The notes under the pieces: model-generated
Seen by the model: the letters and a program-made list of their open reading frames with translations, nothing else
What the model was told of the DNA's origin: nothing
Database searches by the model: none
In this document: positions 1-64,000 of the stretch, one piece after another
Numbering within the stretch: the stretch's first letter is position 1
Layout: the number at the start of each line of letters is the position of its first letter
Translations under genes and position numbers: made by a program
From: Metabacillus rhizolycopersici
GTDB taxonomy: Bacteria; Bacillota; Bacilli; Bacillales; Bacillaceae
Length of the DNA stretch: 64,000 nucleotides
Direction: 5' to 3'
Assembly: GCF_020075705.1 (NCBI RefSeq)
Contig: NZ_JAIQUM010000023.1
Span: 1 to 64,000 of the forward strand

Positions 1-1
1 G

Positions 2-139
2 TTTTCAGTACAGGGTAAAACCACCAATAAAGGATACGTTATATACTCACTATCTGCGGTATCTACATTATGGAATGAAGAACCTATTTTCATTCCTAGG
101 TTGAGAGCGAGAGATCATGAATGTTTTTATTGTCTATAA
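2..139 (+). CDS. possible 3' end of a gene cut by the window edge
   Basis: From base 2 one frame is open for 45 codons and ends at a TAA at 137-139; the start lies outside the window. The peptide contains the stretch SLSAVSTLWNEEPIF and a Cys-rich end (HECFYCL). I do not recognise it. An open run of this length can occur by chance in AT-rich DNA, so this is only a candidate. Repeat A copy 1 begins 62 bases after the stop. Confidence 0.25.
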   Translation, partial: FSVQGKTTNKGYVIYSLSAVSTLWNEEPIFIPRLRARDHECFYCL

Positions 140-201
140 TTGTGATTGTGTTAACTAGGTTTGTATAGAGTATTGATCCCGATACTTTAGGCTCAGTTAC
201 T

Positions 202-362
202 TTTATCCCACCTTAACGGGCAGTAAAACTCCGACTTCAAGATTCGAGAGAAGCAAAGAAGATAAGTGGGAGAGGGAGATAACTGCCCGTAAAGATCCGA
301 TAAGTCTCGCTAACCATCAGTGGGGGATAAAGAAAACCCCCACTGATGGAAGTCTCACTTTA
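202..362 (+). repeat. structured interspersed repeat A, copy 1
   Basis: About 160 bp with two nested parts. The first is an outer stem CGGGCAGT/ACTGCCCG enclosing an inner stem (CTCCGACTT against AAGTGGGAG). The second is a near-perfect terminal hairpin CCATCAGTGGGGG/CCCCCACTGATGG. Closely related copies lie at 1245-1402 and 16644-16856, all in the same orientation. The right end overlaps the stop codon of the carbonic anhydrase gene, so its terminal hairpin could serve as that gene's 3' end structure. Confidence 0.9.
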
Positions 363-1178
363 TTGTTTAGTTACTTCACGGTCATTCAATGGTTGGACTG
401 GACGATGATTATCAGAGAAAATTTTTTGGAAAGCATCTATTTGTTCTCTAGCCATTTCGATTGGCTGCTCCAATACAATCCATTTTACTTCTTCCGTACA
501 AGGCGGAGTTGTTAAAGATCCGTTGTAAATAAACGATTTCTGATCGTTAGGAAGTAAACTAGGTAAATTCACCGTTGTATTTAATTCTATATCTTTTTCT
601 GTTTCTTTTTCCGGAAGGTTCGACCATATATTCGATAACGCTTCGTTTTCTTTTCCTTCTTTGATCATAATCCCTAGAACAGCAAGATTCCCTGTATCAT
701 TTTTATGTACTAAGTGAAGTTCCATATCGAAGTTTTTCCCATTGAATTGGTGTTCACTTGGAGTATGAAAATGAAATTGAACGAGATTATATGTAGTTCC
801 ATCCAATATAATAGAATTATTTTCAGCTTTAAAATTCGCCTGAATCGTATGTCCGTTATTCATTAAAGTGAATTTAGTCGGTTGATAATTAATGTCGATT
901 TTATCCAATTCTTTGTTTGGATTTATTTGAGAAATCTCAATATTAATTGGAGATTGTTCTGCTCCATTTACACATGCAGAAAAAGCCGGATCAAGTTCTC
1001 CCCAATGTTCAGGTCCTGTTTTTCCTTCGTAGGACCAGTGAGTTTGATGATTCTCAGCTACAGGTTTCGTTTCCTTTGATTCCTGAACTAGTGTTTGTGT
1101 ATTTCCAGTCGAACATGCAGCTAATGTAAGACATAATGATGCTGATAAAAAAGAATAGTAAAATTTTCTGCGATTCAT
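360..1178 (-). CDS. alpha-class carbonic anhydrase lipoprotein
   Basis: Zinc enzyme that interconverts CO2 and bicarbonate, predicted to be anchored outside the membrane. The 272-residue product has a lipoprotein signal ending in LAAC (lipidated Cys22), then a full alpha-carbonic anhydrase domain from about residue 46. Visible hallmarks are the SPINI motif (76-80), zinc ligands His136 and His138 in FHFHTPSEH and His155 in ELHLVH, and the TTPPC loop (223-227). Cys69 and Cys227 are placed to form the usual disulfide. The ATG follows a good AAGGAG site. The gene stands alone, flanked by two same-direction copies of repeat A; the stop codon lies inside one of them. Family assignment is secure; the physiological role (bicarbonate supply, pH) is inferred. 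Confidence 0.95.
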   Translation of the reverse strand: MNRRKFYYSFLSASLCLTLAACSTGNTQTLVQESKETKPVAENHQTHWSYEGKTGPEHWGELDPAFSACVNGAEQSPINIEISQINPNKELDKIDINYQPTKFTLMNNGHTIQANFKAENNSIILDGTTYNLVQFHFHTPSEHQFNGKNFDMELHLVHKNDTGNLAVLGIMIKEGKENEALSNIWSNLPEKETEKDIELNTTVNLPSLLPNDQKSFIYNGSLTTPPCTEEVKWIVLEQPIEMAREQIDAFQKIFSDNHRPVQPLNDREVTKQ

Positions 1179-1244
1179 TAGTATTTCTCCTTGTTAGAAT
1201 ATTATTTATATTTGTACGTTTAATATGAGGGGAACTAAAGATGT

Positions 1245-1402
1245 TTTATCCCGCATTAACGGGTAGTAATATCCCCACATCTAAGCTTGAGTGAATCACA
1301 AAGAGGCGAAGGTGGGGGATAACTGCCCGTAAAAGCCCGATAAGTCTCGCTATCCATCAGTGGGGGATAAGGAAAACCCCCACTGATGGAAGTCTCGCTT
1401 TA
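1245..1402 (+). repeat. structured interspersed repeat A, copy 2
   Basis: Same architecture as copy 1: outer stem CGGGTAGT/ACTGCCCG, inner stem around ATCCCCAC/GGTGGGGGAT, and the perfect terminal hairpin CCATCAGTGGGGG/CCCCCACTGATGG. The inner stem sequence differs from copies 1 and 3 but still pairs. It lies upstream of the carbonic anhydrase gene, so that gene sits between direct copies. Confidence 0.9.
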
Positions 1403-1743
1403 TATATTAAATATTACCAAAATAGTATTTTTAACCCAACATCCATAAGCACTATTTTTTAGTCCTGAATTTTTGATGAATTGGTTTCCGTTCTTATAAT
1501 ATCTGATTAGGTTAACTGAAAATATACTAGCATCATTATGTGAATTAGATTTACATTAGTAGTTTTATATAATTACTGTATAAGTAAATAAGTTTAAGTG
1601 AGACTGAGAGAACAATGTAGGTTATTCTCATCAAATTTTAACATTGGTGTAACTGAATTTTCATTTATTATAGTTATCATTATAAACAACGAACCATAAA
1701 TGAAAATTTAAGACAAATCTTAAGTGAATTTTGGGAGGTTGTT
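1403..1743. other. intergenic stretch with no recognisable gene
   Basis: AT-rich sequence between repeat A copy 2 and the small duplicated gene. I see no convincing reading frame or repeat. The only clear element is a GGGAGG ribosome-binding site at its right end, 5 bases before the ATG at 1744. Confidence 0.5.
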
Positions 1744-2168
1744 ATGATGTTTGCAAAATTTGAAGTAAAACCATTGTTTGAAGGGCAAGTTCATGAACGT
1801 CATCAGTTTAAGCTAAAAATACATGGGTATCATTACCAAGGTCTTTTCCATGATGAAGAAATCCAATGGTTTAATCCACACCTAAAAATAAACTTAAGAA
1901 AGATCACCTTGTAGATATTGAATCAAAGGTAAGTGACTTGATGACAAATCACTTACAGCAAGATTTTAAAGTAAAATCTTTATTTGAGGGACAAATTCAT
2001 GAACGTCATCAGTTTAAACTGAAAATACATGGATACGACTATCAAGGACTTTTCCATAATGGAGAAATCCAATGGTTTAATCCACACCCCAAAAATAAAC
2101 TTGAGGAAAATCATCTTACAGATATTGAATCAAAGGTTTATGATTTGGTGATAAATTATTTAAAATAA
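1744..2168 (+). pseudogene. tandem-duplicated small protein (DUF5342-like) broken by a frameshift
   Basis: Two copies of one ~65-residue domain lie head to tail. Copy 1 starts at ATG 1744 behind GGGAGG and reads 56 codons to a TAG at 1912-1914. Copy 2 reads from about 1938 (TTG, or ATG 1941) to 2168. Both contain EGQ(V/I)HERHQFKLKIHGY followed by YQGLFH and EIQWFNPH. After NPH, copy 1 has lost one base relative to copy 2 (near 1880). Restoring it gives DHLVDIESKVSDLM and runs straight into copy 2 with no stop. So the ancestral state was a continuous two-domain protein of about 140 residues, or a duplication whose first unit then broke. The domain resembles Bacillus DUF5342 proteins of unknown function, which I recall but cannot verify. 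Copy 2 has no ribosome site of its own that I can see, so it may not be translated. Confidence 0.7.
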
Positions 2169-2255
2169 TATTAACAATGATACTTAGAAGCCTTGACTAT
2201 AATTTTTTGGTACCATGTAGAAATTATTGTTGTTACTATCTAAAGTTATTCTAAG

Positions 2256-2300
2256 AACACCTTATGTTTATAGCCTTACATGGCAACATAAGGTGTTTTT
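2256..2300 (+). terminator. Rho-independent terminator after the duplicated gene
   Basis: Perfect 12-bp stem AACACCTTATGT/ACATAAGGTGTT with an 18-base loop, followed by a T run on the plus strand. Confidence 0.8.
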
Positions 2301-2665
2301 GTTAATTTAAATTATCAAATACATCATTTGTCAAATAAGGAAATTACTAATAAGAACTCGCCCTTAAGATAACTCATAAAGAAAAAATATGCTTTTCTTG
2401 TTCAATAATTCGGCGCTTTTCTAAAGTAATGTACCTCTATTCTAAGTAAGCAGAAAATTAAAGAGATTCAGTTACTGGAAGGTGGCGATGTTATTGTCAC
2501 AGTGCTTTTTTCTAGGAAATTGGCCGATATAGTGGATGGTTTATACTTATAACGAATCGCGTGCGAAGAATAATGAGTCGAGCATTGAAATCCAATACTC
2601 GACTCATTATTTTAGTTATATTCAAAAATGTAAACAAAGTTGTTTTCGCTTTACTGTCATAAAGC
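2301..2665. other. intergenic stretch with a possible gene remnant
   Basis: A stop-free stretch at about 2430-2553 encodes a peptide including LLEGGDVIVTVLFSRKLADI and ends at TAA. It has no start codon or ribosome site and looks like the tail of a lost gene. Its family is not recognised. The hairpin at 2569-2611 follows directly. Confidence 0.35.
2569..2611. terminator. strong hairpin, probable bidirectional terminator
   Basis: Perfect 14-bp stem AATAATGAGTCGAG/CTCGACTCATTATT with a 15-base loop. It lies downstream of the leftward YibE/F pair. The plus side is followed by a T-rich stretch; the minus side is less T-rich, so direction is uncertain. Confidence 0.65.
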
Positions 2666-3436
2666 TTATTCAACGTTATTGTCTCTTGCTTTTACAAAAA
2701 AATAGGCAGTTATCCAAGAAGTAATTGGAATAATCAGAGCTATACCAATTCCGGCACAAAATATCGTGATCATTTCAGCACTAAATACTTTTGAATTTAC
2801 GATGGTTCCAATAGGATAAGATAAATCTTTAAACCATATCAGTAACCCTAAATAGCCTCCAAAGAAAGCAAAAAATAACGTATTCGTATTTGTTCCTAAA
2901 ATATCCTTCCCAATACTTAATCCAAATTTAAATAATTCTTTCCTGCTAATAAGTGGATTATGATTCAATATTTCGCGCATGGGAGATGCAATGGCAATCG
3001 CAACATCAGTAATTGCACCGATTGTACTCATAATAATCACGGCAGCTCCAATTTTAACAAAATCCACTCCAATATAAAGGGAAAAGATACTAAGCTCTTC
3101 TGCTTCTTCTTCACCAAATCCCTGAATCATAGCATTTTCTGTCATGATGAGAATAAAAAGGAGTAAAATAACAATTGTGATCATAGTAGAAATGAATGCT
3201 GTTATTGTTTTGCGGTTCACTTCATTAATATAAAATAGCGTAATACAGCTAATCACTATAGATGCAATCAATGTTAAGACAATCGGATCAACAGTTGGAT
3301 CTGTCATAAAAAGTATGGTAAGAAAGAGTACACCAAAGTTTAAGAATAGAGCAATAAAAGACCGTGCTCCTTTTTTTCCACCAATAAGGATCATCAATAT
3401 AAATAAAATCGCTCCCAGTATCACTAATACATTCAT
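2666..3436 (-). CDS. YibE/F family membrane protein
   Basis: A 256-residue, very hydrophobic protein with about seven predicted membrane segments, of the YibE/F family (function unknown; a transport role is often suggested from membrane topology). The central part (DVAIAIASPMREI, then LFKFGLSIGKDILGTNTNTL) is the same module found in the larger upstream partner (DVAITMSSSIFGL, DIGKDIMGTMTNILFF). Its ATG overlaps the stop codon of that partner (ATGA, 3433-3436), so the two are probably translationally coupled and may form one complex. A strong hairpin lies beyond its stop. Family call is good; function is not known. Confidence 0.85.
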   Translation of the reverse strand: MNVLVILGAILFILMILIGGKKGARSFIALFLNFGVLFLTILFMTDPTVDPIVLTLIASIVISCITLFYINEVNRKTITAFISTMITIVILLLFILIMTENAMIQGFGEEEAEELSIFSLYIGVDFVKIGAAVIIMSTIGAITDVAIAIASPMREILNHNPLISRKELFKFGLSIGKDILGTNTNTLFFAFFGGYLGLLIWFKDLSYPIGTIVNSKVFSAEMITIFCAGIGIALIIPITSWITAYFFVKARDNNVE

Positions 3437-4572
3437 GTTCTTGCCCTCTTTCGATTAACAAAAAAGATAGTCGTATATAGACCAATCGGTATCGTTAACA
3501 CGATTCCAATACCACCAGCTAAGGCTCGAGCTAATTCCAATGAAAGGTTCATGGAAAGGGTATACGCCAATGGAGAACCATTCTTCAAATACAAAACAAG
3601 CATAGGAATGGAACCACTTATATAGGCAAAAAACAAAATATTTGTCATGGTTCCCATAATATCTTTTCCAATATCCAATCCTGAAGCTTTGAGTGCTTTT
3701 ACTGGTATGTTGCTATTATTTTCATACAACCCAAAGATAGAAGAAGACATTGTAATAGCCACATCCATTACGGCTCCTAAAGATCCGAGTAATACACCTG
3801 CCATAAACACCATTTGATAAGGACGAGTTAGAAATTGCATTTCTTCATATCGAAGGCCTTTTTCTGCAGTTAACCACATAACAAGATAGGTAATTAATAG
3901 TGAAATAAACGTTCCTAAAATGGTCGCAACAATAGCTGCATATGTTTTTTCATTCAAACCGTTAACGAGTAACAAAGAAATGACAGTGAAGATAATAACA
4001 CTGATACTGCATATCAATAACAAACTTATGTTTGATTTATTAATAAACACATCTAATGCATATGACAACAAAACGCCATTGACTGCCAAACTTATAATAG
4101 AAAACAGTCCTTGTTTTTTTCCAACGATAAGTAAAGTAAAGATAAAAATCCACGCGATAATCAAAACTTGTTTATCGCGTTTTACGTCTTTTATGGTACC
4201 AGTTAAAACTGTACTTTCCTCTGTGTTTGTATCTATTAAAACAAACAATTCATTTCCAACACGGTATTCTTGATCATAAGCTCCGGATGATGAATACTTA
4301 TTAGTTAAATGGATAAGCTGTCCTTTTTCTTCTCCATTTTTTAATTTGGCTATTATATGCTGAGTGAATAGATGATCTTCATTATCATATATATCAGTAA
4401 TTTCAGTAGTATCTTCCAGATTTGTTTTGATTACTTCAGCTATTGAACGTTCATAGAATGAGTAATTGTGATTAACAAAAAAAACAGAGACGGCAAAACA
4501 AAGTGCTATTATGAAGTACAAAATCATTTGTTTGTAAGTCATTTTCTTAAATTTGTTTACTATAACATTCAA
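3433..4572 (-). CDS. YibE/F family membrane protein, long form
   Basis: A protein of 379 residues with one N-terminal membrane segment, an extracytoplasmic domain of about 110 residues (EVIKTNLEDTTEITDIYDNE onward), then a multi-span YibE/F domain containing DVAITMSSS and DIGKDIMGTMTN. The frame is open back to 4761, but I place the start at the TTG at 4572: it follows GGAGGG at the right spacing, and the upstream peptide is not membrane-protein-like and comes from repeat-derived DNA. It overlaps the second YibE/F gene by four bases (ATGA). The pair resembles two-gene YibE/F units in other Bacilli. Substrate and role are unknown. Confidence 0.85.
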   Translation of the reverse strand: MNVIVNKFKKMTYKQMILYFIIALCFAVSVFFVNHNYSFYERSIAEVIKTNLEDTTEITDIYDNEDHLFTQHIIAKLKNGEEKGQLIHLTNKYSSSGAYDQEYRVGNELFVLIDTNTEESTVLTGTIKDVKRDKQVLIIAWIFIFTLLIVGKKQGLFSIISLAVNGVLLSYALDVFINKSNISLLLICSISVIIFTVISLLLVNGLNEKTYAAIVATILGTFISLLITYLVMWLTAEKGLRYEEMQFLTRPYQMVFMAGVLLGSLGAVMDVAITMSSSIFGLYENNSNIPVKALKASGLDIGKDIMGTMTNILFFAYISGSIPMLVLYLKNGSPLAYTLSMNLSLELARALAGGIGIVLTIPIGLYTTIFFVNRKRART

Positions 4573-4975
4573 ATAAAACCCTCCAACGATTAGGATGGAA
4601 CAAAGTGTATAAAATTTTAGATTTATTGATTGCAAAAACGAATTGATATTTAAAAAAAGTGCATTGTTCTGGGGAACAGAGTGTGTAAAGCACAGGAGTC
4701 TCGCCAAATGACGGTACTCAGCAATGGACTTAGAATAGCAAGAATGTTTTTTAATCGTCAAGAGATTCTCAAAGATAGGAATGGAGAAAATCCCCCATCC
4801 TTAAGACGTGATAGCGGCTAGGTGGGGGAAGAAAGATATTTTTCCGGAAAAGTTTTCGTTCACATCTGGTACATAAGATACTTTTTTGTTACAATACTAT
4901 CATACGAATATATGTTCTGTTGATGAAAGTGTGTGAAATAGTAATTCTTAATTTTGGAATACCTAATAATCAAAG
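4573..4975. other. intergenic region between the YibE/F pair and the TetR gene
   Basis: It holds the ribosome site for the YibE/F gene, a short piece resembling the GGCGAGACTCCTG repeat family of Bacilli (about 4700-4715, minus strand), and an imperfect hairpin at 4791-4830 whose TCCCCCATCC and GGTGGGGGA arms resemble the inner stem of repeat A. No gene seen. Confidence 0.4.
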
Positions 4976-5833
4976 CTAATCCTTTACACGATTAAAAAAC
5001 GTCTCGATCATGGTTTTCAAATATTGCAGAGTAGGTTCATCCTTTAAATTACCTAGCATGCCCTGTATAACTGGAATTCTAGGTGCATCCATTTCAATTT
5101 CTTCAATTAATACATCAAGTGTAACGATGATGTCCTCATGCTCGCCTTTATTTTTGGCGATTTTTATTTGTCTTATTATATCCTCTTTAGTAGGTTCTGG
5201 GTAAAGTTCAGACATTTTATTAACAAAATCATTTGTTAAGATAGGTTCTTCGGTTGACTGTGTAAAACCTGTAACTAAGTCGTCGATTCTTTTTAAAATA
5301 AATACTGATAGTTTGTGGAAATCAATGTTTACTTTATCAAAGATGACCAGCTTTATATAGGCTTGAACAATTCCTTGAAGAATCATGTTTAAGTCATAAA
5401 AATAATGATCAATTTTTTTATCGCCATACATATTTAGTAGTGACGTCTGATATGAGCTTCCCATCTCATGATTAATTTTTCGAATGAACTCCTCAATTTC
5501 AGGATTAAGCGGAATCGTTTGTTCACGAGTTAACATAATAATAAAGTCTTTGTTTTTGTGAATTTGGTTAAATTGCATTTCTAACTGGGCTATAAACATT
5601 TCTCGTGGTGTTAAATCTTTTGTTAATAGTGAGTCTAGTGTAAATTGTATGGATTGGAATTGATATTTAAAGGCTGCAAGCAATAACGACTCTTTTGATT
5701 TAAAATAAAGATAAAATGCACCCTTTGACATTCCACAAGAATCAACAATTTCTTGAATTGAAGTCGATGAATAGCCTTTTTTAGCAAAAAGACTGATTCC
5801 CGCCTCAATAATCTTCTTTTCTTTTTCCTTCAT
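4976..5833 (-). CDS. TetR/AcrR-family transcriptional regulator (YerO-like)
   Basis: A 285-residue regulator, longer than the usual ~200, with a standard N-terminal TetR DNA-binding domain: helix-turn-helix about residues 24-45 (TSIQEIVDSCGMSKGAFYLY) and the typical FKSKESLL after it. The C-terminal ligand-binding part is not diagnostic. I chose ATG 5833 because AAAGGTG sits six bases before it; the in-frame GTG at 5842 lies inside that ribosome site. It is divergently transcribed from the SwrC-type exporter across 246 bases, the same pairing as yerO/swrC in B. subtilis, so it probably represses the exporter. Confidence 0.9.
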   Translation of the reverse strand: MKEKEKKIIEAGISLFAKKGYSSTSIQEIVDSCGMSKGAFYLYFKSKESLLLAAFKYQFQSIQFTLDSLLTKDLTPREMFIAQLEMQFNQIHKNKDFIIMLTREQTIPLNPEIEEFIRKINHEMGSSYQTSLLNMYGDKKIDHYFYDLNMILQGIVQAYIKLVIFDKVNIDFHKLSVFILKRIDDLVTGFTQSTEEPILTNDFVNKMSELYPEPTKEDIIRQIKIAKNKGEHEDIIVTLDVLIEEIEMDAPRIPVIQGMLGNLKDEPTLQYLKTMIETFFNRVKD

Positions 5834-5997
5834 CTTTATCACCTTTTAGAGTTTTTTATCTATTTTTATTGTTCAACGAATGAAGCTCTCATGTAGTAAT
5901 CGATAGTAAATGAAAGTTCATTAGCTGGGAATACTATCCTATTATCATCACCTGTTCACATTTACAAAAAATTAATATCATATAATTTTCGAAAATG

Positions 5998-6042
5998 TTG
6001 ACTATGAACGCATGGTCATTTATATTGTTAATTATTGTGACC
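5998..6042 (+). promoter_or_regulatory. sigma-A promoter with candidate operator for the RND exporter
   Basis: TTGACT (5998-6003), 17-base spacer, TATATT (6021-6026). An inverted pair GGTCA (6014-6018) and TGACC (6038-6042) brackets the -10 and is a candidate site for the adjacent TetR protein. The promoter elements are clear; the operator is a guess. Confidence 0.65.
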
Positions 6043-6079
6043 GATAAGTCAATTGAACTTAAATGAGTTGGGGGATAAT

Positions 6080-9000
6080 ATGAATAGCATAATTAATTTT
6101 GTCTTACGAAACAAGTTTGCAGTATGGCTTCTGACGATTATTATAACGATAGCTGGATTGTATGCTGGATTAACAATGAAGCAGGAGACGATACCGAATA
6201 TTACGACTCCTATTATATCAATAACAACAGTATATCCAGGGGCAACACCTGAAGATGTAGCAGAGCATGTTTCAGAGCCAATTGAGCAAGTCGTTCAAAA
6301 TCTAAATGGAGTTAATGTTGTAAGCTCAAACTCCTTACAAAATGCGTCATCCATTCAGATAGAATATGGTTTCGAAAAAAATATGGATAAAGCAGAGGAC
6401 GAACTAAAACGTGCAATAGAAAACATTGAATTACCTGAAGGAGCAAATGAGCCTTCTGTTACAAGAATAAGCTTAAATGCCTTTCCAATTCTTGCCCTTA
6501 GTATCGCAAATGACGATCAATCATTGACAGAACTTACCTCAACTGTTGAAGAACAAATTCTTCCCGCTTTGAAAGGTGTCGATGGTGTAGCGTCTGTTCA
6601 AATAGCTGGACAACAAATTGAGGAAGTAGAATTTACATTTAATGATGAAAAAATGAAGGAATATGGGCTGGATAAGGAAACCGTGCAAAACCTGATTAAG
6701 GGTGCTGACGTGACATTCCCACTAGGCGTATTCACATTAGATGATACAGAGAAATCAGTTGTTGTTGATGGTAACATCGTAACAATCGATGATTTGAAAA
6801 ATTTAGAAATTCCAGTAATGCCTGCTAATACAGGAGCAGGTCAAGAGGCAATGCAAGGAAATCAAGCTGCTAATATGACTCCACAGTCAGGTCAGGGTGC
6901 GGCTGGTAGTCAAGCACTTGAACTTCCGACTATAAAGCTATCAGAAATTGCTGAGATCAAATTAGTCGGAAAAGCTGAGTCGATTTCAAAAACAAATGGT
7001 AAAAAAGCAATTGGTATTCAAATTGTGAAAGCAGCAGATGCGAATACTGTTGATGTAGCAAATGGAGTAAAGGAAGAATTAGCTACGTTTGAAGATGAAA
7101 TAAAAGGCTTAGATGTTGTTTATACACTCGATCAAGCAACACCAATTGAAGAGTCTGTCCACACAATGCTGAGTAAAGCTGTGTTTGGAGCACTTTTCGC
7201 CGTTGTGATTATTCTCTTATTTTTAAGAGATATTAAATCAACATTAATATCGATTATTTCAATCCCATTATCTTTATTAATTGCGATTATCATCTTAAAT
7301 CAAATGGATATTACACTTAACATGATGACGTTAGGCGCAATGACAGTTGCCATTGGTCGTGTCGTTGATGATTCCATCGTTGTTATTGAAAACATTTACC
7401 GAAGAATGGCTCTTAAGGGAGAACCTTTAAAAGGAAAAGTGTTGGTTCGTGAGGCAACAAAGGAAATGTTTATACCGATTATGTCATCTACAATTGTTAC
7501 GATTGCGGTATTCTTACCGTTAGCACTTGTTAAAGGTATGATTGGTGAATTATTCTTACCATTCGCGTTAACGATGGTATTTGCGCTTTTAGCATCATTA
7601 TTAGTAGCGGTTACGATTGTGCCGATGATGGCGCACAGTTTATTTAAGAAAAACCTCTATGGTGAAGGCATGAAAGTGAAACACGATGCACACAAACCAG
7701 GGAAGTTTACTGGGGCATATCGTTCCATTTTAAACTGGTCGTTAAATCATAAATTCATTACATCAGCGATTGCAATCGTCATGTTAGTCGGTAGTTTATT
7801 CCTTATTCCGGTTATTGGGGTAAGCTTCCTATCGTCTGATGAAGAAAAAATGTTGATGGTTACTTATTCACCAGAACCCGGTGAAACGAGGGAACAAGCT
7901 GAAAAACAGACAGAAATTGCCGAAGATTTCTTTATCGAGAGAGAAAATGTAAAAACAGTTCAGTATTCATTAGGTAGTGAAAATCCAATGAATCCTGGTG
8001 ATACAAATAGTGCCGTTTTCTTTATAGAATATGAGGATGATACACCAAACTTTGGTGAAGAAAAGGAAAAGGTTATTGAAGATTTGAAAGCTACCGTAAG
8101 TGGTGGCGGTGAGTGGAAATCACAAGACTTTATGTCTACAGGCTCAAGTAACGCAATTACGATGTATGTTTATGGAAATAGCATGGAAGAAATTGAACCT
8201 GTTGTAAAAGACATTCAAAAAATCATGGAGAGTCATGATTCACTTGAAAAAGTCGAGTCAAGTATATCGGAAACATATGATGAATTTACATTTGTGGCAG
8301 ATCAAGAAAAGCTAAGTAAGCTTGGATTATCGGCAGCACAAATCGGGATGGAGCTAAGTCCAACGAGAGAACGTCCTATTTTAACAAAGGTTGAAAAGGA
8401 TGGAAAAGAACTTAATGTGTACCTTCAAGTGGAAGAGTCAATTGATACTTTAACTGATTTAACAGATAAAACGATTCAATCACCACTTGGAACAGAAGTG
8501 AAGATTAAGGACGTTGTCGATGTTAACGAAGGTGAAACATCTAATACTGTTACAAGACGTGACGGCAAAATCTACGTTCAGGTTTCAGGAAACATTAAGA
8601 CTGATGATGTTGCGAAAGTATCAACAGATGTTCAAGCAGAAGTGGATGATTTAGATGTGCCATCTTCAATTGAAGTCAATATGGGTGGAGTAACAGAGGA
8701 TATTCAAGAATCATTCACACAGTTAGGTCTTGCGATGTTAGCAGCTATCGCGATTGTGTATTTCATTCTTGTTGTTACATTTGGTGGTGGCTTGGCACCA
8801 TTTGCGATTCTGTTCTCATTACCATTCACGATTATCGGTGCGCTTGTTGGTTTATGGATCGCAGGTGAAACATTGAGTGTCAATGCGATGATGGGTGCAT
8901 TAATGCTAATCGGTATCGTTGTTACGAACGCGATTGTGTTAATTGACCGTGTCATCAATATGGAAAAACAAGGTCTAAGTACGCGTGAAGCATTATTAGA

Positions 9001-9232
9001 AGCTGGAACAACCCGTCTTCGCCCAATTCTAATGACAGCTCTTGCAACAATTGGCGCATTAATTCCATTAGCATTAGGTCTTGAAGGCAGTGGGATGATT
9101 TCTAAAGGGCTTGGAGTAACCGTTATTGGTGGTCTAGTCAGTTCAACGCTCTTAACACTAGTGATCGTACCGATTGTTTATGAGTTAATAAGTAAGCTTC
9201 GTCGAAAAAAATCATTAGTTGAAGAAGAATAA
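6080..9232 (+). CDS. swrC: RND-family efflux pump (SwrC/AcrB-like)
   Basis: Proton-driven inner-membrane exporter of the AcrB/SwrC class; B. subtilis SwrC exports surfactin and other amphiphiles. The 1050-residue protein shows the RND plan: TM1 near the N-terminus, a large porter domain with the conserved PGATPEDVAEHV, a TM2-6 block with the charged segment GRVVDDSIVVIENIYRR, a second porter domain, and TM8-12 with IVVTNAIVLIDR. A Gln/Ala/Gly-rich insert (around residues 255-295) is typical of the Gram-positive members. The start is ATG 6080, just after GGGGGAT; an earlier in-frame TTG lacks a ribosome site. The neighbouring TetR gene supports the YerO-SwrC pairing. Substrate is inferred. Confidence 0.92.
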   Translation: MNSIINFVLRNKFAVWLLTIIITIAGLYAGLTMKQETIPNITTPIISITTVYPGATPEDVAEHVSEPIEQVVQNLNGVNVVSSNSLQNASSIQIEYGFEKNMDKAEDELKRAIENIELPEGANEPSVTRISLNAFPILALSIANDDQSLTELTSTVEEQILPALKGVDGVASVQIAGQQIEEVEFTFNDEKMKEYGLDKETVQNLIKGADVTFPLGVFTLDDTEKSVVVDGNIVTIDDLKNLEIPVMPANTGAGQEAMQGNQAANMTPQSGQGAAGSQALELPTIKLSEIAEIKLVGKAESISKTNGKKAIGIQIVKAADANTVDVANGVKEELATFEDEIKGLDVVYTLDQATPIEESVHTMLSKAVFGALFAVVIILLFLRDIKSTLISIISIPLSLLIAIIILNQMDITLNMMTLGAMTVAIGRVVDDSIVVIENIYRRMALKGEPLKGKVLVREATKEMFIPIMSSTIVTIAVFLPLALVKGMIGELFLPFALTMVFALLASLLVAVTIVPMMAHSLFKKNLYGEGMKVKHDAHKPGKFTGAYRSILNWSLNHKFITSAIAIVMLVGSLFLIPVIGVSFLSSDEEKMLMVTYSPEPGETREQAEKQTEIAEDFFIERENVKTVQYSLGSENPMNPGDTNSAVFFIEYEDDTPNFGEEKEKVIEDLKATVSGGGEWKSQDFMSTGSSNAITMYVYGNSMEEIEPVVKDIQKIMESHDSLEKVESSISETYDEFTFVADQEKLSKLGLSAAQIGMELSPTRERPILTKVEKDGKELNVYLQVEESIDTLTDLTDKTIQSPLGTEVKIKDVVDVNEGETSNTVTRRDGKIYVQVSGNIKTDDVAKVSTDVQAEVDDLDVPSSIEVNMGGVTEDIQESFTQLGLAMLAAIAIVYFILVVTFGGGLAPFAILFSLPFTIIGALVGLWIAGETLSVNAMMGALMLIGIVVTNAIVLIDRVINMEKQGLSTREALLEAGTTRLRPILMTALATIGALIPLALGLEGSGMISKGLGVTVIGGLVSSTLLTLVIVPIVYELISKLRRKKSLVEEE

Positions 9233-9243
9233 GCTATCAAGAT

Positions 9244-9275
9244 GGGGATCTGACTTTAATAAGTCAGGTCCCTTT
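9244..9275 (+). terminator. Rho-independent terminator of swrC
   Basis: Stem GGGATCTGACTT/AAGTCAGGTCCC with a TAAT loop, one mismatch, followed by TTTCGTTC. Confidence 0.75.
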
Positions 9276-9392
9276 CGTTCATTATTTTAATCAAGAACAA
9301 TTGTAACTTGAGCCCAGATTAACGAAATGACGCGCATGTTTCCTTTGAATGGGCATATACATATATGTACAAGGAAGATTGGGGGAAAGGTC

Positions 9393-9563
9393 ATGAGTAA
9401 TCTATTATTTCTAATTGTTGTTCTTTTATTATTAAGCCTTATTATTGGATTTAAGATGCTTATTCAAATATGGGGAAAGAAATATCGTTACAAAAGTACA
9501 TGGGAAATGGTCTATTCTGAGGAGAGAATGAATGACCGGAGCCGTAAATTGAAACGAACTTGA
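9393..9563 (+). CDS. small single-span membrane protein, unknown
   Basis: A 56-residue protein: a hydrophobic helix at about residues 4-28 ([17 protein letters not shown]) followed by a basic, hydrophilic tail ([20 protein letters not shown]). ATG 9393 is preceded by GGGGGAAAGG; the longer open frame from 9327 has no ribosome site. A good terminator follows five bases after the stop, so it appears to be its own short transcription unit. No family recognised. Confidence 0.65.
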
Positions 9564-9568
9564 AGATG

Positions 9569-9602
9569 AAAAACAGGGGTCGACTTGGACTCCTGTTTTT
9601 TT
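9569..9602 (+). terminator. Rho-independent terminator
   Basis: Stem AAAACAGGGGTC/GACTCCTGTTTT (one G-T pair), six-base loop, then a run of T. Confidence 0.85.
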
Positions 9603-9858
9603 ATTAGGGCATTTACTAGTTGAGTTGAAATATTTGGATGAACCGACCTCGGTGAATGTTTACGTCGTAAAGGTGATTGCTTGCGGGCACGATTGCAAAT
9701 ACTATTGCTGTCACACGAGCTATACACATAATTCGCGAAAAAATTTGACCATTCTAAATAGGGATGGAATATATATAAACCTAGAGATAACAAATTGTTC
9801 TTTCGTCGTCTTTATAGTATATTTAGAACACGAATTCTATAAAAAGAGGTTATTGCTA

Positions 9859-11439
9859 ATGAGCTTACAACAGGAAATAAATAAACGTCGTACGTTTGCC
9901 ATCATCTCCCACCCTGATGCTGGTAAAACTACGTTAACAGAAAAGCTATTATATTTCGGACAAATTATTCGTTCGACAGGGACTGTAAAAGGAAAAAAAT
10001 CAGGTAAATTTGCCGCGTCAGACTGGATGGAGATTGAGAAAAAACGGGGAATTTCTGTTACGTCTAGTGTCATGAGCTTCCCATATCATGAATTTCATGT
10101 CAATATTTTGGATACACCTGGACATGAAGATTTTAGTGAAGACACGTATCGAACATTAACAGCGGTTGATAGTGTTGTGATGATTATCGATTCAACAAAA
10201 GGTGTAGAGCCACAAACGATCAAGCTTTTTAAAGTGTGTCGCATGAGAGGTATTCCAATTTTTACATTTATCAATAAATTAGATCGTGAAGGTAGAGATC
10301 CACTAGAACTACTTGCAGAAATTGAAGAAGTGCTTGGGATCGAGTCATACCCAATGAATTGGCCAGTTGGTAGCGGAAAACGATTTTTAGGTATTTACGA
10401 TCGTTTTAATGATCAATTTGTCCGTTTTAAAGGTGATGAGGAAGAAGAAATTTTCCCGATTAGTGAAATCGCAAACCATGGGTTAGAAGATGAACCTGTC
10501 TACCAAGATACATTAGGTGAAATTGAACTTCTTGAAGAGGCTGGAAATGAATTTTCACCTGAACGTGTAAAAAATGGGGAACTAACTCCTGTATTTTTTG
10601 GTAGTGCTCTAGCAAATTTCGGGGTTCAGACTTTTTTTGATACGTTCCTCCAATTTGCGGCACAACCACAGCCACGTAAAACAGATCAAGGCCTGGTAGA
10701 GCCAGAGAAGGATCAATTCTCAGGTTATATCTTCAAAATTCAAGCAAATATGAATCCAGCACACCGTGACCGGATTGCTTTTTTCCGTGTGTGTTCAGGA
10801 AAGTTTGAGCGTGGAATGAGTGTGAACCTTAGTCGCACGAATAAAACAATTAAGCTTAACCAAACGCAAGCCTTCATGGCGAAGGATCGCGATACCGTGG
10901 ACGTAGCCTATCCAGGCGATATCATCGGTATCTATGATCCAAATATTTATCAAATCGGTGATACATTAGTTGAAGGAAAAGCTCAGTATCACTACGAAGA
11001 GCTTCCACAATTCCCGCCAGAACTATTCAAACGAGTTCAAGCGAAAAACGTCATGAAGTCGAAGCAATTTAGAAAAGGAATCGAACAACTTGTGCAAGAA
11101 GGTGCGATTCAGTTATTTAGACAGGAACTAAATGATTCGATGATCCTTGGTGCAGTTGGTCAGCTTCAGTTTGAAGTATTTGAGTACCGAATGAAGGCTG
11201 AATACAATGTTGACATTGAATTCACAGCTCTTGGGGAAAGAATTCCACGTTGGATTAAAAGCGAAAAATTTGAAAAACGATTCTTTGATTCAAGAAGCAT
11301 GCTCGTTCGTGACCGCTATGGTGCGTATGCCGTGCTATTCGAAAATGAATTCACATTAAGATACTTCTTGGAAAATCAAAAGGAAATCGAACTAGTCGAC
11401 CTTTTAGAGGAAAACGACTATCAAGGTGTTACATCATAA
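9859..11439 (+). CDS. prfC: peptide chain release factor 3 (RF3)
   Basis: Translational GTPase that removes RF1/RF2 from the ribosome after termination. The 526-residue length fits RF3. GTPase motifs are complete: G1 HPDAGKTT (18-25), G2 GISVTSS (65-71), G3 DTPGHED (86-92), G4 NKLD (140-143). The C-terminal RF3 domain contains [22 protein letters not shown] 9859 follows AAGAGG; the frame is open much further upstream (to 9625), but that stretch includes the promoter area and shows no coding character. It is monocistronic with its own terminator. B. subtilis 168 lacks RF3, so this is one of the differences from that species. Confidence 0.95.
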
Positions 11440-11449
11440 AGATAATGGA

Positions 11450-11479
11450 AAGGCTAATTCTTCGGAGTTAGCCTTTTTT
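11450..11479 (+). terminator. Rho-independent terminator of prfC
   Basis: AAGGCTAATTC-TTCG-GAGTTAGCCTT followed by TTTTG; the loop is a stable C(UUCG)G tetraloop. Confidence 0.9.
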
Positions 11480-11531
11480 GCGTAAGAGATTTGAGTGCCT
11501 GAAAAAGTAGGTATATTACTAGAAAGATGAG

Positions 11532-11609
11532 AGTTGCAAGATTATCTTGTGAAGTTGCTAGATTTTTATCCAAAGTTGCAAGATTAAGCCCCAAAGTTGC
11601 TAGATTATT
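11532..11609 (+). repeat. four-copy 21-bp tandem repeat
   Basis: AGTTGC(A/T)AGATT followed by a variable ~9-base filler repeats with an exact 21-base period at 11532, 11553, 11574 and 11595. The variable base alternates A, T, A, T. It lies between the prfC terminator and the uvrB promoter. Confidence 0.9.
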
Positions 11610-11681
11610 TTAAAAACCTCATATTTATCAGAGGATTTGCCCTGTTTTTTAGGCGGGCTTTCATCATAATGTAAAAAAACA

Positions 11682-11695
11682 CGAACTATAGTTCG
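11682..11695 (+). promoter_or_regulatory. LexA (DinR) SOS box upstream of uvrBA
   Basis: CGAACTATAGTTCG is a perfect palindrome matching the Bacillus LexA consensus CGAAC-N4-GTTCG. It lies 71 bases before the uvrB start, next to promoter-like sequence (TAAACT at about 11728). It predicts damage-inducible uvrBA. Confidence 0.9.
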
Positions 11696-11766
11696 TATTT
11701 TTGGTAATGTTCTATTGAAATGTGGTAAACTATTTATAGGAAAACTCTCTGAATGGAGGTTTATAT

Positions 11767-13752
11767 GTGAGTGAGCAATTTGAATTGATCTCAAAATACA
11801 AGCCACAAGGTGATCAACCTAAAGCAATCGAGGCACTGGTCGAAGGAATCCAGCAAGGAAAGAAACAGCAAACATTGCTAGGTGCAACTGGAACAGGTAA
11901 AACCTTTACTGTTTCAAATTTGATAAAACAAGTAAATAAACCGACCTTGGTTATTGCACATAATAAAACGTTAGCGGGACAGCTATATAGTGAGTTTAAA
12001 GATTTTTTCCCGAATAATGCGGTTGAGTATTTCGTTAGTTATTACGATTATTTTCAGCCAGAGGCATATGTTCCACAAACGGATACATTTATTGAAAAAG
12101 ACGCAAGCATTAATGATGAAATCGATAAGCTTCGTCACTCAGCTACATCGTCTTTGTTCGAGCGTAATGACGTCATTGTCATAGCTAGTGTTTCTTGTAT
12201 CTATGGCCTCGGTTCTCCAGAGGAATATAAAGAGCTTGTTGTCAGCTTGAGAACAGGCATGGAAATTGAGCGTAACCAATTATTAAGAAAACTAGTAGAC
12301 GTTCAATATGAACGAAATGATATCGACTTCCGAAGAGGAACATTCCGTGTACGCGGTGATGTTGTTGAGATCTTCCCTGCTTCTCGAGATGAGCAATGCA
12401 TTCGTGTCGAGTTTTTTGGTGATGAAATCGATCGGATTCGTGAGGTTGATGCGTTAACAGGTGAGATTTTAGCTGAGCGCGAGCATGTGGCGATTTTCCC
12501 TGCATCCCACTTCGTAACGAGAGAAGAAAAGATGGAAATTGCGATTACTAACATTGAAGCAGAGCTTGAGGTGCAATTAGCGGAAATGCGTGAAAAGGGC
12601 AAGCTTCTTGAAGCGCAGCGTCTTGAGCAAAGAACGAGATATGATTTAGAGATGATGAGAGAGATGGGCTTTTGTTCGGGAATTGAAAACTATTCACGTC
12701 ATCTAACCCTGCGTCCACCTGGATCAACACCCTATACATTGCTCGATTATTTTCCAGACGATTCTTTAATTGTCGTAGATGAGTCGCATGTGACAATCCC
12801 GCAAATTAGGGGGATGTTTAATGGTGACCAGGCGCGTAAACAGGTATTAGTCGATCATGGTTTTCGTTTGCCATCAGCATTGGATAATCGTCCGCTCCGT
12901 TTTGCGGAATTTGAAAGCCATATTGAAAACATTGTCTTTGTTTCTGCTACACCTGGACCGTATGAAATGGAACATACGCCAGAGATGATTGAGCAAATTA
13001 TTCGACCAACAGGTTTGCTAGACCCAACGATTGACGTCCGTCCAATTGAAGGACAAATCGATGATTTAATTGGGGAAATCCAAGCTCGGGTAGAAAAAAA
13101 TCAACGCGTACTCATTACGACGTTAACGAAAAAAATGTCTGAAGATTTGACGGATTATTTAAAAGAAATTGGGATAAAGGTAAATTATTTGCATTCCGAA
13201 ATCAAAACACTAGAGCGGATTGAAATTTTACGAGAGCTCCGAATGGGAACATATGACGTGCTTGTTGGAATTAACCTCTTAAGGGAAGGATTAGATATTC
13301 CAGAAGTCTCATTAGTGGCAATACTTGATGCTGATAAAGAAGGATTTTTACGATCAGAACGTTCGCTTATTCAAACAATGGGTCGTGCAGCACGTAATGC
13401 GGAAGGCCATGTGATTATGTATGCAGATAAGATGACAAACTCAATGGAGCTCGCCATTAATGAAACAAAAAGGCGTCGTGAAATCCAACAGGCCTATAAC
13501 GAAAAACATGGCATCACACCACAAACGATTCAAAAAGAAATTCGCGATGTGATCCGTGCGACGATGGCGGCAGAGGAGCAAGAAGATTACAGTACATCCG
13601 TAACGAAGAAACTGTCAAAAATGACGAAAAAAGAACGAGACAAAGTCATTTTAGACATGGAAAGCGAAATGAAGGAAGCGGCGAAGGCATTGAACTTCGA
13701 ACGTGCAGCTGAATTGCGCGATTTAATTTTAGAGCTAAAAGCGGAAGGGTGA
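11767..13752 (+). CDS. uvrB: excinuclease ABC subunit B
   Basis: DNA damage-recognition helicase-like subunit of nucleotide excision repair; takes over damaged DNA from UvrA and recruits UvrC. At 661 residues it matches B. subtilis UvrB in length. Walker A is GATGTGKT (39-46), the beta-hairpin region includes [12 protein letters not shown], the DEAD-like motif is VVDESH, and motif VI is [11 protein letters not shown]-terminal UVR motif ([12 protein letters not shown]) contacts UvrC. The start is GTG 11767 after GGAGG; an overlapping ATG two bases earlier hits a stop at once. uvrA follows after seven bases; a LexA box lies upstream. Confidence 0.98.
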
Positions 13753-13759
13753 AACGAGT

Positions 13760-16633
13760 ATGGCAATGGAACATATCGTTGTGAAAGGAGCACGTGCTCA
13801 CAACTTAAAAAATATTGATGTGACCATTCCGCGGGATAAGCTTGTTGTGTTAACTGGGCTATCAGGTTCGGGAAAATCCTCCCTAGCCTTTGACACCATT
13901 TATGCGGAAGGACAACGCCGTTATGTTGAATCGTTATCAGCATATGCGCGCCAATTTTTAGGACAAATGGATAAGCCTGATGTCGATGCTATTGAAGGAT
14001 TGTCACCAGCGATTTCAATTGATCAAAAAACAACAAGTAGAAATCCCCGTTCAACAGTAGGAACGGTAACAGAAATCTATGATTACTTACGTCTTTTATA
14101 TGCAAGAGTAGGTCGACCAATCTGTCCAACACATGGGATCGAAATTTCATCGCAAACGATTGAACAAATGGTCGATCGAATTTTAGAATATCCTGAGCGT
14201 ACAAAGCTACAAGTTCTCGCACCTGTTGTCTCAGGAAGAAAAGGGACGCACGTAAAGGTATTTGAGGACATTAAAAAGCAAGGATATGTGCGGGTTCGTG
14301 TCGATGGCCAGATGCAGGAGCTATCTGATGAAATAGAATTAGAGAAAAACAAAAAGCATTCAATTGAAGTTGTAATTGACCGAATTGTTGTTAAAGAAGG
14401 TGTGGCGTCTCGCTTAGCCGATTCACTTGAATCAGCGTTAAGACTAGGTGAGGGTCGCGTAATTATCGACGTTATCGGGGAAGAGGAGCTACTGTTTAGT
14501 GAGCATCATGCCTGCCCACATTGTGGTTTTTCCATTGGTGAACTTGAACCAAGAATGTTTTCCTTTAATAGTCCATTTGGTGCATGCCCGAGCTGTGACG
14601 GCCTTGGATCAAAGCTAGAGGTTGATTTAGAGCTTGTTATTCCAAATAAAGACCTATCTCTTCATCAAAATGCGATTGCACCTTGGGAATCGACAAGCTC
14701 CCAATATTATCCGCAGCTACTTAATGCCATCTGTACACATTATGGAATTGATATGGATATACCTGTCAAGGATATTCCGAAGCCGATGCTTGATAAAATC
14801 TTGTTTGGTAGTGATGGCGAAGAGATTTACTTCCGCTATGAAAATGATTTTGGGCAAATTAGAGAAAATTATATTCAATTTGAAGGCGTCGTTCATAATG
14901 TTGCCCGCCGCTATAAGGAAACAAGTTCAGACTTTATCCGCGAGCAAATGGAGAAGTACATGGGTCACCAAAATTGTCCAGCTTGTAAAGGATATCGTTT
15001 GAAGAAAGAAACACTTGCTGTTCTAGTAGCTGGAAACCATATCGGTGAAATTACCAAGCTTTCTGTGCAAGAGTCTTTAGCCTTTTTTGACTCGATCGCG
15101 TTATCGGAAAAAGAAATGACGATTGCTAACTTGATTTTAAAGGAAATAAGTGAGCGTTTAGGATTTTTAAATAATGTGGGACTCGATTATTTAACACTTA
15201 ATCGTGCTGCAGGTACGCTATCTGGTGGTGAAGCACAGCGGATTCGGCTTGCAACACAAATTGGGTCGCGATTAACAGGCGTTCTTTACATATTAGATGA
15301 GCCTTCGATTGGTTTACATCAACGTGATAACGATCGGCTTATTCAAACGATGCAAAGTATGCGTGATATTGGCAACACATTAATCGTTGTTGAACATGAT
15401 GAAGACACGATGATTGCAGCAGATTATTTAATTGATATTGGACCAGGAGCAGGGATTCATGGTGGAAAAATCATTTCCGCAGGTACCCCTGAAGAGGTGA
15501 TGAATGATGAAAACTCACTAACAGGTCAATATTTAGTCGGGAAGAAGTTTATCCCACTTCCGGCTGAACGGAGAAAGCCTGATGGCCGATTTATTGAAAT
15601 AAAAGGTGCCAAGGAAAATAATCTCAAAAACGTGAGTGTGAAATTTCCGCTCGGGACATTTATTGCAGTAACTGGTGTATCAGGTTCTGGGAAAAGTACA
15701 CTAGTCAATGAAATCCTTCATAAAACACTTGCTCAAAAGCTCCATAAAGCAAAAACCAAGCCTGGTGAGCATAAAGAAGTAAAAGGAATTGAACACCTAG
15801 AAAAGGTCATCGATATCGATCAATCTCCAATTGGCCGAACGCCAAGGTCGAATCCAGCTACCTATACGGGTGTGTTCGATGATATCCGCGATGTGTTTGC
15901 AACAACAAATGAAGCGAAGGTACGTGGCTATAAAAAAGGCCGCTTTAGTTTTAATGTAAAGGGTGGCCGATGTGAAGCATGTCGTGGCGACGGAATTATT
16001 AAAATTGAAATGCACTTTCTTCCCGATGTGTACGTTCCTTGTGAAGTCTGTCATGGGAAACGCTATAATCGTGAAACACTAGAGGTAGTCTATAAAGGGA
16101 AAAACATTTCAGATATTCTTGAAATGACCGTAGAGGATGCCCTCGTATTTTTCGAAAATATCCCTAAAATTAAACGAAAGCTCCAAACGGTCTTTGACGT
16201 TGGTTTAGGGTATATCACACTCGGACAGCCAGCAACAACGCTTTCTGGTGGAGAAGCACAAAGGGTAAAGCTGGCTTCAGAATTACATAGACGATCTAAC
16301 GGCCGTTCCTTATACATTCTCGATGAGCCAACAACAGGTCTTCATGTTGATGACATCGCTCGTCTGTTAAAGGTGCTGCAAAGATTAGTGGAAAATGGTG
16401 ATACCGTCTTAGTCATTGAACATAATCTAGACGTCATTAAAACAGCAGATTACCTTGTTGATTTAGGTCCTGAAGGTGGGGACAAAGGCGGTCAAATCGT
16501 CGGCGTCGGAACACCTGAAGACATTATGAACAATGAACAATCCTACACAGGGAAATATTTAAAACCTGTCATTGAACGTGACCTTGATCGGATGAAAAAA
16601 CGGATCAAAGAAAAAGAGGAAATTGTCCAGTAG
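13760..16633 (+). CDS. uvrA: excinuclease ABC subunit A
   Basis: ATPase that scans DNA for damage and loads UvrB. The 957-residue protein has the two ABC modules: Walker [10 protein letters not shown] (33-41) and a second GVSGSGKST in the C-terminal half, with two LSGGEAQR signatures. Zinc modules are visible as CPHCGFS...CPSCDGLG and CEACRGDG...CEVCHGKRY. It starts seven bases after uvrB and shares its SOS-controlled transcript. Repeat A copy 3 sits between its stop codon and the terminator hairpin at 16858. Confidence 0.98.
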
Positions 16634-16643
16634 AATCTTTTTA

Positions 16644-16856
16644 TTTATCCCACCTTAACGGGCAGTAAAACTCCCATTTCAAGATTCAAGAGAAGCAAAG
16701 AAGATAAGTGGGAGATAACTGCCCGTAAAGATCCGACGAAGGACAGGACGTCCAAGTCAGGCGAAGCCATAGGATGTGGCGTTCCTGAGCGTGATAAGTC
16801 TCGCTAACCATCAGTGGGGGATGAAGAAAACCCCCACTGATGGAAGTCTCACTTTA
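16644..16856 (+). repeat. structured interspersed repeat A, copy 3, with an extra module
   Basis: Contains the outer stem CGGGCAGT/ACTGCCCG, inner stem CTCCCATTT/AAGTGGGAG and terminal hairpin CCATCAGTGGGGG/CCCCCACTGATGG seen in copies 1 and 2. It also carries about 58 extra bases (around 16736-16794, including AGGACGTCCAAGTCAGGCG) absent from the other two. A related module occurs in repeat B copy 3. It begins 10 bases after the uvrA stop. Confidence 0.9.
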
Positions 16857-16857
16857 T

Positions 16858-16887
16858 AGAGAGCATCGAACCTTACGATGCTCTTTT
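16858..16887 (+). terminator. Rho-independent terminator of uvrBA
   Basis: AGAGCATCG-AACCTTA-CGATGCTCT followed by TTTC. It is displaced more than 200 bases from the uvrA stop by repeat A copy 3. Confidence 0.8.
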
Positions 16888-17440
16888 CAAATGAATCCAG
16901 AAATCTATGTGCTTTAGCGATCATAGCACTGCTCTGAAAACTGGTAGTTATGACCTGATTCACCTAATTCTATTTACTTATTTTTCGTTAGTATGGCTAA
17001 AAATGTAAATGTTTTCATGTATTAAATTGAATATTCCGATACAATTATAGTCACATTCATACATTTTAGAGTGGCTAGAAATGTTTAGTTATGACCTATT
17101 CGAAATTGCTTTTCAACAATAGAAATGTCAAAGAAGTCGATCTGTTTGCCGAGCAAGCTGATTGTAGCGTGATGAACGAACACCATGTTTTTGAAAAATT
17201 AGCTAAACACTTGCAGAAAAATGAATGAAGTCACTACTCTCTCACATATATAAATAAAGTGGGCATTTTTAATGAATTTACTATTGAAAAAATGATAGAA
17301 TAAGAAATACAAACAGATTCACCATTACTTCTTAGAGATACGCAATCAAAAATGCCTCATCATCGTGATTACACGCTATATTTAGTCATCTCGTCAAAGT
17401 CCAACATCGGCATCCTACATGTTTTTACGAATCAAAATCA
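16888..17440. other. decayed intergenic region with short reading-frame remnants
   Basis: A 45-codon frame at 17091-17228 (ATG start; contains EVDLFAEQADCSV and ENDs HLQKNE) has protein-like composition but no ribosome site; another short stop-free piece follows at about 17258-17302. These look like leftovers of lost genes. I recognise no family. No RNA gene or mobile element seen. Confidence 0.4.
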
Positions 17441-17466
17441 TGAAACTTCTTTTCTTTTCATACGTA
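17441..17466 (+). promoter_or_regulatory. sigma-W-type promoter
   Basis: TGAAAC (17441-17446), exactly 16 bases, then CGTA (17463-17466), the full ECF sigma-W consensus. The B. subtilis yvl operon belongs to the sigma-W regulon. Here the first gene downstream is yvlB, about 550 bases away; the position expected for yvlA is occupied by repeat-derived DNA. Confidence 0.7.
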
Positions 17467-17574
17467 TGAAAGATAAGAAGTGAAAAAGAAATGAGCTCAT
17501 CGTGCTAAACTACTCACATCTTTATACTTTTTTAATGTGTTTTTTGCTCTGTTCCTACTTTCAATTGTGGCACC

Positions 17575-17885
17575 TTATTCGATTCGTAATGAGCAGTAGA
17601 ACTCAAGATCTAAAAAAGCTTATAGTAGATGAAAGAAGTAAAGCATGGGATAACGACCAGTAAAATTTCTGGAAATTCTCACTGTATCCTCGGTTACATG
17701 AAAGTAAAACAGTTTGCGAAAAAGGCATCTTTTTCTCACATTGTCCCTTTGTATTCCGCATGAGCGGCCAGTAAACCCCCACTTAAGTAAGTCTCGCTTT
17801 ATCCCGCATGAACGGGTCGTAAAATCCACGGATACACCACCATCTAAAAGGAAGGAGAAAGGTATAACCCTTACTTGAGGGATGG
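17575..17885 (+). repeat. degenerate repeat A copies and a repeat C fragment
   Basis: A worn copy runs about 17575-17672 (GAGCAGTAG... GGGATAACGACCAGTAAAA). A fragment like repeat C lies at about 17700-17735 (ACAGTTTGCGAAAAAGGC). Two partial repeat A heads follow at 17752-17830 (CCGCATGAGCGGCCAGTAAA; ATCCCGCATGAACGGGTCGT). Open frames across this region are by-products of the repeats. Confidence 0.6.
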
Positions 17886-18013
17886 TGAGAGTAAACTCTA
17901 CACCAGATAGCTGTTGCATACTAATCTATTCACAGTATTTGTCAACAAAAGGAAGTAAGCAGGTTCAGTCTCCTTACTTTTATAAAAAAACGTTGAGATT
18001 GGGGAGGATTAAC

Positions 18014-19093
18014 ATGGAAGAACAAAGAAAACGAATTTTAAAGCTAGTCGAAGAAGGAAAACTTTCTGCAGATGAGGCTATTATATTACTAGAAACATTA
18101 GAAAGTGACGAACAATTAAAAGAAAAGAAAATGAATGCCTTATCAACAGAGGTCATTGGTGATCCCTATGAGGAAAAAACAGATCAGTCTAATGAGAAAC
18201 AATCGTCATTAGGAGCTATGCTCATGGATTGGGTCGATACAGCAGTAAAAAGAGTTAAAGAACTTGATCTTGATTTAAACTTTGGAAAATCAATTGATGT
18301 AAAACATATTTTTCAATTTCAAGACTCTCCGTTCCAGGGTATTGATATTATCCTTCCAAATGGTAGCGTGAATCTGCAACCATGGAATGAGAATGATATT
18401 CGCGTTGAATGTGATGCAAAGGTGTATCGCGCAGAGAATATGGCCCAGGCAAGGCAGACGTTCTTAACAGAATTGGAATGCTTTGTCGAAGAAAATCAAT
18501 TTGTTCTGCGGACAGATAAAAAGACAATGAAAATCACTGTGACAATGTTCATCCCAGAGCAAGAATATGAACATATTAAGATTAAACTGTTTAATGGCCC
18601 AATTAGAGGAGAAGATTTAAAAGTAGACAATCTGAAAGTAAAGACAGCAAACGGTCTTGTTTCCTTTTCTGCAATCAATGCAATAAATGGTGAATTTGAA
18701 ACAGCAAATGGGCAAATTAAGCTTACGAACTCAAGCTATGGAAAGCTTGAAGCGGAAACGATTAGCGGGATCGTTCAATTTAATGGATCAGCGGAAAAAG
18801 TTGATGTCCAAAGCTTTAATGGAAACCTTATGCTAAAATTTGCTGACAAAGCATGTGAAGAATTATATGCGAAAACAACAACGGGGAATATTGTTATAAA
18901 CATGCCAGAGGGCAGCGAGGTCATTGGTGAGTTGAAATCTAATTTAGGTTCGTTATCTGCGCGCCTTCAAGATGTCAATATAACATCTGAGAAAAATGAA
19001 GCGATCCAAAAAGAGCTTAAGTTTAAAACTGCACAAGAACCAAAGCTATCTTTATTCGCAGACTCCAAAACAGGGTCGATTGCTATTAAGTAA
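18014..19093 (+). CDS. yvlB: YvlB-like DUF4097 protein with N-terminal SHOCT-like segment
   Basis: A 359-residue protein of unknown function; in B. subtilis yvlB is in the sigma-W envelope-stress regulon. Residues 1-35 (RKRILKLVEEGKLSADEAII) form a short SHOCT-like helical segment; the C-terminal two-thirds is a DUF4097 repeat region with turn motifs such as LFNGPIRGEDLKV, TANGLVSF, TANGQIKL and TTTGNIVINMPEG, predicted to form a beta-solenoid. No signal peptide or membrane span is visible. ATG 18014 follows GGGGAGG; the frame upstream is repeat-derived. yvlC and yvlD lie downstream, separated by a hairpin and a possible second promoter. Confidence 0.88.
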   Translation: MEEQRKRILKLVEEGKLSADEAIILLETLESDEQLKEKKMNALSTEVIGDPYEEKTDQSNEKQSSLGAMLMDWVDTAVKRVKELDLDLNFGKSIDVKHIFQFQDSPFQGIDIILPNGSVNLQPWNENDIRVECDAKVYRAENMAQARQTFLTELECFVEENQFVLRTDKKTMKITVTMFIPEQEYEHIKIKLFNGPIRGEDLKVDNLKVKTANGLVSFSAINAINGEFETANGQIKLTNSSYGKLEAETISGIVQFNGSAEKVDVQSFNGNLMLKFADKACEELYAKTTTGNIVINMPEGSEVIGELKSNLGSLSARLQDVNITSEKNEAIQKELKFKTAQEPKLSLFADSKTGSIAIK

Positions 19094-19118
19094 TGGTTCA
19101 TCTCTAAGCGAGCCTTAA

Positions 19119-19149
19119 GGCAGTGGGGAATTTTTTCTTCCTCACTGCC
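19119..19149 (+). terminator. hairpin after yvlB
   Basis: Stem GGCAGTGGGG/CCTCACTGCC with a T-rich loop. No T run follows, so it may only slow transcription or protect the mRNA end. Confidence 0.5.
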
Positions 19150-19189
19150 CTAGCTTATTCAGTACGAGCAGTTATCTAATTGTATCTTT

Positions 19190-19217
19190 TTGGTAGGAGT
19201 TTTACTTATGGTAAAAT
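19190..19217 (+). promoter_or_regulatory. candidate sigma-A promoter for yvlC-yvlD
   Basis: TTGGTA, 16-base spacer, TAAAAT, placed about 110 bases before yvlC and after the yvlB hairpin. Confidence 0.45.
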
Positions 19218-19329
19218 GAGACAAAAGATTTGAGGTGTACATCAGTCCTTTCCTGGAGCGTTTCTTTAACTTAGACATAAAGGAAGCAGTCGGGGAAGGT
19301 AGAAGAAAACTACGTAAAGGTGGAAGAAA

Positions 19330-19527
19330 ATGAAAAGACTCTATCGATCTCGCAATAATCGAAAGCTTTCTGGTGTTCTCGGGGGCTTATCAGATTATTT
19401 GGGAATTGATGCTTCAATGCTTAGAATATTATTTTTTATCCTATTCATTTTCACAGGATTTTTTCCTTTAGGAATTACTTATCTGGCGTGTATTTTTATC
19501 GTACCAGAAGAATCGGACGTCCTGTAA
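19330..19527 (+). CDS. yvlC: PspC-domain protein YvlC
   Basis: A 65-residue PspC (phage-shock-protein C) domain protein: basic N-terminus (KRLYRSRNNRKLSGVLGGL), the family motif LSDYLGIDASMLRILF, then a hydrophobic membrane segment and PEE at the end. PspC domains act at the membrane in envelope-stress responses. ATG 19330 follows AAAGGTGG. yvlD starts one base after its stop, as in the B. subtilis yvl operon. Confidence 0.92.
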   Translation: MKRLYRSRNNRKLSGVLGGLSDYLGIDASMLRILFFILFIFTGFFPLGITYLACIFIVPEESDVL

Positions 19528-19528
19528 G

Positions 19529-19894
19529 ATGATGATGAGATGGTTAGTCAGTATTCTTGTGAATGCGTTAATTTTAATTGTTGTTGCTGGCTTCTTTGAT
19601 TCATTTTATTTGAGTGGAATCGGTGCGGCCTTAGGGGCAAGCTTCATATTATCAGTGTTAAACGTTCTTGTGAAACCATTTTTGATTATATTGACACTGC
19701 CGGTAACGGTCCTTACTTTAGGATTATTTCTCTTTGTGATCAATGCGATCACATTAATGATTACAGAAGGTCTCATGGGCGACGCCTTTAATATCGATCA
19801 TTTCGGGGCAGCTATTTTAGCAGCAATCGTGATGTCATTGCTCAATTTAATGATTCAAAAGGGCATTGTTGAACCATATAAAAAAACAAAATAA
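19529..19894 (+). CDS. yvlD: 4-TM phage-holin superfamily membrane protein YvlD
   Basis: A 121-residue protein with four predicted membrane segments, of the family annotated as mycobacterial-type 4TM phage holin (the yvlD group). The motif NVLVKPFLIILTLPVTVLTL is typical. Despite the name it is a host membrane protein, probably linked to envelope stress with YvlC. Starts at 19529, 19532 or 19535 (ATG ATG ATG) are all possible; no strong ribosome site is seen, consistent with coupling to yvlC. Confidence 0.88.
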   Translation: MMMRWLVSILVNALILIVVAGFFDSFYLSGIGAALGASFILSVLNVLVKPFLIILTLPVTVLTLGLFLFVINAITLMITEGLMGDAFNIDHFGAAILAAIVMSLLNLMIQKGIVEPYKKTK

Positions 19895-19905
19895 ACGTTG
19901 TTTAA

Positions 19906-19935
19906 GAGGAGAAATGTTGCTGATTTCTCTTTTTT
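19906..19935 (+). terminator. Rho-independent terminator after yvlD
   Basis: GGAGAAAT/ATTTCTCT stem with a seven-base loop and TTTTTT. Confidence 0.8.
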
Positions 19936-19981
19936 ACGTTTAGGAACTTATAAAATTCTTGTACTGTGGATAAGCGCACGA

Positions 19982-20103
19982 TATCCAGCTCCAGCGCCTA
20001 GCCCCTCTTGGGTCTAAGCCACTTTTGAATTGAAGGCAAAGTACGCCTTCTATTCAAAAGCGTCTTATTTGCCCGAGGCTGATCAAGGCGCTTATGCTTT
20101 TAT
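19982..20103 (+). repeat. structured interspersed repeat B, copy 1
   Basis: Begins TCCAGCTCCAGCGCCTAG and ends AAGGCGCTTATGC, with an outer AGCGCCT/AAGGCGCT pairing and an inner stem CTTTTGAATTGAAGGC/GCCTTCTATTCAAAAG. Related copies lie at 24180-24332, 59817-60041 and, worn, 60228-60321. Confidence 0.9.
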
Positions 20104-20160
20104 TTATCCCCTATTGGTAAAAAAACCAAAATTTGCACATACTACTACTGGGTGAATAGT

Positions 20161-21672
20161 ATGTACAAATTTAACCATGTTGTCAGTTTGATATGGATGG
20201 CGTTGCTTGTGTCTCTTTTCCTTCCTTCGTATTATGTAAATCATTCGGGTCATTCTTCTCCTGTCGAAAAAAGTGCTTCAAATAATTTTTACCATGCTCA
20301 TCAATATACGTCGGTCACAGCTAATCATGTGATGGTAAGCGATAACGCCACCAGCAATGAACCACCAAATGGATATAAACCAAAAGGTGAAAAAGAGTTC
20401 TCTACTAAAAAATATCTTTCTTTAAAAGAAAAAGATAGCGAGGCGAATGAGACTCGTTCAATCACGAAATTCCCGTACCATCGCTTTGATGTCAAGGTAG
20501 ATAAAGATGTTAAACCTTCAGATAAAGTAACGATTCATTGGGAAGGGAAATCGTTACCTGGTAGACAGGTGACGATGTATGTCTGGAATATTCAAGATGA
20601 AAAATGGGTAGGGCTAGAACGGAAATTGGCTGGTGAAAATGATTTTGAACTTAACGGAACCATTACTGCAGAAGAATACGTGGAAAATAATAAATTAAGT
20701 GTTATTGTCCAAGATCAAGTTTCCATTCAATCAAAAAGCTATGACTATTCGTTTGTTTGGATGTCTGATACACAATACTATGCCCAAGATCATCCAGCCA
20801 TTTTTAAGACGTTAACAGAATGGATTTCACAGCATAAAGCCGTCATGAACATAAAATATGTTGTCCATACAGGTGACATCGTTAACAAGGGTCAAGATAT
20901 AAACCAGTGGCAACGTGCTGACTCGTATATGAATACACTTGATGTCGCGAAGATTCCATATGGTGTTCTTCCTGGAAATCATGATGTAGGTGATCATTTT
21001 AAGTTGTATCAGCAATATTTTGGGGAGAATCGTTTTCGAAAAAAACATTATTATGGGGATTCTTATCAAAATAATCGTGGACATTATGATCTCATCTCTG
21101 TGAATGGGAAAGATTATCTTTTTGTTTATATGGGCGGGGATGTGAAAGCTGTTGATATCGAGTGGATGAATCAAGTGCTAGCCGATTTCAAAGATCGAAC
21201 AGCCATTTTAGTGTTTCATGAATACTTAAAGAAAAACGGTAAACGAAGTCAACAAGGAAATGCCATTTTTGAAAAGATTGTTGTGCCTAACCATCATGTC
21301 GTTGCAGTTCTTAGCGGTCATTATCATAGTAGTAAGCTATTAGTCGATGATCTGGATGATAATCTAGATGGCATCGTAGATCGAAAGGTTTATCAGCTAC
21401 TGGCAGATTATCAAAAGGGGCCTGAAGGTGGAAGTGGCTTCATTCGTCTTCTGCACGTTGATGAGGAAACGAATTCGATTGATGTGCAAACGTACTCACC
21501 CTATTTAGATCGCTACCATTACTATAATCCAGATAAATACCCTGGCAAAGACCAATTTACAATGGATATTGATGTGAGAAGAACAGAGAAAATGGTGGCG
21601 ACACGTTATGTTGAAGTGAATGTCTATAAGCAAATTAGTGACGATAACGTTGTTTTTCTTGCAAACGAATAA
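20161..21672 (+). CDS. secreted calcineurin-like metallophosphoesterase
   Basis: Predicted exported phosphoesterase of 503 residues. Residues 8-29 form a hydrophobic signal or anchor (VVSLIWMALLVSLFLPSYYV). A beta-rich N-terminal domain (about 80-195, with FDVKVDKDVKPSDKVTIHWE) precedes the metallophosphoesterase core, whose metal-binding motifs are all present: SDTQYY, HTGDIVNKG, LPGNHD, and SGHYH. Related Bacillus proteins act on extracellular phosphate esters, but the substrate cannot be read from sequence. ATG 20161 follows GGGTGA at six bases; a GTG nine bases earlier is possible. It stands alone between repeat B copy 1 and repeat C copy 1. Confidence 0.88.
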   Translation: MYKFNHVVSLIWMALLVSLFLPSYYVNHSGHSSPVEKSASNNFYHAHQYTSVTANHVMVSDNATSNEPPNGYKPKGEKEFSTKKYLSLKEKDSEANETRSITKFPYHRFDVKVDKDVKPSDKVTIHWEGKSLPGRQVTMYVWNIQDEKWVGLERKLAGENDFELNGTITAEEYVENNKLSVIVQDQVSIQSKSYDYSFVWMSDTQYYAQDHPAIFKTLTEWISQHKAVMNIKYVVHTGDIVNKGQDINQWQRADSYMNTLDVAKIPYGVLPGNHDVGDHFKLYQQYFGENRFRKKHYYGDSYQNNRGHYDLISVNGKDYLFVYMGGDVKAVDIEWMNQVLADFKDRTAILVFHEYLKKNGKRSQQGNAIFEKIVVPNHHVVAVLSGHYHSSKLLVDDLDDNLDGIVDRKVYQLLADYQKGPEGGSGFIRLLHVDEETNSIDVQTYSPYLDRYHYYNPDKYPGKDQFTMDIDVRRTEKMVATRYVEVNVYKQISDDNVVFLANE

Positions 21673-21736
21673 CGAGAGGTCAAACCAGTCACGAATAAAG
21701 TAGTTACGTGCCCAATTCGGGAAACAGGATCCAAAG

Positions 21737-21795
21737 CGGGCCCTGTTGATGGCATTCTATATAACAATAGCAACAAAGTTTGCGAAAACCGCCTT
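21737..21795 (+). repeat. interspersed repeat C, copy 1
   Basis: About 58 bp containing TGTTGATGGCATTCTATAT and CAACAAAGTTTGCGAAAAC. A near-identical stretch occurs at 56622-56672, and a fragment at about 17700. The rest of 21673-22001 holds the hprK promoter and no gene. Confidence 0.85.
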
Positions 21796-21882
21796 GTTTT
21801 TTTACAGATGAAGATTGGCAAGTTTTACGCCGCGAATGATTCGGTAAGAAGGTAACATGTTTATCTTGGATAATTTTATATT

Positions 21883-21910
21883 TTGGAAAATATCGCACTA
21901 ATGCTAAAAT
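21883..21910 (+). promoter_or_regulatory. candidate sigma-A promoter for hprK
   Basis: TTGGAA, 16-base spacer, TAAAAT, about 90 bases before the hprK start. Confidence 0.55.
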
Positions 21911-22001
21911 GAAAAGAGTGTTAGTTGCTAGAATAGGAAGACTAAAATTTTGCATGAAACCTGTTATGTAAGGAAAGTCATGTCATAGGGGAGGATATAT
22001 T

Positions 22002-22937
22002 GTGGTTAAAGTTCGCACACAGGATCTTATTGATAAATTTAAATTTGAGGTAATTAGTGGAGAAGAGGGAGTTAATCGATCAATTACAACAAGTGATTTA
22101 TCCCGTCCAGGTATTGAGATGGCTGGGTTTTTTACATATTATCCGAAGGAAAGAGTGCAGTTGCTCGGTAAAACAGAGCTTTCATTTTTTCATCAACTTA
22201 CACCTCAAGAGAAAAAGCATCGCATGGACGAGCTTTGTACAGATGTTACGCCTGCTATCGTCCTTACGAGAGAGATGGAGGCACCAGCTGAACTAATCGA
22301 GGCATCGGAGCGTGAAGGTGTTCCTGTTTTGCGTTCTCCAATGAAGACGACGCGATTATCAAGTCATTTAACAAACTTCTTGGAAGGAAAGCTTGCGCCT
22401 ACAACGGCGATACATGGTGTATTAGTCGATATTTATGGTGTAGGTGTGCTGATTGTAGGTAAAAGTGGTGTAGGTAAAAGTGAAACAGCTTTAGAATTAG
22501 TCAAGCGTGGTCACCGCCTTGTTGCTGATGATTGTGTTGAAATTCGTCAGGAAGATCAAGATACGTTAATCGGGAGTGCACCTGAACTGATTGAGCATCT
22601 ATTAGAAATTCGTGGGTTGGGTATTATCAATGTCATGACACTATTTGGTGCGGGTGCTGTTCGAAGCTTTAAGCGGATTACACTAGTAATTGATCTTGAG
22701 CTGTGGGATAAAAATAAACAATATGATCGCCTTGGTCTTGATGAAGAAAAAATGAGAATTATTGATACAGATATTACGAAGCTAACCGTTCCGGTTCGCC
22801 CTGGACGAAACTTATCCGTTATCATTGAGGTAGCTGCAATGAACCATCGTTTAAAACGAATGGGTGTTAATGCAGCTGAACAATTTACAAGCAAACTTGC
22901 TGGTGTCATTAAAGAAGGGGATCGTGAGGACGAATAG
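22002..22937 (+). CDS. hprK: HPr kinase/phosphorylase
   Basis: Bifunctional sensor enzyme of carbon catabolite control: phosphorylates Ser46 of HPr and Crh when glycolytic intermediates are high, and removes it when phosphate is high. 311 residues. The N-terminal domain is followed by the C-terminal catalytic core with Walker A GKSGVGKS (153-160), LVADDCVEI, and the family signature [19 protein letters not shown]. Start is GTG 22002 after GGGGAGG. Its target Crh is encoded at the right edge of this window. lgt follows 255 bases downstream, across a degenerate repeat A. Confidence 0.98.
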
Positions 22938-23077
22938 TCATGAAACGGTCAGACCGCTTAGACGATGAAGGTTCGAGCAATAATTGTTGTTGGGGCGGGT
23001 TCGACCATGATAAAAGTACTTCTTAAAATGAAAATCATATAGAGAATTATCACATACATAAAGCACGACTTACCTAA

Positions 23078-23157
23078 CTCTTTACAGGCAGAGTAAGCTC
23101 CCGCCTGCCTTCCCTTTTGCTCTTGAATATAGGGTAGGTGGGGACTGCCTGGTAAGA
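23078..23157 (+). repeat. degenerate repeat A
   Basis: ACAGGCAGAGTAAGCTCCC ... GTGGGGACTGCCTGGTAA keeps the outer CAGGCAG/CTGCCTG and part of the inner stem of repeat A, with both arms changed in step. The terminal hairpin is missing. Confidence 0.55.
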
Positions 23158-23192
23158 ATAGGATAAAAATATTTTAGTAGGGAGATGAACAA

Positions 23193-24011
23193 ATGGAAGA
23201 AGGTCTAAGGCCGCTTGATCCCATATTTCTTGAATTAGGTCCTTTGCAAATTCATTGGTACGGCGTCATTATCGGTGTAGGTGCATTACTTGGACTTTTA
23301 CTAGCTGTAAGGGAAAGTGAGAGACGAGGATTACATAAAGACACATTTGTGGATGTTGTACTATTTGCCATTCCGATGGCTATTATTGGAGCGAGAGCAT
23401 ATTATGTCATTTTTCAGTGGGATTATTATTCGCAAAATCCTGGTGATATCATTAAAATCTGGAACGGTGGCCTCGCGATCCACGGAGGACTTATTGCAGC
23501 GTTAATAACGGGTGCAATTTTTGCGCGAGTAAAAAAAATATCGTTCTGGAAGCTTGCTGACATTGCTGCACCAAGTATTATTCTCGGTCAGGCGATTGGT
23601 CGTTGGGGAAATTTTATAAACCAAGAAGCACATGGTGGTCCTGTGACGAGGGAGTTTTTAGAAGGATTATTATTACCAGATTTTATCGTCAATCAAATGT
23701 ATATTAATGGACAATATTATCATCCTACGTTCTTATATGAATCATTGTGGAATTTGGTTGGATTTATCGGGTTACTTTTGTTAAGAAAAGCTAATTTTAG
23801 ACGTGGGGAGCTCTTTTTAACCTATGTCATCTGGTATTCTGTTGGTCGTTTCTTTATCGAAGGACTCCGAACAGATAGCTTGATGTTAACGGAGTATTTA
23901 CGGGTTGCTCAGGTGATCTCAATCGTTTTAGTTATAATCGCAGTTGCTACGCTTATTTATCGACGCGTGGCAGGATATTCGAAAGAGAGATATTTAGACA
24001 CAAGTAAATAA
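23193..24011 (+). CDS. lgt: prolipoprotein diacylglyceryl transferase
   Basis: Membrane enzyme that moves diacylglycerol from phosphatidylglycerol to the lipobox cysteine of prolipoproteins, the first step of lipoprotein maturation. 272 residues with about seven membrane spans. Family motifs seen: [19 protein letters not shown], the signature [14 protein letters not shown], and the C-terminal [16 protein letters not shown] 23193 follows AGGGAGA. Clients encoded in this window include the carbonic anhydrase and the LplA-type binding protein. Confidence 0.98.
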
Positions 24012-24179
24012 TCGTTGACGCGATTGCGAGGAGGATATAGGAACGGAACTCCGCAATTTGCTTAAAATAACGATTAAACTTCAAAATAGATACAATCGAT
24101 GATGTGACAACTTGCTTCGTTCTCGCCACCATATTGAAGTGTGCTTTAGTAGGAAATCTAATTTCCTTTTCAAAGGTTA

Positions 24180-24332
24180 AGAAAGTATAAATCTTTTGAC
24201 TTAGTTTTAGTGTCCAGCTCCAGCGCCTAGCCCCTCTTGGGTCTAAGCCACTCAGGAATTGAAGGCAAAGAACACCTTCTATTCCTGAGCGTCTTATTTG
24301 CCCGAGGCTGAACAAGGCGCTTGCGCTTTTCT
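24180..24332 (+). repeat. structured interspersed repeat B, copy 2
   Basis: Same plan as copy 1 with inner stem CTCAGGAATTGAAGG/CCTTCTATTCCTGAG. An AT-rich flank at 24180-24212 (ACTTAGTTTTAGTGTCCAG) is shared with the reverse-oriented copy 3, so the unit extends beyond the GC-rich core. The remainder of 24012-24399 holds no gene. Confidence 0.9.
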
Positions 24333-24399
24333 TATTTTAAATGGTGACGAGAATAGAGTATAGAATGTTTCGTCATATTCATCAAGGAGAGGATAAACG

Positions 24400-25347
24400 G
24401 TGCGCAGTAGTTTGAAAAAAGGCTTTCAAGCGGGGATTCAGACAACTTGGACATTAGGGAAGGTGATCTTCCCGATTACATTGATTGTCAGCCTGCTGCA
24501 GTATACACCTGTATTGGGTTGGATAACAAAGCTCATTACACCAATTATGGGGATATTCGGATTATCGGGTGAAGCAGCCATCCCATTAGTTATTGGAAAT
24601 TTCCTGAATCTTTACGCTGGGATTGGGGCTATCTTATCGCTTGATTTAACTGTGAAAGAGGTTTTTATCCTAGCTTTAATGCTATCTTTTTCACATAATT
24701 TACTTATTGAGTCAACTGTAGCGGCAAAAGTTGGACTAAAGATATGGATCATTTTACTTGTAAGGCTTGGACTTGCATTCGGATCTGCTATCGTTGTAAA
24801 TCTTGTCTGGCAAGGTGGCAGTGAAATGGCTCAATACGGATTTGTCAGTAACACAGCCGTGATACCGAATGGCTGGTTAGAAATCATTGGCTTATCTGTA
24901 CAAAAGGCAGGATTAGGTGTGATCCAACTTGCATTGATTGTTATTCCATTGATGATTGTGATTCAATGTTTAAAGGATTTTGGAGTGCTAACTGTTTTTA
25001 CACGCTGGATGGCACCTGTTACACGTCTGTTAGGGATGAAGGAAAATACATCGATGACTCTAGTTGCGGGTCTGACAATCGGTTTGGCATTTGGAGCAGG
25101 TGTCATGATTAAGGCGGTAGAAGAGGACAATGTTAGTCATAAAGATTTAACGTTAGCATTTATTTTTCTCGTTGCCTGTCATGCAGTTGTTGAAGATACA
25201 CTTGTTTTTATTCCATTAGGAATTCCAGTTTTACCATTACTGATTATCCGCCTAACGGTAGCAATTACTTTAACAATAATCATCGCAGCGATTTGGCGTA
25301 AGCTTGAAGCTGCACCAAATAGAAAGGAAGCATCTTATGAAAATTAA
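24400..25347 (+). CDS. yvoD: nucleoside-recognition (Gate) domain membrane protein YvoD
   Basis: A 315-residue integral membrane protein with two Gate/nucleoside-recognition-like halves ([20 protein letters not shown] and later [20 protein letters not shown]) of the kind found in spore maturation protein A/B. Conserved polar positions include [17 protein letters not shown] and [14 protein letters not shown]. It sits between lgt and ppaX exactly as yvoD does in B. subtilis. GTG 24400 follows AAGGAGAGG. It overlaps ppaX by 11 bases. Function is not established. Confidence 0.85.
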
Positions 25348-25978
25348 TACAGTATTATTCGACTTAGATGGAACATTAATTGATACAAACGAGCTCATCA
25401 TTGAATCATATCTTCATACACTAAATTCATATTATCCAAACAAATACAAGCGTGAAGATGTATTACCATTTATGGGACCGACTCTCCAAGAAGCGTTTGA
25501 TAGCATTGATCCAGACAAGACAGAGGACATGATCAAGATGTATCGCAAGTTTAACCATGAACAGCACGATAACCTTGTAACCGAATTTGAAACCGTATTT
25601 GACACGGTTAAAACTCTTCACGAACAAGGCTTTAAGCTGGCGATTGTCACAACGAAGATTCGTACTACGGTTAATATGGGATTAAAGCTATCGAAGCTTG
25701 ACCAATTTTTTGATGTGATTGTCACAATTGATGATGTTGAACATGCGAAGCCACATCCTCAACCAGTCTTAATGGCGTTAGAGCAACTTAATTCTTCACC
25801 TGAGGATGCGATTATGGTAGGCGATAATCATCATGATGTTGGAGCAGGCAAAAGTGCTGGAACGAAAACAGCGGGTGTTGCCTGGAGTGCGAAGGGAAGA
25901 GACTATATGAGTAGTCTTAACCCTGACTACTTACTTGATACAATGAGCGATTTGTTGAAAATAGTTGGAGCGAAATGA
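25337..25978 (+). CDS. ppaX: pyrophosphatase PpaX
   Basis: HAD-superfamily hydrolase that in B. subtilis splits the pyrophosphate released when HprK dephosphorylates Ser-phosphorylated HPr. 213 residues. HAD motif I is [10 protein letters not shown] (8-17), motif II VTTK, and the C-terminal motif [17 protein letters not shown] 25337 lies inside the end of yvoD after AAAGGAAG, indicating coupling. Located three genes from hprK, in the conserved order. Confidence 0.96.
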
Positions 25979-26506
25979 GTGAGAAGAACAACTAGGTATC
26001 CAGTTTCGGGGGCGAATTCATTATGGCATGTGTATAAAACCGTGCCATTTTGGAAGGTTGTGCGCAATTTTATCGTCATACAGCTCGCACGGTATATGCC
26101 ATTTTTAGCGGTAAAGAACTGGCTTTACAAAACGTTTTTACGGATGGAAGTAGGAGAGCAAGCCTCGTTTGCATTAATGGTGATGCTTGATGTGATGTTT
26201 CCTGAAAAAATATCGGTAGGGAAAAATACGGTCATTGGCTATAATACAACGATACTGGCTCATGAATATTTAATAAAGGAATATCGCCTTGGAGATGTGA
26301 AAATCGGTAACGAGGTATTGATTGGTGCCAATTCAACAATCTTACCAGGTGTTGTGATCGGTGATGGTGCCATCATTTCAGCAGGGACGCTTGTCCACAA
26401 GGATGTACCTGCAGGAGCGTTTGTGGGTGGAAATCCAATGCAAGTGATTTATACAAAGGAAGAATTGGTAAAAAGGGAAGAATTAGTGGCTGCTAGTGAA
26501 AACTAG
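25979..26506 (+). CDS. yvoF: hexapeptide-repeat acyltransferase YvoF
   Basis: A 175-residue protein of the left-handed beta-helix acetyltransferase family. Hexapeptide repeats run from about residue 78 ([16 protein letters not shown]) to 150 ([38 protein letters not shown]). The N-terminal third is hydrophobic and basic. Start is GTG 25979, immediately after the ppaX stop. The stop codon lies inside the terminator hairpin. Acceptor substrate unknown. Confidence 0.9.
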
Positions 26507-26518
26507 TAGCCATTTTTT
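26487..26518 (+). terminator. Rho-independent terminator of the hprK-region genes
   Basis: GGCTGCTAGT-GAAA-ACTAGTAGCC followed by ATTTTTT; it overlaps the last codons of yvoF. Confidence 0.85.
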
Positions 26519-26655
26519 AAATGAAAATTGGAAGCGCCCTTTCTTTTGGATAAAAAAATAAATGAAGAAACGAGTCTTAAGACTGTGGGTGTTCATTAAA
26601 CTGTTGTAAGCCTGAATAAAAGGCGAATAGAGAGGAAATGACAAAGAAATAGTAC

Positions 26656-26684
26656 TTGTAAAAGTTCCTTCATTTTGGTAGTAT
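26656..26684 (+). promoter_or_regulatory. candidate sigma-A promoter of the his operon
   Basis: TTGTAA, 17-base spacer, TAGTAT, 70 bases before hisZ. The leader is too short for a T-box and I see none. Confidence 0.6.
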
Positions 26685-26754
26685 ATTAACATATTAGCGA
26701 GGTAAAGGATTCTGAAAATAATAATTAATGAGACATTGACGGGGGTACAGACAC

Positions 26755-27921
26755 ATGTTTATGTTTGAGAAACCGCTTGGAATGGTAGATACATTACCGA
26801 ATTTATATGAAGTGAAAAAGAAGACACGTCACGCGATGACGAATGTGATTGAACAGTGGGGATTTCAGTTTATTGAAACACCAACACTTGAATACTACGA
26901 AACGGTTGGGGTTCAATCAGCGATTCTTGATCAACAGTTGTTTAAATTATTGGATGCTCAGGGGCATACATTGGTGCTTAGACCAGAAATGACAGCACCG
27001 ATTGCACGTGTTGCTGCATCTAAATTATATAATGACCTCTATCCATTACGCCTTGCCTATTCGGCAAATGTTTTTCGGGCCCAACAGCGGGAAGGTGGAC
27101 GTCCAGCAGAGTTTGAACAAGTCGGTGTTGAATTAATCGGCGATGGTACAACGAGTGCTGATGCGGAAGTCATTGCATTAATGGTTGCCACTTTAAAGGA
27201 AGCTGGACTCGAGAATTTTAAAATCGCGATCGGACATATTGGCTATGCAAATGCTTTGTTTAAAGAAGTTTTAGGAAGCCAAGAACGGGTGGATGTATTA
27301 AGACGCTTCCTTTATGAAAAGAATTATGTTGGCTATAAAGAACATGTGAAGAGCTTACCGTTATCCTCAATTGATAAAGAACGACTATTCACTTTATTAA
27401 AGCTCCGTGGAGACATTGATAAAGTAGGAGAAGCGCAGGATATTGTCACATCTTCGCAAGCACGTGACTCGTTAGAAGAAATTAGTCAGCTTTGGTCGAT
27501 CCTAGAGGAGTTGCAAGTAACCGATTATTTACAATTAGATTTAAACATTGTTAGTCATATGAGTTATTATACGGGCATTTTATTTGAAGTACATGCAGAC
27601 AACGTTGGTTTTTTAATCGGAAGCGGTGGAAGGTATGATCACCTTTTTGAAAAATTTAATCGTGCTGCACCTGCAACCGGGTTTGGCCTTCGAATAGATC
27701 GCCTAATTGAGGCGCTTAAAATGACCGATGAACAGAAGCTTGAATGTGTCATTTATAGTCAAGAACGTCGTTTAGAGGCGATTGCTCACGCGACAAAACT
27801 TCGTGCCAGCAATAAACGCGTTGTCATGCAGGATATAAGCGGAATTAAAGATGTTGACGTATTTACCAAGCATTTTGAAGAAGTTGTCTATTTTATCGGA
27901 TCTCGAAAGGGGGAGCTGTAA
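26755..27921 (+). CDS. hisZ: ATP phosphoribosyltransferase regulatory subunit HisZ
   Basis: Histidyl-tRNA-synthetase paralogue that activates the short form of HisG, forming a hetero-octamer for the first step of histidine synthesis. 388 residues; begins MFMFEKP as in Bacillus HisZ. Class II synthetase-like motifs remain: [22 protein letters not shown], and GGRYDHLF. The C-terminal anticodon-binding domain of HisRS is absent, as expected. First gene of the operon; hisG follows one base after its stop. Confidence 0.96.
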
Positions 27922-27922
27922 G

Positions 27923-28552
27923 GTGAAAAACATGTTAACAATTGCGATGCCAAAAGGAAGAATTTTTGAAGAAGCGGCAGACATGCTTCGCAAAGCCAAT
28001 TATCAGCTTCCTCCAGAATTTGATGAATCAAGAAAGTTGATTTTAGATGTACCAAACGAGAACATTCGGTTTATTTTAGCGAAGCCAATGGATGTCGTGA
28101 CCTATGTAGAACATGGTGTTGCAGATGTCGGAATTGCTGGCAAGGATGTTATGCTGGAAGAAGAACGTGATGTGTACGAGGTTCTTGACTTGAAAATTAG
28201 TGCATGCTATTTAGCCGTTGCTGGTCTACCGAATGTCAAGCTATCGGATGTAGCGCCTAAGGTTGCAACAAAATATCCAACAGTCGCATCAAGCTATTTC
28301 CGTGAACAAGGAGAACAGGTCGAAATCATTAAATTAAATGGTTCAATTGAGCTCGCACCACTCATTGGATTAGCTGATCGGATTGTTGATATTGTCTCAA
28401 CTGGAAGAACGCTGAAGGAAAATGGCTTAGTTGAATTAGAGCATATATGTGATATAACATCTCGTCTGATCGTTAACCCTGTTAGCTATCGCATGAAAGA
28501 TGAGCCGATTGATGAGCTAGTAGAACGGCTATCGAAAGTAATTGGAGGTTAA
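27923..28552 (+). CDS. hisG: ATP phosphoribosyltransferase, short form
   Basis: Catalyses ATP + PRPP to phosphoribosyl-ATP, committing carbon to histidine. The 209-residue short form needs HisZ, encoded just upstream. Typical N-terminus [14 protein letters not shown], then [20 protein letters not shown] and the PRPP-binding stretch [19 protein letters not shown] 27923 follows GGGGGAG at eight bases and gives the same N-terminal length as the B. subtilis enzyme; the open frame back to 27851 overlaps hisZ and is not used. Confidence 0.96.
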
Positions 28553-28556
28553 TCGG

Positions 28557-29825
28557 ATGAAAATTACTCGTATTACTGATAAAAATGTCTCGTTAAGACG
28601 AACAATTGATACAGGTACTGAGGAGCAACGTTCAATCGTGCAATCGATTATTTCAACGGTTCGTGAAGAAGGAGACAAAGCGCTTTTTTCTTATACAGAA
28701 ACCTTCGACCAGGTATCCTTATCAGACTTAAAGGTTACAGAAGAGGAATTTACGGCAGCGTATGAAGCGCTTGACGATGAATTGGTCAATATCATTCGCG
28801 AAGCTGCAGCTAACATTCGTTCTTTCCATGAAAAGCAGAAGCGTGAAACATGGATTAGCTATAATGATGAAGGAACAATGCTCGGGCAAAAAATAACTGC
28901 CATAGATGCAGTCGGCGTATACGTACCAGGTGGAACAGCGGCCTATCCATCCTCCGTTTTAATGAATGTGATACCTGCACAGGTTGCTGGTGTAAAGCGG
29001 ATCGTCATTACTTCTCCTCCAAATCAACAGGGGACTCTACCGGCTGGCGTTTTAGTTGCGGCTAAGGAGCTTGGCATTGCGGAAATTTATAAAGTTGGTG
29101 GTGCCCAAGCGATCGCAGCGTTAGCTTATGGAACAGAAACAATTGCCTCAGTCGATAAAATCATGGGGCCAGGAAATATCTTTGTCGCGTTAGCAAAACG
29201 TGAAGTGTTCGGGATTGTTGATATCGATATGATTGCAGGTCCTAGTGAAATTGTTGTGTTAAGTGATGAAACGGCGAGAGCAAATGAAATTGCCGCTGAC
29301 TTATTATCACAAGCAGAACATGACAAAAACTCATCGAGTATTCTAGTCACAACGTCAATGAAGCAGGCTGAAGAAGTAAAAGCCGAAGTGGAAAAACAAG
29401 TTGCGACATTACCAAGAAAAGAGATTGCAAAAGCGTCAATTGAAACATACGGACATATTTATGTGGCAGCTGATCTTGAAACGGCGATCGCGGTAGTGAA
29501 CGAGCTTGCACCAGAACATCTTGAAGTGTTAACAGAAAATCCGTTAGCTCTTTTAAATGAAATTAGGCATGCGGGAGCCATTTTTCTTGGGCGTTATAGT
29601 TCTGAACCAGTTGGCGACTATTTTGCAGGTCCTAACCACGTGTTACCGACAAATGGAACAGCGAGGTTTTCAAGTCCACTAAATGTGGATGACTTTATGA
29701 AGAAATCAAGCATTATTTCGTATAGTGAACGAGCATTCCAGAACAATTATGCGAAGGTGGCAAAATTAGCGCGCCTTGAAGGCTTAGAAGCGCATGCTCG
29801 TGCCATGGAAGAAAGGCTTAAATAG
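28557..29825 (+). CDS. hisD: histidinol dehydrogenase
   Basis: Zinc- and NAD-dependent enzyme for the last two oxidations, L-histidinol to L-histidine. 422 residues. Hallmarks: [45 protein letters not shown], the zinc/active-site region [13 protein letters not shown] and [11 protein letters not shown] 28557 follows GGAGGTT, four bases after the hisG stop. Confidence 0.97.
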
Positions 29826-29837
29826 GAGGACGAATTT

Positions 29838-30428
29838 ATGACAAGAACAGCATCGATTGAACGGAATACAAAAGAAACGCAAATATCTTTATCATTAAAT
29901 GTAGATGGAAAGGGTCAGTCTTCACTTAAGACAGATGTTCCATTTATGGATCACATGCTTGATTTGTTTTCGAAGCACGGTCAATTTGATTTAACCGTCA
30001 ATGCAAATGGCGATATTGAAATTGATGACCATCACACGACTGAGGATATTGGCATTTGTTTAGGACAGGCACTTCGTGAAGCTTTAGGTGATAAACGAGG
30101 AATTAAACGGTATGGCAATGCGTTTGTCCCGATGGATGAGACGCTTGCACAAGTCGTTGTTGATTTAAGTAATCGTCCACATTTTGAGTTTAAAGGGGAA
30201 TTTCCAAGTCAAAAGGTTGGTACGTTTGATACTGAAAATGTGTATGAGTTTTTATGGAAGTTTGCCCTTGAAGCGCGCATAAACCTTCATGTCATCGTTC
30301 ATTATGGACATAACACGCATCATATGATCGAGGGAATCTTTAAAGCGTTAGCAAGAGCATTGGATGAAGCGACAATGATTGACCCACGTATTGAAGGGGA
30401 ACTTCCTTCTACGAAAGGAATGTTATAG
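29838..30428 (+). CDS. hisB: imidazoleglycerol-phosphate dehydratase
   Basis: Manganese enzyme of the histidine pathway; monofunctional, 196 residues. Metal-binding His clusters are visible: [24 protein letters not shown] and [15 protein letters not shown]. Lacks the phosphatase domain of the enterobacterial HisB. ATG 29838 follows AGGAGG; hisH begins one base after its stop. Confidence 0.97.
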
Positions 30429-30429
30429 G

Positions 30430-31053
30430 ATGATCGCCATTATCGATTATGGAATGGGCAATTTATATAGTGTCAGTAAAGCACTCGAGCGGATGAATGT
30501 TGATTATATTGTATCGAATGAAGAAGCAGTGCTCGAAAAAGCAGATGGCTATATCTTGCCGGGAGTCGGCGCGTTTAAAGATGCAATGGCGATTTTAAAT
30601 GAGTCAGGGCTAACAACCTTTATTCAGAAAATCGTTGCAGACGGTAAGCCGCTTTTAGGAATTTGCCTTGGCATGCAGCTTTTATTTGATGAAAGTGAGG
30701 AAAACGGAGTAACGAAAGGTTTATCGCTTTTATCAGGTAAGGTTGTAAAAATCCCAGAAACAACAAATGGAAGCACACTTAAAGTACCACATATGGGCTG
30801 GAATGAGTTGCAAATCCAGAATCAAAGTCCGTTGCTTTCAGAGATAAATGGCGGATATGCTTACTTTGTTCACTCTTATTATGTTGATTCAGAACAAAGC
30901 GACTCGCTATTAGCAACGGCTGATTACGGAGTTGATGTTCCAGCTGTTGTTGGAAAAGGCAATGTCTATGGCACCCAATTTCACCCTGAAAAAAGTAGTG
31001 AGCTCGGGTTAGACATTTTAAAAAATTATATTAACATTGTAGAAGGAGAATGA
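30430..31053 (+). CDS. hisH: imidazole glycerol phosphate synthase, glutaminase subunit
   Basis: Class I glutamine amidotransferase that supplies ammonia to HisF. 207 residues. Nucleophile motif [10 protein letters not shown], oxyanion strand region [12 protein letters not shown], and the His/Glu pair in [11 protein letters not shown] 30430 is one base after hisB; the stop overlaps the first ATG in front of hisA. Confidence 0.97.
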
Positions 31054-31055
31054 AG

Positions 31056-31793
31056 ATGAGCCAATTTATTATCTATCCTGCAATCGATATGCGCGGCGGC
31101 AAATGCGTACGATTGCTTCAAGGTGACTATAACAAAGAAACGGTATACGGCGATTCTCCTTTTGAGATGGCGAAGACTTTTGATGATCAAGGGGCTAGCT
31201 GGATCCATATGGTTGATCTTGATGGCGCAAAAGCAGGAAAGCTCGTGAATCATCAGTATGTCATTGATGCGGCAACAAAGCTAGCAGCTAAAATCCAAAT
31301 CGGTGGTGGAATCCGTACGGAAGCAGATGTTGAGTTCTATTTATCAAAAGGTGTTGATCGTGTTATTTTAGGTAGTGCAGCAATCTCAAATCCAGAATTC
31401 GTCAAAAAAATGCTTGCGACATATGGTGAGAAAATTGCAATTGGTATTGACGCGAAGGATGGCTATGTTTCAACAGAAGGTTGGTTAAATACATCAAATG
31501 TGAAGGCGACTGAACTCGGTAAAGAGCTTGCAGATGCAGGTGCCGAGGTATTTATTTTCACTGATATCGCGACAGATGGTATGCTTTCTGGACCAAACGT
31601 TGAAGCCATTGTTGAAATGGCAAAAGCAACGAAGAAGCAAGTGATTGCATCTGGTGGTGTAAGCTCGTTAAAGGATTTAGAAACGCTGTCTGAATATGAA
31701 CAAGACGGAGTAGCTGGCGCAATTGTCGGAAAGGCGCTATATACGAATCAGTTCAGTTTAACAGAGGCATTGAAGGTAGGAAGTGGATCATGA
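31056..31793 (+). CDS. hisA: ProFAR isomerase HisA
   Basis: Isomerises the aminoaldose ProFAR to PRFAR; TIM-barrel, 245 residues. N-terminal half-barrel [18 protein letters not shown] with catalytic Asp, second half [14 protein letters not shown] with the other catalytic Asp, and phosphate loops GGGIRT and ASGGVSS. Start at ATG 31056, about seven bases after AGAAGGAG; the ATG at 31050 is too close to that site. hisF begins inside its stop (ATGA). Confidence 0.97.
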
Positions 31794-32548
31794 TCACAAA
31801 ACGGATTATTCCATGCTTAGATGTAAAAGATGGACGAGTTGTCAAAGGGATTCAGTTTTTAGGGTTAAGAGATGCTGGAGATCCTGTGGAGCTTGCGACA
31901 TTTTATGATCAGGAAGGTGCAGATGAGCTCGTTTTTCTTGATATTTCTGCGTCACATGAAGGTCGAAAAACGATGGTTGACGTCGTCGAGCAGGTAGCAG
32001 CACAGCTTGCGATTCCGTTTACGGTTGGTGGCGGCATCAATTCACTTGAGGATATGAAACGAATTCTCCGTGCGGGTGCAGATAAGGTTTCGTTAAATAC
32101 AGCAGCCTTACTAAATCCCGAGCTTATTTCAGAGGGAGCAGGCTTTTTCGGTTCTCAATGTATCGTTGTGGCGATTGATGCGAAGTATGATGAAGAATTA
32201 GGTAGCTGGCGCGTGTACACTCATGGTGGCAGAAAAGCGACAGAATGGGAAGTTGTCCAGTGGGCACAGGAGGCTGTTAACCGCGGTGCTGGTGAAATCC
32301 TACTAACAAGTATGGACAGTGATGGCGAGAAAAACGGCTTTAATCTTGCATTAAATAAAGCAGTAAGTGAAGCAGTATCGGTTCCTGTGATTGCCTCAGG
32401 TGGAGCAGGAAATGCCGAACACTTTTTACAAGCCTTTCAAGAAGGAAAAGCAGATGCAGCACTAGCAGCATCGATTTTCCACTATAAAGAAACATCTGTC
32501 AAAGAAGTGAAGGATTACTTAGACAAACAGGGGGTGAATGTGCGATGA
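31790..32548 (+). CDS. hisF: imidazole glycerol phosphate synthase, cyclase subunit
   Basis: TIM-barrel synthase that uses ammonia from HisH to form imidazole glycerol phosphate and AICAR. 252 residues; catalytic Asp in [15 protein letters not shown] and in [13 protein letters not shown], phosphate loops VGGGI and ASGGAG. It overlaps hisA and hisI by four bases each, so translation of the three is coupled. Confidence 0.97.
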
Positions 32549-33174
32549 TTGAAAACATTAAATTTGATCAAAACGGGCTCGTCCCAGCAATCGTACAGGA
32601 TGCAGTGAGTAAAGAAGTACTAACATTAGCGTATATGAATGAGGAATCGTTGAAAAGAACGATAGAAACAAAGGAAACCTGGTTCTATAGTCGTTCAAGA
32701 CAAGAGCTTTGGCACAAAGGTGCTACATCTGGAAATACGCAAACTGTTGTTGAAATGAGATTTGACTGTGATCAGGATGCTATTTTAGTACTTGTTCAGC
32801 CTGCAGGTCCAGCGTGTCACACAGGCGCGTACACATGCTTTAATGAAACGATTGACCGCCAAGAAGTAGAGACCGCGCAAAATCGTTTCGAGATCTTAAA
32901 CACACTTGAAAAAACAATTGCCGAACGTGAAAGCGAACTTCCAGAAGGTTCTTATACCACATATCTATTTAATGAAGGTGTCGATAAAATTCTTAAAAAG
33001 GTTGGCGAAGAAGCTGCCGAAGTTATTATCGCTTCAAAAAATAGAGACCAAGAAGAACTAAAATGGGAAGTAGCCGATTTACTGTTCCACTTAATGGTTT
33101 TATTGAGAGAGCAGAAACTGCCATTAGATGAAGTGTTAAACGTGTTGGAGAAAAGACATTTATCGAAGGATTAA
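32545..33174 (+). CDS. hisI: bifunctional PR-AMP cyclohydrolase / PR-ATP pyrophosphatase
   Basis: Catalyses steps 2 and 3 of histidine synthesis; also called hisIE. 209 residues: cyclohydrolase domain about 1-115 with [18 protein letters not shown] and the metal-binding Cys/Asp residues DCDQDA and CHTG; pyrophosphatase domain about 120-209 with [12 protein letters not shown] and [11 protein letters not shown]. Last gene of the operon. Confidence 0.97.
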
Positions 33175-33275
33175 CTTTTAAGATAAAGGCCCAAAATGGG
33201 TAACGGATTCGGTTATGAAGTAGAAAACTTTAATTCGTATCCTTATCCTCAGCTTAAATAAAAAGTATCTCGACA

Positions 33276-33617
33276 TTAAAATGATATTGATATTAAAAAA
33301 GCAGTGAAATTTATTTTCACTGCTTTTGTCGTTTTTATTCCTTGATTAAGAATCGCAGCAACAAATCCATCTACTTCTTTTTGCAAGAGTGCTATCCTAC
33401 CTAGACACAAGGCTCTTCCAGAATTATCTCTTGATTCGACTGAAAAAGAAGTTGTTACTCTAAAACGTTTTTTCAATATAGTTACATCTATTTCATCTCG
33501 ATTTATTGTTGCCACGTATTTTCCACCGGCGAATCCCTCTTGACCACCGATAATTTTTGCAAACTGTTGACAAATTGATTCATCATTAATCTCTGAAAAT
33601 TCATTCCCTCCTGTCAC
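33276..33617 (-). pseudogene. remnant of a DUF1259 (LppY/LpqO) family gene
   Basis: The leftward frame encodes up to 113 residues; the middle part (ICQQFAKIIGGQEGFAGGKY, RFRVTTSFSVESRD, RIALLQKEVDGFVAAILNQGIK) resembles the N-terminal half of DUF1259 proteins, whose function is unknown. Where the family continues from GIK into a TA(V/I)HNH motif and the rest of the domain, this frame turns into the terminator hairpin sequence and stops. The true family protein is roughly twice as long in my memory. An AGGAGG near the left end points to an ATG in another frame. Probably a truncated gene. Confidence 0.6.
33294..33327. terminator. bidirectional Rho-independent terminator after hisI
   Basis: AAAGCAGTGAAA/TTTCACTGCTTT perfect stem with a short loop. 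It has a T run on the right for rightward transcripts and an A run on the left, which gives T for leftward ones. It closes the his operon and would end the leftward DUF1259 remnant. Confidence 0.85.
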
Positions 33618-33640
33618 TAGTAGGTTATGAATTTTTGGAT

Positions 33641-33657
33641 ATGTCCAAAATGGACAT
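33641..33657. promoter_or_regulatory. perfect short palindrome upstream of the DUF1259 remnant
   Basis: ATGTCCA-AAA-TGGACAT: seven-base arms with a three-base centre, 24 bases before the leftward remnant. It has the look of a repressor operator. The regulator is not known. Confidence 0.5.
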
Positions 33658-34032
33658 GAATCTATTCGGTTACAAAAAATGATGTTGGTAAACTAACGAA
33701 CGTAGTCCTTTAACAATTGGTGCACACGATTCTTTAGCTCATAAATAGCAAGAATCATTCCTCTCACAAAAGTTGAAAATAAAAGCTGTTATAGAAGGAC
33801 GTTCAAAAAGTCCGGGAAAAATAGCTTTCACATCACTAAGTTAATTTGTTTATCCGTTACTCACCTAATTAATTAGCATACGCTCCACTACTGTAATTTT
33901 CGTTGTATTGATCTGTTCGACTCTTTTTGTCCACCTATTTGAACAAGCTCTAAAATTAAAAAAATCACCATCTAAAAAGTATGGATAAATTTTAGATTAT
34001 ATGGAAAAAGCTTATCACTTCCCCTAGAAACG
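33658..34032. other. intergenic region left of the glycan locus
   Basis: No gene recognised. A short segment at about 33799-33830 (GGACGTTCAAAAAGTCCGGG) contains a GGAC/GTCC inverted pair and may be a repeat relic. Confidence 0.35.
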
Positions 34033-34067
34033 TTGACTATTGACTTGTTGAAACTTATCGTTAATGT
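34033..34067 (+). promoter_or_regulatory. candidate promoter of the ROK-GH38-GH125-GH85 unit
   Basis: Two overlapping options: TTGACT (34033) with a 17-base spacer to TATCGT, or TTGACT (34040) with a 16-base spacer to TAATGT. A poor CcpA-site-like sequence (TAGAAACGTTGACT) overlaps the first -35. Neither -10 is strong, as expected if an activator is needed. Confidence 0.35.
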
Positions 34068-34095
34068 GAAGAAAAGTGGAAGGAGGCTATTGAAT

Positions 34096-35049
34096 ATGAA
34101 AACTGCTATTGGCATTGATATTGGGGGAACGAAAATAGCGATTGGCGTTGTACAAGAAGATGGGAAAGTCTTAGCAACAAATGAATTTCCGACCAGAGTA
34201 GAATATGGTCCAGACTATGCTACTGACTTGATTGTTTCGTGTGTAGAAGAATTCATGCAACAATTCCCAACGGTCACAGGAATCGGTATAGGTGCTCCGG
34301 GTCCTCTAGATTCGAAACAAGGAAAGGTACTAAATCCACCCAATTTAAAATCATGGCATGGCTATCCGTTAGCGCGAAGAATTGGGAGCGCTTTCCGAGT
34401 GCCGGTGAAAATGTTGAATGATGCAGATGCTGCAACATTTGGAGAGTATTTTTTTACATTTAGAGACACATATAAACACGTCCTCTATGTAACCGTCAGT
34501 ACTGGTGTTGGTGGGGGAATTATTATAAATAGTTCATTATATGAGGGTGCCTTATCTGGAGCTGGTGAAATTGGGCATAGTGTAGTACAGAGGGAAGGTC
34601 CTGTCTGTGGTTGCGGGAAACAGGGGTGTTTGGAGGCACTTGCGTCTGGGACTGCTTTGAACCGTATTTGGAAAGAAAGAATGGCAGCAGTAGGAAAACC
34701 AGTAGACCCAAATTGGAATAGTAAAGATCTCTTTGCTCACTTCGATAAAAATGATCCTATTGCCCAATCGGTTGTTGAGGAGGCTTCCACTCATTTAGCA
34801 TTGGGTCTCAGTCAAGTAATTCAAGCATTGAATCCTGAGTTGCTAATATTAGGTGGTGGTGTCATCATCGGACAGCCGTCATTTTATGAAATGGTTTATG
34901 AAAAACTACCAAGTTATCTTTTAGACCAACATAGCCAATTACTAACGATAGAAAAAGCTAGGCATGGTACATTGGCGGGAGTAATGGGAGCTGCGGCTAT
35001 TATCCTATCTAAGGATGAAGATATAGGAGGGAAACAAAATGGAATCTAA
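34096..35049 (+). CDS. ROK-family sugar kinase with zinc motif
   Basis: ATP-dependent hexose kinase of the ROK family, 317 residues. Phosphate-binding motif DIGGTK (8-13), catalytic Asp109 in LNDAD, and the ROK zinc site His161 with CGCGKQGC (171-178). Glucokinase is the closest named activity, but ROK kinases phosphorylate glucose, mannose, GlcNAc or ManNAc and sequence alone does not decide. It is the first gene of the glycan locus and overlaps the GH38 gene by 11 bases; a ROK gene precedes GH38 and GH125 in the same order in the pneumococcal N-glycan locus. I infer mannose or GlcNAc as substrate. ATG 34096 follows GGAGG. Confidence 0.9.
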   Translation: MKTAIGIDIGGTKIAIGVVQEDGKVLATNEFPTRVEYGPDYATDLIVSCVEEFMQQFPTVTGIGIGAPGPLDSKQGKVLNPPNLKSWHGYPLARRIGSAFRVPVKMLNDADAATFGEYFFTFRDTYKHVLYVTVSTGVGGGIIINSSLYEGALSGAGEIGHSVVQREGPVCGCGKQGCLEALASGTALNRIWKERMAAVGKPVDPNWNSKDLFAHFDKNDPIAQSVVEEASTHLALGLSQVIQALNPELLILGGGVIIGQPSFYEMVYEKLPSYLLDQHSQLLTIEKARHGTLAGVMGAAAIILSKDEDIGGKQNGI

Positions 35050-37756
35050 GACTACTGCGCATATTATTTCTCACTCCCACTGGGATCGGGAATGGTATAT
35101 GTCTTTTGAAAAACATCGTTACTACTTAGTAAAGTTAATGGATACACTAATCGATTTGTTTGAAAAGGGAGAAGATTTTCAGAGTTTTCACTTGGATGGA
35201 CAAACGATTATTTTAGAAGATTATTTCCAAATTCGTCCTGATAAAAAAGAAATAGTTAAGAAGTTAATACAAGAAAAAAAGCTTCATATTGGTCCTTGGT
35301 ATGTGTTACAAGACGCATTTTTAACAAGCTCTGAAGCGAATGTCAGAAATATGTTGTACGGTTTACAAGATGCGAAGGAATACGGTGCTGTGTCAAAGTT
35401 AGGGTACTTCCCGGATACATTTGGTATTTACGGACAAGCACCTCAATTGCTTCTGCAAGCTGATATTAAAACTGCTGCGTTTGGGAGAGGTGTAAAACCA
35501 ACAGGCTTTAATAATATGGTGAGCGATACGAAAACATTTGAATCGCCATATTCAGAACTTAAGTGGGAGTCGCCAGATGGTTCGGCGGTGCTTGGAGTAT
35601 TGTTTGCGAATTGGTATTCAAACGGCAATGAAGTACCTGTAGATAAAGAGAGTGCTAAAACGTATTGGGAAACAAAGCTAGCTGATGCTAAGAAATATTC
35701 TTCAACACCACATCTTCTTTTCATGAATGGGTGTGATCATCAACCAGTTCAAGTGGATATAGGTGAAGCAATCAAAGTGGCTGAAGAACTTTTCCCAGAT
35801 ACTACGTTTATACATTCTAGTTTTGATGAATATTTAGAAGCACTTCAGCACTCATTACCAGAACAACTCCAGACGGTAACAGGTGAATTGCGAAATCAAC
35901 TGACAGATGGGTGGTCAACGCTTGTAAATACAGCCTCTGCTCGCATTTATTTAAAGCAGATGAATCAAGAGAGTCAAACACTATTAGAAAAAGTGGCTGA
36001 GCCACTATCTGTGTTTTCATATTTACTTGGTCATGAATATCCACGTGATTATTTACGTTATGCATGGAAAACTTTGATGGAAAATCATCCACATGACAGT
36101 ATTTGCGGTTGTAGTGTAGATGAAGTACACCGAGAAATGGTAACCCGTTTTGAGAAGGTTCAGCAGACTGCAGAAACTATTATCGAGGAAAAAGCCAATG
36201 AAGTTGTATCTCATATTTCAACGAAACAAAGTGGTATTGATGAGGATATGATTCCAGTTGTCGTTTTTAACACATCAGGAAATACACGAGATGTGGTTAT
36301 CGAAAAGGAAGTTGAACTAGAAAAAGTCTATTTTTCAGAGATGCCTTTTTCAGAGATTCCAGATTTTCTTCGTTCGAAGGATTTACCTAGTATTCATTTG
36401 GTTGATAAGAATGGCACGGAACATGTCTGTAAAACAGAGGATCTTGGTATTCGGTTTGGATATGACCTACCTGAGGATGGTTTCCGACGTCCATATTATG
36501 CAAGAACGATCAAATTAACATTCCTAGCTGAATCTCTTCCGGGCTATGGGTATAAAACATATTATATTAAACTTGCCACGGAAACGAACTTGAATGAACA
36601 GCCATCGATTAATCGAGGTGCTCATGAAATGGAGAATGAATATGTCCATTTATTGATTCATGAAAATGGTTCGTATACATTGACTGACAAACAGACTGGG
36701 AAAACTTTTGAAGGTTTAGGAATCTATGAAAATAGCGGTGACATTGGTAACGAATATATGTTTAGAAAGCCGAATGGTGAAGTTCCACTTACTACGAAAG
36801 ATTTGAAGGCAGAGATAAGAGTAGTTGAAGACCATTCATTACGTTCCGTTATAGAACTTGTTCATGAGTGGGAGATTCCAAAAGAAGCCGATGAACAATT
36901 TCAACAAGAAAAGGAACGATTAGTTTGGCATAAGGACAGACAATCAGGTCGATCTTCTGAAAATGTAACCATTCGTTTAACTACACATATTCAGTTAGAT
37001 CAAAAAGCGAAGGGACCTTCTGTTAAGGTTACAATTGAAAACCAAGCAAAGGATCATCGTTTACGTGTTCTTTTCCCAACGAATTTAACTACGAATGAAC
37101 ACTACGCAGATAGTATTTTTGAAGTAGTAAAACGTCCTAATACTCCTGAAAGAGAGTGGGAGAATCCGAGCTTCGATCATCATCAACAGGCTTTTGTAAG
37201 TGTAACAGATGGTAAGCATGGGATGACAATTGCAAATAAAGGATTGCATGAGTATGAAATCCTTGAGGAACAACAAACAATCGCCGTTACGATTCTACGT
37301 TCAACTTCTGAGTTAGGGGATTGGGGTCTATTTCCGACACCAGAGGCTCAATGTATTGGAACGTACCAAGCAGAATGGATGGTTATCCCTCACGAGGGGA
37401 CTGTGGTTGAGTCAGAGGCGTTCAAAGAGGCGTATGACTTCCAAGTACCTGTGATTGCTGTACAAACAGATGTGCATGAGGGGATACTTCCAACCGAAAA
37501 GACATTTTTCACTTGGGAAGGTAAATCGTTAGCAATCTCTTCTATTAAATTAGCGGAGGAAAGAGATGATGTAATTGCTCGTTGGTTTAACACATCTGAA
37601 AAAGAAACAATGATAATTGCTCAACCAATGCAAGGTACAACTAGTTATAAGAGTACGATCATTGAGAGTGTGAAAGAGCAGTATGAAAATACGCAAATTC
37701 AAGAAAAAGTAAAACCATTTGAAATTATTAGCCTTGGATGGCAAGTGAAGGAGTGA
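35039..37756 (+). CDS. GH38 alpha-mannosidase (streptococcal SpGH38-like)
   Basis: Zinc-dependent retaining exo-alpha-mannosidase, 905 residues, no signal peptide, so cytoplasmic. Zinc/active-site residues His14 and Asp16 in SHSHWDREW, the nucleophile and ligand Asp126 in LGYFPDTFG, and a further His in NHPHDSICGC are all present. Length and motifs fit the group of Streptococcus pyogenes SpGH38, which prefers alpha-1,3-linked mannose. It overlaps the ROK gene and is followed after five bases by GH125, the same trio as in streptococci. Probable role: removing alpha-1,3 branches from imported N-glycan fragments. Confidence 0.93.
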   Translation: MESKTTAHIISHSHWDREWYMSFEKHRYYLVKLMDTLIDLFEKGEDFQSFHLDGQTIILEDYFQIRPDKKEIVKKLIQEKKLHIGPWYVLQDAFLTSSEANVRNMLYGLQDAKEYGAVSKLGYFPDTFGIYGQAPQLLLQADIKTAAFGRGVKPTGFNNMVSDTKTFESPYSELKWESPDGSAVLGVLFANWYSNGNEVPVDKESAKTYWETKLADAKKYSSTPHLLFMNGCDHQPVQVDIGEAIKVAEELFPDTTFIHSSFDEYLEALQHSLPEQLQTVTGELRNQLTDGWSTLVNTASARIYLKQMNQESQTLLEKVAEPLSVFSYLLGHEYPRDYLRYAWKTLMENHPHDSICGCSVDEVHREMVTRFEKVQQTAETIIEEKANEVVSHISTKQSGIDEDMIPVVVFNTSGNTRDVVIEKEVELEKVYFSEMPFSEIPDFLRSKDLPSIHLVDKNGTEHVCKTEDLGIRFGYDLPEDGFRRPYYARTIKLTFLAESLPGYGYKTYYIKLATETNLNEQPSINRGAHEMENEYVHLLIHENGSYTLTDKQTGKTFEGLGIYENSGDIGNEYMFRKPNGEVPLTTKDLKAEIRVVEDHSLRSVIELVHEWEIPKEADEQFQQEKERLVWHKDRQSGRSSENVTIRLTTHIQLDQKAKGPSVKVTIENQAKDHRLRVLFPTNLTTNEHYADSIFEVVKRPNTPEREWENPSFDHHQQAFVSVTDGKHGMTIANKGLHEYEILEEQQTIAVTILRSTSELGDWGLFPTPEAQCIGTYQAEWMVIPHEGTVVESEAFKEAYDFQVPVIAVQTDVHEGILPTEKTFFTWEGKSLAISSIKLAEERDDVIARWFNTSEKETMIIAQPMQGTTSYKSTIIESVKEQYENTQIQEKVKPFEIISLGWQVKE

Positions 37757-37761
37757 AGGTA

Positions 37762-39090
37762 ATGAACACTGAAACAACAATCCCACAATCATTATCACGT
37801 TTAATTGAAAAGGTGAAGGAGCATTTTCCTGAAGATAAAAAACTTCAGGAAATGTTTGAACAATGTTTTGTTAATACGTATGAAACAACATTAAAGCCAC
37901 AAGAGGATGGAACAACATTTGTTATTACAGGTGATATTCCAGCAATGTGGTTAAGAGATTCTGCTGCCCAAGTACGTCCATATCTACTTGCTGCTGAAGA
38001 AGACGAAGAAATGGCGAAACTAATTGAAGGTGTTGTCCGTCGTCAAATGAACTATATCGTTCATGACCCATATGCAAATGCTTTCAATGAAATCGCTAAT
38101 GGAAAAGGCCATCAAGAGGATAAAACGGATATGTCACCAATGACATGGGAACGTAAGTATGAAATTGACTCACTTTGCTATCCGATTCAACTTGCTTATC
38201 TTTTATGGAAGTCAACTGGAAGAACGTCCTACTTTGATGACACATTTATTAAAGCATTAAATCAGATTTTGCGTGTTTGGAAAGTAGAACAAAATCATGA
38301 GGATGAATCATCATATAGCTTTGAAAGAATGGATGTAAGACAATCAGATACTCTGAACAGAGATGGAAAAGGATCTAAAACTGCGAGAACAGGAATGACT
38401 TGGAGTGGATTTAGACCAAGTGATGATGCTTGTCTATATGGTTATTTAGTACCTGCAAATATGTTTGCGGTAGTAGTACTAGGTTATGCGTCAGAGATTT
38501 GTAAAGAAGTTTTAAAAGACGAAGGTCTTGCAAAGCAATGTGAGCAACTAGCTTCTGAGATAAAAGAAGGAATAGAAAAATTTGCAGTGTTAGATCATCC
38601 GATTTATGGAGATTTATATGTCTATGAAACAGATGGAATGGGTAGATGTAATCTTATGGATGATGCGAACGTTCCTAGTTTACTAGCAGCTCCATATCTT
38701 GGCTGGTGCCAATTTGATGATAAAACCTATCAGAATACTCGTAGCTTTTTATTAAGTAGGGATAATCCATACTTTTATGAAGGAAAAGTGGCCAATGGAA
38801 TTGGAAGTCCCCATACACCAGATCATTATATTTGGCATATTGCATTAGCAATTGAGGGGATGACATCTACAGATGCTTCTGATAAAAAGAGAATTTTGGA
38901 GATGATGAAGCAGTCAGATGGTGGAACTGGATTTATGCATGAGGGCTTTAATGCAGATCAACCAGAAGAATTTACGAGAGAGTGGTTCTCATGGGCAAAT
39001 TCGATGTTTAGTGAATTTGTATTAAGTTTATGTGGTTTTGCAGTTAAAGGTAGTCCGCTTTATAAAAAGCTACAAGAAAACAGCATCTAA
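37762..39090 (+). CDS. GH125 exo-alpha-1,6-mannosidase
   Basis: Metal-independent, inverting alpha-mannosidase family (formerly DUF1237) that removes non-reducing alpha-1,6-linked mannose. 442 residues, no signal peptide. Family signature GDIPAMWLRDSAAQVRPYL at 57-75, then NEIANGKGHQEDKTDM, TGMTWSGFRPSDD and MDDANVPSLLAAPYLGW. ATG 37762 follows AAGGAG at eight bases. Complements the neighbouring GH38 enzymes, which handle other linkages; the two genes are adjacent in streptococcal N-glycan loci as well. Confidence 0.95.
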   Translation: MNTETTIPQSLSRLIEKVKEHFPEDKKLQEMFEQCFVNTYETTLKPQEDGTTFVITGDIPAMWLRDSAAQVRPYLLAAEEDEEMAKLIEGVVRRQMNYIVHDPYANAFNEIANGKGHQEDKTDMSPMTWERKYEIDSLCYPIQLAYLLWKSTGRTSYFDDTFIKALNQILRVWKVEQNHEDESSYSFERMDVRQSDTLNRDGKGSKTARTGMTWSGFRPSDDACLYGYLVPANMFAVVVLGYASEICKEVLKDEGLAKQCEQLASEIKEGIEKFAVLDHPIYGDLYVYETDGMGRCNLMDDANVPSLLAAPYLGWCQFDDKTYQNTRSFLLSRDNPYFYEGKVANGIGSPHTPDHYIWHIALAIEGMTSTDASDKKRILEMMKQSDGGTGFMHEGFNADQPEEFTREWFSWANSMFSEFVLSLCGFAVKGSPLYKKLQENSI

Positions 39091-39165
39091 GTTAAGAAAC
39101 ATTACCGCATCTTGGTTGTTACAGAGGTTGGAGAAAATGATCTTAATAACAGGAGTGGAAATTTG

Positions 39166-41823
39166 TTGAAAATTAGATATGGTCTTATCACTGCGTTCTT
39201 AAGTTTGCTTATCGTTTGTGTACTTCCGATTACAGGTTTTGCAAAACAGCCGGAATCATCTTATTGGTATCCTGAAACATTATTAAAATGGAGTCCAAAA
39301 AGTGATCCTGACGCTGTATATAACAAAAGTACTGTGCCATTAGCTGATAGAGAAGTTGTTTTCAGTGTAAATGAAACGTCACAGTCAGAAGCAAAATTGG
39401 TTGCATTATCGGCATTAAATCCCAACACGAGTGGGGTTCCATCTCAAGGTGGAAATGAATTTTTTGCCAATACTTTTAGCTACTGGCAGTATGTTGATTT
39501 AATGGTGTATTGGGCAGGTTCTGCTGGAGAAGGAATTATTACTCCTCCAAGTGCTGATGTAATTGATGCTTCTCATAAAAATGGCGTTCCAATCTTAGGA
39601 AATGTTTTCTTTCCCCCAACAGCTTACGGGGGACAAGCACAATGGGTAGACCAAATGCTTGTACAGCGTGAGGATGGATCATTTCCTGCTGCTGACAAAC
39701 TGTTAGAGGTTGCTGAATATTACGGATTTGATGGCTGGTTTATCAACCAAGAAACAGCAGGTGGAAATAGAGAAACTGCTCAAAAAACAAAACAGTTTTT
39801 AAAATATCTTCAAGACAATAAGAAAAAAGACATGCACATTATGTGGTATGACTCAATGGTTGAAAGCGGAGCAATTAGTTGGCAAAATCACTTAACAGAT
39901 CGTAATAAAATGTTTTTACAAGATGGTAATGACAAAATTTCCGACAGTATGTTTTTAAATTTCTGGTGGACGAATCAACAGTCTTCTCATGATAAGGCAC
40001 TAGAAATTGGTAGAAGTCCATATGAACTATATACTGGCATTGATGTCGAGGCAAATGGAACGGACACAAACATTCCATGGAAAGGCATTTTCCCAGAAGG
40101 ACAAAAACCATTGACTTCATTAGGGATTTACCGTCCAGACTGGGCTTTTAAAACAACTGAAACAATGGAAGCATTCTATCAAAAAGAACAGGAATTCTGG
40201 ACTGGAAAAGCTGGAGATCCTCGCAAGACTGGTGAAAATGGAGACTGGAAAGGAATGGCTCACTATTTTGATACAAAAACGGCCATTCAGGAGCTTCCGT
40301 TTGTGACCCATTTTAATACAGGTAGTGGGAAATTCTTTGCAGTAGATGGTGCTATACAAAGTAAAGAAGAATGGAATAATCGTAGTTTACAAGATATTTT
40401 ACCTACATGGCGCTGGTTAAAGGATAGCGAAGGAGAGCCTCTAGATGTTGACTTCGATTGGGAGACAGCATTTTACGGTGGAAGTTCTTTGAAGGTTTCT
40501 GGAAATTTAACGAAAGAAAATGCGACACATGTGAAGCTTTATAAAACGAATCTACCAGTTGAAAAGGATACAGAGATCTCTGTAACTTACAAAACTGATG
40601 TGAAAGATCCTAATATGAAGCTTGGTGTAAGCTTTGTAGATCAGCCTGATGATTTTGTGTTTTTTGATGTTAAGAAAAAGAGCCGAAATCAATGGATGAA
40701 AGAAACAGTGAAATTAAACAAGTATAAGGGAAAACAAATTGCAACGATTTCTCTATTCTTCGAGAGTGATAAAGCAATTGAAGATTATCAAATCAACATT
40801 GGAGAAATTAAAGTTACAAATAAACATAGCGATAAAGAAATCCCAGATGTACCAAAGAAAGCTAATGTGAAAAATCCAATTTTCACAGAGGGGCTATATG
40901 CTGATTTAGAATTATCATGGAAGTCAGTGGAAGAAGATATTCTGCATTATGAGATTTATCGTAAACTTCCTAATGGAAAAAAGGAATTTATCGGAGCTGT
41001 TCCAAACAATGCGTACTACATCTCTAACTTACGAAGAAGCGGTAAGGAAAAAGAAACTTCTCTAGAAGTTGTAGCTGTAACGACTGATTTTGTTCGAGGC
41101 GGAGCTGCGAAGGTAATGTTTAAATGGCCTGCGTACCCACAACCAAAGGCAGACTTTAGTGTAAATCAAACAGTTGTAGCACCAGGTGAAAAGATCCAAT
41201 TTTTCAACAATTCATCTGAAGCGACAGAGAAAGTTCAATGGCAAATTGAAGGTGGTACACCGACAGTAAGTACGGAGAATAATCCAATTGTCACGTATGA
41301 AGAAGAAGGAATATACTCAGTTACCCTAATCGCTAAAAATAGCGAGGGAGAGGATGTTCTTACAAAAGAAGGCTTTATTACAGTTTCAAAGGATGCAAAA
41401 AACATTACGAATGTTGCACAGAACAAAACCGCAACTGCTAGTGGACAATGCTCTTCATCTGAAGGAGCAAAGTACGCGATTGATGGAATCGTGACGAATA
41501 ATAGTAAATGGTGTGCCATTGGTGCAAATCATTGGTTAAAAGTCGATTTAGGTGAGGCATTTAATCTATCAAAATTTGTTGTCAAACATGCTGAAGCAGG
41601 CGGCGAGCCAGCAGCCTTTAATACGAAGGCATTCACGATTGAGGTAAGTCTTGATGGTGAGAATTGGACGAAAGCCGTGAATGTCACAAATAATACAGCT
41701 GCTATCTCAGAACATCCCATTACAACGACAGAAGCTCAATATATTCGCTTTTCTGTCCAACAACCAACGCAAGGTGGGGACCAAGCAACTAGAATATTTG
41801 AAGTCGAAGCATATGGATATTAA
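39166..41823 (+). CDS. secreted GH85 endo-beta-N-acetylglucosaminidase
   Basis: Cuts the GlcNAc-beta-1,4-GlcNAc core of N-linked glycans, freeing the oligosaccharide and leaving one GlcNAc on the protein. 885 residues from TTG 39166, which follows AGGAGTGG at seven bases. Residues 1-27 form a signal peptide (ending near TGFA). The GH85 barrel spans about 30-330, with the family motif GFDGWFINQET; Asn194 and Glu196 match the catalytic Asn/Glu pair of Endo-A. Middle beta domains follow, then a PKD-like domain (about 658-745) and a C-terminal F5/8-type (CBM32-like) sugar-binding domain (746-885, NVAQNKTATASG ... YIRFSVQ). No LPXTG or other anchor, so it is probably released. It shares a unit with ROK-GH38-GH125. 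Confidence 0.93.
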   Translation: MKIRYGLITAFLSLLIVCVLPITGFAKQPESSYWYPETLLKWSPKSDPDAVYNKSTVPLADREVVFSVNETSQSEAKLVALSALNPNTSGVPSQGGNEFFANTFSYWQYVDLMVYWAGSAGEGIITPPSADVIDASHKNGVPILGNVFFPPTAYGGQAQWVDQMLVQREDGSFPAADKLLEVAEYYGFDGWFINQETAGGNRETAQKTKQFLKYLQDNKKKDMHIMWYDSMVESGAISWQNHLTDRNKMFLQDGNDKISDSMFLNFWWTNQQSSHDKALEIGRSPYELYTGIDVEANGTDTNIPWKGIFPEGQKPLTSLGIYRPDWAFKTTETMEAFYQKEQEFWTGKAGDPRKTGENGDWKGMAHYFDTKTAIQELPFVTHFNTGSGKFFAVDGAIQSKEEWNNRSLQDILPTWRWLKDSEGEPLDVDFDWETAFYGGSSLKVSGNLTKENATHVKLYKTNLPVEKDTEISVTYKTDVKDPNMKLGVSFVDQPDDFVFFDVKKKSRNQWMKETVKLNKYKGKQIATISLFFESDKAIEDYQINIGEIKVTNKHSDKEIPDVPKKANVKNPIFTEGLYADLELSWKSVEEDILHYEIYRKLPNGKKEFIGAVPNNAYYISNLRRSGKEKETSLEVVAVTTDFVRGGAAKVMFKWPAYPQPKADFSVNQTVVAPGEKIQFFNNSSEATEKVQWQIEGGTPTVSTENNPIVTYEEEGIYSVTLIAKNSEGEDVLTKEGFITVSKDAKNITNVAQNKTATASGQCSSSEGAKYAIDGIVTNNSKWCAIGANHWLKVDLGEAFNLSKFVVKHAEAGGEPAAFNTKAFTIEVSLDGENWTKAVNVTNNTAAISEHPITTTEAQYIRFSVQQPTQGGDQATRIFEVEAYGY

Positions 41824-41840
41824 GCAGTAGTAGAATCGGG

Positions 41841-41863
41841 AAGGGGATTTTATCCCCTTTTCT
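41841..41863 (+). terminator. Rho-independent terminator after GH85
   Basis: AAGGGGAT-TTT-ATCCCCTT followed by TTCTT; small but well formed. Confidence 0.7.
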
Positions 41864-41889
41864 TACCAAAATAATTGGGGATGAAAAAC

Positions 41890-42534
41890 ATGGGACAAAT
41901 GTTACAAGAAGTAAGTGAATGGATTGTTAGGTTAGTATGGACAAATATTCTTTGGTTTGTATTTATTGTGGCTGGACTAGGTGTTTTTGGTATGATGCCT
42001 GCGACTGTTGCTTTATTTGCAGTTACACGAAAGTGGAAGACGGGGGATCTAGATGTTTCCATATGGAAAACATTTAAAGAAACCTTTAAAAAAGAGTTTG
42101 TCCGTTCAAATTGTATTGGGCTGATTTTTGCAGCGATTGGCTTTCTCTTATATATCGATTTAAGAATTGCTGAAGCTATGGAAGGAACGTTCTCCGTTAT
42201 CCTTTATGTTTTTATTAGCTTTATCATTCTTTTATATTTGAATGCTATTGTGCACTTTTTTCCTATCTATGTACATTATCAATACTCAATAAAGGAGTAC
42301 TTAAAACAATCATTTATTATTTCACTTATTAGTCCTTTATCCACATTATTGATTGGTATCGGTTTGTATTTTATTGGCTATTTAATCACGAATATGCCGG
42401 GGCTTATACCTTTTATTTTAGGTGTCCTACCTGCATATTGGATTATGAATGTGTGTATAAAAAGGTTTAAAACTTTAGAACAGCAACATTTACAAGTAAA
42501 TAAACAAATGGAGATCAATGAAAGTATAAATTAA
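41890..42534 (+). CDS. DUF624 (YesL-like) membrane protein
   Basis: About 214 residues with five predicted membrane segments; DUF624 signature TNILWFVFIVAGLGVFGMMPA followed by KWKTGDLDVSIWKTFKETFK. Such proteins (YesL in B. subtilis) are encoded beside oligosaccharide ABC importers and YesM/YesN regulators, but their function is not established. ATG 41890 has GGGGAT seven bases ahead; ATG 41881 is also possible. It sits between GH85 and the second GH38 and supports the sugar-uptake assignment. Confidence 0.85.
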   Translation: MGQMLQEVSEWIVRLVWTNILWFVFIVAGLGVFGMMPATVALFAVTRKWKTGDLDVSIWKTFKETFKKEFVRSNCIGLIFAAIGFLLYIDLRIAEAMEGTFSVILYVFISFIILLYLNAIVHFFPIYVHYQYSIKEYLKQSFIISLISPLSTLLIGIGLYFIGYLITNMPGLIPFILGVLPAYWIMNVCIKRFKTLEQQHLQVNKQMEINESIN

Positions 42535-42554
42535 TATACGAATGGGGGATTTAT

Positions 42555-45500
42555 ATGTTTTTAGTAGAAAGAAAGCTAGAAGCAAGAATACAAGAATTGG
42601 CGCAGTACCGCTATCGTGATGGAATTGAGATTGGTCCGTTTCGTACAATTGAGGATGAGGGTGAAGTAGGTACATATCCTCCTAAGGAAATGGGTGAATC
42701 AACTTTACAAATAAGAGACCAATGGACGGGGAGAGACCGCTATCTTTGGCTACATGCAGATGTTCAAATTCCGGCAGAATGGACTGATAGAAAAGTAGTT
42801 GGTTTATTTGACTTTGGACGTACAGGTGGAGGAAACAATTCTGGCTTCGAATCATTATTATACTTAAATGGAAATCCATACCAAGGTGTTGATTCTAACC
42901 ATCAAGAAGTATTTTTCCCACCAACTGAAATAGGAAGCACTGTTCAATTAGATTTCAGACTTTGGTCTGGACTTGAAGGCGGTGGAGAGCCGAGGGAGCA
43001 AACATATACACTTGAGGTGGCTCAAGTTGCTTGGTTAGACGAGGCTGTAGATGATTTATATTATACATCTCTAGCAGCGTGGCAAACAATTAAAGAACTT
43101 GGTGATGACCGACCAGAAAAGCATGAAATTATAAAAGCATTGAATCAAGCCTTTTTGAAAATTAATTGGAGTAAACCAGGTAATGAAGTATTTTATCGTA
43201 GTTGTGAGATTGCTAGCGAGGAATTGAATAAAAGTCTTAATGAAATCGAAAAACATCATCCTGTGACCATTCATTGTGTTGGTCATACACATATTGATGT
43301 TGCTTGGCTATGGCGCTTAAAACATACACGTGAAAAGGCTGCTCGATCTTTTTCTACTGTTTTAAGATTAATGGAACAATATCCTGAATATTACTTCCTT
43401 CAAACACAGCCACAGTTATATGAATATATTAAAGAAGACTATCCAGAAATCTATGAATCAATTAAGAAACGTGTAAAAGAAGGCCGTTGGGAAACTGAAG
43501 GTGGAATGTGGTTAGAAGCAGATTGTAATATTCCTAGTGGGGAATCACTAGTAAGACAAATTTTGTATGGAAAAGAATTTTTCAAGAAGGAATTTGATGT
43601 AGATTGCCAATATTTATGGCTGCCAGATGTATTTGGGTATAGCTGGGCACTTCCACAAATCTTGAAAAAATCAGGAATCGATACATTTATGACTACTAAA
43701 ATAAGCTGGAATCAGTACAATCGTATGCCAAATGATACATTCCAATGGCGTGGAATTGATGGGACAGAAATCCTAACTCATTTTGTAACCACTCCGGAAC
43801 CTTGGAATTCGGATGATTCATGGTTTTACACATATAATGGGCTGATTACTGCAAAAACTGTAAACGGTGCATGGAATTCATACCGAAATAAAGATCTTAA
43901 CCAAGATTTACTTCTTTCATATGGATATGGTGATGGTGGTGGAGGAGTCAATCGAGAGATGATTGAGCTTCGTCGCAGATTCGAAAATATGCCAGGACTA
44001 CCAAAAGTAAAAACGACAAAAGCCGGAGAGTTCTTCGAAAAATTACACGAAAATATTGCGAATACAAATGAGTATGTTCACACTTGGGATGGAGAATTGT
44101 ACCTTGAATATCACAGAGGAACTTATACGAGTCAAGCATACGTAAAGCGAATGAATCGAAAACTCGAGTTGAGTTATAGAGAATCAGAGTGGTTGTCTGT
44201 GTGGAACTCTCTTTTATCTTCATGGGAGAAATATCCGAAGCAACAGCTTGATGAAGGTTGGAAGATTATTTTACGAAATCAATTCCATGATATTATTCCT
44301 GGTTCATCGATTAAGGAAGTATATGAAGATGCAAAAGTGGAATATCAACAAGCAGAAGATATTCAACTCGAAATTGATCAAAATAATTTCAATGAGTTTA
44401 TTGAACCTAAGCATGGAACGTATACAGTCTTTAATGCAACAAGTTGGCAAGATCAACAAACTATTTTCATCCCATACGATCAAACGAATGATGTGGTTGG
44501 AGGATGGACTTCAGGTTCAGGTGAAAATCTAAATTGTCAACGAACTGAAAATGGTTGGTTAGTAGAATTAGATAAGACTAAACAATTTGGTGCAGTAGAA
44601 ATCCAATTCAAACAAGATCCTATCGTAGAAAATAATACACCATTTGTTATTAATGAAAAGTTGCTAGAAACACCTTTTTATCTAGTTGAATGGAATGACT
44701 CTCTTCAACTGACTCGTATCTTTGATAAAGAAGCTAATCGTGAAGTATTAGCACAACAGGAAAAAGGGAATGTCCTCCAAATTTTCGAAGATAAACCATT
44801 GGCACACGATGCGTGGGATATTGATTTGTATTACCAAGAAAAAATGGAGGAAATCAGTGAAGTAGTATCAAGTGAAGTTGTTGAAAACGGTCCACTTCGT
44901 ATTGTCATTCGGACGAAATGGAAGTATCAAAGTTCTTTAATTGAACAAGATATGATTTTCTATGCTCAAAATAGACGTATTGATTATAAAACAAAAGTGG
45001 ATTGGCATGAACAACGTAAGTTAATGAAAGTAGCATTCCCAGTTGATATTCGTTCAATCGAAGCAACGTATGATATACAATTTGGTAATGTTAAGAGACC
45101 GACACATTGGAATACGAGCTGGGATATGGCACGATTTGAAACAGTTGGACACCAGTGGGCAGATCTTTCTGAAACAGGGTACGGAGTGAGTTTGTTAAAT
45201 GATTGCAAATATGGGTATGACATTAAAGACCAAACGATTCGATTATCCTTGCTAAAAGCAGCAACCTACCCTGATCCAACTGCAGATCAAGGAGAACACG
45301 AGTTTACGTATTCATTGCTACCTCATCAAGGAGATTGGAGAGTTGGGCAAACAGTCAAGCAAGCTTGGTTTTTAAATAATCCATTGAAAGTAGTACAGGG
45401 TGGATTTTTACCAGAAGAAAGCTCGTTTATGTATCTTAATAACGATCATGTTAAAGTCGATGCGATCAAGAAAAATGAGAGTGATGACTCAGTAATTATT

Positions 45501-45689
45501 CGCCTTCATGAGTATGAAGGACAACGAGGAAATGTCTCAATTGAATTCCCAAGAAACGTTAAAAAATGGTATGAAACAAACTTAATGGAACAAGTTGAGA
45601 GCGAGAAACAAACTGGACATATCGACTTAGAAATTAAACCGTATGAAATTAAAACAATAGTAGTCTATTTCCATGATGAAATAAGATAA
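42555..45689 (+). CDS. GH38 alpha-mannosidase, long Man2C1-like type
   Basis: A second zinc-dependent alpha-mannosidase, 1044 residues, from a different GH38 subgroup than the one at 35039. An N-terminal beta domain (about 1-230) precedes the catalytic barrel. Active-site residues: His246 and Asp248 in GHTHIDVAWLW, and nucleophile Asp358 in WLPDVFGYSWALPQIL. The C-terminal half contains the usual mannosidase beta-sandwiches. No signal peptide, so cytosolic. The layout matches the Man2C1/YbgG-like group, which acts on free oligosaccharides in the cytosol. ATG 42555 follows GGGGGAT. Probably handles linkages left by the first GH38 and GH125. Confidence 0.92.
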   Translation: MFLVERKLEARIQELAQYRYRDGIEIGPFRTIEDEGEVGTYPPKEMGESTLQIRDQWTGRDRYLWLHADVQIPAEWTDRKVVGLFDFGRTGGGNNSGFESLLYLNGNPYQGVDSNHQEVFFPPTEIGSTVQLDFRLWSGLEGGGEPREQTYTLEVAQVAWLDEAVDDLYYTSLAAWQTIKELGDDRPEKHEIIKALNQAFLKINWSKPGNEVFYRSCEIASEELNKSLNEIEKHHPVTIHCVGHTHIDVAWLWRLKHTREKAARSFSTVLRLMEQYPEYYFLQTQPQLYEYIKEDYPEIYESIKKRVKEGRWETEGGMWLEADCNIPSGESLVRQILYGKEFFKKEFDVDCQYLWLPDVFGYSWALPQILKKSGIDTFMTTKISWNQYNRMPNDTFQWRGIDGTEILTHFVTTPEPWNSDDSWFYTYNGLITAKTVNGAWNSYRNKDLNQDLLLSYGYGDGGGGVNREMIELRRRFENMPGLPKVKTTKAGEFFEKLHENIANTNEYVHTWDGELYLEYHRGTYTSQAYVKRMNRKLELSYRESEWLSVWNSLLSSWEKYPKQQLDEGWKIILRNQFHDIIPGSSIKEVYEDAKVEYQQAEDIQLEIDQNNFNEFIEPKHGTYTVFNATSWQDQQTIFIPYDQTNDVVGGWTSGSGENLNCQRTENGWLVELDKTKQFGAVEIQFKQDPIVENNTPFVINEKLLETPFYLVEWNDSLQLTRIFDKEANREVLAQQEKGNVLQIFEDKPLAHDAWDIDLYYQEKMEEISEVVSSEVVENGPLRIVIRTKWKYQSSLIEQDMIFYAQNRRIDYKTKVDWHEQRKLMKVAFPVDIRSIEATYDIQFGNVKRPTHWNTSWDMARFETVGHQWADLSETGYGVSLLNDCKYGYDIKDQTIRLSLLKAATYPDPTADQGEHEFTYSLLPHQGDWRVGQTVKQAWFLNNPLKVVQGGFLPEESSFMYLNNDHVKVDAIKKNESDDSVIIRLHEYEGQRGNVSIEFPRNVKKWYETNLMEQVESEKQTGHIDLEIKPYEIKTIVVYFHDEIR

Positions 45690-45712
45690 TCTTTTATAAA
45701 CTATATATCCCT

Positions 45713-45747
45713 CTGTTGGGAAGTGAATTAACTTCACTTTCCAACAG
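45713..45747 (+). terminator. strong hairpin after the second GH38
   Basis: CTGTTGGGAAGTGAA/TTCACTTTCCAACAG, 15-bp stem with one G-T pair and a five-base loop. Followed by AAAATA rather than T, so it may be an mRNA-end or partial terminator. Confidence 0.6.
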
Positions 45748-45801
45748 AAAATATAGTAGAATAGTGGTTGAGTTAGTAGTCTGCATGGGAGGATAGAAGG
45801 A

Positions 45802-47625
45802 ATGTTTTTGAGTAATCTTATGAAGAAGCTAACGAATAAAGTGTTCAGCAAAATTTTGATCACTTATTCCGCAACGATCCTTCTTACAATGTTTGTGTTA
45901 CTACTTGTATTATCACGCTATTATACAGAAGTTATCATTCAGAAAGAAATGGACGCAAGTACACGAACACTAGAACGGGTTGAATATTATCTCCAGAGAA
46001 AAGATGAGCATATAAAAAATGTTATGCAAGAATTATATTTAACCAGAGATCTGATTTTTAATGATATTGCATTTGCATTGCAGTCTGATTATGATACCTA
46101 TTTATCGTATCGACTAGATATGTACAGTGAGAACTCTTCTTTTGTTCCAAACAACCTTAATACATTTTTTCAAGCGTATTTTAGTCAAGACTCTGATATC
46201 AATGCAGTGAGTTTAAAAAGTACAAGCTCTGATACAGAGTATGTATATATTTATAACCACTATAAGTGGAATAAATATATGGATAAGAAAATGCCAGAGA
46301 AAGAAAATCTAACTGGTCATCTTGATGATTTACAGCTTCAGCAAGTTAAGTGGGAGCAAGAAAAAAGTACCTTCAACAATATTCAAATATCTCGTGCCAT
46401 TAATGATCCCACGACCCTTAAAAAATTAGGGGATCTGACGGTTTTTTATGATATAGCGGGGATGCAAGATTTGATTCGTTTGAGGAAATCCCAATTTAAA
46501 GGAACAGTCCATATTTTTCAGCGTGATGGGAATTATCTTTATTCGTCAGACAATGGTAATAGTACCGTTCCAGAACCATTGAAAAATTTAGCATTTGAAA
46601 CGAACTTTAAGAAAGTAAAGTGGAATGGGAAAAACTACTATATTAATACAGTGGCTGATGACTACATGGGTTACTTATATGTAGGTTTCATCCCCGAGAA
46701 TGATATTAAGAAAGCCACAATTGTTCATAAGTATATGTTCTTATCTACAGTCTTACTTTCCTGTATTGCCATTGCTGTAACCTATTTTGCCATGAGATCT
46801 TATTCTAGAAGAATTAATAAAATAGAAACGGCCATTCACGAAGTTCAAGGAGGAAACTTGCAAATTAGAATACCAGATAGTAGAGAAAAAGACGAGTTAA
46901 CGACTATATCAGAAAGTTTCAATGATATGTTAGACGACTTAAATATGTACATTAAAGACGTATATGTATTAAATATTCGCCAAAGAGAGGCTGAAATGAA
47001 AGCGCTTCAGTCGCAAATCCAGCCACATTTTTTATATAATACATTAGAAGCTATTCGCATGAAGTCTATAGCTGACGGATCTAAACCAACTAGTAATATG
47101 ATTTATAGTTTAGGTCAACTATTTCGTTATTCTTTAAGTAGTAAAGAAATCGTTCAAATTTCTGATGAAATCCAACATGTTAAGGAGTATATAGGTTTAA
47201 ATCAGATTAGATATCCTAATCGCTTAAACGTTACGTACGAGATTCCAGAAACTTGTTTAGACGGAAAAATTCTCAAATTTACACTTCAACCGCTTGTTGA
47301 AAATTATTTAATTCATGGCTTCCAAAAAGAAACAAATCATAATGAATTACTAATAAAAGTTCAAAGAATTCATCAGGACATTGAAATTGTAATAGAAGAC
47401 AATGGGAACGGTATTCCACTAGATAAACTATTGGCTATTCAAACGAAATTAGTAGAAGGAGCTACCACCTCTGAGGGCTCCATAGGGCTGAGTAATGTTC
47501 ATCAAAGAATACAATTAAAATATGGACAAGAGTATGGAATTCAGATTAATAGTATTGAAGGAGAAGGTACTAGAGTAGACGTTAGAATTCCGGCAGCAAG
47601 GAGGGAGCAGATACAACATGTATAA
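45802..47625 (+). CDS. YesM-type sensor histidine kinase
   Basis: Membrane sensor of the LytS/YesM group, 607 residues. TM1 at about 17-37 (ILITYSATILLTMFVLLLVL), a large extracellular sensing domain (about 40-308), TM2 (about 310-330), a HAMP segment (RINKIETAIHEVQGGNLQIR), then a His_kinase domain with the phospho-acceptor His409 in QIQPHFLYNTLEA and an ATPase domain with EDNGNGIP and GSIGLSNVHQRI. The gene overlaps the response regulator by eight bases. Such systems usually control the adjacent oligosaccharide ABC importer; I infer it senses glycan fragments outside the cell. Confidence 0.92.
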   Translation: MFLSNLMKKLTNKVFSKILITYSATILLTMFVLLLVLSRYYTEVIIQKEMDASTRTLERVEYYLQRKDEHIKNVMQELYLTRDLIFNDIAFALQSDYDTYLSYRLDMYSENSSFVPNNLNTFFQAYFSQDSDINAVSLKSTSSDTEYVYIYNHYKWNKYMDKKMPEKENLTGHLDDLQLQQVKWEQEKSTFNNIQISRAINDPTTLKKLGDLTVFYDIAGMQDLIRLRKSQFKGTVHIFQRDGNYLYSSDNGNSTVPEPLKNLAFETNFKKVKWNGKNYYINTVADDYMGYLYVGFIPENDIKKATIVHKYMFLSTVLLSCIAIAVTYFAMRSYSRRINKIETAIHEVQGGNLQIRIPDSREKDELTTISESFNDMLDDLNMYIKDVYVLNIRQREAEMKALQSQIQPHFLYNTLEAIRMKSIADGSKPTSNMIYSLGQLFRYSLSSKEIVQISDEIQHVKEYIGLNQIRYPNRLNVTYEIPETCLDGKILKFTLQPLVENYLIHGFQKETNHNELLIKVQRIHQDIEIVIEDNGNGIPLDKLLAIQTKLVEGATTSEGSIGLSNVHQRIQLKYGQEYGIQINSIEGEGTRVDVRIPAARREQIQHV

Positions 47626-49126
47626 CGTATTTTTAGTAGATGATGAACCATTTATTATTGAAGGTATGAAAGCGCTGGTACCATGGGAAGATTATGGACT
47701 TAAAGTTGTTGGCGAAGCTTCTAATGGTAGTGAAGCTCTTAAAAAGTTAGAAACGTGCCATGTTGATATAGTATTAACTGATATAACGATGCCTATAATG
47801 GATGGATTAGAGTTAATTGGTACATTGAAAGAACGTCAACCTAATACAAAATGTATCGTTTTATCTGGATACGAAGAATTTGACTATGTGAAAAAAGGAA
47901 TGAAGCTAGGAATTGAAAATTATCTATTAAAACCAGTCAATGAGCAAGAACTCATTTCAACATTGGAAAATAGTGTTGAGAAAATTGAGAAATCTACAAA
48001 TGATGAAGAAGCGTATACTATTTTAAGAGATAATACAATTTGGCGAAGCCTGAATCAAGACATCGATGCAAAAGAATGGCGTGAAAGAGTAGAGTTATAC
48101 AGTTTGGAGTTTGATAGCCAGAAGCTAGCTGTTGTTTTAATGCAAATATCAAGTGAGATAGAACATGAAAACATTTCCTTTTTCCGAAGAAGAGTAGAGG
48201 AGTTATTTCAGTCTGTCTGTATTATTAATCCAGATGGCGAACTTATCCTTTTAGTTTCGTCTAATTGTGAAGATGACTTTAAGAAAAAACTAGATGAATT
48301 GAATGTGCTTTTTGCTGGATATGTTTCTGGAAAGTATCATATTAGTGTTGGATCATCTGTTTGCTCCACAAATGAATTGTATAAGAGCTACCAACGTGCT
48401 AAAGAGTTATCTAGCTTTCGATTAGTAGTTAAAGAAAGTGGACTCATAACAGATGAATTAACAAAGCAGTATATGCAAGCAAGTCTGTCTACTTCGTATA
48501 AATTGGATGATCTAAAGAGATATATTGTTGGTTCAGAACAAGAAAAGGCTTTTTTGTGGATCAAAGATTCCTTTGCTGAGATTAATAAATCTACTAAAAA
48601 GGTTGCTCCAACTAGGATTAGAGGGTTTGCTATTGAAATTGTTACGTCTATCCAAAAAGAAGTATTGTCACATGCCAATGATCAAACAGTTGGTATTGTG
48701 AAACGAATCTTAGAGGCGTATTCAATTGAACTTTTAGTGGATATTCTTATTGATTTTATTGAAGGAACTTTTAGAGCATTAGAGCAAAAATCTGAGCAGA
48801 GAAGTCCGATTATTCACAGTGTTGTGCAATATATTCAAGAACATTTTCATGAAGAACTCTCTTTGAAAACATTAAGCTATAAATTTCATATAAATTCGAT
48901 TTACTTAGGCCAACTATTCCAGAAAGAAACTGGCTTAGTATTCTCTGAGTACATGAATCATTTAAGACTCGAAAAAGCAAAACAATTGTTGAAAGAGACA
49001 CACTTAAAGGCTGGAGTAATTGGAAAACAAGTGGGTTATTCGGATTCGGCTTATTTTTATAAACAGTTTAAGAAGGTTGTGGGGATTACTCCCTCGGCTT
49101 GGAAAGCAATGAATATCAATTCTTGA
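47618..49126 (+). CDS. YesN-type response regulator with AraC DNA-binding domain
   Basis: 502 residues: receiver domain at 1-120 with acidic Asp8/Asp9 and phospho-acceptor Asp55 (VLTDITMPIMDG), Lys in YLLKPVNE; a long middle region; and a C-terminal AraC double helix-turn-helix (about 400-500: LSYKFHINSIYLGQLFQKET, VGYSDSAYFYKQFKKVVGIT). Partner of the overlapping kinase. It would activate the importer genes starting 200 bases downstream, whose promoter has a -10 but no good -35, as expected for an activator-dependent promoter. Confidence 0.93.
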   Translation: MYNVFLVDDEPFIIEGMKALVPWEDYGLKVVGEASNGSEALKKLETCHVDIVLTDITMPIMDGLELIGTLKERQPNTKCIVLSGYEEFDYVKKGMKLGIENYLLKPVNEQELISTLENSVEKIEKSTNDEEAYTILRDNTIWRSLNQDIDAKEWRERVELYSLEFDSQKLAVVLMQISSEIEHENISFFRRRVEELFQSVCIINPDGELILLVSSNCEDDFKKKLDELNVLFAGYVSGKYHISVGSSVCSTNELYKSYQRAKELSSFRLVVKESGLITDELTKQYMQASLSTSYKLDDLKRYIVGSEQEKAFLWIKDSFAEINKSTKKVAPTRIRGFAIEIVTSIQKEVLSHANDQTVGIVKRILEAYSIELLVDILIDFIEGTFRALEQKSEQRSPIIHSVVQYIQEHFHEELSLKTLSYKFHINSIYLGQLFQKETGLVFSEYMNHLRLEKAKQLLKETHLKAGVIGKQVGYSDSAYFYKQFKKVVGITPSAWKAMNINS

Positions 49127-49127
49127 T

Positions 49128-49148
49128 ATCCCGTTATTCGGGATTTTT
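49128..49148 (+). terminator. Rho-independent terminator of the two-component genes
   Basis: ATCCCG-TTATT-CGGGAT followed by TTTTTC, starting two bases after the stop. Confidence 0.85.
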
Positions 49149-49285
49149 TCTGTTTTAGAGGTGAGTCTTTAAGCCCGAAAGAATCAACATAATGATAAAA
49201 AAGGCTATATTTACGATCGAATATTTAATAAGTACAGTAAATCTTAATATTGTTGACTTTATACATTTTCCATTTTTTCTTAAAC

Positions 49286-49291
49286 TATAGT
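49286..49291 (+). promoter_or_regulatory. candidate -10 element of the ABC importer operon
   Basis: TATAGT about 35 bases before the first permease gene; no -35 hexamer at 16-18 bases. This fits activation by the AraC-type regulator encoded just upstream, which is an inference. Confidence 0.35.
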
Positions 49292-49326
49292 TGTAAGGGT
49301 TTTCAAATTGAGAGAGGGGGGTCTGT

Positions 49327-50268
49327 ATGAGTCGTATCAAGAGTTTTTTCCAAGATGTTTATAAAAATCGTATGTGGCTATTCATGGTTCTACCGGGAAC
49401 CATTTGGCTATTGTTATTTGCATATCTTCCTATGTTTGGAACTGTCATTGCCTTTAAAAATTTTCGATATGATCCGAATGGATTTTTTGCAAGTATCCTA
49501 AATAGTGATTGGGTTGGCTTTGAAAACTTCAAGTTTTTATTTACTACAAATGACGCCTGGATCATTACAAGAAATACGATTCTTTATAATTTAGTCTTTA
49601 TTGTTTTAGGGCTTATATTAGCAGTGTTTGTAGCAATTGTTCTAAGTGAGCTGGCAAATAAGAGACTGTCAAAAATTTATCAAACAGGAATGCTGTTTCC
49701 ACACTTTTTATCATGGGTTGTTGTTAGTTATTTCGTATTCACGTTCCTAAGCGTGGATAGAGGTCTGGTTAATAATATACTCGTATGGTTTGGCGTAGAA
49801 GACCCGATATCGTGGTATAACGAAGCGAAATATTGGCCTTTTATTATCGTTCTAACAAGTATGTGGAAGGGTATTGGTTATGGAAGTATTGTTTATTTAG
49901 CTGCCATAGTTGGGATTGATAAAAACTATTACGAAGCTGCTATGATCGATGGTGCAAATAAGTGGCAACAAATCCGTAATATTACGATTCCGATGATAAC
50001 ACCGCTGATTGTTATTTTAACGATTTTAAACATTGGTAGAATTTTTAGTGCAGACTTTGGTCTGTTTTATCAAGTTCCTCGTGATTCCGGTACGTTATAT
50101 TCAGTAACAAACGTTATAGATACGTATGTATACAGAGGGTTAACGACAATGGGGGACATTAGTATGAGTACTGCAGCTGGTCTTTACCAATCAGTTGTTG
50201 GGTTTACATTAGTCATGCTGACAAATTACCTTGTTAAGAAGGTTGAGAAAGAATATGCCCTATTTTAA
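49327..50268 (+). CDS. ABC sugar importer permease, LplB-type
   Basis: Inner-membrane permease, 313 residues, six predicted membrane spans, of the LplB/YteP group of the CUT1 oligosaccharide importers. The EAA loop that contacts the ATPase is EAAMIDGANKWQQIRNITIP. N-terminal segment MWLFMVLPGTIWLLLFAYLP is typical. ATG 49327 follows GAGAGGGGGG. First gene of an importer-GH1-ROK unit. No ATPase is encoded nearby. Confidence 0.93.
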   Translation: MSRIKSFFQDVYKNRMWLFMVLPGTIWLLLFAYLPMFGTVIAFKNFRYDPNGFFASILNSDWVGFENFKFLFTTNDAWIITRNTILYNLVFIVLGLILAVFVAIVLSELANKRLSKIYQTGMLFPHFLSWVVVSYFVFTFLSVDRGLVNNILVWFGVEDPISWYNEAKYWPFIIVLTSMWKGIGYGSIVYLAAIVGIDKNYYEAAMIDGANKWQQIRNITIPMITPLIVILTILNIGRIFSADFGLFYQVPRDSGTLYSVTNVIDTYVYRGLTTMGDISMSTAAGLYQSVVGFTLVMLTNYLVKKVEKEYALF

Positions 50269-50301
50269 AAAATTGAGAGTGAAAGGAGGGCGTCCACAGT
50301 T

Positions 50302-51330
50302 TTGTGGCAAATGACAATGATACCAAATCCAAAAAGCTCCCAACCTACTCCTTTAAACAAAGTGAATGTGCAAAAACAAGTGAATCAACCGAACCAACCG
50401 AACCAACCGAACAAAAAAAGTAAACGTAAGAAAAAGTACACACCTCATGGTCTAACGGGGTTTCCTAATGTTTTGATGAATATTTTGTTAGGATCGTTTT
50501 CTATCATGTGTGTCTTTCCATTTCTATATGTAATCGTCATCTCTTTAACGGATGAGAAAACATTAGCGCGAAATGGATATCAGATTATACCTGAAGTTTG
50601 GAGTTTAGAAGCATATCGATACTTGTGGCAAATGAAGGATCAATTACTTCAATCTTATACGATTACGATTTTTGTAACTGTACTTGGAACACTCTTCAGT
50701 GTAGTAATGATTGCTTTATATGCCTATGCTATTTCTAGAAAGCAATTTAAATACCGCGGTTTCTTTACTTTTATGGCATTCTTTACCATGCTTTTTAGTG
50801 GAGGGTTAATTCCTTTCTATATAGTAGCAACACAGTTTTTACATTTACGTAACTCTATTTGGGCATTGATATTACCACTTGCAATGAACGCATTCTATAT
50901 CTTAATTATGAGAACCTTTTTCCAAAGGTCTGTACCTGAATCCATTTTGGAATCGGCTAGAATTGATGGAGCAAGTGAATTACGAATCTTTGTCCAAATG
51001 GTTGTTCCACTTTCATTACCAGGTCTTGCAACCATTGCCCTTTTTAGTACATTGGGTTACTGGAATGATTGGTTTAATGCACTGTTGTTCATTGATGAAC
51101 CGCACTTGGTGCCGCTGCAGTCAATGTTGATGAAAATTGAAAACAACATAGAATTTTTAACGCAAAATTCGTTAGCAGGCGGTATACAAAATGATTTATT
51201 AAGTGCAATACCTCAAGATGCTGCAAAAATGGCAATGGTTGTTATTTCAACTTTGCCGATAGCGATTGCATATCCAATTTTCCAGAAATACTTTGTTAGT
51301 GGATTGACAATTGGTGGCGTTAAGGAATAA
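50302..51330 (+). CDS. ABC sugar importer permease, LplC/YtcP-type
   Basis: Second permease of the heterodimer, 342 residues. The EAA loop is ESARIDGASELRIFVQMVVP, and the C-terminus QKYFVSGLTIGGVKE is typical of this group. The start is probably TTG 50302, 11 bases after AAAGGAGGG; ATG 50311 is the alternative. An unusual N-terminal extension of about 45 residues is basic and contains a (NQP)3 repeat encoded by a 9-base tandem repeat (about 50384-50413); the first membrane span starts only near residue 55. Confidence 0.92.
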   Translation: MWQMTMIPNPKSSQPTPLNKVNVQKQVNQPNQPNQPNKKSKRKKKYTPHGLTGFPNVLMNILLGSFSIMCVFPFLYVIVISLTDEKTLARNGYQIIPEVWSLEAYRYLWQMKDQLLQSYTITIFVTVLGTLFSVVMIALYAYAISRKQFKYRGFFTFMAFFTMLFSGGLIPFYIVATQFLHLRNSIWALILPLAMNAFYILIMRTFFQRSVPESILESARIDGASELRIFVQMVVPLSLPGLATIALFSTLGYWNDWFNALLFIDEPHLVPLQSMLMKIENNIEFLTQNSLAGGIQNDLLSAIPQDAAKMAMVVISTLPIAIAYPIFQKYFVSGLTIGGVKE

Positions 51331-51369
51331 ATGTTTTTTGAAATAGATAAATAAAAGGGAGGTTTTACA

Positions 51370-52821
51370 ATGAATAAGAAGCTGGCAATTTTTCTAGTAC
51401 TATTGTTAAGTTTATCTACCTTTTTATCTGCATGTAGTGGTGGGAAAGCGGATAAAACGAGTGGTAAAGCTGATGGAGATAAACCATATGAAATTACTTG
51501 GTACACAATTGGGACACCTCAAAAAGATGTTGATAAAGTAATGAAAGAAGTAAATAAATACACGAAAGAGAAAATTAACGCAACTGTTAAAATGAGACAA
51601 ATTGACTGGGGCGATTATGATCAAAAAATGCAAGTTATGATTGCTTCAGGTGAATCTTTTGATATTGCTTATACTCAAGGTGGAAACTATGTGTTAAATG
51701 CACAAAAGGGAGCATTTAAAGACTTAAATGACCTTCTTGATACACATGGAAAAGAATTAAAAGCAGCACTTGATCCAGCATTCATAGAAGGTGCAAAAAT
51801 TGATGGAAAGCTTTACGGTATTCCTTCTAACAAAGAAGTAGGTCAGCAAAGTGTGTACGTATTTAATAAAAATATCGTTGATAAATACAATATGGATATT
51901 TCAAGCGTTAAATCGTTAGAAGATTTAAAGCCATTATTGCAAACAGTGAAAGAAAATGAGCCAGACTTCACACCGATTGCAACTTTTAAACCACATTTAC
52001 CATTTGATTACGTATTAGAAGATGAATTGCCGTTTGCATTTCCTTTAGAAGGAGATACAAGTAAGGTAATTAATATCTTTGAATCAGATGAAATGATGAA
52101 AACGTTGAAAACAATGCATGAATTCTATAAAGCTGGTTATATCAAAGCAGATGCAGCAACAAGTACAGATCCATGGCCGTTAGAAGTACAAAACTGGTTC
52201 GTACGTAAAGAGATGTATCAGCCATATGCGGAATTAATCTGGTCTCGTTCAGCAGGTTATGATGTAGCGGTTCAACCAATGCATGATCCGATTACATTTA
52301 ACAACTCTGTAACAGGGGCGATCCAAGCAATCTCAGCAACTTCAAAAAATCCAGAGAAAGCTATGGAGTTCTTAAATCTATTGAATACAGATCCATATCT
52401 TCGTAACTTAATTGATAGAGGCATTGAAGGTGTACATTACGAAGAGGTTGATAACGGTACAATTAAAGACCTTCCAGCTCGTGTAGATAACTACAACATG
52501 CCAAGTTTCTCTCTAGGAAATCATTTCATTCTTAAGCTATATGAAAATGATCCTCAAGATAAATGGGAAGTGTTCAAAAAATTCAATGATGCTTCTGTAA
52601 AAGCACCAACAGTAGGTTTCTATTTTGATACGAATCCAGTTCGTACAGAAATCGCAGCAATTTCAAACGTTGCAAGTGAATTCGCACCTCCTCTCTTAAC
52701 TGGTAGTGTTGACCCTGAGGTATATCTACCAAAAGCAAATAAGAAGTTTAAAGAAGCAGGATTAGATAAAGTGCTTGAAGAAATGCAAAAACAATATGAT
52801 GAGTGGAAGAAAAACAACTAA
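51370..52821 (+). CDS. ABC sugar importer binding lipoprotein, LplA-type
   Basis: Extracellular solute-binding lipoprotein of 483 residues that delivers oligosaccharide to the adjacent permeases. Lipoprotein signal with lipobox LSAC, lipidated Cys22. The mature part is a two-lobed binding-protein fold of the LplA/YtcQ group with WYTIGTPQKDVDKVMKEVNK near the start and a DUF3502-like C-terminus. ATG 51370 follows GGGAGG. A hairpin follows the gene, probably giving this subunit more mRNA than the downstream genes. Confidence 0.93.
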   Translation: MNKKLAIFLVLLLSLSTFLSACSGGKADKTSGKADGDKPYEITWYTIGTPQKDVDKVMKEVNKYTKEKINATVKMRQIDWGDYDQKMQVMIASGESFDIAYTQGGNYVLNAQKGAFKDLNDLLDTHGKELKAALDPAFIEGAKIDGKLYGIPSNKEVGQQSVYVFNKNIVDKYNMDISSVKSLEDLKPLLQTVKENEPDFTPIATFKPHLPFDYVLEDELPFAFPLEGDTSKVINIFESDEMMKTLKTMHEFYKAGYIKADAATSTDPWPLEVQNWFVRKEMYQPYAELIWSRSAGYDVAVQPMHDPITFNNSVTGAIQAISATSKNPEKAMEFLNLLNTDPYLRNLIDRGIEGVHYEEVDNGTIKDLPARVDNYNMPSFSLGNHFILKLYENDPQDKWEVFKKFNDASVKAPTVGFYFDTNPVRTEIAAISNVASEFAPPLLTGSVDPEVYLPKANKKFKEAGLDKVLEEMQKQYDEWKKNN

Positions 52822-52849
52822 TAGATTCAATCAATTAACAAAGGAGGTA

Positions 52850-52886
52850 AAGTCGGAAATCTATTTTTCCGACTTGCTTTCTTTTT
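52850..52886 (+). terminator. hairpin between binding protein and GH1
   Basis: AAGTCGGAAA/TTTCCGACTT perfect stem, then GCTTTCTTTTT. Probably a partial terminator or mRNA-stabilising element. An AAAGGAGG just before it (52840-52847) has no reading frame after it. Confidence 0.65.
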
Positions 52887-52906
52887 AAGGAAAGGCAGGG
52901 TTAAAA

Positions 52907-54313
52907 ATGAGTACAGAAATAGAAAAGAATAAATACGTGTTTCCTAAAGACTTCTGGTGGGGATCTGCTTCATCTGCAACACAAATGGAAGGGTTTTCGG
53001 GAGCGGATGGTAAAGGGCAGAATATATGGGACTACTGGTATGAAGCAGAACCGAATCGTTTTTATCAAGGGATTGGACCTGATAACACTTCACTGTTTTA
53101 TACGAAATTTGTTGAAGATATTTTGCTCATGAAAGAAACGGGCCATAACAGTTTTCGCTTTTCTATCTCATGGTCCCGCATGTTTCCAAAGGGGCGTGGA
53201 GAAGTAAATCAGAAGGCGATTGACTTTTATAATACCATCATTAACACCTTACTAGAAAATGAGATAGAGCCTTTTGTGAATCTCTATCATTTTGACATGC
53301 CTATGGCTATGCAAGAAGAGGGTGGTTGGGAAAGTCGCTCTGTCGTTGATGCGTATGTGGAATATGCTTCTACTTGCTTTGAGAATTTTGGAGATCGAGT
53401 CATGAAATGGTTCACACATAATGAGCCAATCGTACCTGTAGAATGCGGTTATTTATATGGACATCATTATCCAGCACTTTGTGATTTTGAAAAAGCTGTT
53501 CAAGTTGCGTTCCATTCTGTATTAGCCTCTGCGAAAGCAATTAAGGCATACCATGATAAAGAGCTTGGAGGAAAAATTGGAATTATATTGAATGTTACTC
53601 CATCTTATCCAAGGAGTAATCACCCTGCTGACTTAGCTGCTGCTGAAAAAGCGGATTTGCTATTTAACCGTTCCTTTCTAGATCCATCAGTCAAAGGCAC
53701 GTTTCCTGAGAAGCTAATTGACATGTTGCGGGAAGAAAACTTTTTACCGAAGTATGAAGCTGAAGATTTGGATATTATCCGTGAAAATACAGTTGATCTA
53801 TTAGGGATTAATTACTATCAACCACGAAGAGTTAAGGCAAAGGAAAATATGCCAAATCCGAATGCTCCGTTCATGCCAGAACGATACTTTGATCATTATG
53901 ACATGCCAGGGAAAAAGGTGAATCCATACAGAGGTTGGGAGATTTATGAAAAGGGTGTCTACGATATTTTAAAAAACATCCAAGAAAACTATGGGAATAT
54001 TGAATGCTTCATTTCGGAAAATGGTATGGGAGTTGAATCAGAAGAACGCTTTAAGGATGCGAACGGAATGATTCAAGATGATTATCGAATTACCTTTTAC
54101 GAAGATCATTTAAAGTGGATCCATAAAGCATTAAACGAAGGTGCCAATGTAAAAGGATATCATGTATGGACCTTCATGGATAACTGGTCCTGGTTAAACA
54201 GCTATAAAAATCGGTATGGTTTGATTTCAGTAGACTTACAGAATGACTATAAGCGAACGATTAAGAAAAGTGGTTATTGGTTCAAGAAGTTAGTGGAAAG
54301 TAATGGGTTTTAG
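52907..54313 (+). CDS. GH1 family beta-glycosidase
   Basis: Cytosolic retaining beta-glycosidase, 468 residues, no signal peptide. N-terminal GH1 signature FPKDFWWGSASSATQMEG; acid/base Glu173 in WFTHNEP; nucleophile Glu371 in FISENGMG; C-terminal WTFMDNWSWLNSYKNRYG. GH1 covers beta-glucosidases, galactosidases, mannosidases and 6-phospho enzymes. The end motif is not the clear 6-phospho-binding type. In this locus the bond left after the alpha-mannosidases would be Man-beta-1,4-GlcNAc, so a beta-mannosidase-like activity is a reasonable but unproved idea; the streptococcal N-glycan locus with SpGH38 also has a GH1 gene. ATG 52907. Confidence 0.9.
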   Translation: MSTEIEKNKYVFPKDFWWGSASSATQMEGFSGADGKGQNIWDYWYEAEPNRFYQGIGPDNTSLFYTKFVEDILLMKETGHNSFRFSISWSRMFPKGRGEVNQKAIDFYNTIINTLLENEIEPFVNLYHFDMPMAMQEEGGWESRSVVDAYVEYASTCFENFGDRVMKWFTHNEPIVPVECGYLYGHHYPALCDFEKAVQVAFHSVLASAKAIKAYHDKELGGKIGIILNVTPSYPRSNHPADLAAAEKADLLFNRSFLDPSVKGTFPEKLIDMLREENFLPKYEAEDLDIIRENTVDLLGINYYQPRRVKAKENMPNPNAPFMPERYFDHYDMPGKKVNPYRGWEIYEKGVYDILKNIQENYGNIECFISENGMGVESEERFKDANGMIQDDYRITFYEDHLKWIHKALNEGANVKGYHVWTFMDNWSWLNSYKNRYGLISVDLQNDYKRTIKKSGYWFKKLVESNGF

Positions 54314-54329
54314 AAAAGAGGAGTATGTG

Positions 54330-55214
54330 ATGAAAAGGTATCTAGTCTATGACGTTGGCGGAACATCAGTAAAATATTCAGTTATGGATGAACATGCTAA
54401 TGTTTTAGAGAGCTCTTCAAGCCCCACACCACCACAAGGAGAAGGGCAAATATTTAGATTTATCATTGATACAACGACAAAGTATAAAAACAAATGGGAG
54501 CTTAATGGAGTTGCATTAAGTGTACCAGGTGCTGTTGATGTAAAAAGTGGTTATGTTCATTATGCTGGTCAAGTAACTGATTTTATTGGAAGAAGTATCA
54601 AGGAAGAACTAGCTGATATTGGCTTACCAATTGAGCTAGAAAATGATGCGAATTGTGCAACTTTAGCCGAGAAGTGGAAAGGAAATGCACAAGAATGTAA
54701 TAGTTTCATATGTGTGACAATAGGAACTGGTATAGGTGGAGGAATATTCTTAGACGGGAAATTGAGACGTGGAAAAAAGGGAATGGCTGGTGAAGTTGGA
54801 CTCATGATCATGAATTCAACCGAATCATTAGATACTCTTGTTGAAACGAGTACGTTTAGTAGATTAGGATCCACTTGGAATTTACTTAATCGAGTATTTC
54901 TTAAAACAGGTGAAGAACTGACCGGTGAAGAATTATTCGATCACTATCATAAAAAAGATAATTGCGTACAAGGTGAAGTAGAAGCATTTTTTGATGCAAT
55001 TGCAATAGGAACTGCTAATTTAATACATACATTAGCACCAGAAAAAGTTTTGTATGGTGGTGGAATAAGTGAGCAATCAGGATTCACAAATCATATCAAC
55101 GAACGTCTAAAGAAAATTCGTCCAGAAATCGTTGAAATGACTGAGATTGATGTATGTAAATTTAAAAATCTTGCAGGGCAAATCGGTGCACTCTATCACT
55201 TTCATAATTGTTAA
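54330..55214 (+). CDS. ROK-family kinase lacking the zinc motif
   Basis: 294-residue ROK protein with YDVGGTSVKYSV at the N-terminus, catalytic Asp106 in ENDAN and TIGTGIGGGIF. The Cys-rich CxCGxxGC site of typical ROK kinases, present in the protein at 34096, is absent; that region reads MAGEVGLMIMNSTES. Zinc-free ROK members include beta-glucoside kinase (BglK), so this one may act on a disaccharide or on a different monosaccharide from its paralogue. No DNA-binding domain, so not a repressor. ATG 54330 follows GGAG; the GH1 stop is 16 bases before. Confidence 0.88.
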   Translation: MKRYLVYDVGGTSVKYSVMDEHANVLESSSSPTPPQGEGQIFRFIIDTTTKYKNKWELNGVALSVPGAVDVKSGYVHYAGQVTDFIGRSIKEELADIGLPIELENDANCATLAEKWKGNAQECNSFICVTIGTGIGGGIFLDGKLRRGKKGMAGEVGLMIMNSTESLDTLVETSTFSRLGSTWNLLNRVFLKTGEELTGEELFDHYHKKDNCVQGEVEAFFDAIAIGTANLIHTLAPEKVLYGGGISEQSGFTNHINERLKKIRPEIVEMTEIDVCKFKNLAGQIGALYHFHNC

Positions 55215-55350
55215 TTGAAAGAATAATAAATTAGTAGAATTTTACCTAAAAAGAAAGATTGTTAGTGTACATTCAATTTTCTATGTAAAACCTGTCAAAA
55301 GTGTATGAACTTTTTCTTAAAATAATTCGATCACAAAGGGAGTGTCTTAA

Positions 55351-56298
55351 TTGAAGCAACCGATATTTTTACTTCCAGTTTTTCAAGAAAGAATTTGGGG
55401 GGGAGAAAAGCTTAAAACAGAATTTCATTATGATATCGAGTCTAATTTGACTGGGGAGTGTTGGGCAGTATCTGCACATCCTAATGGTCAAAGTACAGTA
55501 AGTGATGGTCCTATTAAAGGGAAGACACTTGAGAGACTTTGGTCAGAAAATCGAGAACTATTCGGGAGTCTCGAAGGTGAAGTATTTCCGTTACTGACAA
55601 AGATTTTAGATGCAAATAATGACCTTTCTGTTCAAGTACATCCTAATGATGAATATGCCAATAAAAATGAAAATGGAGAACTTGGTAAAACAGAATGCTG
55701 GTATGTGATTAACTGTGAAGAAAATGCTGAAATAATCTTTGGGCATAATGCAATTTCAACAGAGCAGTTTGTTGAGATGATTAATAACAACGAATGGAAT
55801 GACCTACTGCATCGTATAAAAGTAAAACCAGGTGATTTTTTCTATGTACCAAGTGGAACAATCCATGCATTATGCTCGGGCGTTCTTATATTAGAGACGC
55901 AGCAGAGCTCAGACACAACATATCGTGTATATGATTATGACCGTGTTGACCAACAAGGTAACAAGAGAGACTTACATATTAAAAAGTCAATCGATGTTAC
56001 AACTATACCACATAGGAATATTTCTGTAAAACCTATTACAGAAGAAATGACTGGTGGTACGATTACAACATTCATTCAGAGTGAGTATTTCTCTGTCTAC
56101 AAATGGGATATCAAGACAGCTGCTACTTTTACGCAAGATAAACCATTTTTAATAGGAAGTGTTATATCTGGAACTGGTGAAATCGTGACAGACGAGGGTA
56201 GCTATTCATTCGAGAAGGGAAGTCATTTTATTTTACCAAGTGGTTTAGGAGAATTTCACATAGAAGGGTCAGCGGAAATGATTATCTCTCATCCGTAA
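55351..56298 (+). CDS. manA: mannose-6-phosphate isomerase, class I
   Basis: Zinc enzyme converting mannose-6-phosphate to fructose-6-phosphate, 315 residues of the short Bacillus type. N-terminal IFLLPVFQERIWGG, zinc-binding VQVHPND and KTECWYV, and PSGTIHALCSGVLILETQQS are typical. Start TTG 55351 after GGGAGTG. It is the last gene of the glycan locus with its own terminator. It completes the route from mannose, via a ROK kinase, to glycolysis and is a strong pointer to mannose as the main product of the locus. Confidence 0.95.
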   Translation: MKQPIFLLPVFQERIWGGEKLKTEFHYDIESNLTGECWAVSAHPNGQSTVSDGPIKGKTLERLWSENRELFGSLEGEVFPLLTKILDANNDLSVQVHPNDEYANKNENGELGKTECWYVINCEENAEIIFGHNAISTEQFVEMINNNEWNDLLHRIKVKPGDFFYVPSGTIHALCSGVLILETQQSSDTTYRVYDYDRVDQQGNKRDLHIKKSIDVTTIPHRNISVKPITEEMTGGTITTFIQSEYFSVYKWDIKTAATFTQDKPFLIGSVISGTGEIVTDEGSYSFEKGSHFILPSGLGEFHIEGSAEMIISHP

Positions 56299-56303
56299 AG
56301 GGG

Positions 56304-56339
56304 AAATCGAAAGGTGCTTTGTTGCCCTTTCGATTTTTT
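56304..56339 (+). terminator. Rho-independent terminator of manA
   Basis: AAATCGAAAGG/CCTTTCGATTT stem with a ten-base loop, then TTTTT. Confidence 0.85.
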
Positions 56340-56389
56340 GGTCTTAGTAAAATGGTCTAATGGGATATTTTTTTACTTTGTTATCTAAG

Positions 56390-56810
56390 TCCGGCTCCAG
56401 CACTCGAAAAGATGAATAGTCCATATTCGAGATTTTTTGTCCGAATCTGTGTCTGATTTTAAGTGATATATATTTAAAAACAACAATTTTTTAGAAAGGC
56501 TGTTTTCTAAATGATTGTTGTTTTTTGTGGGGGAGAAGCCCTAATTAAGGAAAAAAAGCAAAAGCGGACAATAATGGATTTTCGTGCCCGATTTCTGAAA
56601 TTTGGAGCCGAGCTGGTCACTGTTGATGGCATTCTATATGACAATAGCAACAAAGTTTGCGAAAACAGCCTTTTGATATCACCAGAATTTATAAGTTTTG
56701 TCTTCGAGAATTATCCAGTTTCAGAGCCCCGTCCTATTGATTACTCGCTAAAACGTGCCAAATACTCGCCAAACTTCGCCGCGACCCCATTTTACTAGTT
56801 CTGCTACTTT
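56390..56810. repeat. repeat-derived block: hairpin plus repeat C copy 2
   Basis: Three pieces. First, CCGGCTCCAGCACTCG (56391) resembles the head of repeat B. Second, a long hairpin at 56477-56524 has arms AAAACAACAAT/ATTGTTGTTTT and an inner AGAAA/TTTCT. Third, repeat C copy 2 at 56622-56672 is nearly identical to 21737-21795. A 95-codon frame across it (56511-56798) has no ribosome site and contains repeat C, so I do not call it a gene. Confidence 0.75.
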
Positions 56811-56826
56811 GTTATAACCACTATTG

Positions 56827-56850
56827 TTGACACATATCTTATGGTATACT
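56827..56850 (+). promoter_or_regulatory. candidate extended -10 promoter of yvcD
   Basis: ATGGTATACT (TG-n-TATACT) with the -10 at 56845-56850, about 35 bases before the start; a TTGTTG about 15 bases upstream is a poor -35. Confidence 0.45.
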
Positions 56851-56885
56851 TACGTACGGTGAAATGAATGAAATGGAGGATTTCA

Positions 56886-58337
56886 GTGGGAAAACAATTG
56901 AGCAAAAAACAACCAAAAGCACAGGTTGTCCCGTTTCTCCAAGATGGACAATATTATTATACTAGGGGCCTCAAGGCTTATCGTGAACAAAATTATCAAA
57001 AAGCGATTAAATATTTGCAACGAGCAGTTGAGTTAGATCCGAAAGACTCAGTTAAACTATCCCAGCTCGCGACAATTTATACAGATATGGGAAAGTATAG
57101 CCAAGCAAATGAATTGCTTTCATATATACTTGCCGAAGTTGATGAAGAAATGACGGAGTGTCACTACTTTATGGCGAACAATTTCGCACATCTTGGATTA
57201 TTCCATGAAGCATACAAGTGTGCTAAAGAATATGCAAACAAAGAGCCATTCGGTGAATTTATAGAGGATAACGAAGATCTTATTGACCTTCTTACAATGG
57301 AAGATGACGGTGATGAACCATTCTTAAAGGATCCAGATGATTTGATTATCAAACAGGACGCGGCAAAATCACTTTTGGAAAATAGTCAGTTTGAAGAAGC
57401 AATTATATTACTTGAAGAAATTGTCGTAGAATACCCTGAATTTTGGTCAGCACATAATAACTTATCGCTAGCTTATTTTTACGTAGGGGAAATTGATAAA
57501 GCCAAGGAATTTTTGCAATCCGTTCTTCAACGTAATCCTGGAAATTTACATGCGTATTGTAATTTGTTGGTATTTTATTATTATGAATGCCAGGATGAAA
57601 AAGTGAGTGAGCTTACAAAAGCTTTATCGACTGTTCACCCGCTATTATACGAACATCGTTATAAATTAGGGGCATCTTTTGCATTGGTAGGATATTATCC
57701 ACTCGCTTATAAATGGCTTCGCTCTCTATATAGGATAGGATTTGAAGGCGATGATACATTTTATTATTGGCTATCCTATTCGGCTTATTTTACTGGACGT
57801 GTCGCTTTTGCAGAACAGGTGTGGGAGAAAGTGTTAAAGGAAAATAAAAGCAAGGCTGGTTCTGAACCGTGGAATACAACTAGTGACCTTATTGGTCAGC
57901 GAGTAGCTACCATGTCGTTAGAAGAGCGTCTGTATGCCATTTTCCTTGCGACGCAAACAAATAATTACAATCAAATATATGGTTATCAAGCAACGAACCA
58001 ACCGCAGTCACAAGTAGAAAAGGAATTTATCGAGCTAGCACTATCGAAGAATTATAGCTCTGATAGTAAAATTACTTCTCTTTTTCATATTGCGAAAGAA
58101 TTATTTGTTCATTTCGAGGATGATGAGCTGTTTTTATTTTCATTCCGTATCCTTGTAAAAGCGTATAAAGATGATTACGTGTTAAAAAACCATCTTGGCT
58201 GGGCGGCAGCCCTAAATTACGTTTGGAAACACGAGCGTAATGAGCCGATAAGCCAAACAACGATTGCAAGCACGTATGGTATATCTGTTTCTTCTGTTGG
58301 TAAATATGTGAAGTCTGTAAAAAATATCACATCTTGA
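56886..58337 (+). CDS. yvcD: TPR-repeat protein YvcD
   Basis: 483 residues, close to the B. subtilis YvcD length. Tetratricopeptide repeats are clear in the N-terminal half (YYYTRGLKAYREQNYQKAI, AVELDPKDSVKLSQLATIY, then NLSLAYFYVGEIDKAKEFL). The C-terminal end (PISQTTIASTYGISVSSVGK) looks like a helix-turn-helix. TPRs mediate protein contacts; the partner is unknown. Start GTG 56886 follows TGGAGG. B. subtilis has cwlO between yvcD and trxB; here only 231 bases lie between them. Confidence 0.9.
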   Translation: MGKQLSKKQPKAQVVPFLQDGQYYYTRGLKAYREQNYQKAIKYLQRAVELDPKDSVKLSQLATIYTDMGKYSQANELLSYILAEVDEEMTECHYFMANNFAHLGLFHEAYKCAKEYANKEPFGEFIEDNEDLIDLLTMEDDGDEPFLKDPDDLIIKQDAAKSLLENSQFEEAIILLEEIVVEYPEFWSAHNNLSLAYFYVGEIDKAKEFLQSVLQRNPGNLHAYCNLLVFYYYECQDEKVSELTKALSTVHPLLYEHRYKLGASFALVGYYPLAYKWLRSLYRIGFEGDDTFYYWLSYSAYFTGRVAFAEQVWEKVLKENKSKAGSEPWNTTSDLIGQRVATMSLEERLYAIFLATQTNNYNQIYGYQATNQPQSQVEKEFIELALSKNYSSDSKITSLFHIAKELFVHFEDDELFLFSFRILVKAYKDDYVLKNHLGWAAALNYVWKHERNEPISQTTIASTYGISVSSVGKYVKSVKNITS

Positions 58338-58556
58338 GCAAAAAAATGGCACGAACTGCTTATATTTAATAGGATGTTTATAAGGGAAAAGAAAGAAGGC
58401 TAAGTACGAAGGAATTTGTAAAGTCGGATTACGTTATTATGTCCAGATCCGAAGTGGTGGACGCCGTATTCTGACTTATTTATTCTATGTACTATTGCTT
58501 TTATTTGTATTAGTCGTCTCTAAATAGCAGATAATCAAAGTAAGCAACTTATTTAA

Positions 58557-59519
<963 letters not shown>

Positions 59520-59749
59520 TCTAAGGCTTAAGATACAATGAAATTCTAGAGCTTGAGCTTACGTAATCGACATTCAGTTCGAACGCTTAGTTGCTCTAGT
59601 TCATATGCCTAAGGTCGGTCAAGGGACCAACGATTTTAAACTTAACAAAATCGTAATTCGGTCTTAACTCTCCTGTAACATTAGTGAAATATTTATAGGT
59701 TATTATAAAATAAGTAATTGACCCCCTTTTATAAATAGACTGATCTTAG
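59520..59749. other. intergenic region after trxB with a possible orphan promoter
   Basis: No gene. TGTAAC-ATTAG-TGAAAT (59674-59690) resembles a WalR box with one mismatch. It is followed by TATAAAAT (about 59704) and then the terminator at 59750, with no reading frame between. Confidence 0.35.
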
Positions 59750-59783
59750 AGCATGGGCGCCCTTTCCCATGCTCCCTTTTTTA
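59750..59783 (+). terminator. Rho-independent terminator
   Basis: GAGCATGGG/CCCATGCTC perfect stem, eight-base loop, then CCTTTTTT. It lies 230 bases after the trxB stop. Confidence 0.85.
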
Positions 59784-59816
59784 TGTCCTTCAAACCTGTT
59801 AATATATTTGTCTAAG

Positions 59817-60041
59817 AAAAGCGCAAGCGCCTTGTTCAGCCTCAGGCATAGCATAAGACGCTCAGGAATATAAGGTGTTCTCTTTGCCTTCAATTCCTGA
59901 GTGGCTGTAGACCTAAGAGGCAGTCAAGAACGCGACGTTAATCGCCTTGACTGCACTTGCACGTCCTGTGCTTCGGGGTAGGACGCTTGCGCTGGACACG
60001 AAAACTAAGTTAAAAAATTTATAATTTCTTATCCTTCTAAA
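59817..60041 (-). repeat. structured interspersed repeat B, copy 3 (reverse), with an extra module
   Basis: Reverse complement keeps the inner stem CTCAGGAATTGAAGG/CCTTATATTCCTGAG and the outer AAGGCGCTTGCGC end, plus the same AT-rich flank as copy 2. About 70 extra bases with ACAGGACGTGCAAGTGCAG replace the CTCCAGCGCCTAG head. The extra piece resembles the one in repeat A copy 3. Confidence 0.85.
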
Positions 60042-60227
60042 AAAAAATGAAACAGTTTCCCTTCTAAGACGTATATACATTTAGTGACCCTAAATTCATA
60101 CTAACCGAGTTCATTGTGAAGACCTCGTGAACATAGTATAATAGCAGTAAGTGAAAAGCGTAACAAATACCAAGTTGGTGAGTTTTTTAAAAGAACGTAT
60201 ACGTTTTTTCGCAGCGTATTTGTATTT

Positions 60228-60321
60228 AGCCTCTTGTCATTCATGAATTTTAGGTAAAGAACACCATCCATTTATGAGCGTCATATCTACCTTGGCTAAC
60301 AAAGGCGTTTGCGATTTCATA
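60228..60321 (+). repeat. degenerate repeat B, copy 4
   Basis: GGTAAAGAACACCATCCATTTATGAGCGTC followed by CAAAGGCGTTTGCGATTTC, here split as AAAGAACACC, ATGAGCGTC and AAAGGCGTTTGCG, keeps the order of repeat B elements with a damaged inner stem. Confidence 0.5.
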
Positions 60322-60349
60322 ATGATATGTAAAAATAGAGGTGAAGAAG

Positions 60350-60808
60350 GTGCAACGAGTAACCAATTGCGTCCTAGTGGAAGGGAATAAAGTCCTTCTC
60401 CTTCAAAAGCCAAGCAGGGGCTGGTGGGTAGCTCCAGGAGGGAAAATGGAGTTCGGGGAGTCCATTAAGGATACAGTAACTCGTGAATATCGCGAGGAAA
60501 CCGGCATATACATTAAAAACCCTCAATTAAAAGGAGTATTTACCTTTTTAATCCAAGAAGGAAATGAAGTTGTTTCAGAATGGATGATGTTTACCTTCCT
60601 AGCAACAGATTATCAAGGAACAAATGTCCTTGAATCTGAAGAGGGTATGATCCAGTGGCATGAGAAGGAAGACATTAAAGCATTACCAATGGCTCCAGGT
60701 GATCATCATATTCTTGATTATGTTATTAAAGGGACGGGGATGCTGTATGGAACCTTTACATACACAAAGGAATATGAGCTTATCTCCTATCGCTTAGATC
60801 CACAATAA
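60350..60808 (+). CDS. yvcI: Nudix hydrolase YvcI
   Basis: 152-residue Nudix enzyme; hydrolyses nucleoside-diphosphate derivatives, exact substrate unproved here. The Nudix box is complete: GGKMEFGES...REYREETGIYI. The N-terminus QRVTNCVLVEGNKVLLLQKP fits Bacillus YvcI. GTG 60350 lies six bases after AGGTG; GTG 60341 is less likely because it forms part of that site. First gene of the conserved yvcIJKL-crh cluster. Confidence 0.92.
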   Translation: MQRVTNCVLVEGNKVLLLQKPSRGWWVAPGGKMEFGESIKDTVTREYREETGIYIKNPQLKGVFTFLIQEGNEVVSEWMMFTFLATDYQGTNVLESEEGMIQWHEKEDIKALPMAPGDHHILDYVIKGTGMLYGTFTYTKEYELISYRLDPQ

Positions 60809-60937
60809 GTGATGAGGAACATTTTCTAACAGCAACATCAAAGAAGACGGGAAGTTATGTTAAGGTAAAAGTATTAACCGTCTATTTCATATAAATGAAA
60901 CGAAAAAGGGAATAGTGGAAAGGAGGAACAGACGTTG

Positions 60938-61843
60938 ATGATTGAAAATAATGGACAGCAAGAGGCACCACAAGAAGTACAAATGGTCATCATCACGGGT
61001 ATGTCAGGTGCGGGGAAAACTGTAGCTATTCAAAGCTTCGAGGATCTTGGCTATTTTTGTGTGGATAATTTGCCGCCAACTCTTTTACCGAAATTTTTAG
61101 AATTAATGAAGGAATCAGGAGCGAAAATGAATAAGGTTGCGCTCGTGATGGATCTTCGAGGAAGAGAGTTCTTTGATCATCTTTTTCAAGCACTTGATGA
61201 TTTGTCCGAAAGCACGTGGCTAACTCCACAGATTCTTTTTCTTGATGCAAAAGACGCTACGCTTGTGACAAGATATAAAGAAACACGTCGGTCACACCCA
61301 CTTGCCTCAAAAGGGCTACCATTAGAGGGAATAGGACATGAGCGTGAACTTCTTGAGGAGTTAAAGGGAAGGGCACAGCTTATTTATGATACATCTGACT
61401 TGAAGCCGAGAGAACTAAGAGAAAAAATATTAAAACAATTTTCTTCGAATGTTGAGCATACATTTACGGTGAATATTACGTCATTTGGCTTTAAATATGG
61501 TGTGCCAATTGATGCAGATTTAATGTTTGATGTTCGTTTCTTGCCAAATCCACACTATATTGACCATATGAGACCGAAAACTGGATTACAAGAGGAAGTG
61601 TCCTCTTATGTGTTAAAATGGAGTGAAACTCAAAAGTTCTTAGAGAAACTCCTTGATTTACTCACATTCATGCTTCCTTATTATAAGCGAGAAGGAAAGA
61701 GTCAAATCGTGATTGCGATTGGTTGTACGGGAGGACAGCATCGCTCGGTTACATTAGCAGAATACATTGCAGCCCATTATAAAAATGACTATCATACTCA
61801 AGTGTCTCATCGGGATATTGAGAAGAGAAGGCCACATTTTTAA
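60938..61843 (+). CDS. yvcJ: RapZ/YvcJ nucleotide-binding protein
   Basis: 301 residues. P-loop GMSGAGKT (21-28), conserved [10 protein letters not shown], and C-terminal domain with [16 protein letters not shown] and [11 protein letters not shown]. subtilis YvcJ hydrolyses GTP and affects competence; E. coli RapZ controls GlmS by RNA binding. ATG 60938 follows AAAGGAGG. yvcK begins three bases after the stop. Confidence 0.96.
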
Positions 61844-61846
61844 CTA

Positions 61847-62815
61847 ATGGAAAAGGAACATTTGCCGAAAGTCGTCATCATTGGCGGTGGTACTGGCCTA
61901 TCAGTGCTTTTAAGAGGATTAAAGCTATATCCTCTTGATATAACAGCGATTGTTACTGTTGCCGATGATGGAGGGAGCTCAGGTAGGCTCCGCGACGAAT
62001 TAAACATACCTCCTCCTGGTGATATTCGTAATGTATTAACCGCCTTGTCAGATGTTGAGCCGCTTGTAGAGGAGCTATTTCAACATCGTTTTAATAAAGG
62101 AAATAATTTATATGGACATTCATTAGGTAATCTCATCTTAGCAGCGATGACGAACATCACTGGTGATTTTGTCCATGCAATAAAGGAAATGAGTACGGTA
62201 TTAAATGTACGTGGAAAGGTATTGCCGGCAGCGAATACAAGTGTCATTCTAAATGCAGAGATGGAAGATGGAACAATCGTTTCTGGTGAATCTAAAATTC
62301 CCGAGGTTGGGAAAAAAATAAAACGAGTATTTCTCAGCCCAGATGATATTGAGCCACTACCTGAAACAATCGATGCGATTAGAGAAGCAGATTTAATTAT
62401 CATCGGTCCAGGTAGTCTGTACACAAGTATTTTACCTAACCTTCTTGTTCCGAAAATTGGAGAGGAAGTTTGCAGGGCAAAAGCAAAGAAAGTTTATATT
62501 TGTAATGTCATGACACAGGCAGGAGAAACATTAAACTATACTGCAAGTGACCATGTTAAAGCATTATATGATCATATGAAATGCACATTTATGAATACAA
62601 TCCTTGTCAATGAAGAGGAAATTCCTGAACAGATTAGGGCTTTATATGAAGAAGAGCTTGCAAAACCAGTCCATTACGATATCGATGGGTTGAAAGCATT
62701 AGGCCTTGAGGTCATCACAGATAAAATTGTTTGTTACGAAAATAGTGTAATTAGACATGATACGAAAAAAGTAGCAAAGTTGCTATATGGAATTCTTCAA
62801 CAAGATTTGTCGTAA
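61847..62815 (+). CDS. yvcK: YvcK/GlmR gluconeogenesis and cell-wall factor
   Basis: 322-residue UDP-sugar-binding protein of the YvcK (CofD-like) family, needed in B. subtilis for growth on gluconeogenic carbon and for supply of amino-sugar precursors through GlmS. Motifs: [51 protein letters not shown] and [15 protein letters not shown]. Located between yvcJ and whiA in the usual order. Confidence 0.97.
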
Positions 62816-62844
62816 GTGCATTGCTTAGAATGGGGGTGCAGAGC

Positions 62845-63795
62845 ATGTCGTTTGCATCTGAAACAAAAAAGGAATTAACGAACATTGAATTAAAGCCTTG
62901 CTGTTTAAAAGCTGAGCTTTCTGCCCTCATAAGAATGAATGGTTCACTGTCATTTTCAAACCGAATGATTACAGTGGATATTCAAACGGAAAATGCGGCA
63001 ATCGCAAGACGTATTTATACATTATTAAAAAAGCAATACAATGTTTCAGTAGAATTACTCGTTCGTAAGAAAATGCGTTTAAAAAAGAACAATGTTTATA
63101 TCGTTCGCCTTGTTGAGAAGGCAAAAGCCATCTTAGAGGATTTAGCGATTATGGAGGAAGGTTTTACATTTGCTCGGAGTATATCCGATAAACTGGTGAA
63201 AAAGAAATGCTGCAGGCGATCATATATTAGAGGTGCATTTCTCGCTGGTGGATCTGTAAACAATCCTGAAACTTCCTCCTATCATCTTGAAATTTTTTCA
63301 CTTTATAAGGAACATAATGATTCTCTTTGTGAATTAATGAATACATTTGATTTAAACAGTAAAACACTAGAACGAAAAAAAGGCTTCATTACGTATTTAA
63401 AGGAAGCGGAAAAAATAACGGAGTTCTTAAATATCGTTGGCGGACATCAAGCACTACTGCGTTTTGAAGATGTGAGAATTATCCGTGATATGAGAAACTC
63501 AGTTAATCGTTTAGTGAACTGTGAAACAGCTAATCTTAATAAAACAATTGGCGCTGCAATAAGACAGGTTGATAATATTCGATTCATCGATGACCGGATC
63601 GGTTTAGAGTCCTTACCTGAAAAGCTGCGTGAAATTGCAAAGCTTAGAGTCGAATATCAAGATGTAACATTAAAGGAACTAGGTGAAATGGTTTCAAGCG
63701 GAACGATTAGCAAATCTGGTATAAATCATCGCTTACGAAAGTTAGACCAAATTGCTGAACAATTACGATCTGGTCAGTCGCTATCATTAAAATAA
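62845..63795 (+). CDS. whiA: DNA-binding protein WhiA
   Basis: 316 residues: N-terminal LAGLIDADG homing-endonuclease-like fold without the catalytic acids ([20 protein letters not shown]) and a C-terminal helix-turn-helix ([20 protein letters not shown]). In B. subtilis it binds the nucleoid and affects cell division. ATG 62845 gives the standard [11 protein letters not shown] start after GGGGGTG; the frame upstream to 62821 is not used. Confidence 0.97.
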
Positions 63796-63821
63796 TTTAA
63801 GGAAGAGAAGAGGAGATAATT

Positions 63822-64000
63822 ATGGTTGAAAAGCAAGTTGAAGTTCATCTGAAAACTGGCTTACAAGCTCGTCCAGCTGCATTGTTTGTTCAAGAAGCAA
63901 ACCGATTTGTATCTGACGTATTTTTAGAGAAAGATGGCAAGAAAGTAAATGCAAAAAGCATCATGGGGCTTATGAGCCTAGCAATTAGCACAGGGTCAAT
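63822..64000 (+). CDS. crh: HPr-like catabolite repression protein Crh (partial)
   Basis: The first 59 residues are in the window. Crh is an HPr paralogue that, when phosphorylated on Ser46 by HprK, assists CcpA in catabolite control. The sugar-transport His15 of HPr is Gln15 here (TGLQARPA), and Ser46 is kept in [10 protein letters not shown], which separates Crh from HPr. ATG 63822 follows GAGGAG. Its kinase, hprK, is at 22002 in the same window. Confidence 0.96.

Follow-up and report, generated by a model that had tools for sequence, protein, structure and literature searches.

Gene content and extent of the locus

The DNA analysed in this work (the window, a stretch of 64,000 nucleotides from Metabacillus rhizolycopersici) carries, between positions 34096 and 56298, 14 consecutive genes on the plus strand, all of whose families were identified with Pfam above the curated cut-offs. 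In order, these are ROK1, GH38a, GH125, GH85, DUF624, GH38b, YesM, YesN, two permeases, a solute-binding protein (SBP), GH1, ROK2 and ManA, and the reading frames of all 14 are intact. An earlier, sequence-only reading of this DNA had claimed a GH85, two GH38, a GH125, a GH1, two ROK kinases, ManA, a YesM/YesN pair and an importer, a gene set which has been confirmed by Pfam. It had also placed the beginning of the locus at 34096, which proved to be the better start for ROK1, its ATG being preceded by AAGGAGG. The gene at 41875–42534 (plus strand) was absent from that list; according to Pfam it encodes a DUF624 membrane protein, perhaps an accessory of the importer, and it scored 33.9 bits against the NCBIfam model MusI_fam, under the cut-off of 160.

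The first gene, ROK1 (34096–35049, plus strand), codes for a sugar kinase (Pfam ROK, 257 bits) with an ATG start, a ribosome-binding site and the zinc motif CGCGKQGCLE. In comparisons with solved relatives and NCBIfam models it resembles glucokinases and ManNAc kinases; its substrate is probably free mannose and/or GlcNAc. The last gene, ManA (55351–56298, plus strand), encodes a mannose-6-phosphate isomerase with the PMI catalytic and cupin domains of Pfam, and its score against the NCBIfam model TIGR00218 (285.6 bits) exceeded the cut-off of 116.2.

Scans for sigma-70 promoters and for terminators returned sites that were no commoner than in shuffled sequence and, therefore, the candidate terminators at 49128–49144 and 52850–52875 must be regarded as weak. 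The search for cre sites with a consensus sequence gave no match, with 1.5 expected by chance.

Predicted release, uptake and alpha-trimming of the glycan

The GH85 gene (39112–41823, plus strand; Pfam 298 bits) encodes an endo-beta-N-acetylglucosaminidase with PKD and F5/8 C domains. Its probable start lies near 39163, giving a protein of 886 amino acids which matches several close homologues, and a putative signal peptide was recognized by eye. The nearest solved relatives are 3fha, 3fhq and 2vtf (703 bits), with pneumococcal EndoD (3gdb, 2w91) behind Endo-A at 358–366 bits. Entries 3fha and 3fhq are Endo-A, whose numbering was taken from the same source (PMC2646837). Six Endo-A residues were used for checking, namely the catalytic N171, E173 and Y205, the gate-keepers W216 and W244, and Y299, and all of them are kept in the window's enzyme at a constant offset of 41 (N212, E214, Y246, W257, W285 and Y340). 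N-glycans are the sole substrates of the characterized GH85 enzymes (PMC10154615). Acting outside the cell, the enzyme would cut between the two core GlcNAc residues, leaving free ManxGlcNAc.

This product would be imported by an NgtS-type solute-binding lipoprotein (51370–52821; Pfam SBP and DUF3502, with a lipobox, LSAC, seen by eye) together with two permeases carrying the Pfam BPD domain, all three on the plus strand. One permease is of the LplB/NgtP type (49327–50268; 55–59% identical to its streptococcus-like homologues) and the other of the LplC/NgtP type (50302–51330; compared with streptococcus-like loci). The labels "streptococcus-like" and, below, "Paenibacillus-type" were assigned from the size of the genome, the length of the GH85 frame and the order of the genes. 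The best solved relatives of the SBP are 5swa/5swb, 5mlt and 5suo (E 4.3e-101 for 5swa). Of these, 5SUO, 5SWA and 5SWB are NgtS, with Man1GlcNAc and Man5GlcNAc in 5SWA and 5SWB (PMC5215778); that paper makes no mention of 5mlt. Since the best match is NgtS, which was crystallized with Man5GlcNAc, N-glycan uptake is supported beyond family names. With the NgtS numbering deduced from the streptococcus-like homologues, Trp81 corresponds to W80 of the window's SBP, a position with Trp in 48 of the 49 rows of the alignment, while Trp386, numbered in the same way, corresponds to F380, where 6 of 49 rows have Trp.

No ABC ATPase was found by Pfam among the 14 genes. MsmX is a shared ATPase of ABC sugar importers, and it is likely that this importer is energized by such an MsmX/MsmK-type protein encoded elsewhere. 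MsmK has been suggested as the ATPase for NgtS (PMC5215778). The operon would be switched on by the YesM-type sensor kinase (45802–47625; HAMP, His_kinase and HATPase domains in Pfam) and the YesN-type response regulator (47618–49126; receiver and AraC HTH domains in Pfam), both on the plus strand.

Three alpha-mannosidases, all on the plus strand, would act inside the cell. GH38a (35039–37756) is of the SpGH38 type, its nearest solved relative being 2wyh (SpGH38; E 4.7e-261), and GH38b (42555–45689) is of the Ams1 type, with Ams1 chains as nearest solved relatives (E 5.5e-152). GH125 (37738–39090; Pfam 544 bits), a predicted exo-alpha-1,6-mannosidase, has 2nvp, 5m7i and 3qt3, then 3qpf, as nearest solved relatives, and is closest to CpGH125, with SpGH125 second. 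Ams1-type GH38 enzymes have a broad range of alpha-mannose linkages. As Pfam found no GH92 alpha-1,2-mannosidase among the 14 genes, alpha-1,2-mannose must come off inside the cell, probably through the Ams1-type enzyme, and this in turn means that the SBP must accept larger glycans than NgtS seems to. One arm of the glycan is reported to have no room for alpha-1,2-mannose in the NgtS site (PMC5215778), and the large glycans released by an Endo-A-type enzyme may be a poor fit to a site of that kind. Working together, the two GH38 enzymes and GH125 would strip the alpha-mannoses until Man-beta-1,4-GlcNAc remains, and any free mannose would be phosphorylated by ROK1.

The use of high-mannose N-glycans, as proposed in the sequence-only reading, is well supported by the GH85 residues, the NgtS-like SBP, the SpGH38-like GH38a and the CpGH125/SpGH125-like GH125. 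Release, import and alpha-trimming of N-glycans can be predicted from this gene set with high confidence, the activities being deduced from the nearest characterized relatives and the conserved catalytic residues.

Distribution and transfer of the gene set

A scan of species genomes with a 19-sequence GH85 alignment detected 337 stretches encoding GH85 relatives, of which 80 were kept, mostly from Bacillaceae genera and Paenibacillus. The view that this gene set is special to host-associated bacteria was not borne out, and host association was rejected as its hallmark on the same grounds. Far from being unique, the locus has relatives across soil Bacillaceae and, in a different form, in Paenibacillus-type genomes. 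Of 398 genomes sampled evenly from the class, 66 passed the GH85 cut-off and 46 reached E ≤ 3.2e-28, the remainder being weak partial matches. Co-occurrence was counted in a first set of 40 genomes, hand-picked from the 80 kept loci, and in a second set of 26 of those 46 genomes (the 20 left out include the small genomes G398 and G416), with 20 GH85-less genomes, listed out of more than 320, for comparison; kinship was not corrected for in these counts or in the p values given below. GH125 was present in 39 of the 40 GH85 genomes of the first set and, in the second, in 26/26 with GH85 against 1/20 without it. The search for the SBP covered GH85 genomes, of which 38/40 and 26/26 gave a match at E ≤ 1e-60. 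GH85, GH38, GH125 and the NgtS-type SBP thus recur together across genera, and a Bacillaceae genome with this gene set is nothing out of the ordinary; the system belongs to a known kind but has a distinct make-up.

Comparison with named systems defines this make-up. The draft genome of Halalkalibacterium halodurans (locus L025) holds a GH85, which we take to be Endo-BH, 64% identical to that of the window and with the same domains; a ROK2-class kinase, DUF624 and GH38 adjoin it. In this draft the parts of GH125 fall on separate contigs, GH38 is read as two frames, and GH1 is on a different contig from the GH85. The S. pneumoniae pathway (EndoD, NgtS-P1-P2, CPL SP_2141-2146 and TCS07) shares with the window GH85, the NgtS-type importer, GH38 and GH125, a ROK, ManA in the regulon and a two-component system, whose control of the operon is putative in the window. 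Nevertheless, the window has a single contiguous operon with no GH92, GH20 or GH29 among its 14 genes, adds an Ams1-type GH38 and the zinc-type ROK1, has a GH85 nearest to Endo-A and not to EndoD, and brings GH1 and a kinase side by side. The pneumococcal operon reads gh125-gh38-ROK-gh20 (PMC7075642), and streptococcus-like loci run gh125-gh38-ROK, whereas the window runs ROK1-GH38-GH125. The match of ROK-GH38-GH125 order to pneumococcus that had been claimed is, therefore, superficial, as the order of transcription is reversed and the ROK is of a different class; ROK-GH38-GH125 was rejected as the pneumococcal order, the streptococcal-type ROK resembling the BglK-like ROK2 of the window and not ROK1. 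The sequence-only reading had missed both the movement of the locus between genera and the possible filling of a gap in the published pathway by GH1 and ROK2. As regards S. pyogenes, the operon of SpGH38 (Spy1604) shares GH38, GH1, a sugar transporter and two-component genes, but holds a GH84, and no GH85 or GH125 is named in the passages on it (PMC2815779).

The GH85 pointed to a Peribacillus as the source of the window, but this was rejected, since HisD, encoded just upstream of the operon, is 100% identical at 99% coverage to a protein named Metabacillus litoralis, other proteins under that name reaching 91–92%. The proposed transferred unit is a block at 33737–56300 common to G001, a genome from a different lineage, at about 89–93% DNA identity; the alignment stands at 93.5% up to 41861 and 89.3% beyond, and ends two bases 3' of ManA. 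Peribacillus butanolivorans aligns over 34812–54311 at 90–91%; at the edges, the identity is 82% for a 5' piece (33885–34404) and 72% for the portion of ManA that aligns. Its 3' end differs, since GH1 is followed by a ROK1-like kinase, another ROK2-class kinase and a different ManA. The flanks (his operon, trxB, yvcJ, yvcK, whiA and neighbours) reach only about 66–78% DNA identity in these genomes, short aligned pieces being disregarded. In the his region, G001 and P. butanolivorans are 72–77% identical to each other, a divergence which matches that of the flanks, and hence they are read as separate genera. Moreover, matches to hisIE and to the TPR gene lie about 0.2–2.1 kb apart on one contig in 9/9 relatives searched, while in the window 23.7 kb separate them, with the operon in between; with the TPR proteins at only 42–48% identity, gene position is part of the case for their equivalence. 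The edge segments 33175–34060 and 56299–56900 were found to have no exact repeat of 11–20 bases in common, whether direct or inverted. The simplest reading of these alignments is that the operon was transferred as one block between lineages.

The core disaccharide and alternative readings

In S. pneumoniae the fate of Man1GlcNAc is described as unexplained, no beta-1,4-mannosidase candidate having been identified (PMC5215778). The pneumococcal trimming model ends at ManGlcNAc, with ScrK suggested for mannose, and the TCS07 regulon includes BglA3 ("glycosyl hydrolase family protein"), a ROK and ManA (PMC7075642). In the window, Man-beta-1,4-GlcNAc would be the only beta-linkage left after GH85 and the alpha-mannosidases, and the beta-glycosidase of the operon would therefore most simply act there.

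This enzyme, GH1 (52907–54313, plus strand; Pfam 470 bits), is proposed to be a 6-phospho-beta-mannosidase, and carries WSW.N.YKNRYG, E173 and E371. Its best solved relatives are 4b3k and 5foo, the latter named as a 6-phospho-beta-D-glycosidase, and we take both to be S. pyogenes SPy1599. In GH1 6-phospho-beta-glycosidases, a Ser...Lys...Tyr phosphate site replaces the Glu of beta-glucosidases. Spy1599 is among the described 6-phospho-beta-glucosidases (PMC10360150). The window's GH1 has its active-site signature in common with this nearest solved relative, with Ser in place of the beta-glucosidase Glu. In the phosphate site, S428 and Y437 preserve the Ser and Tyr, and the Lys, K434, stands one position before that of L101 and L108, as in 4b3k/5foo. 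WSW.N.Y(K/R)NRYG was found in 34/34 rows of at least 50% identity (33 distinct genes, with K in all but one); eight distant GH1 rows comprised six with the beta-glucosidase Glu and two with the usual 6-phospho form, in which Lys comes one place later. None of the NCBIfam 6-phospho models reached its cut-off (PRK13511, the best, 366.5 against 610), and neither did the top NCBIfam model overall, TIGR03356 for plain beta-glucosidase (426.2 against 478.5).

The adjoining ROK2 (54303–55214, plus strand), whose ORF overlaps that of GH1 by 11 bases, is BglK-like and proposed as a Man-beta-1,4-GlcNAc kinase. Its nearest solved relative is 4htl, a beta-glucoside kinase, and its best NCBIfam model is BglK, at 184.3 with the cut-off of 550 not reached, so that ROK2 may work like BglK though not filed as such. 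The zinc motif CxCGxxGCxE does not occur in ROK2, as in the 4htl alignment. Among the ROKs of the loci, those nearer ROK2 showed the motif in 0/23 cases and GEFGY in 17/23, and those nearer ROK1 showed the motif in 7/18 and lacked it in 11/18; it thus separates the ROK2 class from the window's ROK1, not from ROKs generally. In the 35 genomes with a close GH1 (taking the GH1 nearest to GH125), a ROK2 match at E ≤ 1e-30 lay within 1 kb of GH1 in 28, within 100 bp in 21, and more than 1 kb away or off the GH1 contig in the remaining 7. GH1 shared a contig with a GH125 in 31/35, at most 22.1 kb apart. Furthermore, all ten surveyed GH85 loci showing a GH1 had a ROK2-class gene.

In the proposed route, ROK2 would phosphorylate the non-reducing mannose of Man-beta-1,4-GlcNAc at O6, GH1 would split the phosphorylated disaccharide into Man-6-P and GlcNAc, and ManA would convert Man-6-P to fructose-6-P. 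Judged from sequence, such a kinase plus phospho-beta-mannosidase step appears somewhat better than an even prospect. Among the matches listed in the open-licence literature, no title or abstract proposed a phospho-beta-mannosidase or disaccharide-kinase route in N-glycan breakdown, nor did those on Bacillus or Bacillaceae N-glycan loci.

The streptococcus-like genomes show the same pairing. A GH1 of at least 50% identity is present in all 13 with GH85 (55–59%) against 3/20 GH85-less genomes (Fisher p ~1e-6, kinship uncorrected), and four further small GH85 genomes carry one at 51–53%; the GH85 genome G385 has no close GH1 (38%) and no GH130. We infer that the GH1 of streptococcus-like genomes is BglA3, itself presumably a GH1 protein. 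When eight GH125 neighbourhoods were compared, six of them streptococcus-like (of the 13 such genomes), a ROK was seen in seven, with a ROK2-only match in five (123–127 bits) and ROK2 the better match in two; none was seen in L139. A ROK2-class kinase occurred in 6/6 streptococcus-like GH38/GH125 loci examined. For the one ROK tested, that of L133, BglK was the best NCBIfam model, under its cut-off; GH92 is also present in L133.

In the Paenibacillus-type genomes, on the other hand, no close GH1 was found (0/8, at most 39% identity) and GH130 occurred in 8/8; in two of them, 124 and 168 bp separate it from a GH125. In L156 (genome G326) GH130 sits within the GH85 locus, whose ten ORFs of at least 180 amino acids encode GH85, GH38 (on the opposite strand), a sensor kinase, a response regulator, two permeases, an SBP, GH125, GH130 and GH38. 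This locus shares with the window GH85, both GH38 types, GH125, the NgtS-type SBP, two permeases and the two-component pair, and differs in its GH130 phosphorylase and in having no GH1 or ROK among those ten ORFs. Over 56 genomes (30 from the first set and all 26 GH85 genomes of the second), strong GH130 was found in 9/14 without GH1 against 5/42 with it (p 3e-4, kinship uncorrected), counting as GH1-less G037, although a GH1 match of 50% is present in its locus L054; five of the 14 had neither. Among NCBIfam models, those closest to GH130 describe beta-1,2-mannobiose enzymes. GH1 with ROK2, and GH130, read as two unrelated solutions to what would be one step.

Other readings of the operon were weighed. 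GH1 might be a plain beta-mannosidase whose substrate is the free disaccharide Man-beta-1,4-GlcNAc, with the two ROKs phosphorylating mannose and GlcNAc; ROK substrates do vary, two kinases would suit two freed sugars, and the best NCBIfam model of GH1 is the beta-glucosidase TIGR03356. Since GH1 has Ser for the beta-glucosidase Glu and the signature seen in the 6-phospho-glycosidase most closely related to it, and the best solved relative of ROK2 is a beta-glucoside kinase, this is considered rather unlikely, if worth keeping in mind. The GH1-ROK-ManA group also resembles gmuD, gmuE and gmuF of the B. subtilis gmu glucomannan cassette. The locus could, then, serve another mannose-rich glycan (for instance, fragments of fungal alpha-mannan or side products of plant glucomannan) with GH85 incidental, and GH125 is likewise found in fungal mannan loci (PMC10154615). 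Nevertheless, the GH85 enzymes characterized so far are confined to N-glycans (PMC10154615), the SBP groups with NgtS, GH85, GH38, GH125 and SBP are found together across genera, and Pfam detected no GH26, GH76 or PTS gene among the 14, all of which makes such a role very improbable.

A block so clearly moved between lineages might also be a recent acquisition, silent or decaying in its host, but with 14/14 frames intact and the checked catalytic residues of GH85 and GH1 kept this is the most remote of the readings. On balance, we lean towards a horizontally transferred operon with the full set of steps needed to feed on high-mannose N-glycans, including the ROK2/GH1 step.

A free-living relative with all the steps in one operon thus offers two candidate genes for the breakdown of Man-beta-1,4-GlcNAc. 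Such gene sets are widespread among soil Bacillaceae, are no specialty of host-associated bacteria and spread as a unit, and it is the core-disaccharide proposal, not the gene set, that raises the interest of the locus. The wider generalization, that N-glycan-eating Firmicutes finish the disaccharide by means of a BglK-type ROK and GH1, with GH130 taking their place in Paenibacillus-type genomes and the Bacillaceae operon travelling between genera, is put forward as an evenly balanced proposition. If true, the ROK and GH1 pair would be the missing enzyme of the pneumococcal model.

Flanks of the operon

In the window, the operon is flanked by hisIE and a TPR gene, the matches to which are spaced at about 0.2–2.1 kb in nine relatives, and no exact repeat of 11–20 bases is common to the two edge segments compared, 33175–34060 and 56299–56900, which take in the flanking stretches 33175–33736 and 56301–56867. 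In the record named Paenibacillus sp. FJAT-29882 (locus L001), both the locus and the his region are near Bacillaceae counterparts, and therefore the Paenibacillus name may be wrong.

The DUF624 gene

The DUF624 gene of the operon (41875–42534) has a counterpart in 31 of the 80 GH85 loci kept. Its protein weakly resembles the MusI family and, judged from this sequence likeness, is perhaps an accessory protein of the importer.

Variation among GH85 loci

A second GH85 frame, 32–35% identical to the GH85 of the window, occurs in six loci, mostly of Neobacillus (L007, L011, L013, L015, L016 and L018). In the draft of Halalkalibacterium halodurans DSM 497 (L025, genome G024), GH38a appears in the form of two frames that overlap, and parts of GH125 lie on different contigs.

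In two Paenibacillus-type genomes a GH130 phosphorylase adjoins GH125 (L156:15783–16784 and L157:10524–11510), neither GH1 nor ROK being present among the ten ORFs of at least 180 aa in L156. The L157 locus also carries a GH18 gene (11690–12814), neighboured by GH130, GH125 and GH38, which might serve as a second endoglycosidase.
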